Part shown: positions 1 to 53,585 of the stretch, one piece after another
How the letters are laid out: each line of letters begins with the position of its first letter
Position numbering within the stretch: position 1 is the stretch's first letter
From: Bacteroidaceae bacterium
GTDB taxonomy: Bacteria > Bacteroidota > Bacteroidia > Bacteroidales > Bacteroidaceae
Length of the DNA stretch: 53,585 nt
Direction of reading: 5' to 3'
Assembly (NCBI GenBank): GCA_017548075.1
Contig: JAFYNL010000058.1
Span: 1-53,585 of the forward strand
Program-made: the position numbers and the translations under genes
The notes under the pieces: generated by a model
What the model saw: the letters and a program-made list of their open reading frames with translations, nothing else
Database searches by the model: none
Told to the model about the DNA's origin: nothing

Positions 1-764
1 TCGAAGCCCCAATCTTGCTTCAGAATCTTGTTGAGTGTGTACTGATTGTGGCAGTTGTGCTCGTTCTTGTAGAGGTTGTAAGCACCCATCACGCCCCAAG
101 CCTTTCCTTCCTTCACGGCAGCCTCAAAGCCAGGAAGATAGATTTCGTGAAGAGCTCTGTCGCTCACAATCACGTTCACTTGATGGCGATATTCCTCTTC
201 GTTATTGAGGCAATAATGCTTCACGCAACTTGCTACGCCAACACTCTGCAAACCTTGAACATAAGGCACAACCATGCGAGAGGTCAGATAGGGGTCTTCG
301 CCCAGATACTCGAAGTTTCGGCCTCCAAGAGGCGTGCGGTAAATGTTGATGCCAGGAGCCAGAATCATGCCTTTGCCTCGATACAAACCTTCTTCGCCCA
401 AAGCATGACCATAGGCACGGGAAACTTCAGGATTCCAAGTTGCTGCAAGACAGGTGAGAGCAGGGAAAGCCACACAAGAGTCGTTACTTTGACCTGCTTG
501 TTCCCATTCGTCCCAAAGCACATCAGGTCGAACGCCATGAGGTCCGTCGTCGGTCCAGAAGTCAGGAATGCCGAGCCGCTTCACGCCAGGGCTCGAGAAC
601 TTGCTTTGAGCATGAATCACATCAATCTTCTCTGCAAGCGTCATGCGCTTGAGAGCATCTTCCACTCGAGCCTCAATATCTTTCGAGGGGTCGAGATAAA
701 CAGGAGTTTGTGCTTGCAATAGAGAAGCAAGAGCAAAAAGGAGTAAGGCAATCCTGTACTTCAT
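1..764 (-). CDS. Glycoside hydrolase family 3 (beta-glucosidase-like), N-terminal part
   Basis: Reading leftward from the ATG at 764 the frame is open to the window edge, so only about 254 N-terminal residues are present. A signal peptide (MKYRIALLLFALASLLQAQ) is followed by the GH3 N-terminal TIM barrel: MTLAEKIDVIH, a TDDGPHGVRPD loop, WNPEVSRAYGHALGEE, LAPGINIYRTPLGGRNFEY, EDPYLTSRM and the KHYCLNNEE segment that binds substrate in this family. The nucleophile aspartate lies beyond the edge. Exported GH3 enzymes remove terminal beta-linked sugars. It starts 8 bp after the fmt stop, so it is probably the last or a late gene of the mce-DUF1080-fmt operon. Family call is firm; substrate cannot be told. 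Confidence 0.93.
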   Translation of the reverse strand, partial: MKYRIALLLFALASLLQAQTPVYLDPSKDIEARVEDALKRMTLAEKIDVIHAQSKFSSPGVKRLGIPDFWTDDGPHGVRPDVLWDEWEQAGQSNDSCVAFPALTCLAATWNPEVSRAYGHALGEEGLYRGKGMILAPGINIYRTPLGGRNFEYLGEDPYLTSRMVVPYVQGLQSVGVASCVKHYCLNNEEEYRHQVNVIVSDRALHEIYLPGFEAAVKEGKAWGVMGAYNLYKNEHNCHNQYTLNKILKQDWGF

Positions 765-772
765 AACATTAT

Positions 773-1675
773 TTATTTTATAATAGTAAGTTTTGTTCCG
801 TTTAGTAAATCCGCAACAGGCATGCGTTTCTTGCCTGCAAGTTGCACTTCGTCAAGTGAGAGAGGGCCATCAGGCAAGGAGACTTGCAAAGGACCAGGTT
901 TCATCGAGGCTTTGAAGACCTTCATCTCCGTCTCTTTTCCGTTGGCAATAACATTTGTCCAGGCTGCGGGGTAGGGGCTCAGACCTCTGATGAAGTCGTA
1001 AGCACTCTTGAGCGTGTGCTCTTCCCACCTGATTTGGCAGGTGTCCTTGAAGATTTTCGGAGCAGGTCGAAGCGGCTCGTCCGTCATGAATTGGCTTTGG
1101 TCGATGGCTTTTGCCTCTCCGCTTTCGATGAGTCGAACCGTCTTGATGACCAATTCGGCACCTTGCATCATGAGTTTGTCGTGCACGTCTTCGGCACAAT
1201 CATCCTCGCTGATTGGGGTGCGTTCCTGCAAGATGATTCGGCCCGTATCGATTTGCTCGTCAAGGAAGAAAGTCGTGATTCCAGTCTCTTTGTCTCCGTT
1301 GATAATCGCCCAATTGATGGGGGCTGCGCCTCGATACTGAGGTAGGAGGGCGGCATGGAGATTGAAAGTGCCGAGAGGAGGCAGACTCCAAACCACTTCT
1401 GGCAGCATTCGGAAGGCAACGACTATCTGCAATTCGGGCTTCAAAGCCTTGAGTTCTGCAAGGAAAGCCTCGTCCTTCAATTTCTCGGGTTGCAAGACGG
1501 GAATGCCTTTCTCTTGGGCAAACTTCTTGACTGGACTGCTTTGCAAGACATCATGATGCCGCCCGATTGCCTTGTCTGGCATTGTAACTACGCCAACCAC
1601 ATCGAAGCCTTCCTCAATGAGGCGACTGAGACTCTGCACCGCGAAATCGGGCGTGCCCATGAAGACTATTCTCAT
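773..1675 (-). CDS. fmt: Methionyl-tRNA formyltransferase
   Basis: 300 aa, near the usual 310-315. It transfers the formyl group of 10-formyl-THF to initiator Met-tRNA. The N-terminal formyltransferase fold starts MRIVFMGTPDFA and carries the catalytic Asn-x-His in FNLHAALLPQYRGAAPINW and the essential Asp in EQIDTGRII. The C-terminal domain includes RGLSPYPAAWTNV. The start overlaps the DUF1080 stop as ATGA, so translation is probably coupled. A housekeeping translation gene between two sugar-catabolic genes is an odd neighbourhood, but all catalytic motifs are intact. Confidence 0.95.
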   Translation of the reverse strand: MRIVFMGTPDFAVQSLSRLIEEGFDVVGVVTMPDKAIGRHHDVLQSSPVKKFAQEKGIPVLQPEKLKDEAFLAELKALKPELQIVVAFRMLPEVVWSLPPLGTFNLHAALLPQYRGAAPINWAIINGDKETGITTFFLDEQIDTGRIILQERTPISEDDCAEDVHDKLMMQGAELVIKTVRLIESGEAKAIDQSQFMTDEPLRPAPKIFKDTCQIRWEEHTLKSAYDFIRGLSPYPAAWTNVIANGKETEMKVFKASMKPGPLQVSLPDGPLSLDEVQLAGKKRMPVADLLNGTKLTIIK

Positions 1676-2682
1676 AGTTCCTTAACGTAGATGTTTCTGA
1701 AATAGCAACGGCAGCCGTGAGCCTGCATTTCAATCTGGTCGCTTGGGAAGATGGGCAGTTTGCGGTCCCAATAGTTCTCGAGAACAATGTTATCGACCAC
1801 GTTGACGCCATTCAGCCAAACCGACACTTTGTCGCCTCGCATAACAATGCGGAAGGTGTTCCATTCGCCCAACTTGTTGTCCTCGACACTGGTCGGAGTG
1901 GAACGATACTTCTGGTTGTTGTAGAGACCGCCAGAGCCTACTTGCGCTCCAACGTTGGTTCGACGGATGTCCCATATCTGAACTTGTGGGGCTCCACGCA
2001 GATAAACGCCTGCATCAGGCTCCTTGCCATTGGGGTCGAGACGCCAGTCGACGAGCAATTCGAAGTCGGCATAGTTGTTCTGAGTGCAGATGTTGTCCCA
2101 GCCGTTGCCAATATAGACGAGTTCTCCGTTCTCCACAATCCAGTCGCGCTTCATCAGATCGTCGGCCTTTTTCTGTTTTTCCTTGAGTTCCTTTGTGCTC
2201 ATCTTTGAGCGGGCAATCGGGTTCTCCACGAGGCCTTTCCAGCCGTCCAGGTTCTTTCCGTTGAAGAGGCAAACGAAGCCTTCCTCGTTCTGGTCGGCAC
2301 TCTGGAGCCAAGCCTTAGCCAGTTTCTTTTGCTTGCTTTTCAGTTGCTTAGTGGCCTTTTTGAGCATTTCGCGCGACTCTATTCCGTTGTATTCAGGATG
2401 CGCCTCCAGAATCTCCCAGACAGCCTTTGCAGCCATCTTTGCCGTCTTCTTGGTCTCCATCATCGAAGCCGCATAAGTGAGCGCCTGATAGGTGCCGGCT
2501 TGAGCCATGAGCGTGAGGGCAGCCTCTTTCTGCTGGAGGTCCTCAGTCTGCTCGATGATGTGGCGAAGGGCAATGACTTGATTCTCAGGAGTGAGTGTCT
2601 GTGCAGAGAGGTTCGTGCACAGGACAAAGAAGGCCGACATCATGATGCCGGCCAACTTATGGAGCATGTTTATTCTTCGCAT
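1672..2682 (-). CDS. Secreted DUF1080 (3-keto-disaccharide hydrolase-type) protein
   Basis: 336 aa. An N-terminal signal peptide (MLHKLAGIMMSAFFVLCTNLSAQ region) leads into a helical, HEAT-like stretch (about residues 30-115), then a DUF1080 beta-sandwich (about 130-336) with FVCLFNGKNLDGWKG, DFELLVDWRL, DAGVYLRGAPQVQIWD and GEWNTFRIVM. DUF1080 proteins resemble concanavalin-like lectin/glucanase folds and are named for hydrolysis of 3-keto-glycosides. Two starts are possible: ATG at 2682, overlapping the mce stop by 13 bp, or ATG at 2667, 2 bp after it; the second gives a cleaner signal peptide. The GH3 gene downstream fits a shared role in glycoside breakdown (inference). Confidence 0.85.
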   Translation of the reverse strand: MRRINMLHKLAGIMMSAFFVLCTNLSAQTLTPENQVIALRHIIEQTEDLQQKEAALTLMAQAGTYQALTYAASMMETKKTAKMAAKAVWEILEAHPEYNGIESREMLKKATKQLKSKQKKLAKAWLQSADQNEEGFVCLFNGKNLDGWKGLVENPIARSKMSTKELKEKQKKADDLMKRDWIVENGELVYIGNGWDNICTQNNYADFELLVDWRLDPNGKEPDAGVYLRGAPQVQIWDIRRTNVGAQVGSGGLYNNQKYRSTPTSVEDNKLGEWNTFRIVMRGDKVSVWLNGVNVVDNIVLENYWDRKLPIFPSDQIEMQAHGCRCYFRNIYVKEL

Positions 2683-3074
2683 AGTTCAGTCAGTATTCCG
2701 CAAGTGCTCTTTGGATGGAGGAAAGCAATGTGGAGGCCGTCGGCACCATTGCGGGGAGCCTTGTCGATGAGGCGAATGCCCTTGCTGTCGCACATTGCGA
2801 GAGCCTCGCTCACTCCGTCTTCCACCTTGAAGGCAACGTGATGAACGCCTCTGCCACCATTGTCGAGGAACTTCTGAACGGTGCTTTCGGGGCAAGTCGG
2901 CTCCAGGAGTTCGAGTTTAACCTCACCAACCTTCAGGAAAGCGGTCTTCACCTTTTGGTCTTCTACAACTTCAGTTTTGTAAACTTCCAGTCCGAGAACG
3001 TCGCGGAAGTAGGGCAGAACCTCGTCGATGCTCTGCACGGCGATGCCCAGATGTTCAATTCTTGAAATCTTCAT
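2670..3074 (-). CDS. mce: Methylmalonyl-CoA epimerase (VOC superfamily)
   Basis: 134 aa, the usual length. It interconverts (R)- and (S)-methylmalonyl-CoA in the succinate-propionate pathway. Two vicinal-oxygen-chelate halves carry metal ligands at His8 (RIEHLGIAV), in GGRGVHHVAF and near the C-terminus (GILTELCEE); PRNGADGLHIAFLHPK is typical of epimerases. In many Bacteroidales mce precedes the methylmalonyl-CoA decarboxylase genes. Here it precedes DUF1080 instead, so the usual partner is elsewhere. Confidence 0.9.
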   Translation of the reverse strand: MKISRIEHLGIAVQSIDEVLPYFRDVLGLEVYKTEVVEDQKVKTAFLKVGEVKLELLEPTCPESTVQKFLDNGGRGVHHVAFKVEDGVSEALAMCDSKGIRLIDKAPRNGADGLHIAFLHPKSTCGILTELCEE

Positions 3075-3115
3075 AATAAATGCGTTTATAAGTTATTAAG
3101 TCTCTAGGTTCTAGG

Positions 3116-3394
3116 TTATTTGAATAGGTCGGAATGTGTGCCGGTTCCTGTGAATAGGAGTATCAATTCTGTGTCATTTTGTTCCCAGATCAGGAGCCAA
3201 TCGGGTTTCAAATGACATTCCCAACATCCATCATATTGTCCTGATAGCTTGTGAGGACGGTATTGGGGAGGCAATGTCCCAGTTTCGGCAAGTAGCATAA
3301 TTGCATCCTTGACCAGTTGCATATTATATCCACGTTTTTCGCAACGCTTCATGTCTTTGGCAAAGCGTTTTGACGGTATGACGGTGTATTTCAT
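3116..3394 (-). CDS. YafQ-family mRNA interferase toxin
   Basis: 92 aa RelE/ParE-superfamily toxin. Residues matching the YafQ active site are all present: His48 (RPHKLSG), His61 and Asp65-Trp66 (CHLKPDWLLIW), His87 and Phe91 (TGTHSDLF). YafQ toxins cleave mRNA on the ribosome. The start overlaps the antitoxin stop (ATGA, 3391-3394), the classic antitoxin-first order. The toxin looks catalytically intact. The stop lies 41 bp before mce, and I see no clear promoter in that gap, so read-through into the mce operon is possible. Confidence 0.9.
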   Translation of the reverse strand: MKYTVIPSKRFAKDMKRCEKRGYNMQLVKDAIMLLAETGTLPPQYRPHKLSGQYDGCWECHLKPDWLLIWEQNDTELILLFTGTGTHSDLFK

Positions 3395-3660
3395 ACGTTG
3401 ATACCTAACTCGTGGAACATATCGTCTACAGAATTGTAAGACTTCAATTTTCCTTGCTTCATGTCAGCATGGGCTTCCTCGATGGATTTTACAACGCTGT
3501 CTTTTAAATAGCAGCCAGTCTCAGGGTCGTAAATGCGAGTCTTGGAAGCGGTCTTCTTGGGTGTAACCTTCGAAATAAACACTCCCAATGCCTGCAAGTA
3601 TTCTTTTAAAGCCCTGCCACTTGAAGTACGTTCGTTTAATGTGATTGTATAAGATGCCAT
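3391..3660 (-). CDS. Antitoxin of the YafQ-type pair
   Basis: 89 aa, directly upstream of and overlapping the toxin by ATGA. The N-terminus (MASYTITLNERTSSGRALKEYL) suggests a short strand plus helix for dimerisation and DNA binding. The acidic C-terminal half (VVKSIEEAHADMKQGKLKSYNSVDDMFHELGI) resembles the toxin-wrapping tail of RelB/DinJ-type antitoxins. The family is not obvious from sequence; the call rests on gene order, size and the confident toxin. A Bacteroidetes promoter lies 28 bp upstream and would be the natural place for autoregulation. Confidence 0.8.
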   Translation of the reverse strand: MASYTITLNERTSSGRALKEYLQALGVFISKVTPKKTASKTRIYDPETGCYLKDSVVKSIEEAHADMKQGKLKSYNSVDDMFHELGINV

Positions 3661-3688
3661 AATACTGCTAATTTAATCATTCACGCTG

Positions 3689-3719
3689 CAAAGATACAAC
3701 ATTTTTTTCAAACTACAAA
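3689..3719 (-). promoter_or_regulatory. Promoter of the toxin-antitoxin operon
   Basis: On the minus strand TTTG (3719-3716) and TATCTTTG (3696-3689) are separated by 19 bp, matching the Bacteroidetes -33/-7 consensus. The antitoxin ATG is 28 bp downstream. Confidence 0.75.
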
Positions 3720-3755
3720 AAAACACAAAAAGAAAGCCCCGAAAAGTTCGAGGCT
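3718..3755 (-). terminator. Intrinsic terminator of the BspA-like gene
   Basis: A 9-bp stem (3735-3743 with 3747-3755, one C-A mismatch, loop AAG) is followed on the minus strand by a T-rich run. It lies about 20 bp after the stop codon at 3776. An almost identical hairpin, including the mismatch position, follows the surface-protein gene at 53.3 kb. Confidence 0.8.
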
Positions 3756-3775
3756 CTCTAGGTTTATAGGAAAGT

Positions 3776-6151
3776 TTACTTCAGCAGGACCTTGCGGCCG
3801 TCCTTGATGTAGATTCCCTTTCGCGGATTAGCAACCTTTCGGCCTTGGAGGTCGTAGAGGGCATGGTTAACGTCGAGGTTAAGGTTAACGTCTTCTACTC
3901 CTGTTCCGTAGTCGTGAAGGACAATCTCCAGTTTATTCATTGGAGGAACTCTTGTGCCGCCTTGATTGTAGGGGTCATCCCAACGAACCAGTAGATAGGC
4001 TCGCAAAGCACCAATAACACAAGACTCGTTATATTGGCAATCGGGTGTTGTGTCGATGATGTCGATATAGGCACCTTCCTGATAATCGAACGTTTCGCTG
4101 ACATATGAGCCGATGAAGGAAATGCCTGCTATGGAAATAGTGTCCTGATAGCATCCTGCCAGATCCAGAGTGTTGAGGTCGATGCTGAAGTCTTCTTTAG
4201 GTACAATAATATAAGGAATATGGGCCTGAGGATTAAATTCTTCTTCGAAGATAATCTGTCCGTCATCGACTCTGTCGAGCCTATAGTATTTTCCTATGCT
4301 TGCATCTGGAGTTATAGGCAGGATTATTGTTGCCACTTGACATGCGGTAAAGAAGACAGAAGCTTTAGCTTTTTGCAGTTGTCGGATATAAGAAAAGACT
4401 TCTTCCTGGCGCGGATCAACCTTATATGAACGAACATAAGCATTGCCGTCATCACGTGACCAGCATGTATCGTTCACACATATACCTTCCTGAATTTCAG
4501 GGGCTTTATATAGCATTATGCCGTTTTGATAGTACGCATTGAGGTGTGTTGCACGTACATCCCCACCAGTTGGATAAATTAACTCGGAAGGCGGATCCAT
4601 TACGCCATAAGACAAACAATCATGCAGATAGCCCAATTTCTCATACAAGTCAAAATCTTCTATTGTTGTTTTCAACACACGACATACAGCACCATTCATT
4701 AACTGATAAGTGCCATAAGATACGACTTTTGTATATTCATTTTGAGGATATAACGATTCTCCTATTTCTGTGTTAAAATTGTAGAGCACACACTCTTTTC
4801 CAACTTGTAAATAGGGTACTTCAAGATAATCGTACCCAATAAGTCCTGGCAGAGAATCTGTGAAAGCATAGACAATACCGTTCTCTTCGCGGACAGGAAG
4901 CCAACGACTGACGGCCAATTCGCCTTCGCCGTCGCTTTTGACTTCACCCATCATTGTATAGACTTTACCTTCTATTTCCTCTTGCCCACCAAGGAAATAA
5001 TAGCTGTATTTTCTATTGCCCGTGTCAACATGAACGCCATAATACTCTCCATCTTTCAATCCGTTTCCTCTGGTTAGACGCTCGTATTTATAAACCCATA
5101 TCGGATTGCCTTCAAGGAAAGATTGGGGCTGGTGGGGTTCTTCTTGCATTGCCACGATATTCCCAAAGCGACTCCAAGGTATAGTTGCTTTGTATAAATC
5201 GATAGACTCCTCTGGCACATAAAGCGTGGCGCTGCTGACGTTTACGCCATCTAGAGCACTTACAACGATTGTTGGAGGTTGAGTCGCATAACAATAGATT
5301 TCTTTCAGTTCAGGACAACCAGAGAAAGCTTTGTTATCGATGAGTTTTGCTCCTTCCGAAAGGGTTATAGAGTTTAAACCACTGCAATTCTCAAAAGCGT
5401 TGCTGCGGATATTATTCAAGCTGTTTGGAGTGGTAATGGATGTCAGGTTTGTATAGCCATAGAATGCATTTGTGGCAATTTCCACTGTTCCTTCTTTGAT
5501 TTTAACCCGGCTGTCGGATGGCATATTGCCCTTATACCTATAAGCAACCTTTCCTATATATATTAGGCCTTCTGGCAAGGCATCATACCATGGTGTGTCC
5601 TCGAAGGCTCCACTGCCAATGTAAGTCACAGTCTCTGGAGTAACAATAGAGGTTAAGTTTGTGCAACCAGAGAAAACATATGCACCAATGCTAGTTACGC
5701 TATTGGGAATCGTGATAGAGGTTAGAGCCTTACAACCTTTAAAGGCAGCATCGTAAAGAACCGTTACATTACTAGGAATGGTGATTGTGTTAAGGCCGCT
5801 ACAACCTTCGAATGCGTTGTTGTAAATACATGTCAAGCTACCGGGCAAGGTGATGGAAGTCAGGCCTGTACAATCATAGAATGCACATCCTCCGATGCTT
5901 GTCACACGATACGTTTTTCCCTCGTAGGTAACAGACTCAGGGATAACCACACTCCCTGAGTATTCAGATTCATAAGATTCGCCGTCTTCAGACACTATAC
6001 GCCATTCATAGCTAACCATGGCCGATTCTCCTGAGAATTTGTAGCAGACACCATCAATCTTGGCATCATAGCCAGGATAAGACTCCCAAAAGTAGGCATT
6101 TGCCAACATCGGCAGCAATGCCATAAAAATAAAGGAAACAAACTTTTTCAT
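3776..6151 (-). CDS. BspA-type leucine-rich repeat surface protein with C-terminal sorting tail
   Basis: 791 aa from the ATG at 6151, chosen because it opens a signal peptide (MKKFVSFIFMALLPMLANA); an in-frame ATG at 6235 would add 28 residues without signal features and would lie upstream of the promoter. About seven or eight LRR_5 (BspA-like) repeats of the form LTSITIPNSVTSIGxxxF-GC occupy roughly residues 75-310, followed by a large non-repeat region rich in aromatic and acidic residues. The C-terminus (YDLQGRKVANPRKGIYIKDG then RKVLLK) resembles the type A C-terminal domain of type IX secretion cargo. BspA relatives bind host proteins or act as adhesins; that role is inference here. Confidence 0.85.
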   Translation of the reverse strand: MKKFVSFIFMALLPMLANAYFWESYPGYDAKIDGVCYKFSGESAMVSYEWRIVSEDGESYESEYSGSVVIPESVTYEGKTYRVTSIGGCAFYDCTGLTSITLPGSLTCIYNNAFEGCSGLNTITIPSNVTVLYDAAFKGCKALTSITIPNSVTSIGAYVFSGCTNLTSIVTPETVTYIGSGAFEDTPWYDALPEGLIYIGKVAYRYKGNMPSDSRVKIKEGTVEIATNAFYGYTNLTSITTPNSLNNIRSNAFENCSGLNSITLSEGAKLIDNKAFSGCPELKEIYCYATQPPTIVVSALDGVNVSSATLYVPEESIDLYKATIPWSRFGNIVAMQEEPHQPQSFLEGNPIWVYKYERLTRGNGLKDGEYYGVHVDTGNRKYSYYFLGGQEEIEGKVYTMMGEVKSDGEGELAVSRWLPVREENGIVYAFTDSLPGLIGYDYLEVPYLQVGKECVLYNFNTEIGESLYPQNEYTKVVSYGTYQLMNGAVCRVLKTTIEDFDLYEKLGYLHDCLSYGVMDPPSELIYPTGGDVRATHLNAYYQNGIMLYKAPEIQEGICVNDTCWSRDDGNAYVRSYKVDPRQEEVFSYIRQLQKAKASVFFTACQVATIILPITPDASIGKYYRLDRVDDGQIIFEEEFNPQAHIPYIIVPKEDFSIDLNTLDLAGCYQDTISIAGISFIGSYVSETFDYQEGAYIDIIDTTPDCQYNESCVIGALRAYLLVRWDDPYNQGGTRVPPMNKLEIVLHDYGTGVEDVNLNLDVNHALYDLQGRKVANPRKGIYIKDGRKVLLK

Positions 6152-6178
6152 AGTTATTGCAAATTGAATTTCTTGCTG

Positions 6179-6210
6179 CAAAATTATGTGGTTTTGCAGT
6201 TTCTTCCAAA
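6179..6210 (-). promoter_or_regulatory. Promoter of the BspA-like gene
   Basis: On the minus strand TTTG (6210-6207), 20 bp spacer, TAATTTTG (6186-6179). The -33 box is only 7 bp from the inverted repeat at 6218-6273. Confidence 0.7.
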
Positions 6211-6217
6211 TAAAATC

Positions 6218-6273
6218 ACTCCCAAGTGCTCCCAAGTGGGAAAGATTTTTGCGATTTGGGAGTAGTTGGGAGT
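6218..6273. repeat. 18-bp inverted repeat between divergent promoters (candidate operator)
   Basis: The left arm (6218-6235, ACTCCCAAGTGCTCCCAA) and the right arm (6256-6273, TTGGGAGTAGTTGGGAGT) match as an inverted repeat at 16 of 18 positions, with a 20-bp centre. Each arm holds two copies of CTCCCAA, giving four half-sites. The right arm overlaps the first plus-strand promoter of the TPR regulator and the left arm sits just upstream of the BspA promoter, so a bound factor could control both. Confidence 0.7.
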
Positions 6274-6280
6274 AAATTTG
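6248..6280 (+). promoter_or_regulatory. First promoter of the TPR regulator gene
   Basis: TTTG (6248-6251), 21 bp, TAAATTTG (6273-6280). The right arm of the inverted repeat fills most of the spacer and reaches the first base of the -7 box. Confidence 0.55.
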
Positions 6281-6312
6281 CTTGCGAGTCTTATAGGAAA
6301 GGAGTAAATTTG
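6281..6312 (+). promoter_or_regulatory. Second promoter of the TPR regulator gene
   Basis: CTTG (6281-6284), 20 bp, TAAATTTG (6305-6312). The 10-mer GAGTAAATTT is repeated in both promoters, suggesting a local duplication. The ATG is 40 bp downstream. Confidence 0.6.
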
Positions 6313-6352
6313 TGCCACGAAAGACAACAGACTACAGACAAACTGACAACAG

Positions 6353-7930
6353 ATGAGGAGGAAGACATTATTTATATTTATAGGCTTGCTGGCTTTGCTT
6401 TCTTGCAGCGAAGGCAAGAGGGATGGGCAGTTGCTCGACAGCATTGAACAGGCTTGGCATCTTTGCGAAACGTCATTGCCTGAGGCTCTGGTGCAAACGG
6501 AATCGCTGAAGGGCTCTGCAGAGAAGTCCTCGGAATACACTCGGCAGAAATACAATCTGCTGACGATTCGCTTACGCGACAAACTTGAAATGATTCCGTC
6601 GTCTCCCGACTCTGCCTTGCAGACGATGTCGTATCTCGAAGGTCGGAAGAACACGATTGACAAGGAGCGCGCCTACTACTATCTGGCAAGTGCCTACCGC
6701 GACCTGAAAGACTATCCGCGGGCAGTAAGCTTTTTCCTGAAAGCTGCAGATGTGGCGGAGCAAAGCAAGCAGGTCGATACCCTGATCTGGCAGAATGCGC
6801 TTTCCCAGTTGAGGAACCTCTATATGCTTCAACTTAATTATGAAGAGGAACTGAATGTTGCAAAGCAATCGGTAGAACTTGCAAACCAGTCGGGAAAGAA
6901 TCTAGGCTGCTACCTGATGGATGTGGCTTCTGCATATAAGCACCTGAACGACACATTGCAATGTCTTCAGTATTGCGACCAATCGTATAACATCATCAAG
7001 CAAGAAGGTTCCCCTTCGAAATATGGGCGCATTTTGTCTTCTATGATGGCAACGTATTCCGACTATCATCAATATGATAAAGTCGACAGTTTACTGGTTA
7101 TGCTTTGCTGTTTGCCGGCAGAAGAACGTCCGCAGAACTATGAGCTTTGCCTCGCCAAATACTATGAACTCCGAAACCAGACGGATTCAGCCCTCGTTCA
7201 CTACAAGGCCTATTCCGCAACCGATAATTTGGCTGGCAGGTATGAAGCTTCGGCAGGCCTGCAGCGTTGCTACCTGCAAAAGGGAGATTATCGGCAGGCA
7301 GCACTCTGGGGGCAGCATCTGTATGAGACGAACGAGACCATCATCGCTCAGCGCGCATTCGAGCAGACACAAAGGGCAAGAGACGAGTATCGTTATCTTC
7401 GCGACCAGGAAGCAGAAAGAGCCATCGTGGCGCGCGACCAGCGCATCATCTTCTTCTCCGTCATAGCGGTTCTCATCCTGCTGAGCATCGTCTTGGGACT
7501 GCTGGCGTTCTATTACTTCCGAAAGAAGAGATTCATGGACGAGCTGACCGACAAAGACAGGATGCTGGAGCAGAAAGCAAGGATAAACAAGGAACTGACA
7601 CGCATCGCCCTGATGAACATAGCAACGGACAAAGCGGATGAAGTCCTTACGCATTTCCGTAACATTGCCGCAGGAAAAGCAAGGTTGAACGACGGCTCGT
7701 GGGAAGGACTGATGGCAGCGATGGAAACCCTGCACCCTGATTTCCTCGAGACGGTGGAGGGACGAATGAACAAGCCCATGCAAGAACCCCTGCTTCGCAC
7801 AATCTGTCTGCTGAAGATAGGCATGAAGCCCGCACAAATCGCCAAGGTGATGGATGCGAAGATACAGACCGTCTGGAACAGAGTGAAGCGAGCAGAGGAG
7901 ATGTGCGGCGACTTGCTGACTGTCTCCTGA
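6353..7930 (+). CDS. TPR membrane regulator with C-terminal HTH-like domain
   Basis: 525 aa. A lipoprotein-like leader (LFIFIGLLALLSCSEG) is followed by TPR-type helical pairs across about residues 40-330 (for example YYYLASAYRDLKDYPRAVSFFLKAADVAE). One strong membrane helix (IIFFSVIAVLILLSIVLGLL, about 363-382) precedes a cytoplasmic coiled segment and a C-terminal domain whose end (LLKIGMKPAQIAKVMD...VWNRVKRAEE) looks like a LuxR/sigma4-like helix-turn-helix. Such proteins are common in Prevotella and Bacteroides beside surface-protein genes. It is divergent from the BspA gene and probably senses an envelope signal to control it; this is inference. Confidence 0.8.
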   Translation: MRRKTLFIFIGLLALLSCSEGKRDGQLLDSIEQAWHLCETSLPEALVQTESLKGSAEKSSEYTRQKYNLLTIRLRDKLEMIPSSPDSALQTMSYLEGRKNTIDKERAYYYLASAYRDLKDYPRAVSFFLKAADVAEQSKQVDTLIWQNALSQLRNLYMLQLNYEEELNVAKQSVELANQSGKNLGCYLMDVASAYKHLNDTLQCLQYCDQSYNIIKQEGSPSKYGRILSSMMATYSDYHQYDKVDSLLVMLCCLPAEERPQNYELCLAKYYELRNQTDSALVHYKAYSATDNLAGRYEASAGLQRCYLQKGDYRQAALWGQHLYETNETIIAQRAFEQTQRARDEYRYLRDQEAERAIVARDQRIIFFSVIAVLILLSIVLGLLAFYYFRKKRFMDELTDKDRMLEQKARINKELTRIALMNIATDKADEVLTHFRNIAAGKARLNDGSWEGLMAAMETLHPDFLETVEGRMNKPMQEPLLRTICLLKIGMKPAQIAKVMDAKIQTVWNRVKRAEEMCGDLLTVS

Positions 7931-7966
7931 AAGATATTTAATCAACTACACCAAAAAAACAAAAAC

Positions 7967-8059
7967 ACTCTACACTCTACACCAGTATCGTCTAATGCGT
8001 TGATATACAGGCGAATACATAGGTGTAGAGTGGGTGAAGAGTGGTGTAGAGTGTAGAGT
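7967..8059. repeat. Perfect 18-bp inverted repeat made of ACTCTAC heptamers
   Basis: The left arm 7967-7984 (ACTCTACACTCTACACCA) is the exact reverse complement of the right arm 8042-8059, across a 57-bp centre. Further heptamer-like copies (TGTAGAGTG, TGAAGAGTG) lie at 8023-8041, so the right side is a small tandem run. Confidence 0.85.
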
Positions 8060-8070
8060 ACTTTGCAAAA

Positions 8071-8214
8071 TTACCTGCAAGTAATTTCAGAAATACCTTA
8101 AGGTAAATCGCAAAATACCTTAAGGTAATTTGCCAACGACCCACGTGAAGTTTGCAAAGATCACACGTGAAGTTGGGCAACTTAACGTGTTACGTTTGGA
8201 AGTTAACCTAAGGT
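8071..8214. repeat. 22-bp palindrome array 1 (seven units)
   Basis: Core centres lie near 8077, 8099, 8121, 8144, 8166, 8187 and 8210, a period of 21-23 bp. Cores in order are TTACCTGCAAGTAA, ACCTTAAGGT twice, CACGTG twice, TAACGTGTTA and ACCTAAGGT. Spacers resemble one another (TTTGCCAAC, TTTGCAAAG, TTGGGCAAC). The last core touches the stop of the TonB receptor gene. Function unknown. Confidence 0.8.
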
Positions 8215-10611
8215 CTATAACTCGATAAGGATGCGGGCGTTTATCATGCGGCCTGTCAGGTAGTTGGGAACGGCGTACTGGTGGTTCGAGATGTCCGTTA
8301 TCCAATAGTAACTGCTGACGTTGTTGAGGCCAAAGATATTGAAGCAATCCAGTCCGAGCCAGATGTTCCTCAAGTGCTTGCAACGGCGGAGATGATGGTC
8401 CTCGTTATCGATAAGTCGGTAGTTCATGCCAACGTCGAAACGCCGATAGGCAGGGGCTCGGAAGGCATTTCGCTCAAGTCCTGTGTGCGGAGGACCGAAG
8501 GGAAGTCCGTCTGCGAAAGTGGCCTTCAGGTTCATCTTCCAGCGAGTGGTATTGGGGAAATAGTCTGTGAAGAAGAGGTTGATGTTGTAGCGCTGGTCGG
8601 TAGGCTGGGGAATCTTCTGTCCGTTCAGCGACATCGAGGCTTTCATCAGGCCGAAACTAATCCAAGAGTCTGTGCCTGGAACGAACTCGCCATAGAGTTT
8701 GAAGTCGGCTCCAACCACATAACCCGTCGCACAGTTGTTGCCATAATAGACAATCTTGAGGTTGTCCACATTGTAGGGATTCAGCTTCCATTGTGCCTTG
8801 TAGTAGGCTTCGGTAGTGAACTTGAAAGGTCGGTTGGCCACCTTGAACTTGTACTCCATGCCGGCAACCACTTGGAACGAGCGCTGCGACTTGATGTTCT
8901 GGTTGAGTTGAACCGTGGTGTTTCCTGCTATGGTAATGGTGTCGCGAAGCTCCTTATAGAAGGGGCGCTGGTTGTAGAGGCCCATTGCAAGGCGGAATGT
9001 GAAGTTGTCGTTGGCCGCAGGAACGAAGCCAAGACTTGCACGAGGGCTGATGAGCCACTCGCTATTCCAGTTCCAATAACTGAGTCTTACGCCATAATTG
9101 AGGCTGAGAATGCCGACGCTGCTCTCCTTTCGCCAAGTGTCTTGAGCATAGAGTTCGAGGTGGTTGGAGCTGATTTCGTTGCTGGCTCGCATGTTGTAAA
9201 TGACCTGAAGGTCGTTCCCAGTATGGGGCACAGAGTAACCGCTACTGTCGCGATACTCCCATTCGTTCGAGTTCTCGCGAACCTTCTCGTGCTTCCAGCC
9301 CAGACCTGTGTGAATTTGATGGGTGCCAAGTTTCAGGTCGTAAGCCAGTTTCATGGACTGAACGGAGCTGTAGAGGAAGTTGCGAGCGTGCTCCATATAA
9401 GAGCCCACGCCCAGTTGCTCGTCTCCATTCGTCTCGTTCAGCCAATATTGTCCCTGAATGTCATAGGTCTCTTTTTCCCGATTGCTGAAGAGCGATGTGG
9501 TGAGACTGATGGCTCCCTTGCCAAGACGACGAGCCGCCCTAATGGTTCCAAAAAGCGTCTGGAACTGGTCTTCCTCTTTCCCGTCGAAATAGACCTTGAA
9601 GCTCTTCACGTCCTCCAACGTGCCAAACTTGGTCTCGCGATCGGCCGGCTTGAAGTTGTAATTGTTTCGGTTGATATAGACAATGGCGTCGAAGGCCCAA
9701 TCTTTCGTGGGAGCCCAACGGAAGTAAGCCTGATAGTCGAGGAAGTTGGGCTTGTATTCGCCCTTTGTTTCGAGCGAGCCAAGCATATACTGATTCGTCT
9801 TATAACGCAAACCGTTACTGAAGGAGAACTTCTTCTTGCCGTAGCCCACATAAACGTTTGCGCCAAGCAGACTGGCTGCAACTGAGGCTTCGAGCCTCTC
9901 TGGATGGGCATAAGTGATGTCGAGAACGGAGGACATTCTGTCGCCATATTTCGCCTCGAAACCGCCTGCAGAGAAGTTGATCTTCTCCACCATATCGCTA
10001 TTGATGACGGAGAGGCCTTCCTGCTGACCGCTGCTGATGAGCATGGGGCGATAAACCTCCACACCATTGATGTAGACGCAGTTCTCGTCGAACGAACCGC
10101 CGCGCACATTATACTGGCTCGAAAGCTCGTTATGGGTGCTGACGCCAGCCTGCGTGGCAACAAGTTCCTCTACCGCATTGCCGCTCGTCGAGGGCATTCG
10201 CTTAAGGTCTTTCGCGTTGAGTTCCTGCATCGAACCCATTTGCCTTCGCGTCTCAGCAACAGTTACTTCCTGCATTTCCTTGCCGCTCTCTCGCATCACA
10301 ATATTGAGTGTGAGGTTGCCTTTCGGCTTCTTAAGGACGCGTTTGCGAGTCTCGTAACCAATCATGCTGTAAACCACCACCACGCTATCGGCAGTATGGA
10401 AGGAGAAGTTGTACTGTCCGTCCAGCGAAGCCGTCGTGCCAAAAGGCTGACCTTCAATGCGTACCTGACACAAAGAGACTGGGTCTTGGCTCTCGTCGAC
10501 AACCCTTCCCTTCAGGTGCACTTTGGCCGTATCAGGCTCTTGTTCGTCCTGAGCAGACACATTCATAATGCCCCAAAAGAGAGGCAAAAGAAGCAATATG
10601 AAACGTTTCAT
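8215..10611 (-). CDS. TonB-dependent outer-membrane receptor
   Basis: 798 aa. A signal peptide (MKRFILLLLPLFWGIMNVSAQ) is followed by a carboxypeptidase-regulatory-like domain (about 30-115: VHLKGRVVDESQDPVSLCQV... YNFSFHTADSVVVVYSMIGYETRKR), a plug domain (about 125-235, with YNVRGGSFDENCVYINGVEVYRP) and a 22-strand-type barrel to the end. It imports a bulky nutrient across the outer membrane using TonB energy. There is no SusD partner beside it, so it is not a classical glycan-utilisation pair; a metal chelate, cofactor or peptide substrate is as likely. No clear TAnnTTTG box is visible upstream. Confidence 0.9.
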   Translation of the reverse strand: MKRFILLLLPLFWGIMNVSAQDEQEPDTAKVHLKGRVVDESQDPVSLCQVRIEGQPFGTTASLDGQYNFSFHTADSVVVVYSMIGYETRKRVLKKPKGNLTLNIVMRESGKEMQEVTVAETRRQMGSMQELNAKDLKRMPSTSGNAVEELVATQAGVSTHNELSSQYNVRGGSFDENCVYINGVEVYRPMLISSGQQEGLSVINSDMVEKINFSAGGFEAKYGDRMSSVLDITYAHPERLEASVAASLLGANVYVGYGKKKFSFSNGLRYKTNQYMLGSLETKGEYKPNFLDYQAYFRWAPTKDWAFDAIVYINRNNYNFKPADRETKFGTLEDVKSFKVYFDGKEEDQFQTLFGTIRAARRLGKGAISLTTSLFSNREKETYDIQGQYWLNETNGDEQLGVGSYMEHARNFLYSSVQSMKLAYDLKLGTHQIHTGLGWKHEKVRENSNEWEYRDSSGYSVPHTGNDLQVIYNMRASNEISSNHLELYAQDTWRKESSVGILSLNYGVRLSYWNWNSEWLISPRASLGFVPAANDNFTFRLAMGLYNQRPFYKELRDTITIAGNTTVQLNQNIKSQRSFQVVAGMEYKFKVANRPFKFTTEAYYKAQWKLNPYNVDNLKIVYYGNNCATGYVVGADFKLYGEFVPGTDSWISFGLMKASMSLNGQKIPQPTDQRYNINLFFTDYFPNTTRWKMNLKATFADGLPFGPPHTGLERNAFRAPAYRRFDVGMNYRLIDNEDHHLRRCKHLRNIWLGLDCFNIFGLNNVSSYYWITDISNHQYAVPNYLTGRMINARILIEL

Positions 10612-10656
10612 CTTATATAATAACGCGAAAAGTGTCGATTTATTGTATTTATTTCG

Positions 10657-10664
10657 TACCTTTG
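10657..10664 (+). promoter_or_regulatory. -7 box for the nitroreductase operon
   Basis: TACCTTTG followed by C, 21 bp before the ATG at 10686. No good -33 match at the expected distance. Confidence 0.6.
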
Positions 10665-10685
10665 CAGAGCAAATAAGACTAAAAG

Positions 10686-11213
10686 ATGGAAAACTTCAGC
10701 GAATTGATAAAGACGAGACGCAGTATGCGTCAGTTCACAGACGAGCTTTTGAGTGGCGACGAAGTGAAGCTTCTCCTTCGAGCAGGCCTGATGTCCCCAA
10801 GCAGCAAGGGTCTTCACAGCTACGAGTTCGTTGTGGTAGAGGACAAGCAAATGCTCGCGGCTTTGAGTCAGAGCAAACAAGTGGGCTCCGACTTCCTTGC
10901 AGGAGCGCCTTTGGCTATCGTGGTTCTAGCAGATCCGGCTATCAGCGATGTCTGGATTGAAGATGCCTCTGTGGCTGCGACAAACATCCTCTTTCAGGCC
11001 GAAGACTTAGGTTTGGGAGCTTGTTGGATTCAGGTTCGCGACAGACAAGACGCAGAAGGTCGTCCAACGGAAGAAATCGTGAAGTCTCTCTTGGGCATTC
11101 CTGAAGGATTGAGGGCCGTTTGCATGATTGCAGTCGGACACAAAGGAATGGAACGCAAGCCGCAAAACGAAGACAGACTCAAATGGGAGCGCGTACATAT
11201 AGGACAGTACTGA
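10686..11213 (+). CDS. Nitroreductase-family flavoprotein
   Basis: 175 aa, typical of small FMN-dependent nitroreductases. The N-terminal FMN phosphate-binding motif (KTRRSMRQFTDE), the SPSSKGLHSYEFVVVED segment and the glycine-rich LGLGACWIQVRDR segment are present. These cytoplasmic dimers reduce nitro compounds, quinones or flavins with NAD(P)H; the natural substrate is unknown. It is first in a plus-strand operon, and the DUF2520 start lies 31 bp inside its end. Confidence 0.87.
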   Translation: MENFSELIKTRRSMRQFTDELLSGDEVKLLLRAGLMSPSSKGLHSYEFVVVEDKQMLAALSQSKQVGSDFLAGAPLAIVVLADPAISDVWIEDASVAATNILFQAEDLGLGACWIQVRDRQDAEGRPTEEIVKSLLGIPEGLRAVCMIAVGHKGMERKPQNEDRLKWERVHIGQY

Positions 11214-11911
11214 TTGGAGCCGGCAATGTGGCGAGTTTCCTAAAGGAGCACATCAAGCCGCCTTTCGAACTGACTGCCGTTGGTGGTCGTCAAAGGAAAT
11301 GTCCGCTCCCAAAGGATGCTGACCTCTACGTCATAGCAGTCTCTGACCGCTCTATTCCCTCTGTGGCAGAGGAACTTAAGGGCGTCGAAGGCTTGGTTGT
11401 TCATACTGCAGGAAGCGTTCCGATGGATGTTCTTCCTCAGCAAAGAAAAGGCGTGCTTTACCCTTTGCAAACGATTTCCAAGACGCGAAAACTGTCTGCC
11501 TCGAAGGTTCCTTTCTATATTGAGGCTTCTCAGCAGCAGGACCTCGAATTGCTTCGGCTGCTTGCAGAGAGTATGGGAAGCAAAGCTACGGCTATGACGA
11601 GCGAGAAGCGCCGATATTTGCATCTCGCTGCCGTCTTCTGTTGCAACTTTGTCAATCGCCTTTATGGCATTACGGCCGACCTCCTTGAAGAGCATGAGAT
11701 TCCTTTCTCGGCCATGCTTCCGCTCATTCACGAAACGGCTGAAAAGGTGGAGCAACTCACTCCTCATCAAGCCCAAACTGGTCCTGCAGTTCGATGGGAC
11801 GAGGAAGTGATGGCTCAGCAAATGGCTCTTCTAAACGATGAGCAACGCCAACTTTATCAATTACTTAGCAAAAGCATTCACGATGATAAACTACGATTTG
11901 ACCAAGATTAA
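11183..11911 (+). CDS. Rossmann-fold DUF2520 protein
   Basis: 242 aa from the ATG at 11183, chosen because it leads directly into the nucleotide-binding strand RTVLIGAGNVASFL; an upstream in-frame ATG (11120) would add 21 unrelated residues inside the nitroreductase gene. N-terminal F420/NADP-oxidoreductase-like Rossmann domain, then an all-helical DUF2520 domain (YLHLAAVFCCNFVNRLYGI... PLIHETAEKV). Members resemble ketopantoate/pyrroline-5-carboxylate reductases but have no assigned reaction. It overlaps the KdsC gene by 29 bp; DUF2520-KdsC-Maf is an order I recognise from other Bacteroidales. Confidence 0.83.
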   Translation: MGARTYRTVLIGAGNVASFLKEHIKPPFELTAVGGRQRKCPLPKDADLYVIAVSDRSIPSVAEELKGVEGLVVHTAGSVPMDVLPQQRKGVLYPLQTISKTRKLSASKVPFYIEASQQQDLELLRLLAESMGSKATAMTSEKRRYLHLAAVFCCNFVNRLYGITADLLEEHEIPFSAMLPLIHETAEKVEQLTPHQAQTGPAVRWDEEVMAQQMALLNDEQRQLYQLLSKSIHDDKLRFDQD

Positions 11912-12401
11912 GGCTCTTGTCTTCGATGTGGACGGCGTTCTCAGCGCTGAGACCATTCAGATGAGCGAAGAAGGTTTGCTTGTCCGCACCCTGAACACGA
12001 AGGACGGATACGCTCTTCGCCTTGCCGTAACGGAAGGACTGCATGTTGCCATCATTACTGGGGCTCGCGAAGAAGCCATTCGCCTCCGTTATGAAAGGCT
12101 CCGCATCAACGATATCTTCCTCGGTAGTTCTGTAAAAACGGACTCCTTGAAGCAGTTGCTCGACAAATACAATCTGTCTCTCGATGAGGTTCTTTACATG
12201 GGTGACGACATTCCAGATTACGAGGTGATGAAGCAGGTGGGACTTCCTTGTTGCCCTGCTGACGCGGCTCCTGAAATCATGGAAATCAGTCGCTATGTTA
12301 GCCATCGCAATGGCGGCTACGGTTGCGTTCGCGATGTCATTGAACAAGTACTCAAGGCTCAAGGGAAATGGATGGCAAATGCCGATGCCTTTAGCTGGTA
12401 A
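11883..12401 (+). CDS. kdsC: KdsC-type HAD phosphatase (KDO-8-phosphate phosphatase)
   Basis: 172 aa from the ATG at 11883, the normal size for this capless HAD group. Motif I is FDVDGVLS (Asp15 and Asp17), motif II Thr is in IITGAREE, Lys is in SSVKTDSLK and motif IV is MGDDIPDYEVM. These enzymes dephosphorylate KDO-8-P for lipopolysaccharide core synthesis and work as tetramers in which a neighbour closes the active site. The alternative is a related sugar-acid phosphatase. Confidence 0.88.
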   Translation: MINYDLTKIKALVFDVDGVLSAETIQMSEEGLLVRTLNTKDGYALRLAVTEGLHVAIITGAREEAIRLRYERLRINDIFLGSSVKTDSLKQLLDKYNLSLDEVLYMGDDIPDYEVMKQVGLPCCPADAAPEIMEISRYVSHRNGGYGCVRDVIEQVLKAQGKWMANADAFSW

Positions 12402-12427
12402 TACACATTATTTTAATTGCGCTCTCA

Positions 12428-12991
12428 ATGAAAATAATCTTAGCAAGTAACTCTCCTCGCCGCCAAGAACTCCTTTCAGGACTTGGGCTCGACTATGAAG
12501 TTCGCACGCTTCGTGGCCTTGATGAATCTTATCCTGAAGGTCTCTCGATGGAGGAAATACCGCAGTATATCAGCCGCAAGAAGGCAGCGGCTTACACACT
12601 TGGAGCCGACGAATTGCTCATAACTGCAGACACAATTGTGTACCTCGATGGAGAAGTTCTTGGCAAACCTGCCGATGAGGCTGAGGCTAAAGAAATGCTT
12701 CGAAAGTTGTCAGGAAAAACGCACCAAGTCGTTACTGGCGTCACTCTTACCTGGAGCAATCAACAACACTCGTTTGCTTCTGTCTCTCAAGTCACTTTTG
12801 CAACGCTTACAGACGCGGAAATCGATTACTATGTTACGCATTATCGTCCTTTGGACAAGGCTGGAGCGTATGGCATACAAGAGTGGATTGGCTACATCGG
12901 TGTTTCGTCTCTTCAAGGTTCCTACTTTAATGTGATGGGCCTTCCTGTTCAACGACTTTATTCTGAAATGAAGAAACTTAATTTAATATGA
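12428..12991 (+). CDS. maf: Maf-family nucleoside triphosphate pyrophosphatase
   Basis: 187 aa. Starts MKIILASNSPRRQELLSGLG, the phosphate-binding signature, with the catalytic Asp in LITADTIVYLDGEVLGKP and SGKTHQVVTGVTLT. The features fit the dTTP/UTP-cleaving YhdE subfamily. It probably clears non-canonical or excess pyrimidine nucleotides. The stop overlaps the next lipoprotein start as ATGA. Confidence 0.92.
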   Translation: MKIILASNSPRRQELLSGLGLDYEVRTLRGLDESYPEGLSMEEIPQYISRKKAAAYTLGADELLITADTIVYLDGEVLGKPADEAEAKEMLRKLSGKTHQVVTGVTLTWSNQQHSFASVSQVTFATLTDAEIDYYVTHYRPLDKAGAYGIQEWIGYIGVSSLQGSYFNVMGLPVQRLYSEMKKLNLI

Positions 12992-13551
12992 AGTGTAAAT
13001 ATTTTTTCATCTGCCTATCTCTGTTAGTTTTCCTTTCTTGCGAAAAGAACGACTACAGTTCTTATTGTCCGACATGGAAGGGTTTCACCTATACGGTTGG
13101 TGCTCGTCCGAACGATGTCGCTGGCAATCCTAGAAATGTTGTCCTGCATCCAGGCGACTCTATCCACCTGACAGCCCATCAGGACAAGCGTGGACACCTC
13201 ATCAATGCAACGTATTACACTTGGACAATCTGTTTCGATACGATTGATGCAAGGAGTGGTGAAAAGGTTCACGCCACGAAAACTTACGACAAACGAACTA
13301 ATTATGATGGCTATGCTGATGGTGCCGACGACCCTATTTGCCATTTGCTTTTGCCCGCAAATGCTTTGCCAACAGATGCGAAACCCGATACCATCAAGTT
13401 TGTAGCCCGCTATAGTTATAGTGGTCAGGGAATTGTGGTTGATAATGGAAACATCATCGAGAACACTTCTTATGGCGGTCGTATTACGCCTCAAAGTGGT
13501 CCAACTGGAGGCGGAGCAGCAGGTTATCTCTACTTCAAAGTGGAGGAATAA
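12988..13551 (+). CDS. Small lipoprotein of unknown function
   Basis: 187 aa with a lipobox (ICLSLLVFLSCEK, lipidated Cys18). The mature part is beta-rich, with an immunoglobulin-like feel (HPGDSIHLTAHQDKRG... TYYTWTICFDT... KFVARYSYSG) and a glycine-rich end (SGPTGGGAAGYLYFKVEE). I do not recognise a family. It is the last gene of the nitroreductase-DUF2520-KdsC-Maf operon, translationally coupled to maf by ATGA, and ends just before palindrome array 2. Confidence 0.75.
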   Translation: MKCKYFFICLSLLVFLSCEKNDYSSYCPTWKGFTYTVGARPNDVAGNPRNVVLHPGDSIHLTAHQDKRGHLINATYYTWTICFDTIDARSGEKVHATKTYDKRTNYDGYADGADDPICHLLLPANALPTDAKPDTIKFVARYSYSGQGIVVDNGNIIENTSYGGRITPQSGPTGGGAAGYLYFKVEE

Positions 13552-13560
13552 AAATCTTCT

Positions 13561-13679
13561 CCAGTTGAGTCGCCAAACATAACGTAGTTAAAATCCAAAG
13601 TTAACGTGTTATGATTGCAAAGTTAACGTGTTAAGTTGGTCAACTTAACGTGTTACGTTTGAGATTTAACTGTAGGTTG
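13561..13679. repeat. 22-bp palindrome array 2 (five to six units)
   Basis: Opens with CCAGTTGAGTCG (13561-13572), then cores TAACGTAGTTA (13580), TAACGTGTTA at 13602, 13624 and 13646 (spacing exactly 22) and a decayed core near 13673. It fills almost the whole space between two convergent genes (stops at 13551 and 13687); no T-run terminator is seen. Confidence 0.85.
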
Positions 13680-13686
13680 TTTGGAA

Positions 13687-14448
13687 TCAAGCCTCGAGAA
13701 CCAGTCCGTCGTAGGCATAGTGGAAGCCTGAAGGAAGCTTCTGCTCCTCTATTTCATAAAGCCCAACTTGGTGGCACATGTGAATGAAATAAGTCGGAAT
13801 CTCTCCCAGACTTCGGCTGAACTCAATAGCGTGCTCGACAGTTTGATGAGTCTTGTGAGGCGTATGACGTAAGGCTCCGATAATGAGCAACTTAATGCCT
13901 TTGAGCAAGGGGAGTGAAGAGTCGAACAACTCAGTCATATCTGTGAGGTAAGCCACATCGCCAATCCTGTATCCGAGGATGGGCAACTCGCCATGCATGA
14001 CGCGAATCGCAGTCACTTCGAGCGAGCCAAACTGCAACTTGTCGCCTTCCTTCAGCTCGTGCAAATCCAGTTTTGGAATGCCTGGATAAGTGTGCCTGAC
14101 CAAACAATAGGGAAGCCTTTGGCGCAAATGCCTGCAAGCATAGTCGTCAGCATAAATGGGAAGGTCACGCTCGAAGGTAAATGGACGAAGGTCGTCGATG
14201 CCTCCAACGTGGTCGTAATGCTCGTGAGTGATGAGGACGGCATCAAGCGGCTTTTGCATCTTGATTCGCAACATTTGCTCGCGAAAATCAGGTCCGCAAT
14301 CGATGAGAAGTCTTGTGTCGCCTTCCTCGAAAAGAGCCGAAGCACGAAGACGGCGGTCACGAGGGTCGCTACTTGTGCAAACCTCGCATCCACAGCCTAT
14401 TTGCGGCACTCCAATGCTTGTGCCTGTTCCAAGGAAAGTTATCTTCAT
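13687..14448 (-). CDS. Metallo-beta-lactamase-fold hydrolase, PhnP-like
   Basis: 253 aa from the ATG at 14448; an upstream ATG at 14517 gives 23 residues without the fold. The first strand runs MKITFLGTGTSIGVPQIGCGCEVC, with the Cys-rich segment after strand 1 seen in PhnP-like phosphodiesterases. The metal site is THEHYDHVGG, with further ligands in RVMHGE, LTDMTE and FIHMCHQ. Probably hydrolyses a cyclic nucleotide or phosphodiester in the cytoplasm. The start overlaps the murB stop as ATGA. Confidence 0.85.
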   Translation of the reverse strand: MKITFLGTGTSIGVPQIGCGCEVCTSSDPRDRRLRASALFEEGDTRLLIDCGPDFREQMLRIKMQKPLDAVLITHEHYDHVGGIDDLRPFTFERDLPIYADDYACRHLRQRLPYCLVRHTYPGIPKLDLHELKEGDKLQFGSLEVTAIRVMHGELPILGYRIGDVAYLTDMTELFDSSLPLLKGIKLLIIGALRHTPHKTHQTVEHAIEFSRSLGEIPTYFIHMCHQVGLYEIEEQKLPSGFHYAYDGLVLEA

Positions 14449-15446
14449 ATAAAGTTGACTTCTGGCTCCAAATTGATGCCGAAACGCTCGTAAACATCCT
14501 TCTTGATGGCTTCGCAAAGCCTTTGTATATCGTGTCCTGAAGCTCCTCCCTTGTTGACGAGAACCAGAGCTTGGCGGTCATGAACGGCTGCAGGCCCAAG
14601 ACTTTTGCCCTTCCAACCTGCCTGTTCAATAAGCCAACCTGCTGCCAACTTGATGCCATTTTCTGCGTTGTAATGCGGCATTTGAGGGTATTGCGAGAGC
14701 AACTGCTCGGCCTTCTCCTTCGACACAATTGGGTTCTTGAAGAAGCTGCCTGCATTCCCTTGCTCTTTTGGGTCAGGAAGTTTGGCCTTACGAATGTCGA
14801 TGATGACTTGGCGCAACTGTTCTGCAGTAAGATTTTGCTCGGAAAGTCCAGCTTGTTCGACTGCTTTGATGAGCCCTCCATACTGAAGTTTCGGCTCGAA
14901 ATGCTTGCTGAGTCTAAATGTGACGCGAGTGATGGCGTACTTGCCCCAAAGCTCTTCTTTGAAAATACTTTGCCGATAACCATAGCCGCACTCGTTCTGC
15001 TTCCACAAATGCTCCGAGCCGTCTTTCAAACTGATGCCTTTCACCTCTTCAATCACATCCTGAACCTCGACTCCATAAGCCCCAATGTTCTGAACGGCAG
15101 CGGCTCCTATCTGACCTGGGATGAGCGAAAGATTCTCCATTCCAAACCAGCCATTTTGGATAGCTTGGGCAATGAACTCGTCGCAAATCTCGCCAGAGCC
15201 AACCTCCACAAGCACTTCGTCTTTCGTCTCTTCTTTCAGGTTGATGCCCTGTATGTTTGACTTCAGAACGACGCCCTTGTAGTCGCTGAGAAAGAGAAGA
15301 TTGCTTCCGCAACCGATATGGAGCAGAGGCAGGTCGGCATATTGCTCGTGAATAATCGAGAGAACCTCGCGAAGAGCTTCCTCCGAATCGTAGGTAAAGA
15401 GCGCTCGAGCCTCTACATCAATGCCAAAAGTGTTCTCAATTTTCAT
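14445..15446 (-). CDS. murB: UDP-N-acetylenolpyruvoylglucosamine reductase
   Basis: 333 aa type I MurB. It reduces UDP-GlcNAc-enolpyruvate to UDP-MurNAc in peptidoglycan synthesis, using FAD and NADPH. The FAD-binding half has LPLLHIGCGSNLL and ENLSLIPGQIGAAAVQNIGAYG; the active site carries GYGYRQSIFK, the catalytic Ser in GNAGSFFKNP and a C-terminal Glu in LEPEVNFI. It overlaps DUF4348 upstream by 11 bp and the PhnP-like gene downstream by 4 bp. Confidence 0.96.
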   Translation of the reverse strand: MKIENTFGIDVEARALFTYDSEEALREVLSIIHEQYADLPLLHIGCGSNLLFLSDYKGVVLKSNIQGINLKEETKDEVLVEVGSGEICDEFIAQAIQNGWFGMENLSLIPGQIGAAAVQNIGAYGVEVQDVIEEVKGISLKDGSEHLWKQNECGYGYRQSIFKEELWGKYAITRVTFRLSKHFEPKLQYGGLIKAVEQAGLSEQNLTAEQLRQVIIDIRKAKLPDPKEQGNAGSFFKNPIVSKEKAEQLLSQYPQMPHYNAENGIKLAAGWLIEQAGWKGKSLGPAAVHDRQALVLVNKGGASGHDIQRLCEAIKKDVYERFGINLEPEVNFI

Positions 15447-16293
15447 ATCTGGTAAGGCGCCAGCCAGTTCGTTCTTTAGTGAATGTGAATACCTCTTGCA
15501 GTCCGTTAGAGAGGCCGCTTTTGCGCAACACGATTCTATGTCCGCCGTAGTTTTGTCCTTTACGAATGTTGGAGATGATTCCGCTGGGAACTTCAGGACA
15601 GAACGTCTGCCATTGGTCTGCGTCGATGATGCCGTTGATGCTCCCTTCTTCGTCTTCCGAGTCTTGGATGACGATGTGAAGTGGATCGGCTATGGATTGC
15701 GATTGGAAGATGCTGTCTGTGCAGAAACGAGCATAGAAATCGAGGAATTCTCCCAAATCATCGTCTTCGAATGTGGCTTCGCGAATGGCTTCGAGCCTCC
15801 AATGACCTTCTTCTCTAAGGAATTGGAAATTGCGAATCGTTCCGTCGTTGAGGTTGATGCGTTGCAGGCTCACAATAGAGTCTTCCTCCATCTCCAAATC
15901 GTCTTCAGCCCGCATCTGTGAGGCGTTTCCATAAAGGGTTGTGAAGTATTCGCCAGAAAGGAAACTGAGTTCGAACTCAGGGTTGAAGTCCTCGATGGCT
16001 TCAGCAGGTCGAGCAGAGTGTTCAAGCCGCAAAGGATTGGCCGTGCGTTCCTGTCGAAGTGTGCGACTATGCAGGTAAGCAAAGAGAAAATCGTTGAAGA
16101 CGCCATCCAGGGCAGGACTTTCCTCTGGGAGCAGGGAGAGCTCTTCTTCCTCCTGAACCAGCGTGTCCGTCGGAGTCTCGCTTGCCTCTTGCATCAGGTT
16201 CGCAGCTTCTTGCTCTTTGTTGCTATTATTGCCACACGAAAGCAAGCCAGCGACCATTATAAAGCTCAATATGCCCCTGCACTTAATTCTCAT
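15436..16293 (-). CDS. DUF4348-family lipoprotein
   Basis: 285 aa with a lipobox (FIMVAGLLSCGNN). An acidic linker (LVQEEEELSLLPEESPALD) precedes a mixed alpha/beta domain (DGVFNDFLFAYLHSRTLRQERTANPL... HIVIQDSEDEEGSINGIIDADQW). I recognise the Bacteroidetes-restricted DUF4348 pattern; function unknown. First gene of a three-gene operon with murB, which suggests an envelope role. Confidence 0.78.
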   Translation of the reverse strand: MRIKCRGILSFIMVAGLLSCGNNSNKEQEAANLMQEASETPTDTLVQEEEELSLLPEESPALDGVFNDFLFAYLHSRTLRQERTANPLRLEHSARPAEAIEDFNPEFELSFLSGEYFTTLYGNASQMRAEDDLEMEEDSIVSLQRINLNDGTIRNFQFLREEGHWRLEAIREATFEDDDLGEFLDFYARFCTDSIFQSQSIADPLHIVIQDSEDEEGSINGIIDADQWQTFCPEVPSGIISNIRKGQNYGGHRIVLRKSGLSNGLQEVFTFTKERTGWRLTRYEN

Positions 16294-16320
16294 TCTGCAT
16301 CCTAATGACTAAAAATCGTG

Positions 16321-16351
16321 CAAAAGTACAAATAAACTTTAAACTATCAAC
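16321..16351 (-). promoter_or_regulatory. Promoter of the DUF4348-murB operon
   Basis: Minus-strand GTTG (16351-16348), 19 bp, TACTTTTG (16328-16321); the ATG follows 27 bp later. Confidence 0.55.
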
Positions 16352-16371
16352 TATAAATTTAAACTTTTTTA

Positions 16372-16379
16372 TATCTTTG
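16372..16379 (+). promoter_or_regulatory. -7 box for pheS
   Basis: TATCTTTG followed by C, 28 bp before the pheS ATG. The -33 region is AT-rich without a clear TTTG. Confidence 0.6.
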
Positions 16380-16407
16380 CACGCGAAAACAGAAAAATAG
16401 GCTCTTT

Positions 16408-17430
16408 ATGATTGAGAAAATAGAACAATTGATGCAGGAAATCTCTGCTCTTCAAGCAAAAAATGCTCAGGAGGCAGAAGCCCTGCGTATCAAATATTTG
16501 AGCAAGAAAGGCGAGATTTCGCAGTTGATGAACGACTTCAGAAGTGTGCCTGCTGAGATGAAGAAAGAAGTGGGCATGAAGATTAACGAGCTGAAGAACT
16601 TTGCTCAGGAGAAGATAAACGCCCTGAAAGAAGGTGCTGGAGAAGCTTCTGCAAGTGGTTCTGCTGCTATCGACCTCACTCGCACGCCTTATCCCATTGC
16701 TCTTGGTTCACGCCATCCTTTGACGATTGTCAAGAACGAAATCGTCGATATCTTCAGTCGTCTTGGCTTCACCCTTGCAGAAGGTCCTGAGGTTGAGGAC
16801 GATTGGCATGTTTACAGCAGTTTGAATTTTGCCGACGACCATCCAGCTCGCGATATGCAGGACACTTTCTTTGTGGAGGCGCATCCTGATATCATCCTTC
16901 GTAGCCACACCAGTAGCGTGCAATCTCGCGTGATGGAAAAGACTCAGCCACCTATTCGCATCTTGTGCCCAGGCCGCGTTTATCGTAACGAAGCCGTGAG
17001 TGCTCGTGCACATTGCTTCTTCCATCAGATAGAAGGTCTGTACATCGATAAGAACGTGAGCTTTGCTGATTTGAAGCAAGTCCTCTTGTTGTTTGCACAA
17101 GAACTGTTTGGCACAGACACCAAGATACGCCTTCGTCCCAGCTACTTCCCCTTTACTGAGCCCTCAGCAGAGATGGATGTGAGCTGCACGATTTGTGGCG
17201 GAAAGGGTTGTTCGATGTGTAAAGGTTCTGGCTGGCTCGAGATTCTCGGATGTGGAATGGTCGATCCTGCCGTCCTCGACGCAAATGGCATCGACAGCAG
17301 CATCTATACTGGTTACGCCTTTGGAATGGGCATAGAGCGCATCACGAACTTGAAATATCAGGTGAAGGACTTGCGAATGTTCTCGGAGAACGACGTTCGC
17401 TTCCTCGACGAATTTACCAGCGCAAGATAA
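16408..17430 (+). CDS. pheS: Phenylalanine-tRNA ligase alpha subunit
   Basis: 340 aa, normal length. Attaches phenylalanine to tRNA-Phe as part of the alpha2beta2 enzyme. An N-terminal coiled coil (about 1-95, tRNA binding) is followed by the class II core: motif 1 near PHPLTIVKNEIVDIF, motif 2 with HCFFHQIEGLYID and motif 3 GFGMGIERI-like (YAFGMGIERITNLKY). CTICGGKGCSMCKGSG is the usual cysteine-bearing insert. pheT is not adjacent. It ends at a bidirectional terminator. Confidence 0.97.
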   Translation: MIEKIEQLMQEISALQAKNAQEAEALRIKYLSKKGEISQLMNDFRSVPAEMKKEVGMKINELKNFAQEKINALKEGAGEASASGSAAIDLTRTPYPIALGSRHPLTIVKNEIVDIFSRLGFTLAEGPEVEDDWHVYSSLNFADDHPARDMQDTFFVEAHPDIILRSHTSSVQSRVMEKTQPPIRILCPGRVYRNEAVSARAHCFFHQIEGLYIDKNVSFADLKQVLLLFAQELFGTDTKIRLRPSYFPFTEPSAEMDVSCTICGGKGCSMCKGSGWLEILGCGMVDPAVLDANGIDSSIYTGYAFGMGIERITNLKYQVKDLRMFSENDVRFLDEFTSAR

Positions 17431-17448
17431 TTAGCATAAGCAATAAAC

Positions 17449-17485
17449 AAAAAGAGAGCCCAATCATGAGCTCTCTTTTTTTGTT
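17449..17485. terminator. Intrinsic terminator between pheS and rpiB
   Basis: AGAGAGC (17455) pairs with GCTCTCT (17470), followed by seven T on the plus strand and preceded by an A-rich run, so it can work in both directions for the two convergent genes. Confidence 0.85.
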
Positions 17486-17495
17486 GTTTGTGTGC

Positions 17496-17924
17496 TTATT
17501 CAATAGGAATCTTCGCAACTCTTCTTGCGTGGCGACCACCTTCGAAGTCTGTCGAGAGGTATTCGTCCATAATGGCATCGGCTTCCTCGTTCGTGATGAA
17601 GCGACCAGGCATCACCAGCACATTGGCATCGTTGTGCTGACGAGCAAGATGTGCAATCTCAGGAATCCAGCAAAGTGCAGCACGAATGCCTTGATGCTTG
17701 TTGAGCGTCATGCTGATGCCTTCTCCGCTACCACAGATGGCAATGCCTTTCTCACATTCTCCTGCCTCAATTCCCTTCGCAAGAGCATGTCCGAAGTCAG
17801 GATAGTCGCAACTCTCCTCGCTATAAGTTCCGTAGTCGTGAAACTTGATGCGATGGGCTTTGAGATAGTCCTTCACATGCTGCTTGAGAGGGTAACCAGC
17901 GTGGTCAGATGCAAGTCCTATCAT
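17496..17924 (-). CDS. rpiB: Ribose-5-phosphate isomerase B
   Basis: 142 aa RpiB/LacAB-type isomerase converting ribulose-5-P and ribose-5-P. The N-terminal MIGLASDHAGYPLK has the substrate-binding Asp-His; the catalytic Cys lies in AICGSGEGISM; NVLVMPGRFI is the dimer segment. ATGA overlap with tkt upstream: the pair supplies the non-oxidative pentose phosphate pathway. Confidence 0.95.
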   Translation of the reverse strand: MIGLASDHAGYPLKQHVKDYLKAHRIKFHDYGTYSEESCDYPDFGHALAKGIEAGECEKGIAICGSGEGISMTLNKHQGIRAALCWIPEIAHLARQHNDANVLVMPGRFITNEEADAIMDEYLSTDFEGGRHARRVAKIPIE

Positions 17925-19948
17925 AGTATCTTCTTTACTTGGTTGTACACATTTTCTGCTGTGAAGCCGAGTTTCTCGTCGAGCACTTTGTAGGGAGCTG
18001 AGAAGCCGAAGCTCTCGAGGCCCCAGATGGTGCTGCTTGGATGAGCGCCGATGAGGAAGCTTTGCAGGTTGACAGGCAGTCCTGCTGTGAGGCCGAAGAC
18101 CTTACTGCCGACGGGGATTACTTCTTGTTGGTAGGAAATGGGTTGCCCACGGAAGAGTCCTTCGCTTGGCACACTTACGATGCGAACCTTGTAGCCATCT
18201 TGACGAAGAAGACTTGCGCCAGCCACGAGGGTGCTGACTTCGGAACCTGTTGCCACCAAAACGACATCAGGATTTTCGTCGCTTCCAGCCACGATGTAGC
18301 CGCCCTTGCGAGCCTGTTCGTAATCATTCCCCTCAGGCAGATTCTCGATGTTCTGACGGCTGAGGATGAGAGCAGTAGGCGTGCTCGTGTTCTCCATTGC
18401 CATAGCCCAAGCTACAGTTGTTTCCTTTGCATCTGCAGGTCTGAGAACGAGCACAGAGTTCTTGCCGCTATGGTTCTTCAGCTTCTCCATCAAGCGGATT
18501 TGAGCCTCCTGTTCGACGGGTTCGTGCGTGGGACCATCTTCGCCAACGCGGAAGGCATCGTGCGTCCAGATGAACTTCACGGGCACTTGCATCAGGGCAG
18601 CCATACGAACTGCAGGCTTCATATAATCAGAGAAGACGAAGAATGTTCCGCAAGCTGCAACGACGCCTCCATGAAGCATCATACCAATGCAACAGCATGC
18701 CATCGTAAGCTCTGCAACGCCTGCCTGCAGGAAGTTTCCGCCTGGATTGTCGCGAGAGATGACTGTGGCGCCACCTTTGAGGAAGCCGTCTGTCTTGTCG
18801 GAGTTGCAGAGGTCGGCAGAGCTGACAATCATGTTGGGAACCTGCTTTGCCAGAAGCGAGAGGCAAGTGGCAGAGGCATTGCGAGTGGCATCGCCCGGTT
18901 TCTGCTCGATGCTCGCCCAATCAATCTTCGGCAGTTTGCCTGCGAACCAGTCCTTCAGCTGTGCTGCTTTCTCTGCGTTCTCCGCAGCCCAAGCCTTTTC
19001 TTCTGCATATCGAGTGGCTGCAATTGCCTCCAGTTCCTTCAGACGAGCCTCGTAGAGAGCCTTCACTTCTGGGAAGATGGCGAAGGGTTCATCTGGATTG
19101 CCGCCCAGGTTGGTGATTGTGTTGCGGAAAGCGTCGCCACCAAGCGGAGCGCCATGCGTCTTGCAGTTGCGTTCGTAGCTGCTTCCGTCTTCCTTGAGAG
19201 CGCCTTTGCCCATGATGCAATGGCCGATGATGAGTGTCGGCTTGCCTGTTACGGCCTTTGCTTTATCGAGAGCCTGACGAATCTGCTCCACATTGTTGCC
19301 CTCAATCTCCATCACTTCCCAACCGCTGGCGCGATACCTCATAGCTGTGTCCTCGCAAGTCACGACCGACGTTTCAGTCGAGAGTTGGATGTCGTTGGAG
19401 TCGTAGAACATCACGAGGTTGTCGAGCCCCAGTTTGCCTGCGATGCGAGCTGCGCCATGACTGATTTCCTCCTGAATGCCACCGTCGCTGATGTAGGCGT
19501 AGATGGTTTCTTTCTGGAAAGATGGATTGCCTGTCTTTGCAGCGAGGAACTTGGCTGCGATGGCTGCTCCTACGGCGTATGCGTGGCCTTGTCCGAGGGG
19601 ACCAGAACTGTTCTCGATGCCTCGCTCGTAGCAGACCTCAGGATGACCAGGAGTAGGGGATTCCCACTGACGAAGTTGCTGGATTTCTTCGAGTGTGAAC
19701 TTGCCCGTGAGCGCCAGCTGGGCATAGAGCATCGGCGCCATGTGTCCGGGGTCGAGGAAGAAGCGGTCGCGGCCTTCCCAAGTCGGGTTCTTGGGGTCGA
19801 ACTGCAGATATTCACTGTAGAGGACGTTGATGAAGTCGGCTCCGCCCATAGCGCCTCCAGGATGTCCACTCTTTGCTTTCTCCACCATTGCTGCTGCCAG
19901 GATGCGGATATTGTCGGCAGCGCGGTTCATTAGGGATGTGCTATTCAT
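17921..19948 (-). CDS. tkt: Transketolase
   Basis: 675 aa from the ATG at 19948, which sits 29 bp after a good promoter; the longer frame would start at or before it. Transfers two-carbon ketol units between sugar phosphates using thiamine diphosphate. Three domains: the ThDP-binding part has MVEKAKSGHPGGAMGGAD, the GxGHxYAVG segment (GPLGQGHAYAVGAA) and the GDGx-like ISDGGIQEE; the Pyr domain has the conserved Glu region and IWTHDAFRVGEDGPTHEPVEQ; the C-terminal domain follows. Co-transcribed with rpiB. Confidence 0.96.
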   Translation of the reverse strand: MNSTSLMNRAADNIRILAAAMVEKAKSGHPGGAMGGADFINVLYSEYLQFDPKNPTWEGRDRFFLDPGHMAPMLYAQLALTGKFTLEEIQQLRQWESPTPGHPEVCYERGIENSSGPLGQGHAYAVGAAIAAKFLAAKTGNPSFQKETIYAYISDGGIQEEISHGAARIAGKLGLDNLVMFYDSNDIQLSTETSVVTCEDTAMRYRASGWEVMEIEGNNVEQIRQALDKAKAVTGKPTLIIGHCIMGKGALKEDGSSYERNCKTHGAPLGGDAFRNTITNLGGNPDEPFAIFPEVKALYEARLKELEAIAATRYAEEKAWAAENAEKAAQLKDWFAGKLPKIDWASIEQKPGDATRNASATCLSLLAKQVPNMIVSSADLCNSDKTDGFLKGGATVISRDNPGGNFLQAGVAELTMACCCIGMMLHGGVVAACGTFFVFSDYMKPAVRMAALMQVPVKFIWTHDAFRVGEDGPTHEPVEQEAQIRLMEKLKNHSGKNSVLVLRPADAKETTVAWAMAMENTSTPTALILSRQNIENLPEGNDYEQARKGGYIVAGSDENPDVVLVATGSEVSTLVAGASLLRQDGYKVRIVSVPSEGLFRGQPISYQQEVIPVGSKVFGLTAGLPVNLQSFLIGAHPSSTIWGLESFGFSAPYKVLDEKLGFTAENVYNQVKKIL

Positions 19949-19977
19949 AATTGTTAGGACTAGTTCTATTTCGCCTA

Positions 19978-20009
19978 CAAAGTTACTGCTTTTTTTCGAG
20001 ACTTGCAAA
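19978..20009 (-). promoter_or_regulatory. Promoter of tkt-rpiB
   Basis: Minus-strand TTTG (20009-20006), 20 bp, TAACTTTG (19985-19978). Confidence 0.8.
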
Positions 20010-20080
20010 TCTAATGTATAAAAAAGCACATATAAAATATGTGAGTGGTGAGTGATTCTCTAATTAAAAAAGTGGCAGAT

Positions 20081-20265
20081 GTGTACAGTATACAGAAATA
20101 CAGTATACAGTTTCTATGTGGGCGATACACTTCTTGCTACTGATATAATGAATATATATAGTATAATATAGTTTATTATATAATATATAATAAAAATTTC
20201 GTGTCCGAAGATTTTTATATGTGATATGTGCTCATAAGAAAACTGTATACTGTATACTGTATACA
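20081..20265. repeat. Inverted repeat made of GTATACT heptamers
   Basis: TACAGTATACAGTTT at 20099-20113 is the exact reverse complement of 20240-20254. Both arms extend as further TATACAG/CTGTATA heptamers (left from 20081, right to 20265). The 126-bp centre is extremely AT-rich. The design parallels the element at 7967-8059. Confidence 0.8.
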
Positions 20266-20331
20266 TTTTCATTGAGCATAAATTGACCCTAATCCCAGCG
20301 TGCTTTTTAGCGTGCTTATATTAAGGAATTA

Positions 20332-20363
20332 TTTGCATGCGCGCGCGAAATGTTGTACCTTTG
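20332..20363 (+). promoter_or_regulatory. Plus-strand promoter with no sense gene downstream
   Basis: TTTG (20332-20335), 20 bp, TACCTTTG (20356-20363), a full consensus match. The spacer contains the alternating purine-pyrimidine run TGCATGCGCGCGCG. Everything downstream on the plus strand is antisense to the 20406-26 kb operon. Confidence 0.6.
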
Positions 20364-20398
20364 TAGTGTCGAAACAAAGGCAGCGTCGATTGCAAACA

Positions 20399-20451
20399 TA
20401 ACACGTTAACTTGGCCAACTACACATGTTATGTTCGTCGATGTGGCACGTG
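20399..20451. repeat. 22-bp palindrome array 3 (three units)
   Basis: Cores TAACACGTTA (20399-20408), ACATGT (20423-20428) and CACGTG (20446-20451) are spaced 22 and 23 bp. The second and third units lie inside the 3' end of the small ORF at 20406-20594, whose stop codon is the TTA of the first core. Confidence 0.7.
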
Positions 20452-20594
20452 CCGCCAACCCACTCGACAAAAGCCTCTTCCTGCTGGAGCGGATGCCAGC
20501 TAAGGAGGCAACCGGTTTCATCCATTTCCACAACGACAGGACCTTGCTGGAGGGTTCCGTCGGGCAGGAGGATGTCGTGGAAGGCGCGTTTCAT
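20406..20594 (-). CDS. Small protein of unknown function, operon-terminal
   Basis: 62 aa (MKRAFHDILLPDGTLQQGPV...). The strand-like pattern and the VVVEMDETG and FVEWVGGTCHID segments look like the N-terminal beta-sandwich of amidohydrolases, without any catalytic domain. Support for coding: an exact ATGA overlap with DUF4296, as at other junctions of this operon, and protein-like composition. The last dozen residues are encoded by array 3, so the original C-terminus may have been replaced. A 67-aa plus-strand frame at 20430 is less protein-like. Confidence 0.6.
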   Translation of the reverse strand: MKRAFHDILLPDGTLQQGPVVVEMDETGCLLSWHPLQQEEAFVEWVGGTCHIDEHNMCSWPS

Positions 20595-21559
20595 TGTCGG
20601 CGACGATTCTTACGTTCGGGAATGCCCTGCTGAGGGCGAATGGGGTTCGGGTTCTCCTTCACGACGTGAATCTTGCGCTCTCTCGGCTGGCTGTCGCGCT
20701 TCTGAAGCGGACTGAGACGCTCGCCTCTCTGCTGAGGAACGGTGTCAACCGCAATGGTATCGGTGACCACTGGAGTCTCAGGCACAATGGGTTGCTCCTT
20801 GTGCATGCGGATGAGTTTCATCTCGCTGACTAACAATGGCTTAGGCTGTTCGTCGCCGAAGCTTTTGGGAAGGTAGATAAAGCCTGAGATGGAACGAAGA
20901 TTCAAGCTGTCTAGGCCTCTGCTGGGATAATGTCGCAACTCGTTCAGGGGGCTGTTGCGAAGCAAATCTGTGATGCCGACAACGGTATCGCCTTCATAGT
21001 AGAAGTTGAGAAGAGCGATGGCCTCGTTGTTCATAGAGCGACCTACGAACTGCGTCTTGAAGCGCCATATGAAGCGGTCTCCAGCCTTGAAGGTGGAATC
21101 GGCCTTCATATGAAAAGAATAGATGCCCTGAACGCGATTTGCTACAACGCAAGTGAAGTCCTTTCCCAGCCAAATGTTGGCCGTATCGCCTTCGCTGGTG
21201 AGGGTTGCAAACTTGTCCTGATTGGCAGTTGCTTCGATGCCCATTCGCTCGGCCTGAGCCTGAACGCGCGTCATTACATTATTATATATGTCTGCGAAGT
21301 CCTCTGCTCGTCCGCTCCAATAGACCATAGAGGAGTCGAACTCGGCCTCTGTGATGCGATGTTTCTTGAATACGGCCTGAATGTACTTGTAGCGATTGAC
21401 TTCAGCGTTTTCGCCCTGTGCTTCGGCCATTCCCTGCGCAAGATGGAAATCGACTAACACGTCTGTCATATCATCCTCATCCAAAATTCCGCTTGGCAAA
21501 GAAGGTGCGCAAGCAAGCAAAATTATGGAAAAAATGGGGAATATGACTCCTCTTTTCAT
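20591..21559 (-). CDS. DUF4296-like lipoprotein
   Basis: 322 aa from the ATG at 21559, which opens a lipobox signal (MKRGVIFPIFSIILLACAPS); the longer frame starts inside lspA. The N-terminal DUF4296 helical domain (ILDEDDMTDVLVDFHLAQGMAEAQ... VFKKHRITEAEFDSSMVYWSGRAEDF) is followed by a C-terminal part ending in a basic, proline-rich tail. Immediately downstream of lspA (ATGA), an arrangement I know from other Bacteroidales, although its role is unknown. Confidence 0.82.
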   Translation of the reverse strand: MKRGVIFPIFSIILLACAPSLPSGILDEDDMTDVLVDFHLAQGMAEAQGENAEVNRYKYIQAVFKKHRITEAEFDSSMVYWSGRAEDFADIYNNVMTRVQAQAERMGIEATANQDKFATLTSEGDTANIWLGKDFTCVVANRVQGIYSFHMKADSTFKAGDRFIWRFKTQFVGRSMNNEAIALLNFYYEGDTVVGITDLLRNSPLNELRHYPSRGLDSLNLRSISGFIYLPKSFGDEQPKPLLVSEMKLIRMHKEQPIVPETPVVTDTIAVDTVPQQRGERLSPLQKRDSQPRERKIHVVKENPNPIRPQQGIPERKNRRRQ

Positions 21560-22161
21560 CTTAACACGTTCTTGTTGAAGAAAAGAATGAGGGCGATGAC
21601 TCCACAACTGATGCTGGCGTCGGCAAAGTTGAAGACTGGACTGAAGAAGATGAAGTGCTCGCCGCCTATGTAGGGCAGACTCGATGGCCAATCCCACTCT
21701 ACAAGCGGGAAGTAGAACATATCAACCACTCGCCCAAGCATCAGCTGCCCGTATCCTGTGCCCCATGAAACAAGCTCGGCCGTGTGGGGAGCAGGCGGAT
21801 TGTTGAATATCATTCCGTAGAACATGCAGTCGAAAATGTTGCCTGCAGCTCCAGCCACAATCATGGTGAGGCAAACAAGATAGCCCCAGCCTATACCCCG
21901 CTTTATACAACGGCTAATGTACCAAACTAGGAAAACGACTGCACCAATACGAAACGAAGTGAGAAACCACTTGGGAATGATTTCCATTCCGAAAGCCATT
22001 CCGTCGTTCTCTGTGAAAAGAATCTGGAACCAGTCCGTCACCTTGATGCTCTGATGCAGATACATGCCAGTCTTGACCGCAACTTTGATGGCTTGGTCGA
22101 TGGCGATGATGCCTAGTGCAAGAACGATGCCGGTCAGTGCTTGGGCTTGCTTGCGCGTCAT
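21556..22161 (-). CDS. lspA: Lipoprotein signal peptidase (signal peptidase II)
   Basis: 201 aa with four predicted membrane helices. Cleaves prolipoprotein signal peptides at the lipidated Cys. Both catalytic Asp motifs are present: AGAAGNIFDCMFYG and VFNFADASIS; GRVVDMFYFP is also conserved. The insert around FPLVEWDWPSSLPYIGGEHFIFF is longer than in E. coli, as usual in Bacteroidetes. Starts one base after the DksA-like stop. Confidence 0.95.
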   Translation of the reverse strand: MTRKQAQALTGIVLALGIIAIDQAIKVAVKTGMYLHQSIKVTDWFQILFTENDGMAFGMEIIPKWFLTSFRIGAVVFLVWYISRCIKRGIGWGYLVCLTMIVAGAAGNIFDCMFYGMIFNNPPAPHTAELVSWGTGYGQLMLGRVVDMFYFPLVEWDWPSSLPYIGGEHFIFFSPVFNFADASISCGVIALILFFNKNVLR

Positions 22162-22548
22162 TTATTTCTTCTTGTCGCGAGCTTGCTTGGCTTCGATGGA
22201 GAGAGTTGCGTGAGGCACAGCGCGAAGGCGTTCCTTTGGAATCAACTTGCCAGTCTCGCGGCAGATGCCATAGGTCTTGTTCTGAATGCGAACAAGGGCT
22301 GCCTGCAGGCCTGTGATGAACTTCTGAGCACGCATAACCTCGTTCATGAGGCTCTCCTTGCTGAGTGTCTCGCTACCTTCCTCGAGCGTGTGGTAGGTGG
22401 AGTGTGTCTCATCATCGTTCACACCACTGTTGTTGATTTTCTCCATAAGAATCTCGTAGTCGCTCTTAGCCACTGCAAGCTTCTCGTTGATAAGTTGGCG
22501 GAACTCCTCGAGCTCCTCGTCGGAGTACCTAACTTTGTTTTCTTCCAT
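22162..22548 (-). CDS. DksA/TraR-family regulator with degenerate zinc finger
   Basis: 128 aa. An N-terminal coiled coil (about 10-85) is followed by the C-terminal TraR/DksA motif YGICRETGKLIPKERLRAVP and HATLSIEAK. Of the four zinc cysteines only the first is left; the others are Thr, Ser and Ala. Bacteroidetes members often look like this. DksA-type proteins insert a coiled-coil tip into RNA polymerase and act with ppGpp; whether this one does is unknown. It lies between ileS and lspA in one operon. Confidence 0.85.
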   Translation of the reverse strand: MEENKVRYSDEELEEFRQLINEKLAVAKSDYEILMEKINNSGVNDDETHSTYHTLEEGSETLSKESLMNEVMRAQKFITGLQAALVRIQNKTYGICRETGKLIPKERLRAVPHATLSIEAKQARDKKK

Positions 22549-22560
22549 ATCTTTTTGTTT

Positions 22561-25500
22561 TTATAATTTGCTAACTTTCAGTTCGTTGCCAAGCGTGATG
22601 CTGTCGGCCAGAACTTGTGATGCGATATAGTCGCTGAACTTGCTGAGGCAAGTGCGATTGTCTTCGTTCTCAGGGATTGTGACGTTAATGCGGTCAGTAA
22701 TGTCGAAGCCGCTGTCCTTGCGAAGGGTTTGGATGCTGCGAATGAGTTCGCGAGCCACACCTTCCAGTCGCAAATCCTCTGTGATGGTGAGGTCGAGGGC
22801 AACCGTCAGAGTGCCTTCGTTGGCAACGCTCCAACCAGGAATGTCTTGGCTGAAGATTTCGATGTCCTCGAGGTCAACAGTCACTTGCTCGCCAGTGTCG
22901 AGTGTGAGAGGCAGATGCTCTTTCTCTTCCAGCTCAGCAATCTGCTCCTGACTCATGGCCAGAACGGCTGCGTTGACGCTCTTCATCAGCTTGCCGAACT
23001 TCTTACCCATCGTGCGGAAGTTGCACTTCACTTGCTTCACGAGCATTCCCTGAGCCTCTACGAACTCGAGTTCCTTGACGTTTACTTCGTCCAGAATGAG
23101 TTGTTGCATAGCCTGGATGCGTTGTTGCTGCTCTGCACTTGTGGCAGGAATTGCGATGCGCTGCAGAGGTTGCTTCACGACAATCTGCTCTTTCTTGCGA
23201 AGAGAAAGAATCATGCTCGTAACTTGCTGAGCAAGAGCCATTCTCTGTTCCTGCTCTTGGTCAATCTTTGCATCATCAGCAACAGGGAACTTAGCCAAGT
23301 GAACGCTCTTTGTCTCGCCCTTTCCAGTTGCCTCGCAGAGGTCTCTCCAAAGGCGGTCGGCATAGTAGGGAGCGATGGGAGCCATCAGTCGAGCAACCGT
23401 TTCAAGGCATGTGTAGAGTGTCTGATATGCACTCAGCTTGTCGAGACTCATTGCAGAACCCCAGAAGCGCTTCTTCGAGAGACGAACGAACCAGTTGCTG
23501 ACGTTATCGACCACAAAGGCCTGAATGAGTCGTCCTGCCTTTGTTGGCTCGTATTCCTCGTAGCATTGCTCAACTTCACGAATGAGGCTGTTCAGGCAAG
23601 AGAGAATCCAACGGTCCATTTCAGGACGTTCGTTCATGGGCACATCAGGCTCTTCGTAGCACCAACCATCCACGTTGGCGTACATCGTGAGGAAAGAATA
23701 GGTCTGGAAGAGCTTGCCAAAGAAGGTTCTGCTCACTTCCTGAACGCCTTCCTCGTCGAACTTCAGGTTGTCCCAAGGCGCGCTGTTCGTTATCATGTAC
23801 CAGCGAACGGCATCGCTTCCGTACTTTTCTATTGCTCCAAACGGATCGACTGCATTTCCCAAACGCTTCGACATCTTCATGCCGTTCTTGTCGAGCACGA
23901 GGCCATTACTGATGACAGCCTTGTAAGAAACACTATCGAAGACCATTGTGGCAATGGCATGCAAAGTATAGAACCAGCCACGAGTTTGGTCAACGCCCTC
24001 AGCAATGAAGTCTGCAGGGAAAGCAATTCCTTTGTCGAGCAACTCCTTATTCTCGAAGGGATAGTGTATCTGAGCATATGGCATAGCGCCTGAGTCGAAC
24101 CAAACATCGATGAGGTCGAGTTCTCTCTTCAGCACAGCACCACTCTTGCCAACGAGCCAAATCTGGTCAACATAAGGACGATGGAGGTCGATGCGGTCGT
24201 AGTTCTCCTGACTCATATCACCAGGCACGAAGCCGCGTTCCTTGAGAGGATTGCTGGGCATCACGCCTGCTGCAACTGCTTTCTCAATCTCGTTATAAAG
24301 TTCTTCAACAGAACCGATGCAAATCTCTTCGCGAGTGTCTTTGTTGCGCCAAATTGGAAGCGGAGTGCCCCAATAGCGAGAACGTGAGAGGTTCCAGTCG
24401 TTGAGGTTCTCGAGCCACTTGCCAAAGCGACCTGTGCCAGTGCTTTCTGGCTTCCAAAGAATAGTGTCATTGAGTTCCATCATGCGCTCCTTAGCAGCCG
24501 AAGAACGGATGAACCAGGAGTCGAGTGGGTAGTAGAGGACTGGCTTATCTGTACGCCAGCAATGAGGATAGTTGTGGACGTGCTTCTCAATCTTGAAGGC
24601 CGTTCCTTCGTCCTTCATCTCGATGCACATCTTCACATTCAGGTCCATCTCTTTCGAAGCAGCCTTCTCGTCGTATTTGCCGCCCTGATTGAACTGCGGG
24701 TCGTAAGCATTCTTAACGAAGTCGCCACTATGATGCCAATAGCTATCGTTCACGCAAGCCTGCACGAAGTCAGCATCCATATCGTCCTTCACGAAATATT
24801 TGCCTGTGAAGTCAACCATAGGACGAGTGTCACCAGCCTTATCGATGATGAAGAGGCTGGGAATGCCTGCATCCTTCGCAACCTTGGCATCGTCTGCACC
24901 AAAGGTGGGAGCGATGTGGACGATGCCTGTGCCATCCTCAGTGGTAACATAATCGCCAGGAATAACGCGGAAAGCTTCTGCACTCTTATCGACAACTTTA
25001 TCGTTCTCAATGGCACAGGGCTTTACCCACGGGAAGAGTTGCTCGTACTCCATGCCAACAAGGTCTTCACCTTTTCCACGCCAAATGATTTCCAATTCCT
25101 TGCCTTCTTCTGCTTGGAAGTAAGCAGAGAGACGAGCCTCAGCAAGGATGTAGATGGCTTCTTCACCAGAATAAGGATTGCTTCCCTTGACTGCAACGTA
25201 GTCAATCTTAGGACCTACACAAAGGGCAGTATTCGAGGGCAGCGTCCAAGGAGTGGTTGTCCAAGCGAGGATATAAAGATTTTGATTACTCGGAATACTC
25301 AGAGAACTCAGGTTGCACTCAGTTACTTTGAACTGAGCCGTAACCGTTGTGTCCTTCACGTCTCGATAGCAGCCAGGTTGATTCAGCTCGTGGCTCGAAA
25401 GTCCTGTGCCTGCGGCAGGTGAGTAGGGCTGAATCGTGTAGCCCTTATAAAGCAGATCCTTCTGGTAGAGCTGCTTCAAGAGCCACCAAAGCGTTTCGAT

Positions 25501-25971
25501 ATACTTGTTGTCGTAAGTGATGTACGGGTGTTCCATATCAACCCAATAGCCCATCTTATGACTCAGGTCGGCCCACTCATTCGTGTACATCATCACGTTT
25601 TCGCGGCACTTCTGGTTGTATTCCTCGATGCTGATGCTCTTGCCAATGTCTTCCTTCGTGATGCCCAACTCTTTCTCCACACCAAGCTCGACAGGGAGTC
25701 CGTGTGTGTCCCAGCCGGCTTTGCGCTTCACTTGGAAGCCCTTCATCGTCTTGAAACGACAGAAAGTGTCCTTGATACTGCGAGCGAGGACGTGATGAAT
25801 GCCTGGATGTCCGTTTGCCGATGGAGGTCCTTCGTAGAAGATGAACGAGGGACAGCCCTCTCTTTCGGACATGCTCAGATGGAACACATCTTCCTCGTCC
25901 CATTGCTGGAGCACTTCCTTGTTCACATCGCTCAAGTTGAGCTTATTTCGTTCTGTGAATTTCTTGCTCAT
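22561..25971 (-). CDS. ileS: Isoleucine-tRNA ligase
   Basis: 1136 aa from the ATG at 25971, placed 36 bp after a consensus promoter. The HIGH-type region is GPPSANGHPGIHHVLARSI, the editing domain follows and KMSKRLGNAVDPFG is the KMSKS loop. The length and the GPPxANGxP pattern fit the longer, eukaryote-like IleRS2 type, which is generally insensitive to mupirocin; the subtype is inference. First gene of ileS-dksA-lspA-DUF4296-small ORF. Confidence 0.96.
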   Translation of the reverse strand: MSKKFTERNKLNLSDVNKEVLQQWDEEDVFHLSMSEREGCPSFIFYEGPPSANGHPGIHHVLARSIKDTFCRFKTMKGFQVKRKAGWDTHGLPVELGVEKELGITKEDIGKSISIEEYNQKCRENVMMYTNEWADLSHKMGYWVDMEHPYITYDNKYIETLWWLLKQLYQKDLLYKGYTIQPYSPAAGTGLSSHELNQPGCYRDVKDTTVTAQFKVTECNLSSLSIPSNQNLYILAWTTTPWTLPSNTALCVGPKIDYVAVKGSNPYSGEEAIYILAEARLSAYFQAEEGKELEIIWRGKGEDLVGMEYEQLFPWVKPCAIENDKVVDKSAEAFRVIPGDYVTTEDGTGIVHIAPTFGADDAKVAKDAGIPSLFIIDKAGDTRPMVDFTGKYFVKDDMDADFVQACVNDSYWHHSGDFVKNAYDPQFNQGGKYDEKAASKEMDLNVKMCIEMKDEGTAFKIEKHVHNYPHCWRTDKPVLYYPLDSWFIRSSAAKERMMELNDTILWKPESTGTGRFGKWLENLNDWNLSRSRYWGTPLPIWRNKDTREEICIGSVEELYNEIEKAVAAGVMPSNPLKERGFVPGDMSQENYDRIDLHRPYVDQIWLVGKSGAVLKRELDLIDVWFDSGAMPYAQIHYPFENKELLDKGIAFPADFIAEGVDQTRGWFYTLHAIATMVFDSVSYKAVISNGLVLDKNGMKMSKRLGNAVDPFGAIEKYGSDAVRWYMITNSAPWDNLKFDEEGVQEVSRTFFGKLFQTYSFLTMYANVDGWCYEEPDVPMNERPEMDRWILSCLNSLIREVEQCYEEYEPTKAGRLIQAFVVDNVSNWFVRLSKKRFWGSAMSLDKLSAYQTLYTCLETVARLMAPIAPYYADRLWRDLCEATGKGETKSVHLAKFPVADDAKIDQEQEQRMALAQQVTSMILSLRKKEQIVVKQPLQRIAIPATSAEQQQRIQAMQQLILDEVNVKELEFVEAQGMLVKQVKCNFRTMGKKFGKLMKSVNAAVLAMSQEQIAELEEKEHLPLTLDTGEQVTVDLEDIEIFSQDIPGWSVANEGTLTVALDLTITEDLRLEGVARELIRSIQTLRKDSGFDITDRINVTIPENEDNRTCLSKFSDYIASQVLADSITLGNELKVSKL

Positions 25972-26007
25972 ATTGTGTATTTTGTGATATACTTTTCTTT
26001 TGGGGTG

Positions 26008-26038
26008 CAAAGGTACGAAAAAGTGAGAACACTACAAA
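26008..26038 (-). promoter_or_regulatory. Promoter of the ileS operon
   Basis: Minus-strand TTTG (26038-26035), 19 bp, TACCTTTG (26015-26008). Confidence 0.82.
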
Positions 26039-26047
26039 ATAAATTGA

Positions 26048-26086
26048 CAAAAAAACGCCGTCCAAGATATTTCTTGAACGACGCAC
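26048..26086 (-). terminator. Intrinsic terminator after the FadL-like porin gene
   Basis: A long stem (about 26056-26067 with 26074-26085) is followed on the minus strand by seven T. It lies 120 bp beyond the porin stop, with array 4 between the stop and this hairpin. Confidence 0.8.
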
Positions 26087-26102
26087 TTGTTTTTATTGAT
26101 TT

Positions 26103-26190
26103 AACTACTCCAGTTAAGTTGATAAACTTAACACGTTATGTTTGCAATCTTAACACGTTAAATCAGGCAACTTAACACGTTATGTTTGCC
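26103..26190. repeat. 22-bp palindrome array 4 (four units)
   Basis: Opens CCAGTTAAGTTG (26110-26121), like array 2, then TAACACGTTA at 26129, 26151 and 26173, exactly 22 bp apart, joined by TTTGC-type spacers. It is inside the porin transcript, between the stop codon (26207) and the terminator. Confidence 0.88.
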
Positions 26191-26206
26191 AACGACACTG
26201 GGGATG

Positions 26207-27556
26207 TTAGAGGTCGAGGTTAACACCAATGCCGAAGCTATGGTTCTTGCGGCTGTAAACGTCTTTCTTAGGACCTGCAGCGGTTTGAGTTGTGACTTCG
26301 CGGTCGTTGTAGAAAGTGCACATATAACCCAAGTCGATGCTGAGTCTGTTTGTGGCATGAATGCGAACGCCACCACCTACCATGTTGTTCGAAAGGCTGT
26401 AAGAGAGGTCGTTCATGTATTCGTCGCTAAGTCCGTAACGAGTGATTTCCCAAGAACCTGAAATGGTGAGGAGCTTGTTGATGTCGTATTCTGCACCCAG
26501 AATGAACTCGTGAGTGTTGTGGTCGATGAGTTCCTGCTTGTCAAGATACTTTGTGGAAACCTTATCGAAGAACTGGTGATAGCTGGCACAAAGACGAACT
26601 TTCTCGATGGGAGAGTACTGAGCGCCAAGAGCCAGGAGTGCAGGAACATCCTCGCGAACCTTCTTGCCGTCCTCGAACTGGCCAAGTACAGTCGCAGCTT
26701 TCTCTCTGACGATATCCTCTGCAATGTTGATTTCGCTCTTGTTCTTCAAGTTCAATCTGGTAGGACATTCGTACTTTGCAGACACATTCCACTTGTCGTT
26801 AATCTTGTAGTCAACACCCAGAATAACTGTTGCGCCAAAGCCTGTCTGGTCGCAATTCAGATCGATTCCGTAGTTATTGAGTGGCACAATGCCTAAAGCG
26901 TCAGTTTTAATGGATGGATTCACAAAGCCATTGTAGTTGGCATTAGCATAGAGAGCACGAACGCCAACATAGCCTGCAATCTTTTCTGTGAACTTATAAG
27001 CGCCACCAATCTGCAAGCCGAAGTGGTATGAACGTCCCTTCATATAGCTATTAAGCGAGTAACCTTGATAGTTAACCCCTGTTGGCAAGAGGCTTGGAGC
27101 CATTTGATAGAGCACGCCAGCATAAGCTGCCTCGAAGGAACCTATGCCGTTGTCGAACTCGCACTTGCCTCCACCACCACTTATGGCGAAGTGTGCAGAG
27201 AGGTTCCACCTGTCTTTATTATAAGAAACTGTAAACGAGGGAACGACAGGAGCAGTAGCTTTGCCCTCGAACAGATGGGTTGGATTAGGATTGTCGATGT
27301 TGTACTGGAAAAGTGGGAAAGTAGTTTCGATGTTCCTCTGCTGGAAAGCCGTCTGGCTGTTAAGGCTTAGGTGCCATCCGTCCTCCAGGAAAGCGCCGCC
27401 AGCAGGGTTGGCGTAGATACTGGTTAAGTCAATTTTACCTTCCTGAGCAAAGTTGCGTACGAAGGCTGCATTCTGGTTTGTGTTGGTCAAGAGACCGCCG
27501 GCAAATGCGCTGCTTACAGCTGCAAAAGCCATTAAACTAAGGATTATTTTCTTCAT
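26207..27556 (-). CDS. OmpP1/FadL/TodX-family outer-membrane transporter
   Basis: 449 aa with a signal peptide (MKKIILSLMAFAAVSSAFAGG). The mature N-terminus (GLLTNTNQNAAFVRNFAQEG then IDLTSIYANPAGGAFLEDGW) is the hatch signature of the FadL family; the rest is an amphipathic beta barrel ending in SFGIGVNLDL. FadL-like channels carry hydrophobic compounds such as fatty acids across the outer membrane. Single gene with its own promoter and terminator. Confidence 0.88.
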   Translation of the reverse strand: MKKIILSLMAFAAVSSAFAGGLLTNTNQNAAFVRNFAQEGKIDLTSIYANPAGGAFLEDGWHLSLNSQTAFQQRNIETTFPLFQYNIDNPNPTHLFEGKATAPVVPSFTVSYNKDRWNLSAHFAISGGGGKCEFDNGIGSFEAAYAGVLYQMAPSLLPTGVNYQGYSLNSYMKGRSYHFGLQIGGAYKFTEKIAGYVGVRALYANANYNGFVNPSIKTDALGIVPLNNYGIDLNCDQTGFGATVILGVDYKINDKWNVSAKYECPTRLNLKNKSEINIAEDIVREKAATVLGQFEDGKKVREDVPALLALGAQYSPIEKVRLCASYHQFFDKVSTKYLDKQELIDHNTHEFILGAEYDINKLLTISGSWEITRYGLSDEYMNDLSYSLSNNMVGGGVRIHATNRLSIDLGYMCTFYNDREVTTQTAAGPKKDVYSRKNHSFGIGVNLDL

Positions 27557-27586
27557 TTTTACCGTTAATTGGTTTCAAATCGGCTG

Positions 27587-27618
27587 CAAAGGTAACACAA
27601 TTCTGCAAACTGTGCAAG
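27587..27618 (-). promoter_or_regulatory. Promoter of the FadL-like porin gene
   Basis: Minus-strand CTTG (27618-27615), 20 bp, TACCTTTG (27594-27587). Confidence 0.7.
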
Positions 27619-27663
27619 TTTTTCGACGAAAAATGCACAATAAATATGCGTTTTGTGCAATTT

Positions 27664-28971
27664 CTAACGCCCAGCGAAGGCATAAATCGTCTTCTGTCCC
27701 TTAATTTTGAGACCTTTTATGCGACTGAGAAGTTCGCGAGAAACAGCTCTTTCCACAGCTACATACGACCAGTTGGGAAGCACGTCGATTCTGCCAATCT
27801 GATTGCTCTCGAGACCTCCTTGCTTTGTGAGGAAGCCCACGATATCGCCGCGACTTATCTTGTCCTTCTTCCCTTTACCTATATATAATGTAACCCAGAG
27901 CGGCTTCGCTGGCGAGGGAACTTTGGCAGGCAAAGCAAAGTTTTCGACTTCTTCAGTTAGGTATTCTGGCAAACTTTCCTCAGGTCCGAGAATGAAATAA
28001 GCGCTTCCTTTTGTGTCCCACCTTGCAGTTCTGCCGTTCCGATGTGTGCAAGCCTCCTCATTTAAGGGCAGATGATAGTGGATGATATTATCGACATCCG
28101 TGATATCAAGCCCGCGAGAAGCCAAATCTGTGCTGATGAGAACGTTTGCCGAAGAGTTCATGAAGCGATAGAGCGCCCTTTCTCTGTCCCTTTGTTCCAT
28201 GCCTCCGTGAAAGATATCGGCCTGAATCTTTTGCTTCTCAAGGTAGTTGCCGACTCGCTCCACACTTTCTCTGTAGCTCACAAACACAAGGCTTTTCTGC
28301 GTTCCAAGCGTGCAAAGCAGGCGATACAAAGTTTCCAACTTATCCTTTTCAGGCGATTTTACCACTCGAAGACTAATGCGGTCGTCGCACTCGTCATCAA
28401 GGAAGTTGAGTCGCATGAAGTCTTTGCTGCCCACGAAAGCTGGGATTTCTTCGCTATCTGTGGCAGAGAGGAGAATCCTTTGCTTGAGGAAGGGTAGGAG
28501 AGAGATAATGCTTTGCATCTGTTCGCGGAAGCCCAACTCGAGCGACTTGTCGAACTCATCTATGACGAGCGTCTGCACATTATCTGGCACGAGGTTGCCT
28601 TTTTGCAGATGGTCGAGCAGTCGTCCAGGCGTTGCTGCCACGAGATGAGGCCGAAATCCCTTCATCTGTTGGTGTTCCTCCATTGCCGGCCTTCCTCCAT
28701 GGCAAGCGGTCACTCGAAGCTCGGAGCATATTCTGCGAGCCACATCGGCAGTTTGTGTGGCCAGTTCTCGCGAGGGAACTATGACGAGAGCCTGCAGATT
28801 GTCGTTCTTCGCATCAAGTTTCTGGAGCAAAGGCAAAAGGTAAGCAAGCGTCTTTCCTGAGCCTGTAGGACTCAGAAGTACTACGGAAGTCCCTTTGCGA
28901 ACCGTTTGCAGCGTATCTTGCTGCATGGCATTCAAATCGCTTATTCCGAGCTTGCTTAGGTCGTAAGTCAT
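27664..28971 (-). CDS. dbpA: DEAD-box RNA helicase, DbpA-like
   Basis: 435 aa. Motif I is SPTGSGKT, Ia PSRELA, Ib TPGRLLDHL, II DEFD (in place of DEAD), III SAT, V STDLASRGLDI and VI HRNGRTAR. The C-terminal about 75 residues (WVTLYIGKGKKDKISRGDIVGFL... AVERAVSRELLSRIKGLKIKG) match the DbpA RNA-binding domain, which targets 23S rRNA hairpin 92 in E. coli. Likely ribosome assembly. Overlaps nhaD by ATGA. Confidence 0.9.
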   Translation of the reverse strand: MTYDLSKLGISDLNAMQQDTLQTVRKGTSVVLLSPTGSGKTLAYLLPLLQKLDAKNDNLQALVIVPSRELATQTADVARRICSELRVTACHGGRPAMEEHQQMKGFRPHLVAATPGRLLDHLQKGNLVPDNVQTLVIDEFDKSLELGFREQMQSIISLLPFLKQRILLSATDSEEIPAFVGSKDFMRLNFLDDECDDRISLRVVKSPEKDKLETLYRLLCTLGTQKSLVFVSYRESVERVGNYLEKQKIQADIFHGGMEQRDRERALYRFMNSSANVLISTDLASRGLDITDVDNIIHYHLPLNEEACTHRNGRTARWDTKGSAYFILGPEESLPEYLTEEVENFALPAKVPSPAKPLWVTLYIGKGKKDKISRGDIVGFLTKQGGLESNQIGRIDVLPNWSYVAVERAVSRELLSRIKGLKIKGQKTIYAFAGR

Positions 28972-30374
28972 ATTATCTTAGGAAATAAATCCACAAGGAA
29001 ATAGATTCCGAGGGCAAAGAACCAGCCGAAAAGCACTTTCCATGTGATGTGCTTGAAGTACCACCAAATGGTCACATCCTCAGATTTCATGAGGGCATAG
29101 CCTGCAGTATTGCCGATGGGCAACAGGCAGCCGCCTACACAACCGCTCAGCGTGATAAGATGCCAATACTGTCCATTCTGCACGAAACTCTGCATGTAGT
29201 TGGTCATTTCGCTCATGTTTCCGTCGAGAACAGGATAGATGGAGATGCCGCTTATCACGAGAGCGATATTGTCCATCACAGAGCTGACGGCTCCAAGAAC
29301 GAGCGACATTATATAAATATTGTGGATGTATTGGTCGCACCAGCCTCTCACACTATCCATCGCACCTACCTCGATGAGGATGTCCACGCAGAGTCCTATG
29401 CCGAGGAAGAACATTATCATCTGCATCACTTCGTATTGAAGGCTGCGATTCGTCTGAGTCATAAGGGGTTGGTCGCTAAGGATGCGTTTGTGGTTAATGA
29501 TTTCATTCACCACCCAAAGCACGCCAAGAACACACAAAGCCCCAAGGAAAGGAGGCAAGTTGGTGAGTCTGTAGAACGTCGGAACGAACCAAAGTCCCAC
29601 GATTCCCAAGAAGAGCATGAGGATTTTCTGCCAGATCTTTACGTCCGCATCGTCCCCTCTGAACATGATATTGCTGCGTTTCAGGTCGAGATGACCAGGC
29701 AACTTTCTGCCTATCAAATAGGTCGGAATGGCAGTTGCGCAGAGTGCTGGCAAAACGAGGGCAGCCGTGTAGTTTGTGGGCGTAACTGCTCCTCTCGTCC
29801 AAACGAGCAAAGAGGTCACATCACCAATGACCGTAAAGCATCCGCCGCAGTTCGTGGCTATCACGATGATGGCTCCCAAGAGCATCCTTTGCCTGTGGTT
29901 GACCACCAGTTTGTTCATTACCATCAGCATCACGACTGCCGAAGTCAGGTTGTCCAGGTTGGCTGAGAGCAGGAAGCTGCACAAAGCCAGCATCCAGACG
30001 GTTACCCAAGAACTTCGAGAGCGGCAGAGTTTCGTCACCAAATCGAAGCATCCATTGTTCGCCAAAACGTCCACAATCGCCATTGTCGTCAGCAGATACA
30101 TCACGACGCTGGTCAGCTGAGCAATGTGGCTCGAGAACACTTCCTGACGAATGAACTCGTTGACTGCCCTGATGCTATAGTCCTGACTTCCAAGGAATTC
30201 GCGGAACACACTGTCGTGGAGCGTTTCGATATAGTAAGGACCTACGCACACATACAAAACCCAACCCCACACTCCGCAGAAGAGGGCAACGGTGGCTTTG
30301 TTGATGTGGGTAATGTGCTCTGTGCAGATAAGCAGGTAGCCGAGCAACATCAGGATAACAATAGCAATCGTCAT
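28968..30374 (-). CDS. nhaD: NhaD-type sodium/proton antiporter
   Basis: 468 aa with about 12 membrane segments of the ion-transporter superfamily. Conserved NhaD pieces: LSANLDNLTSAVVML, ATNCGGCFTVIGDVTSLLVW, SSVMDNIALVISG and GCVGGCLLPIGNTAGYALMK. Exchanges internal Na+ (or Li+) for external H+ in the inner membrane. Its coupling to dbpA appears positional rather than functional. Confidence 0.9.
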   Translation of the reverse strand: MTIAIVILMLLGYLLICTEHITHINKATVALFCGVWGWVLYVCVGPYYIETLHDSVFREFLGSQDYSIRAVNEFIRQEVFSSHIAQLTSVVMYLLTTMAIVDVLANNGCFDLVTKLCRSRSSWVTVWMLALCSFLLSANLDNLTSAVVMLMVMNKLVVNHRQRMLLGAIIVIATNCGGCFTVIGDVTSLLVWTRGAVTPTNYTAALVLPALCATAIPTYLIGRKLPGHLDLKRSNIMFRGDDADVKIWQKILMLFLGIVGLWFVPTFYRLTNLPPFLGALCVLGVLWVVNEIINHKRILSDQPLMTQTNRSLQYEVMQMIMFFLGIGLCVDILIEVGAMDSVRGWCDQYIHNIYIMSLVLGAVSSVMDNIALVISGISIYPVLDGNMSEMTNYMQSFVQNGQYWHLITLSGCVGGCLLPIGNTAGYALMKSEDVTIWWYFKHITWKVLFGWFFALGIYFLVDLFPKII

Positions 30375-30401
30375 AGCAGCAGTTTAGTCTTTTACGATGT
30401 G

Positions 30402-30433
30402 CAAAGTTAGTTAAAAATCCTCAAATCGGCAAG
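30402..30433 (-). promoter_or_regulatory. Promoter of nhaD-dbpA
   Basis: Minus-strand CTTG (30433-30430), 20 bp, TAACTTTG (30409-30402). Confidence 0.7.
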
Positions 30434-30439
30434 CATTTT

Positions 30440-30470
30440 ATTGCTATTTCTCACAAAATACCTAATTTTG
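30440..30470 (+). promoter_or_regulatory. Promoter of the exported protein at 30478
   Basis: ATTG (30440-30443), 19 bp, TAATTTTG (30463-30470). Only seven bases separate the -7 box from the ATG, so the mRNA would be leaderless or nearly so. Confidence 0.6.
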
Positions 30471-30477
30471 TGTCGTT

Positions 30478-30987
30478 ATGAAGAGAATAATGTGTTTGGG
30501 GGCAATCCTTTTTGCCCTTTCTGCCGAAGCGCAGAAGGTTGAAATCCTCGTTGGAAGTAATTGGGCCGAGATTCCTGCTCAGCAGACTCAAAGCGAACTG
30601 AAACCAGGTTGGAGGATTGTGGATTATCAGATGAAGAGTAAGTTGACGCACTATCTTTCGGGAGGTCATGCGAGTCAATTAGCAGAAGGAAGTCAGCCTG
30701 TTTTTCGCGTTACTCCAGCCGAAAAAGAAGTCCTCTTCGACTATGTTCTCGTTCGCTTGAAGACCTCGAAATATTATAGGAAAATGTTCAAGCCGTTGCT
30801 GATTGAGTGCAACTATACTCGTCTGGAACCCAGTCAGTTCGATATAAGAGCTGAAAGTGATGCTTTTATCTGTCAGCCTCGCCAGCCTCTTAAGCCAGGA
30901 GAGTACATTTTGGCCAACCTGAAGCAACGTTCCATCGGCGAACTTCAAGACCTTCTCGTCTATCCATTCTGTGTCTTGAAAGAGTAG
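30478..30987 (+). CDS. Small exported protein of unknown function
   Basis: 169 aa with a signal peptide (MKRIMCLGAILFALSAEAQ). The mature part mixes strands and charged turns (EILVGSNWAEIPAQQTQSEL, FDYVLVRLKTSKYYRKMFKPLLIE, PLKPGEYILANLK). I do not recognise a family; the last segment resembles proteins that present a loop and then a strand to an envelope partner, which is only an impression. Single gene, convergent with the gene at 31452, followed by array 5. Confidence 0.7.
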   Translation: MKRIMCLGAILFALSAEAQKVEILVGSNWAEIPAQQTQSELKPGWRIVDYQMKSKLTHYLSGGHASQLAEGSQPVFRVTPAEKEVLFDYVLVRLKTSKYYRKMFKPLLIECNYTRLEPSQFDIRAESDAFICQPRQPLKPGEYILANLKQRSIGELQDLLVYPFCVLKE

Positions 30988-31076
30988 TTTTGCTTTCATT
31001 TTGACACTTGTAAAATGGAGCGATTTCAGACGCAAAATGGTTCGTTTTGAGTCGAAACACGCCTCTTTTACCAACT

Positions 31077-31172
31077 AGGTTAGGGTAATTTGCCAATTAG
31101 GTTAAGGTAGTTTGCCAACTTAACACGTTAACTTTGCCAACGACCCACGTTAAGTTTGGCATTTTCCCACGT
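31077..31172. repeat. 22-bp palindrome array 5 (five units)
   Basis: Core centres near 31081, 31103, 31125, 31148 and 31170. Cores: TAGGTTAGGG, TTAGGTTAAGG, TAACACGTTA, CCACGTTAA, CCCACGTTAA. The unit TTTGCCAACTTAACACGTTA (31111-31130) is close to the family consensus. As in array 1, AGGT-type cores and ACGT-type cores share the same TTTGCCAA spacer. Confidence 0.8.
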
Positions 31173-31268
31173 TAAAATCCGTCGAAAAACCTGCGTTTTT
31201 GGCCGTTTTTGCTAACTGAAGTTGCCAATTTAGCATGATTTTGGAGTCTCCTAAAGAGCTAACGTATA

Positions 31269-31352
31269 CATTCTCAAATAGTTATGATTATGGCCTGAGA
31301 ATGCGATAAATCAAGCCAAAGCCTGTCTCGAGCAAAAAGAATCGATTCTCAG
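31269..31352. other. Alternative hairpin pair in non-coding DNA
   Basis: CATTCTC (31269-31275) can pair with GAGAATG (31297-31303), or CTGAGAATGCGAT (31295-31307) can pair with ATCGATTCTCAG (31341-31352, one bulge). The two pairings use the same bases, as in attenuators and switching RNAs. Confidence 0.45.
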
Positions 31353-31361
31353 AGGCTCAGC

Positions 31362-31386
31362 AAAAATCATAAAGGAAATGATTTTT
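31362..31386. terminator. Bidirectional terminator-like hairpin
   Basis: AAAAATCAT pairs perfectly with ATGATTTTT across a 7-base loop. On the minus strand it would end the gene at 31452 (66 bp beyond its stop); on the plus strand it would end anything transcribed through 31.2 kb. Confidence 0.6.
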
Positions 31387-31451
31387 ACTTATGGCTTGCA
31401 TTATGTCAAAAGCGAAGAATTATGGTGTGATTGTATTATTACGGTTAAAAC

Positions 31452-32174
31452 TTAAAATAAGACAGAAATATTTCCCCAGTGCCCCATCCCTTTTATGTTT
31501 TTATTCTTGATAAAATTTAGATTATAGCCAATTGCAATGTTCTTGTGAAATTGGATGCCGGCTTTAAAATCAAGCCCGAAACATGATTGCCGATATTTCC
31601 ATTTCCATGCTAGTTGATTGTTTGGATGGAAACCTTTTTCATTTGCATAAATAAATGAAAAGCCAAGATTCAAGCCAGCATATATTCTAAATTCGTGTGC
31701 AGGCGTGTATAATCTTAATCCTAAGGGCCTAAGATTAAACAAGCCTTGTTCCCTAGGATTGCAGAAGCCTGACATGTATGAAACATCTAGTATGTTCAGA
31801 GCCGCAATTGGAAGTAGTGTTCTCCTAAATTGATAGCCAACACCCCAACCATTTTGGATATATAGATCTATTTCGTGTGTATATTTTTTCCCACCTCCAT
31901 ATTTAGAACAGAATGAGTTGAATCTTGACAGTTTAGGATTGTCACCGAATGTTTGAATGTCACCGTTATTATACTTTATAGAATATAGATTCGAGCATTT
32001 CTCAACGAAAGTAGGACCATCTTCATTAGTACTCTTTTTATACTTTACTTCTGTCGAAGATATTTCGAGAACTTTCACATTCTCAGCTTCTCCACTTTTG
32101 CGAACAAGGATGTCTTGAGCATTTGTGGAAAGGAAAGATGTAGTAAGAAGTGCAAAAAGGATAATCTTTTTCAT
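31452..32174 (-). CDS. Outer-membrane beta-barrel protein, AT-rich gene
   Basis: 240 aa with a signal peptide (MKKIILFALLTTSFLSTNAQD). A short N-terminal domain common in Bacteroidetes (ILVRKSGEAENVKVLEISST... YSIKYNNGDIQTF) precedes an 8-strand-like barrel (LDVSYMSGF, FRIYAGLNLGFSFIYAN, FGLDFKAGIQFHKNIAIGYNL). The C-terminus ends in Phe, as expected for BAM insertion. The gene looks clearly more AT-rich than its neighbours, a possible sign of transfer. It has no own promoter box between its ATG and a terminator 29 bp upstream, so the structured leader at 32.2-32.4 kb probably controls it. Confidence 0.78.
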   Translation of the reverse strand: MKKIILFALLTTSFLSTNAQDILVRKSGEAENVKVLEISSTEVKYKKSTNEDGPTFVEKCSNLYSIKYNNGDIQTFGDNPKLSRFNSFCSKYGGGKKYTHEIDLYIQNGWGVGYQFRRTLLPIAALNILDVSYMSGFCNPREQGLFNLRPLGLRLYTPAHEFRIYAGLNLGFSFIYANEKGFHPNNQLAWKWKYRQSCFGLDFKAGIQFHKNIAIGYNLNFIKNKNIKGMGHWGNISVLF

Positions 32175-32202
32175 GAATTCTTTAATATGTTGTTTGAAAA
32201 GA

Positions 32203-32233
32203 GAAACAAAAACGTGGACTTCATTCGTCTACG
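32203..32233 (-). terminator. Terminator at the end of the structured leader
   Basis: On the minus strand CGTAGAC pairs with GTCCACG (one A-C mismatch, 7-base loop), followed by TTTTTGTTT. It ends 29 bp before the ATG at 32174. Confidence 0.75.
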
Positions 32234-32430
32234 TTCCTGAGGTATCTGCAAAACCTTCGCGTACATCTACGAGTAAAAGCCCACGCCTTGTGGCATGAGC
32301 ATTAAACTTTACTCTTGTACGCTCCTTTAATTTTGCAGATTTTCAGGAACAAGAATTAAAGCTAATGCTTTTTGTTGATATGTCTAATTTTAGTTTGTAT
32401 GCTTATAGGCAGTCAGTTTTTAGTTGATTT
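32203..32430 (-). ncRNA. Structured leader or small RNA, about 230 nt
   Basis: Starts about 7 nt after a consensus promoter (32468-32437) and ends at a T-run hairpin (32203). The RNA folds as a long rod: closing stem 32343-32350 with 32233-32240 and 32331-32340 with 32244-32253 (18 bp in two blocks), then 32317-32322 with 32259-32264, 32307-32314 with 32271-32279, and an apical hairpin CCAC/GTGG (32281-32293). It could be an attenuator for the outer-membrane gene or a free small RNA; the rod shape recalls 6S RNA, but the 5' extension does not. Class not recognised. Confidence 0.55.
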
Positions 32431-32436
32431 TCGATG

Positions 32437-32468
32437 CAAAGATAGTAATTTTAATCATTTCTTACAAA
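32437..32468 (-). promoter_or_regulatory. Promoter of the structured leader
   Basis: Minus-strand TTTG (32468-32465), 20 bp, TATCTTTG (32444-32437), a full consensus match about 265 bp before the nearest ATG. Confidence 0.75.
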
Positions 32469-32486
32469 GGAAAAAGCAGTAAATAT

Positions 32487-32518
32487 TTCGTTTATATATA
32501 ATTTTTTTTGTAAATTTG
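32487..32518 (+). promoter_or_regulatory. Promoter of the DUF4923 gene
   Basis: TTCG (32487-32490), 20 bp, TAAATTTG (32511-32518); ATG at 32558. Confidence 0.65.
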
Positions 32519-32557
32519 CAAGCGAAAATCATTATATCATTTAATATCTATAGTATT

Positions 32558-33181
32558 ATGAAAAAGACAACTTTGACTCTTCTTACAGCTATGACGCTCT
32601 TGCTGTCGAGCTGCTTTGGCACAGGTATGGGAACTACATCTAACACCGCTTCAACCGGCAATATTTGGGGTAGTGTGCTTGGTAGCGTGTTGACTAATGT
32701 GTTGTTGGGTGGAATGACATACGACCAATCTGGCATTCTTGGTAGTTGGAGCTACAATGCTCCGAGTGCGGCCTTTACTACGCAAAAGACTCTGACAAAT
32801 GCTGGAGGTAATGCTACCGTTTCAAACATTACTTCGTCGCTGGCAAGCAGCTACAACAGTATTGGCATCAACAGTAACAACACCTCTTTCTCTTTCCTCG
32901 AAGGTAACAAGTTCTCGGCTAAGGTGAATGGTATTCCTTTCAGCGGAACCTATGCTTATAATCCGCAGAATGGTGAAATCTCGCTCAAGACGGCTTCTGA
33001 GACCATCAAGGGCAACGTTACAAAGACGGAGAGAGGAATGGGTCTGATGTTCGACTCTTCGCAGATGGCCAACATTCTTCAGAAGGAAGGTAAGGTCAGC
33101 AATACTGCTGCTGTTCAGGCAATCAGCAATCTTGCAAAGAGTGCTAATGGCGCTCGTGTAGGCTTTTTGCTGACAAAATAA
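32558..33181 (+). CDS. DUF4923-like lipoprotein
   Basis: 207 aa from the ATG at 32558, which opens a lipobox (MTLLLSSCFG); the longer frame adds 14 residues without signal features. Mature part: Gly/Ser/Asn-rich N-terminus (GTGMGTTSNTASTGNIWGSVLGSVL), then a lipocalin-like beta region (GILGSWSYNAPSAAFTT, SFSFLEGNKFSAKVNGIPFSGTYAYN) and a C-terminal helix. DUF4923 is Bacteroidetes-restricted and has no known role. The DUF4375 gene follows after 38 bp with no promoter seen. Confidence 0.78.
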   Translation: MKKTTLTLLTAMTLLLSSCFGTGMGTTSNTASTGNIWGSVLGSVLTNVLLGGMTYDQSGILGSWSYNAPSAAFTTQKTLTNAGGNATVSNITSSLASSYNSIGINSNNTSFSFLEGNKFSAKVNGIPFSGTYAYNPQNGEISLKTASETIKGNVTKTERGMGLMFDSSQMANILQKEGKVSNTAAVQAISNLAKSANGARVGFLLTK

Positions 33182-33219
33182 GTGAGGACGGTTGTTCGTG
33201 CAGAGCATAAGGACTGAAG

Positions 33220-33717
33220 ATGGAAGTCAAGATAGCTGAAGAAAAGCTGCGAGAGGCCGCGAGCAAAGGCGTTGATGCGTTCTTGACGCTGGTTCACGAC
33301 GCTATTCTCGAGGCAATTGGTGGCGAGGTGAATGCAGAGACTCTTCCGCTCTTGAATGGCGAACAAACGACTTTGCTGGCCTACTTCATCTTGCGAGAAG
33401 AGGTGATGGATGGCGGTTTCATTCAGCTCATCCACAATGGCTACGGACCATTCATCTTCCTCAATCCCTTCGCAAAAGCTATGAGGTTGTGGGGCGCCCA
33501 TGACTTTAGCAAACTCATCTACAAGGGACGCAAGCTCTTCGAACTGCATGGAGACAAGCTCACGGCTGATTGCTCGGACGAAGAATTCATGGCGCTCTTC
33601 GAACAATACCCTGATTTCGACGACCTCGACGATGAGTTCATCGAGATGGAAGAAGAGGTGACGGACATCATTGCCCACTATGTGGATGATAACTTAGAGA
33701 AGTTCATAAATGGCTAA
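33220..33717 (+). CDS. DMP19/DUF4375-family protein
   Basis: 165 aa, soluble and acidic (C-terminus [20 protein letters not shown]). The DMP19 hallmark [21 protein letters not shown] is intact. Members mimic DNA by surface acidity in some bacteria (Neisseria DMP19 binds a repressor), but function in Bacteroidetes is unknown. The smpB start lies 8 bp inside its end. Confidence 0.83.
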
Positions 33718-34189
33718 GTCTTTGATTCCCAACAAGGGAACTGCGATAAACATCAAGAACAAACGGGCTGAGTTCGACTATCTTCTGCTCGACCAATATA
33801 CTGCAGGCATCGTTCTTACGGGTACTGAAATCAAGAGTATTCGCAAAGGCAAAGCGAGTCTTGTGGACACTTATTGTTATATAATAGGTGGCGAAGTGTG
33901 GGTGAAGAATATGTATATCGCGCAATACGAGCAAGGTTCCTACAATAACCACATGGAAAGGCGTGACCGTAAGCTCCTGCTCAACCGCAAAGAGATTCGC
34001 AAGATGCAGCAGACGGTCAAGTCGCCAGGCTTTAGCATCGTTCCAACTCTCCTGTTTGTCGATGAGAACGGACGAGCCAAACTCGACATCTATATTGCTC
34101 GAGGCAAGAAGGAATATGACAAGCGCGAGACGCTGAAGGAGAAAGAAGATAGGAGAGCGATTGACCGTCAGTTCAAGAAGGACTACTAA
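33710..34189 (+). CDS. smpB: tmRNA-binding protein SmpB
   Basis: 159 aa. Binds the tRNA-like part of tmRNA in ribosome rescue. Conserved strands: [41 protein letters not shown], and the basic C-terminal tail [22 protein letters not shown] that reaches into the mRNA channel. The tmRNA gene itself is not in the window. Its stop overlaps the next ATG as TAATG. Confidence 0.96.
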
Positions 34190-35295
34190 TGCGAGATAGA
34201 TATAAACAGATAAAGAACGAGAGCGAGTTGGCTCAATTGCTGGAGCAGACTGAGGAGGAACTGAGGAGGATTGCCTTTCAGAACCTTAATTTCTGTGCTT
34301 ATGAGGAACTTTCGCTAAGGCATATCTATCGCGAGTGCCTCTTCTTGAGTTGTCGTCTGCCGATGGGACTCAAGCGTCAGTCAAGGGATTGTCTCTTCTT
34401 GCCCAATATGGGCGAGGAATTTGGCTTCCCCAATCATCTCTATTCACCTGAAGAACTCTACGAAGGCTTTGACCCTGAGCATCCGGAAAGCTACGAGAAA
34501 TGCTATGATGGCCGTGTTTATCGGCATTTCCTCAAGAAGGGAAAGTATGCGACTGACATTAAGGAAACGCTGGCTCGAACGCTTCATGACCACTCCATAA
34601 GCGATTGTCTGCAGGACTTTCTCTCGCGTTTCGATGAACGCAAGCTCGTCGGAGTGATGGGAGGACATGGGCTTTCGAGGCTCGATCAAGCATATCTCCA
34701 AGTGGTGCGACTGAGCAAACGACTTGCCGAAGCAGGTTTCCTGATGATTTCTGGCGGTGGTCCTGGGGCAATGGAGGCAACGCATCTGGGTGCTTGGATG
34801 GCTGGAAGAAGCGAAGAAGAACTGCAGGAAGCGCTCTCTATTCTGTCTGTGGCGCCTCTTTATACTGACAGGCTTTGGCTCTCAACTGCTTGGGAAGTCC
34901 ATGATTGCTTCCCCAATCTTGGTTACGAAAGTCTTGGCGTTCCCACTTGGCTTTATGGTCACGAGCCTTCCACGCCACTTGCCACACACATCGCGAAGTA
35001 CTTCGACAACAGTATTCGCGAGGATGGCATCCTCACTATCTCAAAAGGTGGAATCATCTTTACACCCGGCAGTGCAGGCACTCTGCAGGAGGTCTTCCAG
35101 GAAGCGGTGCAGAATCATTATCTCACATTTGGTTACGCTTCCCCGATGATCTTTATGGGCAAGCAGTTTTGGACAGAGGAAGTGCCCGTCTGGCCTTTGA
35201 TTATGAACCTAGTAGAAAAGGGTAGATACAAGAATCTCATCCTCTGTTTGACAGACGATGCAGGTGAAGCGCAACGAGTTCTAGAAGGAAAATAA
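34189..35295 (+). CDS. LOG/PpnN-like Rossmann nucleotide-binding protein
   Basis: 368 aa. About 150 N-terminal residues of unknown role precede a LOG-type domain: VGVMGGHGLSRLD, MISGGGPGAMEATHLGAWMAG and TPGSAGTLQEVFQEAV, where the usual PGGxGT is PGSAGT. LOG/PpnN proteins release bases from nucleoside monophosphates; the altered motif means activity should not be assumed. Last gene of DUF4375-smpB-LOG. Confidence 0.8.
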   Translation: MRDRYKQIKNESELAQLLEQTEEELRRIAFQNLNFCAYEELSLRHIYRECLFLSCRLPMGLKRQSRDCLFLPNMGEEFGFPNHLYSPEELYEGFDPEHPESYEKCYDGRVYRHFLKKGKYATDIKETLARTLHDHSISDCLQDFLSRFDERKLVGVMGGHGLSRLDQAYLQVVRLSKRLAEAGFLMISGGGPGAMEATHLGAWMAGRSEEELQEALSILSVAPLYTDRLWLSTAWEVHDCFPNLGYESLGVPTWLYGHEPSTPLATHIAKYFDNSIREDGILTISKGGIIFTPGSAGTLQEVFQEAVQNHYLTFGYASPMIFMGKQFWTEEVPVWPLIMNLVEKGRYKNLILCLTDDAGEAQRVLEGK

Positions 35296-35631
35296 AAGGG
35301 CGCACTGGAGATGTGATGAAACTCCGAAAAACAGGTTTTGAGGGTTCGCTGCCTCTGTAATCCATCTAACCACATTGGGATGGCCCGCCATTAGCACACG
35401 AAACATTTCTCGGTAATAAAATGTAAATTGATGAGTATCCCGATCAAACCAGTACGCCCGTATGATGTCTGTGTCTTAACCACTGTAAGACCATTTCGGA
35501 CTTCAATGATACTGCAAAAATAGGCATTCTTATCTTATTCTGCAAGCTTTTTAACATTTTTCTTTCGCTCAGCTTGTCTTTTTCTCGAATTCTTCCTAAT
35601 TTTGTTATGGAAAACGCAAGAAAAAGCACTT
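35296..35631. other. Non-coding stretch upstream of malQ with several small hairpins
   Basis: No credible ORF and no array unit. Not AT-rich until about 35510. Small stems: ATGG-CCCG-CCAT near 35375, TTGAT/ATCAA near 35429, GTCTT/AAGAC (35475-35493). On the minus strand one part resembles a tRNA D-arm, without matching acceptor arms. It could be an unrecognised RNA or decayed sequence. Confidence 0.5.
35573..35604 (+). promoter_or_regulatory. Promoter of malQ
   Basis: CTTG (35573-35576), 20 bp, TAATTTTG (35597-35604); ATG at 35632. Confidence 0.72.
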
Positions 35632-38085
35632 ATGACGCTTAATTTCTCGATAGAATACAGGACAGAGTGGGGACAGAACGTTGAAGTGGAACTTTGCTTC
35701 CTTTCTTCGGAGGGCAAAACACATTGGCAACGCATCCCTCTCGAGACGGATGACGGCCTGATTTGGAGGGGGTTATGCACGCTCAAAGCACGGAGCAAGC
35801 AGTTCAGATATACGTATATAATTACAACTGAAAGTGAGGTTGTGAGACGAGAATGGGACGTTGTTCCCAGACTTTTCCCTGCTGACGATGCACGAACCTA
35901 CTTCTTCATTGACCATTGGCGCGATATTCCGGAGTCTTCTCATTGTTATACGGATGCTTATCAGGTTGCTTCAGGGCAGGACAAACTGCCGGAAACTTCT
36001 GTGGCGCTCTTCCCTAAAACCTATCTTTTCCGCGTTCAGGCTCCTCAACTTGCTAAGGGAGAACGGGTTGCACTTGTGGGCGACCAACCGACTTTGGGCA
36101 ATTGGGATGTGGAACGAGCCTTGCCGATGGTGCATTCGAAGCAGCAAGAATGGCTTCTTTCCATTAGTGGCGACGGACTTCGTCTGCCTTTCCAATATAA
36201 ATATGTGGTAATAGGGGAGGACCAAACAATTAAATGGGAGGAAGGTCCAAACAGGCAGAGTCCAGAATCTCAACTCTCTGTCTTTGATTCCAAATGGGTG
36301 ATTTCTCTTTCCGATGGTCAGATAAGATTGGGAACTTCCCATTGGAAAGTGGCTGGCCTCGTGGTTCCTCTCTTCTCTCTTCGCTCAGAAGGCAGTCAAG
36401 GAGTAGGTGATTTCGGCGACCTTAAAGAGATTGCCGATTGGGCTGCTCAAGCGGGAATGCATGCCGTTCAACTGCTTCCTATTTACGATACCATTCAGGA
36501 AGGCAAGGAGACTGACAGCTATCCCTATAATGCGATTAGTGTTCATGCTCTTCATCCTATTTATGCCGACCTTCGTCAGTTGCCGCTCTCGGACAAGAAG
36601 GAACTCGCTACATTCCAGAAGAAATGGCAGAAACTGAATGCACTTCCTGCATTGGATTATGTAGAAGTCATCAAGTTGAAGGTTGAATACTTGCGTCTTT
36701 ATTATAAGGAACAAGTGGAAGGCGTTTTTCAAAAGGCAGACTATCAAACTTTTGCGAAAGATAATGCCGAGTGGTTGCTGCCGTATAGTGTCTTCTGTCA
36801 TCTGCGAGACACTTATGGAACGCCTGACTTCTCGAAGTGGAAGAGGCTTTCAACTTACAACAGGAGTGCCGTTACGAAGTACATCGACGCTCATTCTGAG
36901 GAGGTTAGCTTCTATGCTTTCGTGCAATATCTCCTGCATAAACAACTCTCCGAAGCAGCCGAATATGCCCATCATCGCAAGGTTTTCCTGAAGGGAGATT
37001 TGCCGATAGGCATCAGTCCAAAGAGTGTGGAAGCTTGGCAAGAGCCGCATCTCTTCAACATGAATATGGTGGCAGGTGCTCCTCCAGATGACTTCTCGAG
37101 GACGGGACAAAACTGGGGTTTCCCGACTTATGATTGGGAACGAATGGCTGAAGACGGTTATCTTTGGTGGCGACAAAGGTTGGGAGGAATGGCACAATAC
37201 TTCAGCGCATATCGCATAGACCACATTCTCGGCTTCTTCCGCATTTGGTCAATTCCCAAAAGCAGTCCTGATGCTTTGCTCGGACAGTTCTCTCCGGCCT
37301 TACCTCTAAGCAAGGAAGAGATAGAATCTTACGGAATGGCGTTCCATAAAGAGCTTTTCGTGCCTGATGCAAAAGAGCCGAAACGCTTTCATCCGCGAAT
37401 CGGAGTGATTGGCGAGAAAGCCTGGCGTTCGTTGGTCAAGTACGAGCAAGATGCTTTCATCCGTCTTTACGAGGACTTTTTCTTCCGTCGCCATAATGAT
37501 TTTTGGGCGTCTCAAGCCATGAAGAAACTGCCTGCACTCTTGGACGCAAGCAATATGCTGGTTTGTGGCGAAGACCTAGGAATGGTGCCAGAATGTGTTG
37601 GGCCAGTCATGAAGCAACTTGGCATCCTCAGTCTCGAAATACAAGCTATGCCGAAGACTTATGGTGTTCCGTTTGCTCAACTTCATGAGAATCCTTATCG
37701 AAGCGTGGATACTATCTTCACACACGATATGCCGACGCTTCGCCTTTGGTGGAAAGAGAATCCTGAACGCACGCAATTATATTATAATAATGTATTGGAG
37801 CATGATGGAAAGGCTCCCGAAGAACCGTCAGGTTGGCTTTGTGAGGAGATAATTGCCCATCATCTGAACTCGCCCTCGATGCTTTGTCTCATCAGTCTTC
37901 AAGATTGGCTTTCGATAGATGAACGTTTGAGGAATCCAAACTTAGAAGAAGAGCGCATTAATGTTCCCGCTAATCCCAAGAACTATTGGCGTTACAGGAT
38001 GCATCTTCCAATATCGGAACTCAAGCAAGCAAAAGCTTTCAACGAATGTCTGCAACTGCTCATCTCTCGTTCCGAAAGAGCATAA
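35632..38085 (+). CDS. malQ: 4-alpha-glucanotransferase (amylomaltase) with two CBM20 domains
   Basis: 817 aa from the ATG at 35632; the frame extends to a TTG inside the promoter, which is not used. Two N-terminal starch-binding CBM20 domains (about 1-105 and 125-225, the second with GDQPTLGNWDVERALPM) precede a GH77 catalytic domain. Nucleophile Asp in YRIDHILGFFRIWSIP, acid/base Glu in VCGEDLGMVPE, third carboxylate in FTHDMPTLRLWW. It moves glucan chains between maltodextrins or glycogen. No signal peptide, so cytoplasmic. The domain order matches plant DPE2-type enzymes and other Bacteroidetes MalQ. Confidence 0.94.
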   Translation: MTLNFSIEYRTEWGQNVEVELCFLSSEGKTHWQRIPLETDDGLIWRGLCTLKARSKQFRYTYIITTESEVVRREWDVVPRLFPADDARTYFFIDHWRDIPESSHCYTDAYQVASGQDKLPETSVALFPKTYLFRVQAPQLAKGERVALVGDQPTLGNWDVERALPMVHSKQQEWLLSISGDGLRLPFQYKYVVIGEDQTIKWEEGPNRQSPESQLSVFDSKWVISLSDGQIRLGTSHWKVAGLVVPLFSLRSEGSQGVGDFGDLKEIADWAAQAGMHAVQLLPIYDTIQEGKETDSYPYNAISVHALHPIYADLRQLPLSDKKELATFQKKWQKLNALPALDYVEVIKLKVEYLRLYYKEQVEGVFQKADYQTFAKDNAEWLLPYSVFCHLRDTYGTPDFSKWKRLSTYNRSAVTKYIDAHSEEVSFYAFVQYLLHKQLSEAAEYAHHRKVFLKGDLPIGISPKSVEAWQEPHLFNMNMVAGAPPDDFSRTGQNWGFPTYDWERMAEDGYLWWRQRLGGMAQYFSAYRIDHILGFFRIWSIPKSSPDALLGQFSPALPLSKEEIESYGMAFHKELFVPDAKEPKRFHPRIGVIGEKAWRSLVKYEQDAFIRLYEDFFFRRHNDFWASQAMKKLPALLDASNMLVCGEDLGMVPECVGPVMKQLGILSLEIQAMPKTYGVPFAQLHENPYRSVDTIFTHDMPTLRLWWKENPERTQLYYNNVLEHDGKAPEEPSGWLCEEIIAHHLNSPSMLCLISLQDWLSIDERLRNPNLEEERINVPANPKNYWRYRMHLPISELKQAKAFNECLQLLISRSERA

Positions 38086-38097
38086 CAGAAAAAACAA

Positions 38098-38216
38098 CTA
38101 CTGTTAGGTCGGCAAACTTAACGTGGTTAAATCGCAAACTTAACGTGTTATATTTGCAAAGTTAACGTGTTAAGATTGCAATCGTAACGTGTTACGTTTG
38201 GCAACAACCCACGTTA
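38098..38216. repeat. 22-bp palindrome array 6 (six units)
   Basis: Core centres near 38103, 38124, 38145, 38167, 38189 and 38212. Cores TAACGTGGTTA, TAACGTGTTA three times, then CCCACGTTA. It fills the whole space between the malQ stop (38085) and the mltG stop (38222); the mltG end reads directly out of it. Confidence 0.88.
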
Positions 38217-38221
38217 TGTTT

Positions 38222-39226
38222 TTAACGTATCCCTCTTTCATTGAGTGCCCTCACATATCGACGAGCATTCGCATAGTGCTCTGAAAGCGTTCTGGCAAAG
38301 TTGTGAGTACCCGAGAAATCCTCTTTCGCGCACATATACAGGAAGTCGTGTTCGGCATGATTCAGAACTGCGTCCAGTCCTGCAATACTTGCAATTCGGA
38401 TAGGACCTGGAGGAAGTCCTGCGACGCGATATGTATTATAGGGACTCTCGACGAGAAGATGCTTGTTGAGGATGCGGCGAAGCGAGAAATCTCCAACTGC
38501 GAACTTAACTGTCGGGTCGGCCTGAAGATTCATTCCAATACGCAGACGATTGAGGTATAGGCCTGCAATCATCGGCTTTTCAGCATCGTTGGCAGTCTCT
38601 TCATCTACGATACTTGCAAGAGTTGCAACTTGTTCGTGAGTCAGTCCTATTGCCTCTGCCTTCGCTTTTCTTTCGGCCGTCCAGAAGCGATTGTTCTCCT
38701 TTTCCATTCGTTCAACAAGTTTGTCGACAGGAATGTCCCAATAAACTTCGTAAGTGTTCGGAATGAAGAGGGCAGGAATGGTGGCAGTCGTGTAACCTCG
38801 ATCCGCACAATAAGTACTGTCCGTCAAGGCTTGGGCAATCTCGGCAGAATCCACCATCAGGCTTTGAGAAAGCACAGAAGCGAGCTTGTCCATCGTTCTT
38901 GCAGTCGGAACAACAAGGTTCATCGGCTCTTGAGTCCCGTTTCGGAGCAGACGATAAAGTTGCAGGCAAGTCATTTCAGGCAGAACATGATAGCGACCAG
39001 TTCTGGGATGAATGCTGAATACCTTATTATATATGTCCCATCGCCAACCCAGTTCGGACTTTGCTTTGAGGCTATCCAGATTGTCGTCTCTGTCGATGTA
39101 AATCAACCTTCCCAGTCCTTCGTCTCCGCTTGGAGCCTTAGCAGATATCAGAGAATACGTAAAACCCGTTGCTCCAGCCACAATCGCGACCAGAATACCT
39201 ATCAGCCAAAGAAACTTCTTACTCAT
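38222..39226 (-). CDS. mltG: Endolytic murein transglycosylase MltG
   Basis: 334 aa. One N-terminal membrane anchor (FLWLIGILVAIVAGATGFTYSL), a LysM-like part, then the YceG catalytic domain: IPNTYEVYWDIPVD, the catalytic Glu in LASIVDEETANDAEKPMIAGLYLNRL, MNLQADPTVKFAVG and the family end SPYNTYRVAGLPPGPIRIAS. It cuts nascent glycan strands and sets their length. Confidence 0.93.
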   Translation of the reverse strand: MSKKFLWLIGILVAIVAGATGFTYSLISAKAPSGDEGLGRLIYIDRDDNLDSLKAKSELGWRWDIYNKVFSIHPRTGRYHVLPEMTCLQLYRLLRNGTQEPMNLVVPTARTMDKLASVLSQSLMVDSAEIAQALTDSTYCADRGYTTATIPALFIPNTYEVYWDIPVDKLVERMEKENNRFWTAERKAKAEAIGLTHEQVATLASIVDEETANDAEKPMIAGLYLNRLRIGMNLQADPTVKFAVGDFSLRRILNKHLLVESPYNTYRVAGLPPGPIRIASIAGLDAVLNHAEHDFLYMCAKEDFSGTHNFARTLSEHYANARRYVRALNERGIR

Positions 39227-39249
39227 TGCCCTTAAAGTTAATTTCTATG

Positions 39250-39280
39250 CAAAAGTACATAAAAACACTTGAAAAGCAAA
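39250..39280 (-). promoter_or_regulatory. Promoter of mltG
   Basis: Minus-strand TTTG (39280-39277), 19 bp, TACTTTTG (39257-39250). Confidence 0.75.
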
Positions 39281-39286
39281 ATTTTT

Positions 39287-39310
39287 CACTTTTCACTTTT
39301 CACTTTTCAC
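39287..39310. repeat. Tandem CACTTTT heptamers
   Basis: Three full copies plus CAC, lying between the mltG promoter and the tRNA-Thr promoter. Seven-base periods also build the inverted repeats at 7.97 and 20.1 kb. Confidence 0.8.
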
Positions 39311-39319
39311 ATTTTGTTG

Positions 39320-39327
39320 TATCTTTG
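39320..39327 (+). promoter_or_regulatory. -7 box for tRNA-Thr
   Basis: TATCTTTG followed by C, 12 bp before the mature tRNA end. The -33 position falls in or beside the heptamer run. Confidence 0.65.
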
Positions 39328-39339
39328 CACCCGCAAATC

Positions 39340-39412
<73 letters not shown>

Positions 39413-39427
39413 CCTGAAACGCATTTG

Positions 39428-39460
39428 GAGAGACTCTTTAACGAGCCTCTCTTTTTGTTT
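39428..39460 (+). terminator. Terminator of tRNA-Thr
   Basis: GAGAGACTC pairs with GAGCCTCTC (one mismatch, 6-base loop), followed by TTTTTGTTTTT. Confidence 0.85.
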
Positions 39461-39514
39461 TTATGGATTTTGGAGCTAAATTCACAACAGTATCTGAAAA
39501 AAGATGGGCTTTCG

Positions 39515-41611
39515 CTACGAGATTTGGCTCCAGTCTTGTTGCTCTTTCTTGAGTTCCTGAAGATGGCGGCGAAGCAGAGTGTTCTCCTTCGCTTGCAGGT
39601 CTGGATCGGCATCGAGGACAAAGGAAGCGGTATCGCGAGCCAGTTGCACGAGTTGTCCATCCCTTCCAAGATTGGCCAGTTTCAAGTTGAAAGCGATGCC
39701 GCTTTGCTGCGTTCCTTCCAAATCGCCTGGCCCTCGCAACTTCAGGTCGGCTTCCGCAATCTCGAAGCCGTCGTTAGTCTCCGTCATAATCTGCAGGCGT
39801 TTGCGTGTCTCGGCCGACAGCTTGAAGTTCGACACGAGGATGCAATACGATTGTTCTGCTCCGCGACCAACTCTACCGCGCAACTGATGGAGCTGCGAAA
39901 GTCCGAACCGCTCGGCATTCTGGATTATCATAACAGAGGCGTTAGGAACGTTCACGCCCACCTCTATGACAGTAGTTGCGACGAGGATTTGCGTTTCGCC
40001 CGACACGAATTTCTGCATCTCGGCATCCTTTTCGCTTGGCTTCATTTTGCCATGAACCATACTGATTTTGTACTGAGGAAACACTTCTTTGAGGTGCACG
40101 AATTCGTCTTGCACGTTCTTCAGGTCGAGTTTCTCGCTCTCTTTTACTAGCGGGAAAACGAAATAGATTTGATGTCCAGCCTCAATCTCGCGGATGACGC
40201 CACGATATAGTTGTTCCGGCTGATTGTCGTAAATGTGCATCGTCCGCACAGGTTTGCGGCCAGGCGGCAACTCGTCGATAACGGAAACGTCGAGGTCGCC
40301 ATAAAGTGTCATGGCGAGTGTGCGGGGAATGGGCGTCGCAGTCATCACAAGAACATGCGGACAGACCTCGCTCTTCTGCCAAAGACGGGCACGTTGAGCT
40401 ACTCCGAAACGATGTTGCTCGTCGATGATGACAAGCCCCAGATTCTTGAACTGAACGTTGTCCTCGATGACGGCATGCGTGCCAATCAGTATGTCTATGC
40501 TGCCGTCCAGAAGGCCTTCCTCAATGGCTTTGCGCCGTTTGCCCTTGACATTGCCCGTCAGCAACTCGACACGAACGGGCATGTCCTTCAGGAAGTTGAG
40601 GAATGTCTGCAAGTGTTGTTCCGCGAGAATCTCGGTTGGAGCCATGATGCAGGCTTGGCATCCGTTGTCGATGGCAATGAGCATAACCATCAGAGCCACA
40701 AGGGTTTTGCCACTTCCGACGTCTCCCTGTAAGAGGCGATTCATTTGATGTCCGCTCTTCATGTCAGCATGCATCTCGCGGATAACACGCTTCTGTGCTT
40801 CCGTCAATTGGAAGGGGAGGTAGTTATGGTAGAAGTTGTTGAACGCCTCGCCAACCCGAGAGAACCGTCGTCCCACACGTTCCTGCTGCCTTTTGCGTGC
40901 GTATGACATGATGACGAGCTGGATGAAGAACAGTTCTTCGAACTTGAGTCGCATGTTTGCGGCAGCCAACTCGTCGGCCGTAGTGGGGTAGTGAGCGGCA
41001 CGAAGTGCTTTGTCGAGGGGCATGAGGTGCAGCCTGTCGATGAGGTATTGCGGCAGAGTTTCGGGAAGTGTCCAGGTGAGTTTGCTGAAAAGGGCACTCG
41101 TGAAGTTCTCCAGCGTGCGTGACGTCATGCCGGCCTTTTTCATGCGTTCCGTCGTGCTGTAGTAGGGCTGCATGCTCATCTTGCTGAGTGTCATCGATTC
41201 TGGCTTGTCGAGGTCGGGATGAATGACACTCAATCTGCCTCCATAAACACCTGGACGACCGAAGAGGATGTAGTCTTTCCTTATCTTGACGCTTTTCTTG
41301 ATGAAGCTGATGCCATGAAACCATGTGACGTCAAGGAACATCTCGCCGTCCCAGAAATGCCCCGTCAGTCGGTGTTTGCGTCCCTGTCCTGCCTCCTCGA
41401 AACTGAGGAATTGTCCCATGACCTGCACGAAAGGCATTTCTGTGGTCAGTTCCCTTATTTTGTAGAGGCGGCTGCGGTCGATGTGCTTGTATGGGAAGGT
41501 GTATAACAAGTCGTGCCAGGTCTTGATGCCCAGTTCTGCTTCCAACATCTTTGCCCTTTGCGGACCGATGCCGGGAAGGTAGTTGATGGCTTGTTGTCGC
41601 AGGTCTTCCAT
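39515..41611 (-). CDS. recG: ATP-dependent DNA helicase RecG
   Basis: 698 aa, normal length. It remodels stalled replication forks and Holliday junctions. N-terminal wedge/OB domain (about 1-230), then superfamily 2 motifs: LQGDVGSGKTLVALM (I), APTEILAEQH (Ia), IIDEQHRFGVAQRA (II), MTATPIPRT (III), ATTVIEVGVNVPNA (V) and QLRGRVGRG (VI). It begins 8 bp after ispD. Confidence 0.97.
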   Translation of the reverse strand: MEDLRQQAINYLPGIGPQRAKMLEAELGIKTWHDLLYTFPYKHIDRSRLYKIRELTTEMPFVQVMGQFLSFEEAGQGRKHRLTGHFWDGEMFLDVTWFHGISFIKKSVKIRKDYILFGRPGVYGGRLSVIHPDLDKPESMTLSKMSMQPYYSTTERMKKAGMTSRTLENFTSALFSKLTWTLPETLPQYLIDRLHLMPLDKALRAAHYPTTADELAAANMRLKFEELFFIQLVIMSYARKRQQERVGRRFSRVGEAFNNFYHNYLPFQLTEAQKRVIREMHADMKSGHQMNRLLQGDVGSGKTLVALMVMLIAIDNGCQACIMAPTEILAEQHLQTFLNFLKDMPVRVELLTGNVKGKRRKAIEEGLLDGSIDILIGTHAVIEDNVQFKNLGLVIIDEQHRFGVAQRARLWQKSEVCPHVLVMTATPIPRTLAMTLYGDLDVSVIDELPPGRKPVRTMHIYDNQPEQLYRGVIREIEAGHQIYFVFPLVKESEKLDLKNVQDEFVHLKEVFPQYKISMVHGKMKPSEKDAEMQKFVSGETQILVATTVIEVGVNVPNASVMIIQNAERFGLSQLHQLRGRVGRGAEQSYCILVSNFKLSAETRKRLQIMTETNDGFEIAEADLKLRGPGDLEGTQQSGIAFNLKLANLGRDGQLVQLARDTASFVLDADPDLQAKENTLLRRHLQELKKEQQDWSQIS

Positions 41612-41619
41612 ATTAGGTT

Positions 41620-42285
41620 TTATGACTGATGCAAGAATTTTAGGTCGGCAGGCGTGGTGATTTTGATGTTCTCTCGGTTGCCTTCCACCATTGTAATCTC
41701 TTTCCCAAGGGCTTCAACTACCGAAGCATCGTCTGTGAAAGTTTCCGAATAAGGCTGCTGATAGGCTTTCCGAAGCAAGTCAAGAGGAAAGACTTGAGGC
41801 GTTTGAACCAAACGGTACTCGTCGCGAGGCCGCGTGATGCTCTTGCCGTCAGGAAGAATTTGGCGAACCGTCTCAACGACAGGAACGACGGGAACTACCG
41901 CTTTACCTTGGGCAGCCGCTTCGTAGCAACGTTGGATGGTTTCTTTCGACACGAATGGCCGCACGCCATCATGCACGCCAACAACCGCTTCTTCATCATT
42001 CGGAAGAAGAGCCAAGCCGTTCTTAACGCTGTGGAAGCGTGTTTCGCCGCCCTTTGAAATCAGTTTCGGGGAGCAGAAGTCATGGTCCTTGCAAAGCTTT
42101 TGCCAATAGTCGTGTTGGTCGGCAGGCAAGACAAGCACAATCTCAACGCCGTCGAGTGCCTTACGGAAAGCCTCGATGGTGTGCATCAAGATGGGTTTTC
42201 CTTCGATGGGCAGGAACTGCTTTGGCACTTCTCCACCCATGCGAAGTCCCTTGCCTCCGGCTACAATGATTGCAAACGACTTCAT
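41620..42285 (-). CDS. ispD: 2-C-methyl-D-erythritol 4-phosphate cytidylyltransferase
   Basis: 221 aa from the ATG at 42285, chosen because the fold begins there ([17 protein letters not shown]) and it overlaps the DJ-1-like stop as ATGA; the longer frame reads through DJ-1. Third step of the MEP isoprenoid pathway (CTP + MEP). Conserved: the phosphate-binding [49 protein letters not shown] and [11 protein letters not shown]. Confidence 0.95.
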
Positions 42286-42839
42286 CCTTCCACTAATTCC
42301 TGATAAATCATCCCTTGTCGCAAAGGCAGGGAAGCACCTTCGCCAAGGAAGTAATCGACGATGGTATAGCCAAACTCGAAGGCAACGGCAGGACCTTTGC
42401 CCGTAATGATTCTTCCATCGCGTTCCACAAGAGCGGTAGAGAAATCGGCTCCCCACAACTCTGTGCTAACGCCAGGATAGCAAGTAGCTCGGCATCCTTG
42501 AAGCAATCCTAAATGACCGAACACCAAGGGAGCTGCACAAATTGCGGCAATGGCTCCACCTGCATTAAAATGCTTCACGATAGCTTGCGTCAAGGGCTGG
42601 CAAGCGTCGAGATTGGTTGAGCCTGGCAGTCCTCCAGGAAGCACGAGCATCTTTGCTTGCGAGAAGTCGACATCTTCGAGCAGAAGGTCGGCCATAATGC
42701 CAACTCCATGAGCACTCATCACAACACGTTCGCCAGTAATGGAAACTGTTTGCACCTCCAATCCAGCACGACGAATAATATCAACTGGAGCGATGGCTTC
42801 GATATCCTCGAAACCGGTGGCTAAAAAGACATAAATCAT
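42282..42839 (-). CDS. DJ-1/PfpI-family protein
   Basis: 185 aa. DJ-1 subfamily: Glu in [30 protein letters not shown], and the reactive Cys in the nucleophile elbow [15 protein letters not shown]. Related proteins act as glyoxalase/deglycase or redox sensors; exact role open. First gene of the DJ-1-ispD-recG operon. Confidence 0.88.
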
Positions 42840-42866
42840 ACCTTTATTATATATTAGGGGTTTCTG

Positions 42867-42898
42867 CTTGCAAAGTTAGGAAAAAAACCTTAACTTTG
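42867..42898 (+). promoter_or_regulatory. Promoter of nadK
   Basis: CTTG (42867-42870), 20 bp, TAACTTTG (42891-42898); ATG at 42921. The -33 box directly abuts the -7 box of the opposing promoter. Confidence 0.72.
42871..42878 (-). promoter_or_regulatory. -7 box of the DJ-1-ispD-recG operon
   Basis: TAACTTTG on the minus strand, 31 bp before the ATG at 42839. No good -33 match. With the nadK -7 box it forms an inverted repeat (CAAAGTTA ... TAACTTTG, 42871-42898). Confidence 0.65.
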
Positions 42899-42920
42899 CC
42901 CGTCCAAAGCGAAATAATTT

Positions 42921-43817
42921 ATGGAAAAGGCAAAAAGATGCGCAATCTTCGGGAACACTTACCAGCCGAAGAAGTGTGAGGCGGTGCAGAAACTCTTCGA
43001 TGCATTGACCTCTTTTGGCATTGTCCCACTCATTGACCGTTCCTTCTTTGAATACCTCAAGGAAGAGATGCATGCCAGCATTCCCGAGCATCAGCTCATT
43101 ACTGATGATGCTTTTGAGGCAGACTTTGCAGTAAGCATGGGTGGTGACGGCACTTTTCTTACAACGGCGATGAGGGTGGGAGAGAAGCAGATTCCTATTC
43201 TCGGCATCAATACCGGAAGGCTTGGCTTCTTGGCAGATTTCTCGCTCGACGATATCGAACAGACGCTCACGAACTTTTATGCCGGCCGTTTGCGTAAGGA
43301 GCAATGCAATGTGCTTCAAGTGGAATGTTCCGAAGGAAAGATGCAAAGTTATCCTTTTGCCCTGAACGAAGTGGCTGTGCTCAAGCGCGACAATAGCAGT
43401 ATGATTAGCATTCGCGTGGACCTTGGCGGCGAGTATCTTACGACTTATCAGGCCGACGGACTTATTGTCAACACGCCAACCGGCAGTACTGGTTATGCGT
43501 TGAGCGTGGGTGGACCTGTGATGTTGCCTGGAAGTCAGAACATCGGCCTTGTTCCTGTTGCGCCTCATGGACTTACGGTTCGTCCGTTGACGCTTCCCGA
43601 CAATCTCGATGTAACGCTTACAGTGGAGAGTCGAAGCCATAACTTCCTTGTGGCTATTGACGGGCGAAGTGAGTCGTGTCAAGACTCCACGAAGCTTACC
43701 ATTCGCAAGGCTCCCTATCAAGTTATTGTACTGAAACGCCCAGAGACGACTTTCCTGAAGACCCTTCGGAGCAAGTTGCTGTGGGGTAGCGATACGCGAC
43801 ATAATTCTATTGAGTGA
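42921..43817 (+). CDS. nadK: NAD kinase
   Basis: 298 aa. Phosphorylates NAD to NADP. GGDGT at residues 74-78 (VSMGGDGTFLTTA), the NE/D motif in YPFALNEVAVLKRD, NTPTGSTGYALSVGGP and PHGLTVRPLTLPD. Its end overlaps the extended frame of the ABC exporter gene. Confidence 0.96.
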   Translation: MEKAKRCAIFGNTYQPKKCEAVQKLFDALTSFGIVPLIDRSFFEYLKEEMHASIPEHQLITDDAFEADFAVSMGGDGTFLTTAMRVGEKQIPILGINTGRLGFLADFSLDDIEQTLTNFYAGRLRKEQCNVLQVECSEGKMQSYPFALNEVAVLKRDNSSMISIRVDLGGEYLTTYQADGLIVNTPTGSTGYALSVGGPVMLPGSQNIGLVPVAPHGLTVRPLTLPDNLDVTLTVESRSHNFLVAIDGRSESCQDSTKLTIRKAPYQVIVLKRPETTFLKTLRSKLLWGSDTRHNSIE

Positions 43818-43833
43818 AGTGGTGAAGACTGGA

Positions 43834-45483
43834 ATGACGAAAAGCATCCGCGAAATGGCCATTTGGTTTTGGCGTTCTTCGCGAGGACTACGGCTGCAAG
43901 CGGTACTAAATGCTTTCATCGGCATTGTGTCGGTTGTCCTCGACTTCGCTTTCATCTATGCTACGAAGTGGACGATAGACATCGCAACCAACCGCGCGGA
44001 AGGTAGTTTGCGAATGGCTGCCTATGCTCTTGTGGCTATTATGCTCAGCAAGATTACGTTGGGCTTTGCCCGCAAATGGGTGAGTGTTTTACTTGGCGTG
44101 CGTTCGCAGAACATCTTTCAGCAAAGGATATTTGCCCATCTCCTTCAAAGCGAATGGAATGGACAGGAAGACCGACATAGTGGCGATACCCTAAACCGCT
44201 TGGAGCGTGATGTTTACGACATAACATCTTGCATTACAGGGACTATACCATCTTTACTTGAAGTGTCGTTTCGCTTGATTGGCGCCTTCTTCTATCTCTT
44301 CCACATGGATAGCCGACTGGCTGTTTTAATTGTGTGCATCGTGCCTTGTTTCCTCGTTTTGAGCAAGGTTTATGTAGTCAAGATGCGAGCCATTACGCGA
44401 GATATTCGTGACACAGAAAGTAAGGTTCAGAGCATTCTTCAGGAGAGTATTCAGCACCGGCCTATACTTAAGACTTTGGAGCGGACAGGTACCATGATTG
44501 AGAAACTTATGTCGACGCAAAGCTTGTTGCGCAGTCATGTTCGTCATAAAGCAGTCTTCAGCAGTTTCTCTTCAACTTTGTTGAGCATTGGATTTGGTAC
44601 AGGCTATCTTGTTACCTTCCTTTGGGGCGTCAACAGCTTGCAGGCAGGAACCATCACTTACGGCATGATGATTTCCTTCATCCAACTTGTCGGACAGATT
44701 CAAGGCCCGTTCCGCGATATGACGCGCTTTGTGCCAATCCTCATCAGCACGCTTACTGCAAGCGAGCGTTTGATGGAACTCCAGGATGTGCCACTCGAAG
44801 ATGATTCCAATCCGATTACCTTTAAGAATGGAGCAGGTGTGCGTCTTTCCGATGTCAGCTTCCAGTACAGGGATAATGGTCGCCTCATTCTGTCGCATTT
44901 CTCTTGCGATTTCCCAAAAGGTTCCACTACTGCGATACTTGGTGAAACAGGTGCCGGAAAGACGACTCTCATTCGTCTCATCCTTGCTTTGCTTAGGCCT
45001 TCGGAAGGAATGATTGAGATGTACGACGGAACAGAAACGGTAAAGATTTCGCCTCGAACTCGCAACAACCTTGTTTATGTTCCTCAAGGCAATACGCTTT
45101 TCAGTGGAACCATTCGCGAGAACCTGTTGTTAGGCAATCCTGATGCTACAGAAGCCGATATGCGAGAAGCGCTTGAAACGGCTTGTGCGGGCTTTGTGAT
45201 GGACCGTCCGGATGGGCTTGATGCCATTTGTGGCGAGCTTGGAGCAGGACTTAGCGAAGGTCAGGCTCAGCGAATCGCCATTGCTCGAGCTTTGTTGCGA
45301 AAGGGTTCTGTCCTCTTGTTGGATGAGGCCACGAGTGCCCTCGATATGCATACCGAACAAGAGCTTTTGAAGAACCTCAGCAGCAGGGAAGCAGGTCAGA
45401 CCATTATTTGTGTCACTCATCGACCTGCAGTTATTGAATATTGTACGCAAGTTATCGAGATGAAACGTGCAGAACTTATGTAG
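43834..45483 (+). CDS. ABC transporter, fused permease-ATPase
   Basis: 549 aa from the ATG at 43834; GTG or TTG starts up to 43810 would overlap nadK. About six membrane helices (1-300) are followed by a nucleotide-binding domain: Walker A LGETGAGKTT, Q-loop YVPQGNTLFSG, signature LSEGQAQRIAIARALL, Walker B VLLLDEATSALD, H-loop VTHRP. A homodimeric type IV exporter of the MsbA/lipid-multidrug group; substrate unknown. In line with nadK, 16 bp apart. Confidence 0.9.
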   Translation: MTKSIREMAIWFWRSSRGLRLQAVLNAFIGIVSVVLDFAFIYATKWTIDIATNRAEGSLRMAAYALVAIMLSKITLGFARKWVSVLLGVRSQNIFQQRIFAHLLQSEWNGQEDRHSGDTLNRLERDVYDITSCITGTIPSLLEVSFRLIGAFFYLFHMDSRLAVLIVCIVPCFLVLSKVYVVKMRAITRDIRDTESKVQSILQESIQHRPILKTLERTGTMIEKLMSTQSLLRSHVRHKAVFSSFSSTLLSIGFGTGYLVTFLWGVNSLQAGTITYGMMISFIQLVGQIQGPFRDMTRFVPILISTLTASERLMELQDVPLEDDSNPITFKNGAGVRLSDVSFQYRDNGRLILSHFSCDFPKGSTTAILGETGAGKTTLIRLILALLRPSEGMIEMYDGTETVKISPRTRNNLVYVPQGNTLFSGTIRENLLLGNPDATEADMREALETACAGFVMDRPDGLDAICGELGAGLSEGQAQRIAIARALLRKGSVLLLDEATSALDMHTEQELLKNLSSREAGQTIICVTHRPAVIEYCTQVIEMKRAELM

Positions 45484-45560
45484 TTCTGGGCTTTTACAAC
45501 AGCTTTTTGGCGCATTTCCCCTGTCTTTTTGCTTAACAATGTTAATTTTCTTCAATTTTG

Positions 45561-45592
45561 TTTGGCAGTTATAATAATAAATGCTAAATTTG
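45561..45592 (+). promoter_or_regulatory. Promoter of the outer-membrane protein at 45626
   Basis: TTTG (45561-45564), 20 bp, TAAATTTG (45585-45592), full consensus; 33-nt distance to the ATG. Confidence 0.82.
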
Positions 45593-45625
45593 CATGTTGA
45601 AAACTATAACTAATACATATACTCT

Positions 45626-46519
45626 ATGAACTTTTTGAAACTAATGCCCGCAGCGTTGTTGATGAGCCTAAGCCTCAACGCATTTGCTCAGGATGAGGAC
45701 GAACTGTTAGACGAAGTAACGGATGAGGAATCCACAGAAGTGGTAGTTACTACTCCTACTGACAAGAAATTCTTCCAACGAGTACAATTAGGCTATACTG
45801 GTACAACCGTAAACTTCGAGAACAAGAAACCGGATGAGAATACTGCGGTTTTGAGTGAGAAGTATTTCCTAAGTGGTATAACCTTCGGATGGGCAGGTGA
45901 CTTGCGCATCGACAAGGATAACAGTCTTTTCCTGGAAGTTGGCGCAAACCTCGGCGTTCATGTAGGTACCAGCAAGGATAAGAACTGGAATGTGCATCAC
46001 GACGCTTATTACCGTTATAAAGTAAAAGCTTTCACAGTTGCAATTCCCGTTAGCATCAATAAGCAGTTTAAGGATGCTTTTGGAGTTCAAGACCTTACTT
46101 TGGCACCCTTCGCAGGCCTTAATTTCCGTTTCAATGTAATGGCAAAGCGTACAGCTACCGAGTATAACGAAGATGGTTCAAAGACTGGAAAAACTTATAC
46201 TGCAAGCCTGATGGATACTGATAAAGGTCCGGACTTTGGTGAGAGCACACGTTATATGAGAGCTTTTGACAAGAAACTGCATGTTGGTAAACTCCTCCAG
46301 CCAGGCGTACAACTTGGCGTGAATGCTTACTACCAGCGCTATTTCTGCGGTATCTCTTATATGTACGACTTAAGGCCATTTGCTAAGCACGTAAGTTCGC
46401 CTGAGTTGACATCTAAGGAAACTCCAGAAGGCGGCAATCTGCCCAACATTGGTACAAACTGCGACATAAAGGCTACAACGTCTCACAACATCGCAATCAA
46501 CTTCGGCTACGTCTTCTAA
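45626..46519 (+). CDS. Outer-membrane beta-barrel protein
   Basis: 297 aa with a signal peptide (MNFLKLMPAALLMSLSLNAFAQ) and an acidic linker (DEDELLDEVTDEESTEV), then barrel strands with an outer-membrane-type C-terminal Phe (HNIAINFGYVF). Family not recognised beyond porin-like. Strong promoter and terminator suggest high expression as a single gene. Confidence 0.78.
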   Translation: MNFLKLMPAALLMSLSLNAFAQDEDELLDEVTDEESTEVVVTTPTDKKFFQRVQLGYTGTTVNFENKKPDENTAVLSEKYFLSGITFGWAGDLRIDKDNSLFLEVGANLGVHVGTSKDKNWNVHHDAYYRYKVKAFTVAIPVSINKQFKDAFGVQDLTLAPFAGLNFRFNVMAKRTATEYNEDGSKTGKTYTASLMDTDKGPDFGESTRYMRAFDKKLHVGKLLQPGVQLGVNAYYQRYFCGISYMYDLRPFAKHVSSPELTSKETPEGGNLPNIGTNCDIKATTSHNIAINFGYVF

Positions 46520-46539
46520 AAGATAAAGATAAAACAGAA

Positions 46540-46580
46540 CACCGCCTCGAAAGATTTGCTCTTCGGGGCGGTGCTTTTTG
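46540..46580 (+). terminator. Terminator of the gene at 45626
   Basis: CACCGCC (46540-46546) pairs with GGCGGTG (46567-46573), extended by CGAA/TTCG, then TTTTTG. Confidence 0.88.
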
Positions 46581-46601
46581 CTAGGGTTTCAAACCAGGCT
46601 C

Positions 46602-46671
46602 GTTAACTTTCCAAACTTAACACGTGATGTTTGCAATCATAACACGTTACGTTTGCATTTTAACCACGTTA
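46602..46671. repeat. 22-bp palindrome array 7 (four units)
   Basis: Cores GTTAAC (46602-46607), CACGTG (46621-46626), TAACACGTTA (46640-46649) and TAACCACGTTA (46661-46671), spacing 19-22 bp. It lies after the plus-strand terminator and ends 17 bp before the rprY stop. Confidence 0.8.
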
Positions 46672-46687
46672 CGTTTTGGAAGTTCCC

Positions 46688-47392
46688 TTATTCCTGTGTG
46701 ATGTTGGGCACGATGAGGCGGTAACCTCTGCCGTGAACATTGTTGATTTCGATTTCGGGGTCACCCTTCAAGAGCTTGCGAAGCTTGGTGATGTAAACGT
46801 CCATGCTACGAGCGTTGAAGTAGTTGTCGTCCATCCAAATCGTCTTGAGTGCGAGGTCACGCTCCAGAACGTCGTTCACATGAACGCAGAGCATTGTCAG
46901 CAACTCGCTTTCCTTTGTGGTGAGTTTCGTCTGTTCGTCACCAAGGATGAGCACTTGTCTCTGAGTGTCGAACACGAACTTGCCGAGCTGGAAACGAGTG
47001 AGGTTCTTCTGCTCCTTGCTCTTGACGCGCCTCAGGATGGCTTCCATGCGATACACAAGTTCGTCCATCGAGAAGGGCTTTGTCAGGTAATCATCTGCTC
47101 CAAGCTTGAAGCCTTCCAGAATGTCTTCCTTCAGGTTCTTTGCAGTAAGGAAGATGATGGGCACTTCGGTGTTGACCAGACGAATCTCCTTAGCCAGAGC
47201 AAAGCCGTCCATCTTCGGCATCATAACGTCGAGCAGACACATGTCGTACTTCCTTTTCATGAAGGCACGATAGCCGGCTTCACCGTCCAAGAAGAGTTCT
47301 GCGTCGTAACCTTTTGCTTCGAGGTACTCACGAACGAGCATACCGAGGCTCTCTTCGTCCTCGCAAAGTAAAATGTGCAGTTTCTGTTCCAT
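46688..47392 (-). CDS. rprY: Response regulator RprY (OmpR type)
   Basis: 234 aa. Receiver domain with acidic pocket CEDEES, phosphoacceptor Asp55 (CLLDVMMPKMDG), Thr and Lys in FLTAKNLKED and YLTKPFSMDEL; then a winged-helix OmpR domain (TTKESELLTMLC... SMDVYITKLRKLLKGDPEIEINNVHGRGYRL). Close to the RprY regulator of Bacteroides, linked to oxidative and envelope stress. 24 bp after rprX. Confidence 0.92.
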   Translation of the reverse strand: MEQKLHILLCEDEESLGMLVREYLEAKGYDAELFLDGEAGYRAFMKRKYDMCLLDVMMPKMDGFALAKEIRLVNTEVPIIFLTAKNLKEDILEGFKLGADDYLTKPFSMDELVYRMEAILRRVKSKEQKNLTRFQLGKFVFDTQRQVLILGDEQTKLTTKESELLTMLCVHVNDVLERDLALKTIWMDDNYFNARSMDVYITKLRKLLKGDPEIEINNVHGRGYRLIVPNITQE

Positions 47393-47416
47393 AATTTCTA
47401 TTTTAAAGGGTTAATA

Positions 47417-48919
47417 CTAGTCTTCTGCTAAAGGTATTGTGATAGTGAATTTAGTTCCTTTTCCAAGTTCGCTATTGGCCTTGATTGTGCCGTGATGCAG
47501 CTCTACCATCTTCTGCACATAAGCCAAGCCAAGACCGAAGCCTTTCACATTGTGCTGGTCGCCTGTATGCACGCGATAGAACTTGTCGAAGATGCGCTTC
47601 AGGTTGTCCTTCTGTATGCCTATTCCATTATCTGAAATGCTGATGCAGAAGTGCGTCTCGCCTTGATTGTAGGTGTGAACCTGGATGGCAAGAGGCTCAT
47701 CCTCGCGACGATACTTGAAGGCATTGTCCAGCAGATTGAAGATGATGTTTGTGAAGTGCATCTCGTCTGCGTTGATGAAGGGATTGTAGGCTTCGAGCCT
47801 CATGTCGAGCGTACCTCCGCTTTGCGTCACCTTCAGGGAGAAAGTGTCCACCACATTCTCTGTAATCTCGTTTGCATCGAGTTCTTGCATCTTCAGGGCA
47901 ATGTTGTTGTTGTCGAAGAGGCTCATCTGGAGGACTTTCTCCACCTGATAGCGAAGGCGTCGCGTCTCGCCATCTATGACGTTTCCGAGTCGTTCGTATG
48001 TCTCCTCGCTCTTGTTCACGCTCTTGTCCGCAAGCATTTGTGCTGCTATGGAAATCGTCGAGATGGGTGTCTTGAACTCGTGCGTCATGTTGTGCACGAA
48101 GTCCTTCTTCATCTCGCTGATGCGCTTCTGACGTACAATGAGATAGATTGTGACGAGAGACGTAACGAGCAGAATGATGGTGAAAACCATTGCGGGAGCC
48201 ACATAGCCTGCTACGCCGCGAATGAATTGCTTTTGGTCGGGGAAGTGTACCACTACCGTTCCCATCTGTCCCATTGGGTCGCTGCGGAAGAGTGTCTGCT
48301 GATAGCTCGGGTCGTCTCCTTCTTCAGTATAGTCCTCGCAACGGTAAACCTCGCGTCCATCGCTGGTATAGACAATGAAGTGGAAGGGTAGGGTGATGCC
48401 GTTTGCCTGTAGCGCATTACGAAGACATCCGTCCAGAACTGCAGGATTGAGTCGGTCTTGGAACCTCTGTTCGCTTGCCGTGTACATTACCGCAAAGATG
48501 ACCTCGTCGAGGACGCCTTGCTCGTAGATGTAAGCTTCGCGGACTTGCTTCTGCAGGTTGCTGATGGTCTCGGCCAACTTGTTGTATTTGTTTATCGAAA
48601 GCGTGCCCAGCGACATGTTGCCCGTATTGCGAACAATGGTGTCGAGGCTCGGCATATCTTCTGTAAGAAGGAAGCTGTCGGGTTGCAATGTCCCCACTTC
48701 CTCTGTCTTATGCTGAGAGAGCACGGTCTGCAAGTAACGGAAAGTCTCGGTCTTCTCCAGTTCGCGCGATGCCTGGTCAAGACTGCGCCAGACATTCTCG
48801 TTGAATTGTTCCCTGCGCATCCTAACCATTGCCTCGGCATAACGCCCCTGCAAATAGAGCAGCGAGATGAAGGCAATGCAGACAACAATGCAGATAAGCC
48901 AGATGTAACTTCGTTTCAT
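47417..48919 (-). CDS. rprX: Sensor histidine kinase RprX
   Basis: 500 aa. Two membrane helices (about 6-24 and 235-257) enclose a periplasmic sensor domain. HisKA domain with the phosphorylated His in FVHNMTHEFKTPISTISIAAQ; HATPase with N-box NIIFNLLDNAFKYR, DNGIGIQ (G1) and KGFGLGLAYVQKMVELH (G2). Partner of rprY. The -7 box TACCTTTG ends only four bases before the ATG and a terminator lies just upstream, so the mRNA appears leaderless. Confidence 0.93.
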   Translation of the reverse strand: MKRSYIWLICIVVCIAFISLLYLQGRYAEAMVRMRREQFNENVWRSLDQASRELEKTETFRYLQTVLSQHKTEEVGTLQPDSFLLTEDMPSLDTIVRNTGNMSLGTLSINKYNKLAETISNLQKQVREAYIYEQGVLDEVIFAVMYTASEQRFQDRLNPAVLDGCLRNALQANGITLPFHFIVYTSDGREVYRCEDYTEEGDDPSYQQTLFRSDPMGQMGTVVVHFPDQKQFIRGVAGYVAPAMVFTIILLVTSLVTIYLIVRQKRISEMKKDFVHNMTHEFKTPISTISIAAQMLADKSVNKSEETYERLGNVIDGETRRLRYQVEKVLQMSLFDNNNIALKMQELDANEITENVVDTFSLKVTQSGGTLDMRLEAYNPFINADEMHFTNIIFNLLDNAFKYRREDEPLAIQVHTYNQGETHFCISISDNGIGIQKDNLKRIFDKFYRVHTGDQHNVKGFGLGLAYVQKMVELHHGTIKANSELGKGTKFTITIPLAED

Positions 48920-48923
48920 ATTG

Positions 48924-48931
48924 CAAAGGTA
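48924..48931 (-). promoter_or_regulatory. -7 box of rprXY
   Basis: TACCTTTG on the minus strand, then CAAT and the ATG. No -33 match; the 26 bp upstream are AT-rich and adjoin the EF-G terminator. Confidence 0.6.
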
Positions 48932-48949
48932 CCTGTTTATGTTAAAATA

Positions 48950-48982
48950 TAAAGAAAAACGCCAGCACTTTCGTACTGACGT
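48950..48982 (-). terminator. Terminator of the EF-G paralogue gene
   Basis: A ten-base stem (48959-48968 with 48973-48982, two G-U pairs, GAAA loop on the minus strand) followed by TTTTTC, about 50 bp after the stop at 49035. Confidence 0.87.
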
Positions 48983-49034
48983 TTAACTTATTTAAGACTT
49001 TTATAGAAACTTAGTTATTGTTTCGTAAACTAAG

Positions 49035-51191
49035 TTAGTCTTCCTTAAGGGTTGCCTGGTATTCAGCAACGAGCTTCTGCTGAACGTCAGCGGGAACGAG
49101 TTCGTAGCTTGCGAACTTCGTGTTGAAGCTTGCGCGGCCACCAGTCAAGCTGCTCAGGGCGGTGCTGTAGCTTGCCATCTCCTTGAGAGGAGCCTTTGCT
49201 GTGAGCTTCTCGTAACCGCTTTCGCTGCTCATGCCCATAATCATGGCGCGGCGTCCCTGCAGGTCACTCATCACGTCACCCATCTTGTCGCTTGGAACGA
49301 GAACTTCTACGTCGTAGATAGGCTCCAGAATCTTTGGACCTGCCTCCTTGAAGGCTTGTGCGAAGGCCTGACGACCAGCGAGCATGAAGGACAATTCGTT
49401 AGAGTCAACGGGGTGCATCTTACCATCATAAACGATAACGCGCACGTCGCGAGCGTAGCAACCTGTAAGAGGACCTTGCTCCATACGCTGCATGATACCC
49501 TTCAGGATAGCTGGCATGAAGCGAGCGTCGATGGCACCACCAACCACGCTGTTGATGAAGACGAGCTTGCCGCCCCATTCCAGGTCGACGGTTTCCTCGC
49601 TCTTGGTGTTGATGCGGAATTCCTGATTGCCGAAGCGATAAACTTCCTGAGTGGAAGAGCCCTCTACATAAGGCTCAACGATGAGGTGTACTTCACCGAA
49701 CTGACCTGCGCCACCAGACTGCTTCTTGTGACGATAGTCGGCACGAGCTGCCTTTGTGATGGTTTCGCGATAAGGAATTCTGGGTTCGTCGAAGATAACC
49801 TGAATCTTCTCGTTGTTCTCCATACGCCACTTGAGGGTGCGGAGGTGGAACTCGCCCTGTCCGTGAACAAGAATCTGACGAAGCTCCTTGCTCTGCTCTA
49901 TTTGCCATGTGGGGTCTTCCTCGCGCATCTTCTGCAGGGCGTTCATCATCTTCTCGGTCTCGCTCTCATTGACGGCACGGATGGCACGAGAGTACTTTGC
50001 ATTGGGGAATTTGATGAAGTTGAACTTGTTGTCGCAGTCCTTACCGTTGAGGGTATTGCCAGTCTTGACGTCCTTGAGCTTCACGCTGCAACCTATGTCA
50101 CCTGCTACGAGTTCTTCCACCTTGATGCGGTTCTGACCTGCGCAGACGAAAATCTGAGCGATGCGCTCCTTGCTGCCGCGGTCGGCATTGGTGAGGTCGT
50201 CGCCTTCCTTCACAGTGCCGCTCATTACCTTGAAGTACTGCACTTCGCCGATGTGTGGCTCCATAGCGGTCTTGAAGAAGAAGAGGCTTGTTGGGCCAGC
50301 TGGATCGGGAGCAATCTCCTTGCCGCTAGCGTTTGCAACCTTAGGCATTTCGTCGACGAAGGGAACCACGTTGCCGAGGAACTCCATGAAGCGACGTACG
50401 CCCATGTCGGTAACAGCATTCACGCAGACAACGGGGAACATGCCGCGACTTGCGAGGCCCTTGCGGATACCTTCGCGCATCTCGTCTTCGGTGAGGTCTT
50501 CGCTCTCGAAGAACTTCTCCATGAGGGATTCGTCGTGCTCTGCAGCAGCCTCGATGAGAGCCTTGTGCATTTCCTGAGCCTTATCCATCTGGTCGGCAGG
50601 GATGTCTTCAATCTTTGGTTCGCCGCCGTCAGGTCCCCAAGAATACTTCTTCATGAGGAGGACGTCGATGATAGCGTTGAAGTTAGGACCGCATTCCACG
50701 GGATACTGAATGGGCACAACCTTCGAGCCATAGATGCTGGTGAGTTGTTCCAGAAGCTGGTCGTAGTCGAGGTTCTCGTCGTCGAGACGGTTAACGAGGA
50801 AGATGACGGGCTTGCCCAACTTTTCCGTGTAGCGGAAGTGGTTCTGAGTGCCAACCTCCACGCCTGCAGAGCCACCAACCAGGATGACTGCTGTATCGGT
50901 AACGTTGAGTGCTGTGAGGGCACCGCCTGCAAAGTCATCACTGCCCGGGCAGTCGATGAAGTTAATCTTCTTGCCGTTCCATTCTACGTGGCAAACGGTA
51001 GAGAAAACTGAATAGCCGTATTCGTGCTCTACGGGGAAGTAGTCGCTGACAGTCGAGTTCTGACTGACTCTGCCGCGGCGACGGATGATTCCAGCGTCGT
51101 AGAGCATGGTTTCAGTCAATGTCGTCTTGCCAGCTCCATCATTGCCCAAGATGGCAATGTTTTTAATCTCATTTGTTTTGTAAGTCTTCAT
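49035..51191 (-). CDS. Elongation factor G paralogue (EF-G2 type)
   Basis: 718 aa with the five EF-G domains. P-loop GNDGAGKTT at residues 16-24, but switch II is DCPGSDDF (80-87): the catalytic His of DxPGH is Ser84. The RGITI switch I motif is missing (EHEYGYSVFSTV in its place), and G4 is NRLD. Domains IV and V are well kept (GGAGQFGEVHLIVEPY, NELSFMLAGRQAF, LQGRRAMIMGMSSESGYE). This matches the Bacteroides EF-G2 paralogue reported to translocate without GTP hydrolysis during starvation. The canonical fusA is not in the window. Confidence 0.92.
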   Translation of the reverse strand: MKTYKTNEIKNIAILGNDGAGKTTLTETMLYDAGIIRRRGRVSQNSTVSDYFPVEHEYGYSVFSTVCHVEWNGKKINFIDCPGSDDFAGGALTALNVTDTAVILVGGSAGVEVGTQNHFRYTEKLGKPVIFLVNRLDDENLDYDQLLEQLTSIYGSKVVPIQYPVECGPNFNAIIDVLLMKKYSWGPDGGEPKIEDIPADQMDKAQEMHKALIEAAAEHDESLMEKFFESEDLTEDEMREGIRKGLASRGMFPVVCVNAVTDMGVRRFMEFLGNVVPFVDEMPKVANASGKEIAPDPAGPTSLFFFKTAMEPHIGEVQYFKVMSGTVKEGDDLTNADRGSKERIAQIFVCAGQNRIKVEELVAGDIGCSVKLKDVKTGNTLNGKDCDNKFNFIKFPNAKYSRAIRAVNESETEKMMNALQKMREEDPTWQIEQSKELRQILVHGQGEFHLRTLKWRMENNEKIQVIFDEPRIPYRETITKAARADYRHKKQSGGAGQFGEVHLIVEPYVEGSSTQEVYRFGNQEFRINTKSEETVDLEWGGKLVFINSVVGGAIDARFMPAILKGIMQRMEQGPLTGCYARDVRVIVYDGKMHPVDSNELSFMLAGRQAFAQAFKEAGPKILEPIYDVEVLVPSDKMGDVMSDLQGRRAMIMGMSSESGYEKLTAKAPLKEMASYSTALSSLTGGRASFNTKFASYELVPADVQQKLVAEYQATLKED

Positions 51192-51232
51192 GACAGTTAT
51201 TGTTTTTGTTGAATAATACAGAATTTCGGGCG

Positions 51233-51263
51233 TAAAATTACTATTATTTACTGTAATGGCAAG
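51233..51263 (-). promoter_or_regulatory. Probable promoter of the EF-G paralogue
   Basis: Minus-strand CTTG (51263-51260), 19 bp, TAATTTTA (51240-51233; last base differs from consensus). Confidence 0.5.
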
Positions 51264-51294
51264 GGCAGGAAGATATGTTAAACAACATAAAATC

Positions 51295-52407
51295 TCATTT
51301 CATCAGGTCGCTGATGATGTCATTCGACGTGAAAATGCCTTCTTTTGTGAGGCGAAGGTGCTCATTTTCAATGCGAAGGAGGTTGTTCCGGAGGCGGCTT
51401 TGTGCTTGTTCCAGACAATAGTCGCGATTTTGCAGCGAGAGTTCGTAGAGGGGGATGCCAGCGCTGGTGCGGAGGCGAGTCATGATGAATTCGTTGTAGA
51501 GGCTTTCGTCGCTGAGAGTTTCTGTTTCGTGCGGCACATCTTCTTTTGCGGCAATGTAGGCTTTGATGTCGGGCAGATTGGCTCTTCTTGTCCGCAGTCC
51601 GTCGTAGCTGTGTGCGCCTGCGCCAAGCCCCAGATACGGCGTGCCTTCCCAATAGCTGCTGTTGTGGCGCGAATGGAAGCCCGGCAAAGCGAAGTTCGAG
51701 ATTTCGTAATGCTCGAAACCAGCCTCGCTCGTCGCCTTCATCAGGTAGTCGTACATCTGTCGCGAAAGCTCCTCGTCTGCCTCTTCCACAAGTCCCTGTT
51801 TGAGCATAGCGTCGAGCCTCGTGCCCTCTTCATACGAGAGAGAATAGGCGCTGAGATGCGTGACGCCGAGCGTCAGAGCCTGCTCCACATCGCTCTTCCA
51901 GTCGTCCATGGTTTGTCCCGGAAGCCCATAAATGAGGTCGATGCTGATGTTCCTGATGCCGGCCTCCTTGCAAGCCCTCACGGCATCTGCCACTTGCCGG
52001 GCATTGTGCCTGCGATGGAGAAAGCGCAACAGCCCGTCGTTGAACGTCTGAGCGCCCATGCTGATGCGGTTCACAGGCGTGCCCTCCAGTCCTCGCAGCC
52101 ATTCCCTCGACACATCGTCGGGGTTAGCCTCTATAGTCACCTCGGCATCTTCCTCGAGTGTAAAGTGCTGATTGACAGCGGAAAAGAGTTCCCTCAGCAA
52201 GTCGGTAGGCAAGAGGCTCGGCGTGCCGCCACCCAAGTACATCGTGCGCACGCGCGTACATTTTATATAATGCTTGCGCAGAAGCAGCTCGCGTTCCAGC
52301 GCCCTGACGTACTCCGCCATCGTGTTCTGCCCCAGCGTAGTAGAGTAGAAGTCGCAATAAATGCATCGCGACCTGCAAAAAGGAATATGAAAATAAAGAG
52401 AGTTCAA
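51295..52407 (-). CDS. hemW: Radical SAM protein HemW
   Basis: 370 aa. The N-terminal FHIPFCRSRCIYCDFYS holds the CxxxCxxC cluster motif and the HemW-type Cys-Asp-Phe that follows; GGGTPSL and RISMGAQTFND are typical, with a HemN C-terminal domain. HemW binds heme and is thought to deliver it; it is not a coproporphyrinogen oxidase despite common labels. Starts two bases after the DUF4827 stop. Confidence 0.92.
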   Translation of the reverse strand: MNSLYFHIPFCRSRCIYCDFYSTTLGQNTMAEYVRALERELLLRKHYIKCTRVRTMYLGGGTPSLLPTDLLRELFSAVNQHFTLEEDAEVTIEANPDDVSREWLRGLEGTPVNRISMGAQTFNDGLLRFLHRRHNARQVADAVRACKEAGIRNISIDLIYGLPGQTMDDWKSDVEQALTLGVTHLSAYSLSYEEGTRLDAMLKQGLVEEADEELSRQMYDYLMKATSEAGFEHYEISNFALPGFHSRHNSSYWEGTPYLGLGAGAHSYDGLRTRRANLPDIKAYIAAKEDVPHETETLSDESLYNEFIMTRLRTSAGIPLYELSLQNRDYCLEQAQSRLRNNLLRIENEHLRLTKEGIFTSNDIISDLMK

Positions 52408-52409
52408 AC

Positions 52410-53105
52410 CTAATCCCTCATCTTCTGGAAGGTGATTTCGTAGAAGCAGGGATAGACATTGCTTGTGGCGCTGGACTGGCCCTCGCTATGAGGCACAATG
52501 AGACGCACCTTCGCTATGCCCTCCTCGCTGTCCTGACGCCCGATGCGGATGTAGGGGAACGGAACGAGCCAACCGCTCGGAACGCTGCTGCCGTACTGGC
52601 TGAACATTGCTCCGCCGCCGTTGATGCTGGTGTCGAAGTTCGCCGAGAAGGAGCCCGAGTTGTTGGAGATGTTCAGGATGTCTGGACTTGGGTGCCAGTA
52701 GTTCACATCGCTGCGCAGCTGGATGCTGTCGCCCAGAATGTTGAACTCTATGAAGCGGCAGATTACGCGAGCCGACTGTCCCTTCTCCAGCTTCTCGCCC
52801 GTGCCGGGGCGCACAATTTGCATATACACGCCCGAGTTGGCGAAGAGCACATACTCGTTCTTCTCCAGGTCCGTCGTGCAGTCCTGGTCCAGGAACTGTT
52901 CCTCCGATATAGGCTGAATCTTTCCCACGTTGCAGACCAGGTTGCCATCGGCATCGCGCACCACGATATCGCGTTTCAGGAACGACGAAATAGCCTTGTA
53001 TTCCTTCTCCTTCTGCTCGGCGTAGGTCTCGGTATCGTTGCAACTCGTCACAACCGCCATCAGACAGCCGACAACAGAAATCAGTAAAAAGAGCGTCTTC
53101 TTCAT
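52410..53105 (-). CDS. DUF4827-like lipoprotein
   Basis: 231 aa from the ATG at 53105, which opens a lipobox (CLMAVVTSCNDTE); the longer frame starts upstream of the promoter. The fold looks like a FKBP-type prolyl isomerase without the usual active site (YMQIVRPGTGEKLEKGQSARVICRFIEFNI... GWLVPFPYIRIGRQDSEEGIAKVRLIVPHSEGQ), as is typical of DUF4827. An envelope folding or binding role is inference. Confidence 0.82.
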   Translation of the reverse strand: MKKTLFLLISVVGCLMAVVTSCNDTETYAEQKEKEYKAISSFLKRDIVVRDADGNLVCNVGKIQPISEEQFLDQDCTTDLEKNEYVLFANSGVYMQIVRPGTGEKLEKGQSARVICRFIEFNILGDSIQLRSDVNYWHPSPDILNISNNSGSFSANFDTSINGGGAMFSQYGSSVPSGWLVPFPYIRIGRQDSEEGIAKVRLIVPHSEGQSSATSNVYPCFYEITFQKMRD

Positions 53106-53128
53106 TCGAAAGTCATTGTTTTCGCCTG

Positions 53129-53159
53129 CAAAGGTACGAATAAGTGAAGACAATACAAA
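53129..53159 (-). promoter_or_regulatory. Promoter of DUF4827-hemW
   Basis: Minus-strand TTTG (53159-53156), 19 bp, TACCTTTG (53136-53129). Confidence 0.8.
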
Positions 53160-53270
53160 ATAAATACTATTTATTTTTATTGTTGAGCGCAGAAGTAGCT
53201 CGGCGATAGTCTTCCGCCTGCGCCTGAGCACCAACGGCGCGCAAGAAGTTACGAAAAAAGATTTGAAACC

Positions 53271-53302
53271 ACAAAAAGAAAGCCCCGAAAGTGTTCGAGG
53301 CT
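53271..53302 (-). terminator. Terminator of the surface-protein gene at the right edge
   Basis: AGCCCCGAA (53281-53289) pairs with TTCGAGGCT (53294-53302), one mismatch, then a T-rich run on the minus strand. Nearly identical to the hairpin at 3735-3755. Confidence 0.82.
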
Positions 53303-53322
53303 CCCTTATTTATAGGAAAAGT

Positions 53323-53585
53323 TTACTTCACCAGAACTTTTCGTCCTTCCTTTATGTAGATTCCCTTCTGCGGATTGGAAACTCTGCGTCCTTGGAGGTC
53401 GAAGATGATGCCTTGGTTTGCAGATTGGGCGTCCTTAACGGTTATGCTTGACGGGATTTCCTTTTTAGGCCAGACATCGTAAAGCACTTCGTTGTTCCGC
53501 TCGAAATGAACTAGCATAGAACGGTAGTGGCGTGATTCCTCATGAGGCGTGGGTAAAGCTTTATAAGGGTCTAACGGGCCGAAAA
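53323..53585 (-). CDS. Surface or secreted protein, C-terminal end only
   Basis: The frame is open from the right window edge; 87 residues are visible. The end (IIFDLQGRRVSNPQKGIYIK then EGRKVLVK) is a type A sorting tail like that of the BspA-like protein at 3776. The remainder of the protein is outside the window, so its function cannot be stated. Confidence 0.75.
   Translation of the reverse strand, partial: FGPLDPYKALPTPHEESRHYRSMLVHFERNNEVLYDVWPKKEIPSSITVKDAQSANQGIIFDLQGRRVSNPQKGIYIKEGRKVLVK

What the first reader, a model, noticed from the sequence alone, without database searches (positions are those of the whole stretch)
8071..46671. Dispersed family of intergenic arrays with 22-bp period and exchangeable palindromic cores
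Seven arrays (8071-8214, 13561-13679, 20399-20451, 26103-26190, 31077-31172, 38098-38216, 46602-46671; about 34 units) share a 21-23 bp period, a core that is palindromic or nearly so, and a spacer resembling AAGTTTGCCAACT. The dominant core is TAACGTGTTA or its complement TAACACGTTA. A period of about two helical turns would put every core on the same DNA face, as for a protein that binds cooperatively along the array. I do not recognise the family. Alternatives are a MITE-like tandem-repeat element or a nucleoid-protein site.
Basis: partly seen in the sequence, partly recalled or inferred. Interest (0 to 1): 0.9.

Follow-up and report, generated by a model that had tools for sequence, protein, structure and literature searches.

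The report
22-bp palindrome arrays at gene ends
A rumen bacterium and many of its relatives carry numerous short DNA arrays, in this genome mostly just after genes, whose repeat spacing is fixed at 22 base pairs while the repeated sequence changes from species to species, which suggests an unknown protein that coats DNA at gene ends.

Summary
The seven arrays belong to a genome-wide family: 92 arrays in an 832-kb sample, 2 to 7 units each. Unit spacing is 22 bp or a multiple in 472 of 473 cases, although neighbouring units differ at about 8 of 22 positions. Other species of the genus have 22-bp arrays with unrelated but again palindromic units; a few also show 23-bp ones. Arrays keep their place between orthologous genes (20 of 26 versus 8 of 92 comparisons) while the core changes. 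In the home genome, of 42 arrays between co-oriented genes 41 lie nearer the upstream gene's end, and 32 lie between convergent genes. Arms do not covary and orientation ignores gene direction, which favours duplex DNA bound by a homodimer every 22 bp. I propose a bidirectional boundary or roadblock at transcription-unit ends. Home-genome convergent gaps with arrays often lack an intrinsic terminator (p = 0.0001), but two relatives and a pooled orthologue test do not show this. REP/RAYT features and most MITE and BrickBuilt features were tested and not met. The binding protein is unknown.

The parts
8058..8214 (.). array 1: about 6-7 units, cores ACCTTAAGGT (x2), CACGTG (x2), TAACGTGTTA, end core CCTAAGG; between convergent genes 6353-7930(+) and 8215-10611(-), ends at the stop codon of the latter
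13556..13679 (.). array 2: about 5 units, core TAACGTGTTA x3, end units with CTCCAG and CTGTAGG; between convergent genes 12988-13551(+) and 13687-14448(-); no intrinsic terminator found in the gap
20389..20440 (.). array 3: two units (TAACACGTTA, CACATGTTA); gene context unclear (gap between 19930 and a weak 62-aa ORF call)
26105..26206 (.). array 4: core TAACACGTTA x3 with CTCCAG and CACTGG end units; directly after the stop codon of 26207-27556(-), between it and a hairpin at about 26043-26090; conserved unit by unit in G047
31067..31176 (.). array 5: five units, two with AGGTTAAGGT-type core, three with CACGTT; between convergent genes 30490-30987(+) and 31452-32174(-)
38098..38221 (.). 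array 6: five units, core TAACGTGTTA x3; fills the convergent gap between 35632-38085(+) and 38222-39226(-); arrays, several with other cores, lie in the same gap in G005, G012, G038, G047, G063, G064
46602..46681 (.). array 7: three to four units, core TAACACGTTA type; convergent gap, between a GC-rich terminator at about 46542-46585 and the stop codon of 46688-47392(-)
8215..10611 (-). TonB-dependent receptor-like outer membrane protein; its 3' end abuts array 1; used as orthologue anchor
26207..27556 (-). outer membrane transport protein (Toluene_X/FadL type); its 3' end abuts array 4; orthologue anchor
35602..38085 (+). 4-alpha-glucanotransferase (GH77 with CBM20); converges on array 6
38222..39226 (-). 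YceG-like protein; converges on array 6; orthologue anchor
46688..47392 (-). response regulator (receiver + Trans_reg_C); 3' end abuts array 7; orthologue anchor

Best explanation
The arrays are phased operator arrays. An abundant homodimeric DNA-binding protein, not yet identified, binds each palindromic unit as duplex DNA, and dimers pack side by side every 22 bp (about two turns) on one face of the helix, normally 3 to 6 per array. Each coated stretch of about 110 bp marks the end of a transcription unit and acts the same way from both sides, as a barrier or insulator that stops or slows RNA polymerase, separates convergent genes, or both. The spacing is fixed by protein-protein contact; the half-site sequence drifts with the protein's specificity, so arrays stay in place while their sequence turns over species by species. 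Shown here: fixed 22-bp phase, dyad symmetry, sequence turnover with positional conservation, and location after stop codons in the home genome. Inferred: the protein, cooperative binding, and the barrier function.
For: Spacing 22 or a multiple in 472 of 473 unit pairs while adjacent units differ at 8.1 of 22 positions on average, n = 318. Intergenic lag-22 excess: own 88, G011 36, G015 27 segments, against at most 3, 2 and 12 at the neighbouring lags 20, 21, 23 and 24. Palindromic centres per unit against column-shuffled units: own 0.43 vs 0.03, G011 0.24 vs 0.04, G015 0.19 vs 0.02. Genus-wide: 45 of 139 genomes (own included) have at least 20 matches to three CACG at lag 22, maximum 552; none of 139 exceeds 8 with the same pattern at lag 23 (my counts from the tables). 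Position conserved: relative has an array in 20 of 26 comparisons where own has one versus 8 of 92 where it has none, Fisher p = 2e-11 (the 26 come from 13 own gaps, so they are not independent; 12 of the 13 have an array in at least one relative). Placement: of 89 arrays assigned to a gap, 32 convergent, 42 co-oriented, 15 divergent; 41 of the 42 are nearer the upstream 3' end, median 19 bp from the stop codon versus 157.5 bp to the next start. Orientation independent of gene direction: 12 of 25 co-oriented arrays with a clear orientation read one way relative to the genes, 13 the other (445-kb sample). No arm covariation: intra-unit pairing 7.45 of 14 versus 7.76 for random unit pairs. Own convergent gaps: 11 of 31 with array have an intrinsic terminator, 19 of 21 without (p = 1.3e-4). 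Of 21 single profile hits (score 13 or more) in 832 kb outside arrays, 5 are intergenic, two of them one palindromic site.
Against: No binding protein found and no expression data. The terminator relation is absent in G011 (p = 0.31) and G015 (p = 0.49), and in the pooled orthologous 3' ends of four genes (14 of 37 with array versus 42 of 103 without, p = 0.85). At two of those loci the home array lies between the stop codon and a normal terminator, so it cannot be the only terminator there. In co-oriented gaps of the home genome, terminators are if anything commoner with arrays (13 of 39 versus 23 of 123, p = 0.076). In G011 and G015 arrays are not clearly enriched in convergent gaps. 15 of 89 arrays lie in gaps called divergent, though some may be near missed genes or the tmRNA. 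The period is not 22 in every species: the reversed pattern (GCAC three times) at lag 23 has 43 matches in G108, 22 in G107 and 19 in G010. Array abundance is patchy: 24 of 139 genomes have no CACG-type match at all.
Confidence: 0.42

Rival explanations
1. Nucleoid or topology sites: the same phased protein arrays, but serving chromosome folding or supercoil management where transcription complexes converge; the effect on transcription is incidental.
For: High copy number (92 in 832 kb, about 290 extrapolated), strict phase, bidirectional symmetry, bias to convergent gaps in the home genome (32 of 54). Coexistence with normal terminators at some loci fits better than a terminator role.
Against: Convergent bias is not clear in G011 and G015; conserved presence at particular gene pairs asks for a local role.
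Confidence: 0.22
2. RNA elements: arrays are transcribed into 3' UTRs and fold into hairpins (9-base arms, CACG/CGUG loop) that stabilise or terminate transcripts, as proposed for REPs.
For: 3'-end placement; palindromic units with variable arms and a recurring CACG/CGTG centre between species; of 12 strand folds of six window arrays, 7 have z of -2.05 or lower.
Against: Arms do not covary within or between neighbouring units, and real arrays fold worse than chimeras of units from other arrays (-5.65 vs -6.40 kcal/mol per unit, p = 4e-4, n = 41 arrays; part of this comes from the uniform head-to-tail orientation of real arrays). Orientation is random with respect to transcription. The C and G two bases apart at the centre are among the most conserved positions, yet could not pair across a 2-base loop.
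Confidence: 0.17
3. Selfish minisatellite or MITE family that survives downstream of genes because insertions there do little harm; sequence homogeneity within a genome comes from recent copying or gene conversion.
For: Patchy abundance between species; outward-facing end units give arrays inverted ends; downstream placement is also what purifying selection against promoter damage would leave.
Against: No target-site duplication signal (best 5.5, maxima of 20 permutations 4.1-7.3), no conserved flank beyond the end unit, array presence conserved at orthologous gaps while sequence differs, spacing constraint stronger than sequence constraint, array length limited to 2-7 units in the home sample.
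Confidence: 0.14
4. Promoter arrays: units carry the Bacteroidetes -7 box TAnnTTTG (recalled consensus) on both strands, giving bidirectional or antisense transcription, as reported for BrickBuilt segments.
For: 186 TANNTTTG matches in 9,020 bases of own arrays against 25 in the reversed control; BrickBuilt segments have bidirectional promoter activity (abstract of PMC4596501).
Against: By eye the motif is not kept in the species with other cores shown (for example G038, G012, G031); unit spacing does not give the recalled -33/-7 distance; placement after stop codons is odd for promoters.
Confidence: 0.05

Closest known systems
BrickBuilt minisatellite/MITE of Porphyromonas gingivalis (PMC4596501)
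   Same: Bacteroidales; dispersed intergenic tandem repeats of nearly the same period (23 nt), imperfect units, predicted stem-loops, inverted ends; a few relatives here (G108, G107, G010) also show 23-bp repeats
   Different: In the home genome the period is exactly 22, arrays are 2-7 units, no leader or tail, about 290 copies (extrapolated) instead of 19, positions conserved between species, sequence turnover across a genus. The BrickBuilt unit sequence was not seen in the parts read, so no direct comparison was made.
REP/BIME elements with RAYT transposases (GTAG and CGTC superfamilies, PMC3733652, passages read)
   Same: Short palindromes in many copies, downstream of genes and between convergent genes
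   Different: No constant GTAG/CGTC tag on units, no RAYT domain found in the home genome, strict 22-bp tandem phase, units hardly ever found singly
Plasmid iterons (recalled: R6K and F-type, about 22-bp tandem initiator sites)
   Same: Tandem about two-turn spacing of protein sites
   Different: Hundreds of chromosomal arrays at gene ends instead of one origin
Eukaryotic rDNA terminators bound by TTF-I/Reb1 (recalled)
   Same: Protein-bound repeat sites downstream of genes that stop polymerase; works like, not a member
   Different: Bacterial, genome-wide, palindromic; no homologue sought

Membership tests
BrickBuilt | 23-nt tandem unit | tested here: not met
   home genome: unit spacing 22 or a multiple in 472 of 473; 23-bp repeats appear in a few relatives
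BrickBuilt | conserved leader and tail segments around the repeats | tested here: not met
   flank information low, mostly under 0.2 bits, beyond about 16 bp outside the units, 91 arrays, and beyond about 37 bp from the last CACG axis apart from single weak columns, 182 ends
BrickBuilt | sequence homology to P. gingivalis units | not tested
   unit sequence not seen in the parts of the paper read (abstract, first part of full text, sections 5 and 8)
MITE | target-site duplications | tested here: not met
   no direct-repeat excess across 91 arrays at any tried offset; old elements could have lost them
MITE | terminal inverted repeats | tested here: inconclusive
   end units tend to face outward with CTGCAG/CCTAG/CCAG centres on both sides, but units are palindromic anyway
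REP/BIME with RAYT | Y1 transposase (PF01797) in the genome | tested here: not met
   0 matches in the home genome (88% complete); 4 of 12 genomes searched have one
REP/BIME with RAYT | GTAG or CGTC tag beside the palindrome | tested here: not met
   GTAG 7, CTAC 5, CGTC 17, GACG 11 of 318 unit windows of 26 bases
Intrinsic terminator | GC-rich hairpin followed by T-run | tested here: not met
   AT-rich units without a constant T-run; a few unit pairs score as weak hairpins
CRISPR | repeats separated by unrelated spacers of constant length | tested here: not met
   the whole 22-bp unit repeats, the part between cores included; cas genes were not sought

The most novel reading that the evidence does not exclude
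A bacterial boundary system: a fast-evolving homodimer that polymerises on DNA in 22-bp steps and has taken over the ends of many transcription units, in places replacing intrinsic terminators, with hundreds of sites per genome evolving in concert with the protein's specificity while their positions stay fixed.
Probability: 0.25. Interest if true: 0.92.

Novelty: new variant of a known kind. Interest (0 to 1): 0.78.

Why it matters
If right, the genus offers a natural experiment in which spacing is conserved and sequence is not, at hundreds of positions, so that a DNA-binding specificity and its whole site set can be followed as they change together. It would also add a protein-coated end-of-gene element to bacterial gene organisation and might recast BrickBuilt-like repeats as functional sites and not only mobile debris.

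Tried and rejected
Intrinsic terminator reading: rejected as a direct description because units are AT-rich and lack a constant T-run. The first terminator scan was too loose, counting array hairpins (it gave 13 of 18 convergent array gaps with a terminator versus 10 of 10 without array, p = 0.13), and was replaced by versions that leave out hairpins inside arrays.

RNA covariation and folding: no support; window folds are moderately stable, as palindromes must be. MITE: no duplication signal. REP/RAYT: no domain, no tag.

Search for the binding protein through arrays in divergent gaps and isolated high-scoring units led nowhere: isolated units are nearly absent, and the flanking genes, read by eye without a family search, do not point to one regulator. 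Of 16 window proteins scanned against Pfam, mostly array neighbours, 11 have a match at E 0.001 or better (two of them under the curated cut-off), with ordinary functions, and 5 have none.

Viral contigs: a two-unit pattern of the home core gave 0 exact matches.

Outside the genus: of the other 294 genomes of the order, 33 have any match and 3 have at least 10 (G197 and G303 of a sister genus; G413, mostly one locus), so the CACG-centred class is concentrated near this genus.

Literature: eight text searches and passages of two papers gave no account of such arrays other than BrickBuilt; only open-licence PubMed Central papers are held.
Full report
OBSERVATION. The seven arrays are real. A unit profile from the TAACACGTTA seeds, refined by iteration, gives the consensus TTTGCMAACKTAACACGTTAAS, close to a palindrome; matches fall on both strands of the same array, offset by 8 or 14 bases. 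In the home genome (G000, 2,657,075 bases in 66 contigs, 88% complete) the 16-mer AACACGTTAAGTTTGC with one mismatch has 297 matches against 0 for the reversed control.

SAMPLE. I took stretches of 12 further contigs, giving 832,066 bases with the window, and called genes with a simple codon model of my own, not a published gene finder. There are 92 arrays with at least 3 profile hits, counting both strands (2, 16, 29, 30, 13 and 2 arrays of 2, 3, 4, 5, 6 and 7 units), 410 units in all, about 294 arrays when scaled to the genome. Of 21 single hits with score 13 or more outside arrays, 16 lie in coding sequence and 5 are intergenic, two of them the two strands of one palindromic site. Units therefore work, if they work, mostly in groups.

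PHASE. Of 473 neighbouring same-strand hits within 80 bp, 463 are 22 apart, 7 are 44, 2 are 66 and 1 is 61. Adjacent units, walked in steps of 22 and so including weak end units, differ on average at 8.1 of 22 positions (n = 318). Point changes have accumulated while length changes are practically absent, so the spacing itself appears to be under selection.

SEQUENCE-INDEPENDENT TEST. Self-match segments at lag 22 in intergenic DNA: own 88, G011 36, G015 27, G001 3, G003 2, G004 0. Other lags give few, apart from multiples of 7, which come at least partly from a separate heptamer repeat (own 16 at lag 14; G015 19, 12, 8 and 5 at lags 14, 21, 28 and 35), and in G015 lags 16 and 24 (7 and 8). 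Array units of relatives are often unrelated in letters and again palindromic, for example TTGCTTGTACATGTACAAGCAA (L085), TGATTATTCCATGGCCATGGAA (L127) and AAGTCTTGCGCAAGACCGCCTG (L131); others in the same list are less so. Palindromic centres per unit exceed column-shuffled units 6- to 14-fold in own, G011 and G015. A pattern of three CACG at lag 22 has at least 20 matches in 45 of 139 genomes of the genus, own included, up to 552 in G122, and none in 24 (my counts). The tool's reversed control there (GCAC) is also high in several genomes (G036 261 versus 216 for the pattern, G010 56 versus 5), but it has the same 22-base spacing and so is no control for the period. The same pattern at lag 23 exceeds 8 in no genome, but its reversed form reaches 43 in G108, 22 in G107 and 19 in G010: a few species seem to have 23-bp arrays too. 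Across 295 genomes of the order, 34 have any lag-22 match.

POSITION KEPT, SEQUENCE CHANGED. I compared 118 orthologous gaps between own and stretches of ten relatives. Where own has an array the relative has one in 20 of 26 comparisons; where own has none, in 8 of 92 (some of these 8 may be false at the low threshold used). The 26 come from 13 own gaps and are not independent; 12 of the 13 have an array in at least one relative. In the gap 38085-38222 own has TTAACGTGTTAA, G005 the same, G047 TATCACGTGGGTA, G063 a mixture, G038 GCCGCACGCGGC, G012 and G064 others. Array 4 is conserved unit by unit in G047 without length change; at the gap of array 7 three of seven relatives have an array and four do not. 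Hybrid units, one arm of each type (G011: CAACAAGGCACGTTAAGTCGGG), suggest half-site by half-site replacement.

ANATOMY OF THE ENDS. Counting outward from the last CACG unit, 182 ends tend to share a terminal unit with AACT, a centre of CTGCAG, CCTAG or CCAG type, and an outer GTTT, facing outward on both sides. Centres CTAG, CTGC, CCAG or CTGG make up 55 of 184 end units against about 20 of 226 internal ones (only the commonest internal centres were printed). Beyond it little is conserved and no direct repeats flank the arrays.

PLACEMENT. Of 92 arrays, 89 could be assigned to a gap: 32 convergent, 42 co-oriented and 15 divergent; 2 lie inside an ORF call and 1 had no gene on one side. In co-oriented gaps 41 of 42 are closer to the upstream 3' end, median 19 bp from the stop codon versus 157.5 bp to the next start. 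Gaps with a lag-22 array: convergent 32 of 54, co-oriented 42 of 169, divergent 13 of 68. One array in a divergent gap lies beyond the 3' end of the tmRNA gene, about 135 bp away. In G011 (7 of 31, 23 of 137, 7 of 37) and G015 (3 of 27, 13 of 147, 4 of 35) the bias to convergent gaps is weak or absent.

TERMINATORS. In own convergent gaps of 50 to 600 bp a hairpin-plus-T terminator outside the array is found in 11 of 31 with array and 19 of 21 without (p = 1.3e-4; two thresholds on the smaller sample gave p = 0.003 and 0.001; a looser first scan that counted array hairpins gave p = 0.13). In 8 of the 20 array gaps without terminator, less than 45 bp remains beside the array, too little for one. 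Against this: G011 and G015 show no relation, co-oriented own gaps lean the other way (13 of 39 versus 23 of 123), and over 140 orthologous 3' ends of four genes, own included (28 of 168 set aside for lack of a gap, 2 of 170 loci too short), terminators occur in 14 of 37 with and 42 of 103 without array (p = 0.85; the array call there includes some heptamer repeats). At the loci 46688 and 26207 the home array lies between stop codon and terminator. So arrays do not simply stand in for terminators everywhere.

DNA OR RNA. Orientation of units is mostly uniform inside an array but random towards genes: 12 of 25 co-oriented arrays with a clear orientation read one way, 13 the other (445-kb sample). 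Paired positions within a unit match no better than between random units (7.45 versus 7.76 of 14); single pairs scatter around expectation, one (11-18) above it (z 3.8) and three below. Real arrays fold as RNA worse than chimeras (41 arrays), partly because real arrays are head-to-tail. In the six window arrays folded, 7 of 12 strand folds have z of -2.05 or lower. I therefore favour recognition as duplex DNA.

MECHANISM. Shown: phase, symmetry, turnover, position, end-of-gene placement in the home genome. Inferred: a homodimer packing every two turns, and a barrier function. The protein was not found.

ORGANISM. The closest protein matches (93-95% identity over 798 aa) are metagenome assemblies titled Prevotellaceae, Bacteroidaceae or Bacteroidales, several from ruminant stomachs by their titles; Candidatus Physcousia equi has 70% and Paraprevotella about 66%.

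PAPERS. PMC4596501: abstract, first part of the full text and sections 5 and 8 read. PMC5771137 and PMC3733652: passages only. Others: search listings only. The iteron, TTF-I and -7/-33 promoter comparisons are recalled.

Noticed in passing
G108, G107, G010: Repeats with a 23-bp period (GCAC or CACG at lag 23) in a few genomes of the genus, the period reported for BrickBuilt; may be a 23-bp version of the same class.
   Followed up: no
window 16333-16367, 20084-20111, 20242-20264, 39283-39314; also G015 stretches (lags 14, 21, 28): 7-bp tandem repeats in intergenic DNA; a second, separate repeat habit of this group with period 7.
   Followed up: no
window 8022-8053: Three copies of a GGTGTAGAGTG-like 10-11-mer beside array 1, with similar inverted copies nearby.
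   Followed up: no
window 11838-13551: Three consecutive ORFs of exactly 187 aa on the + strand upstream of array 2, possibly a tandem gene family; the last one has no Pfam match.
   Followed up: no
L150 (contig CAJOKK010000160.1): A record titled Atopobiaceae encodes a 65% identical relative of the Bacteroidales receptor gene, so the contig looks misbinned.
   Followed up: no
G036, G038, G063, G064: High counts also for the reversed pattern GCAC at lag 22; matched strings of G064 show GCAC next to CACG in the units.
   Followed up: partly
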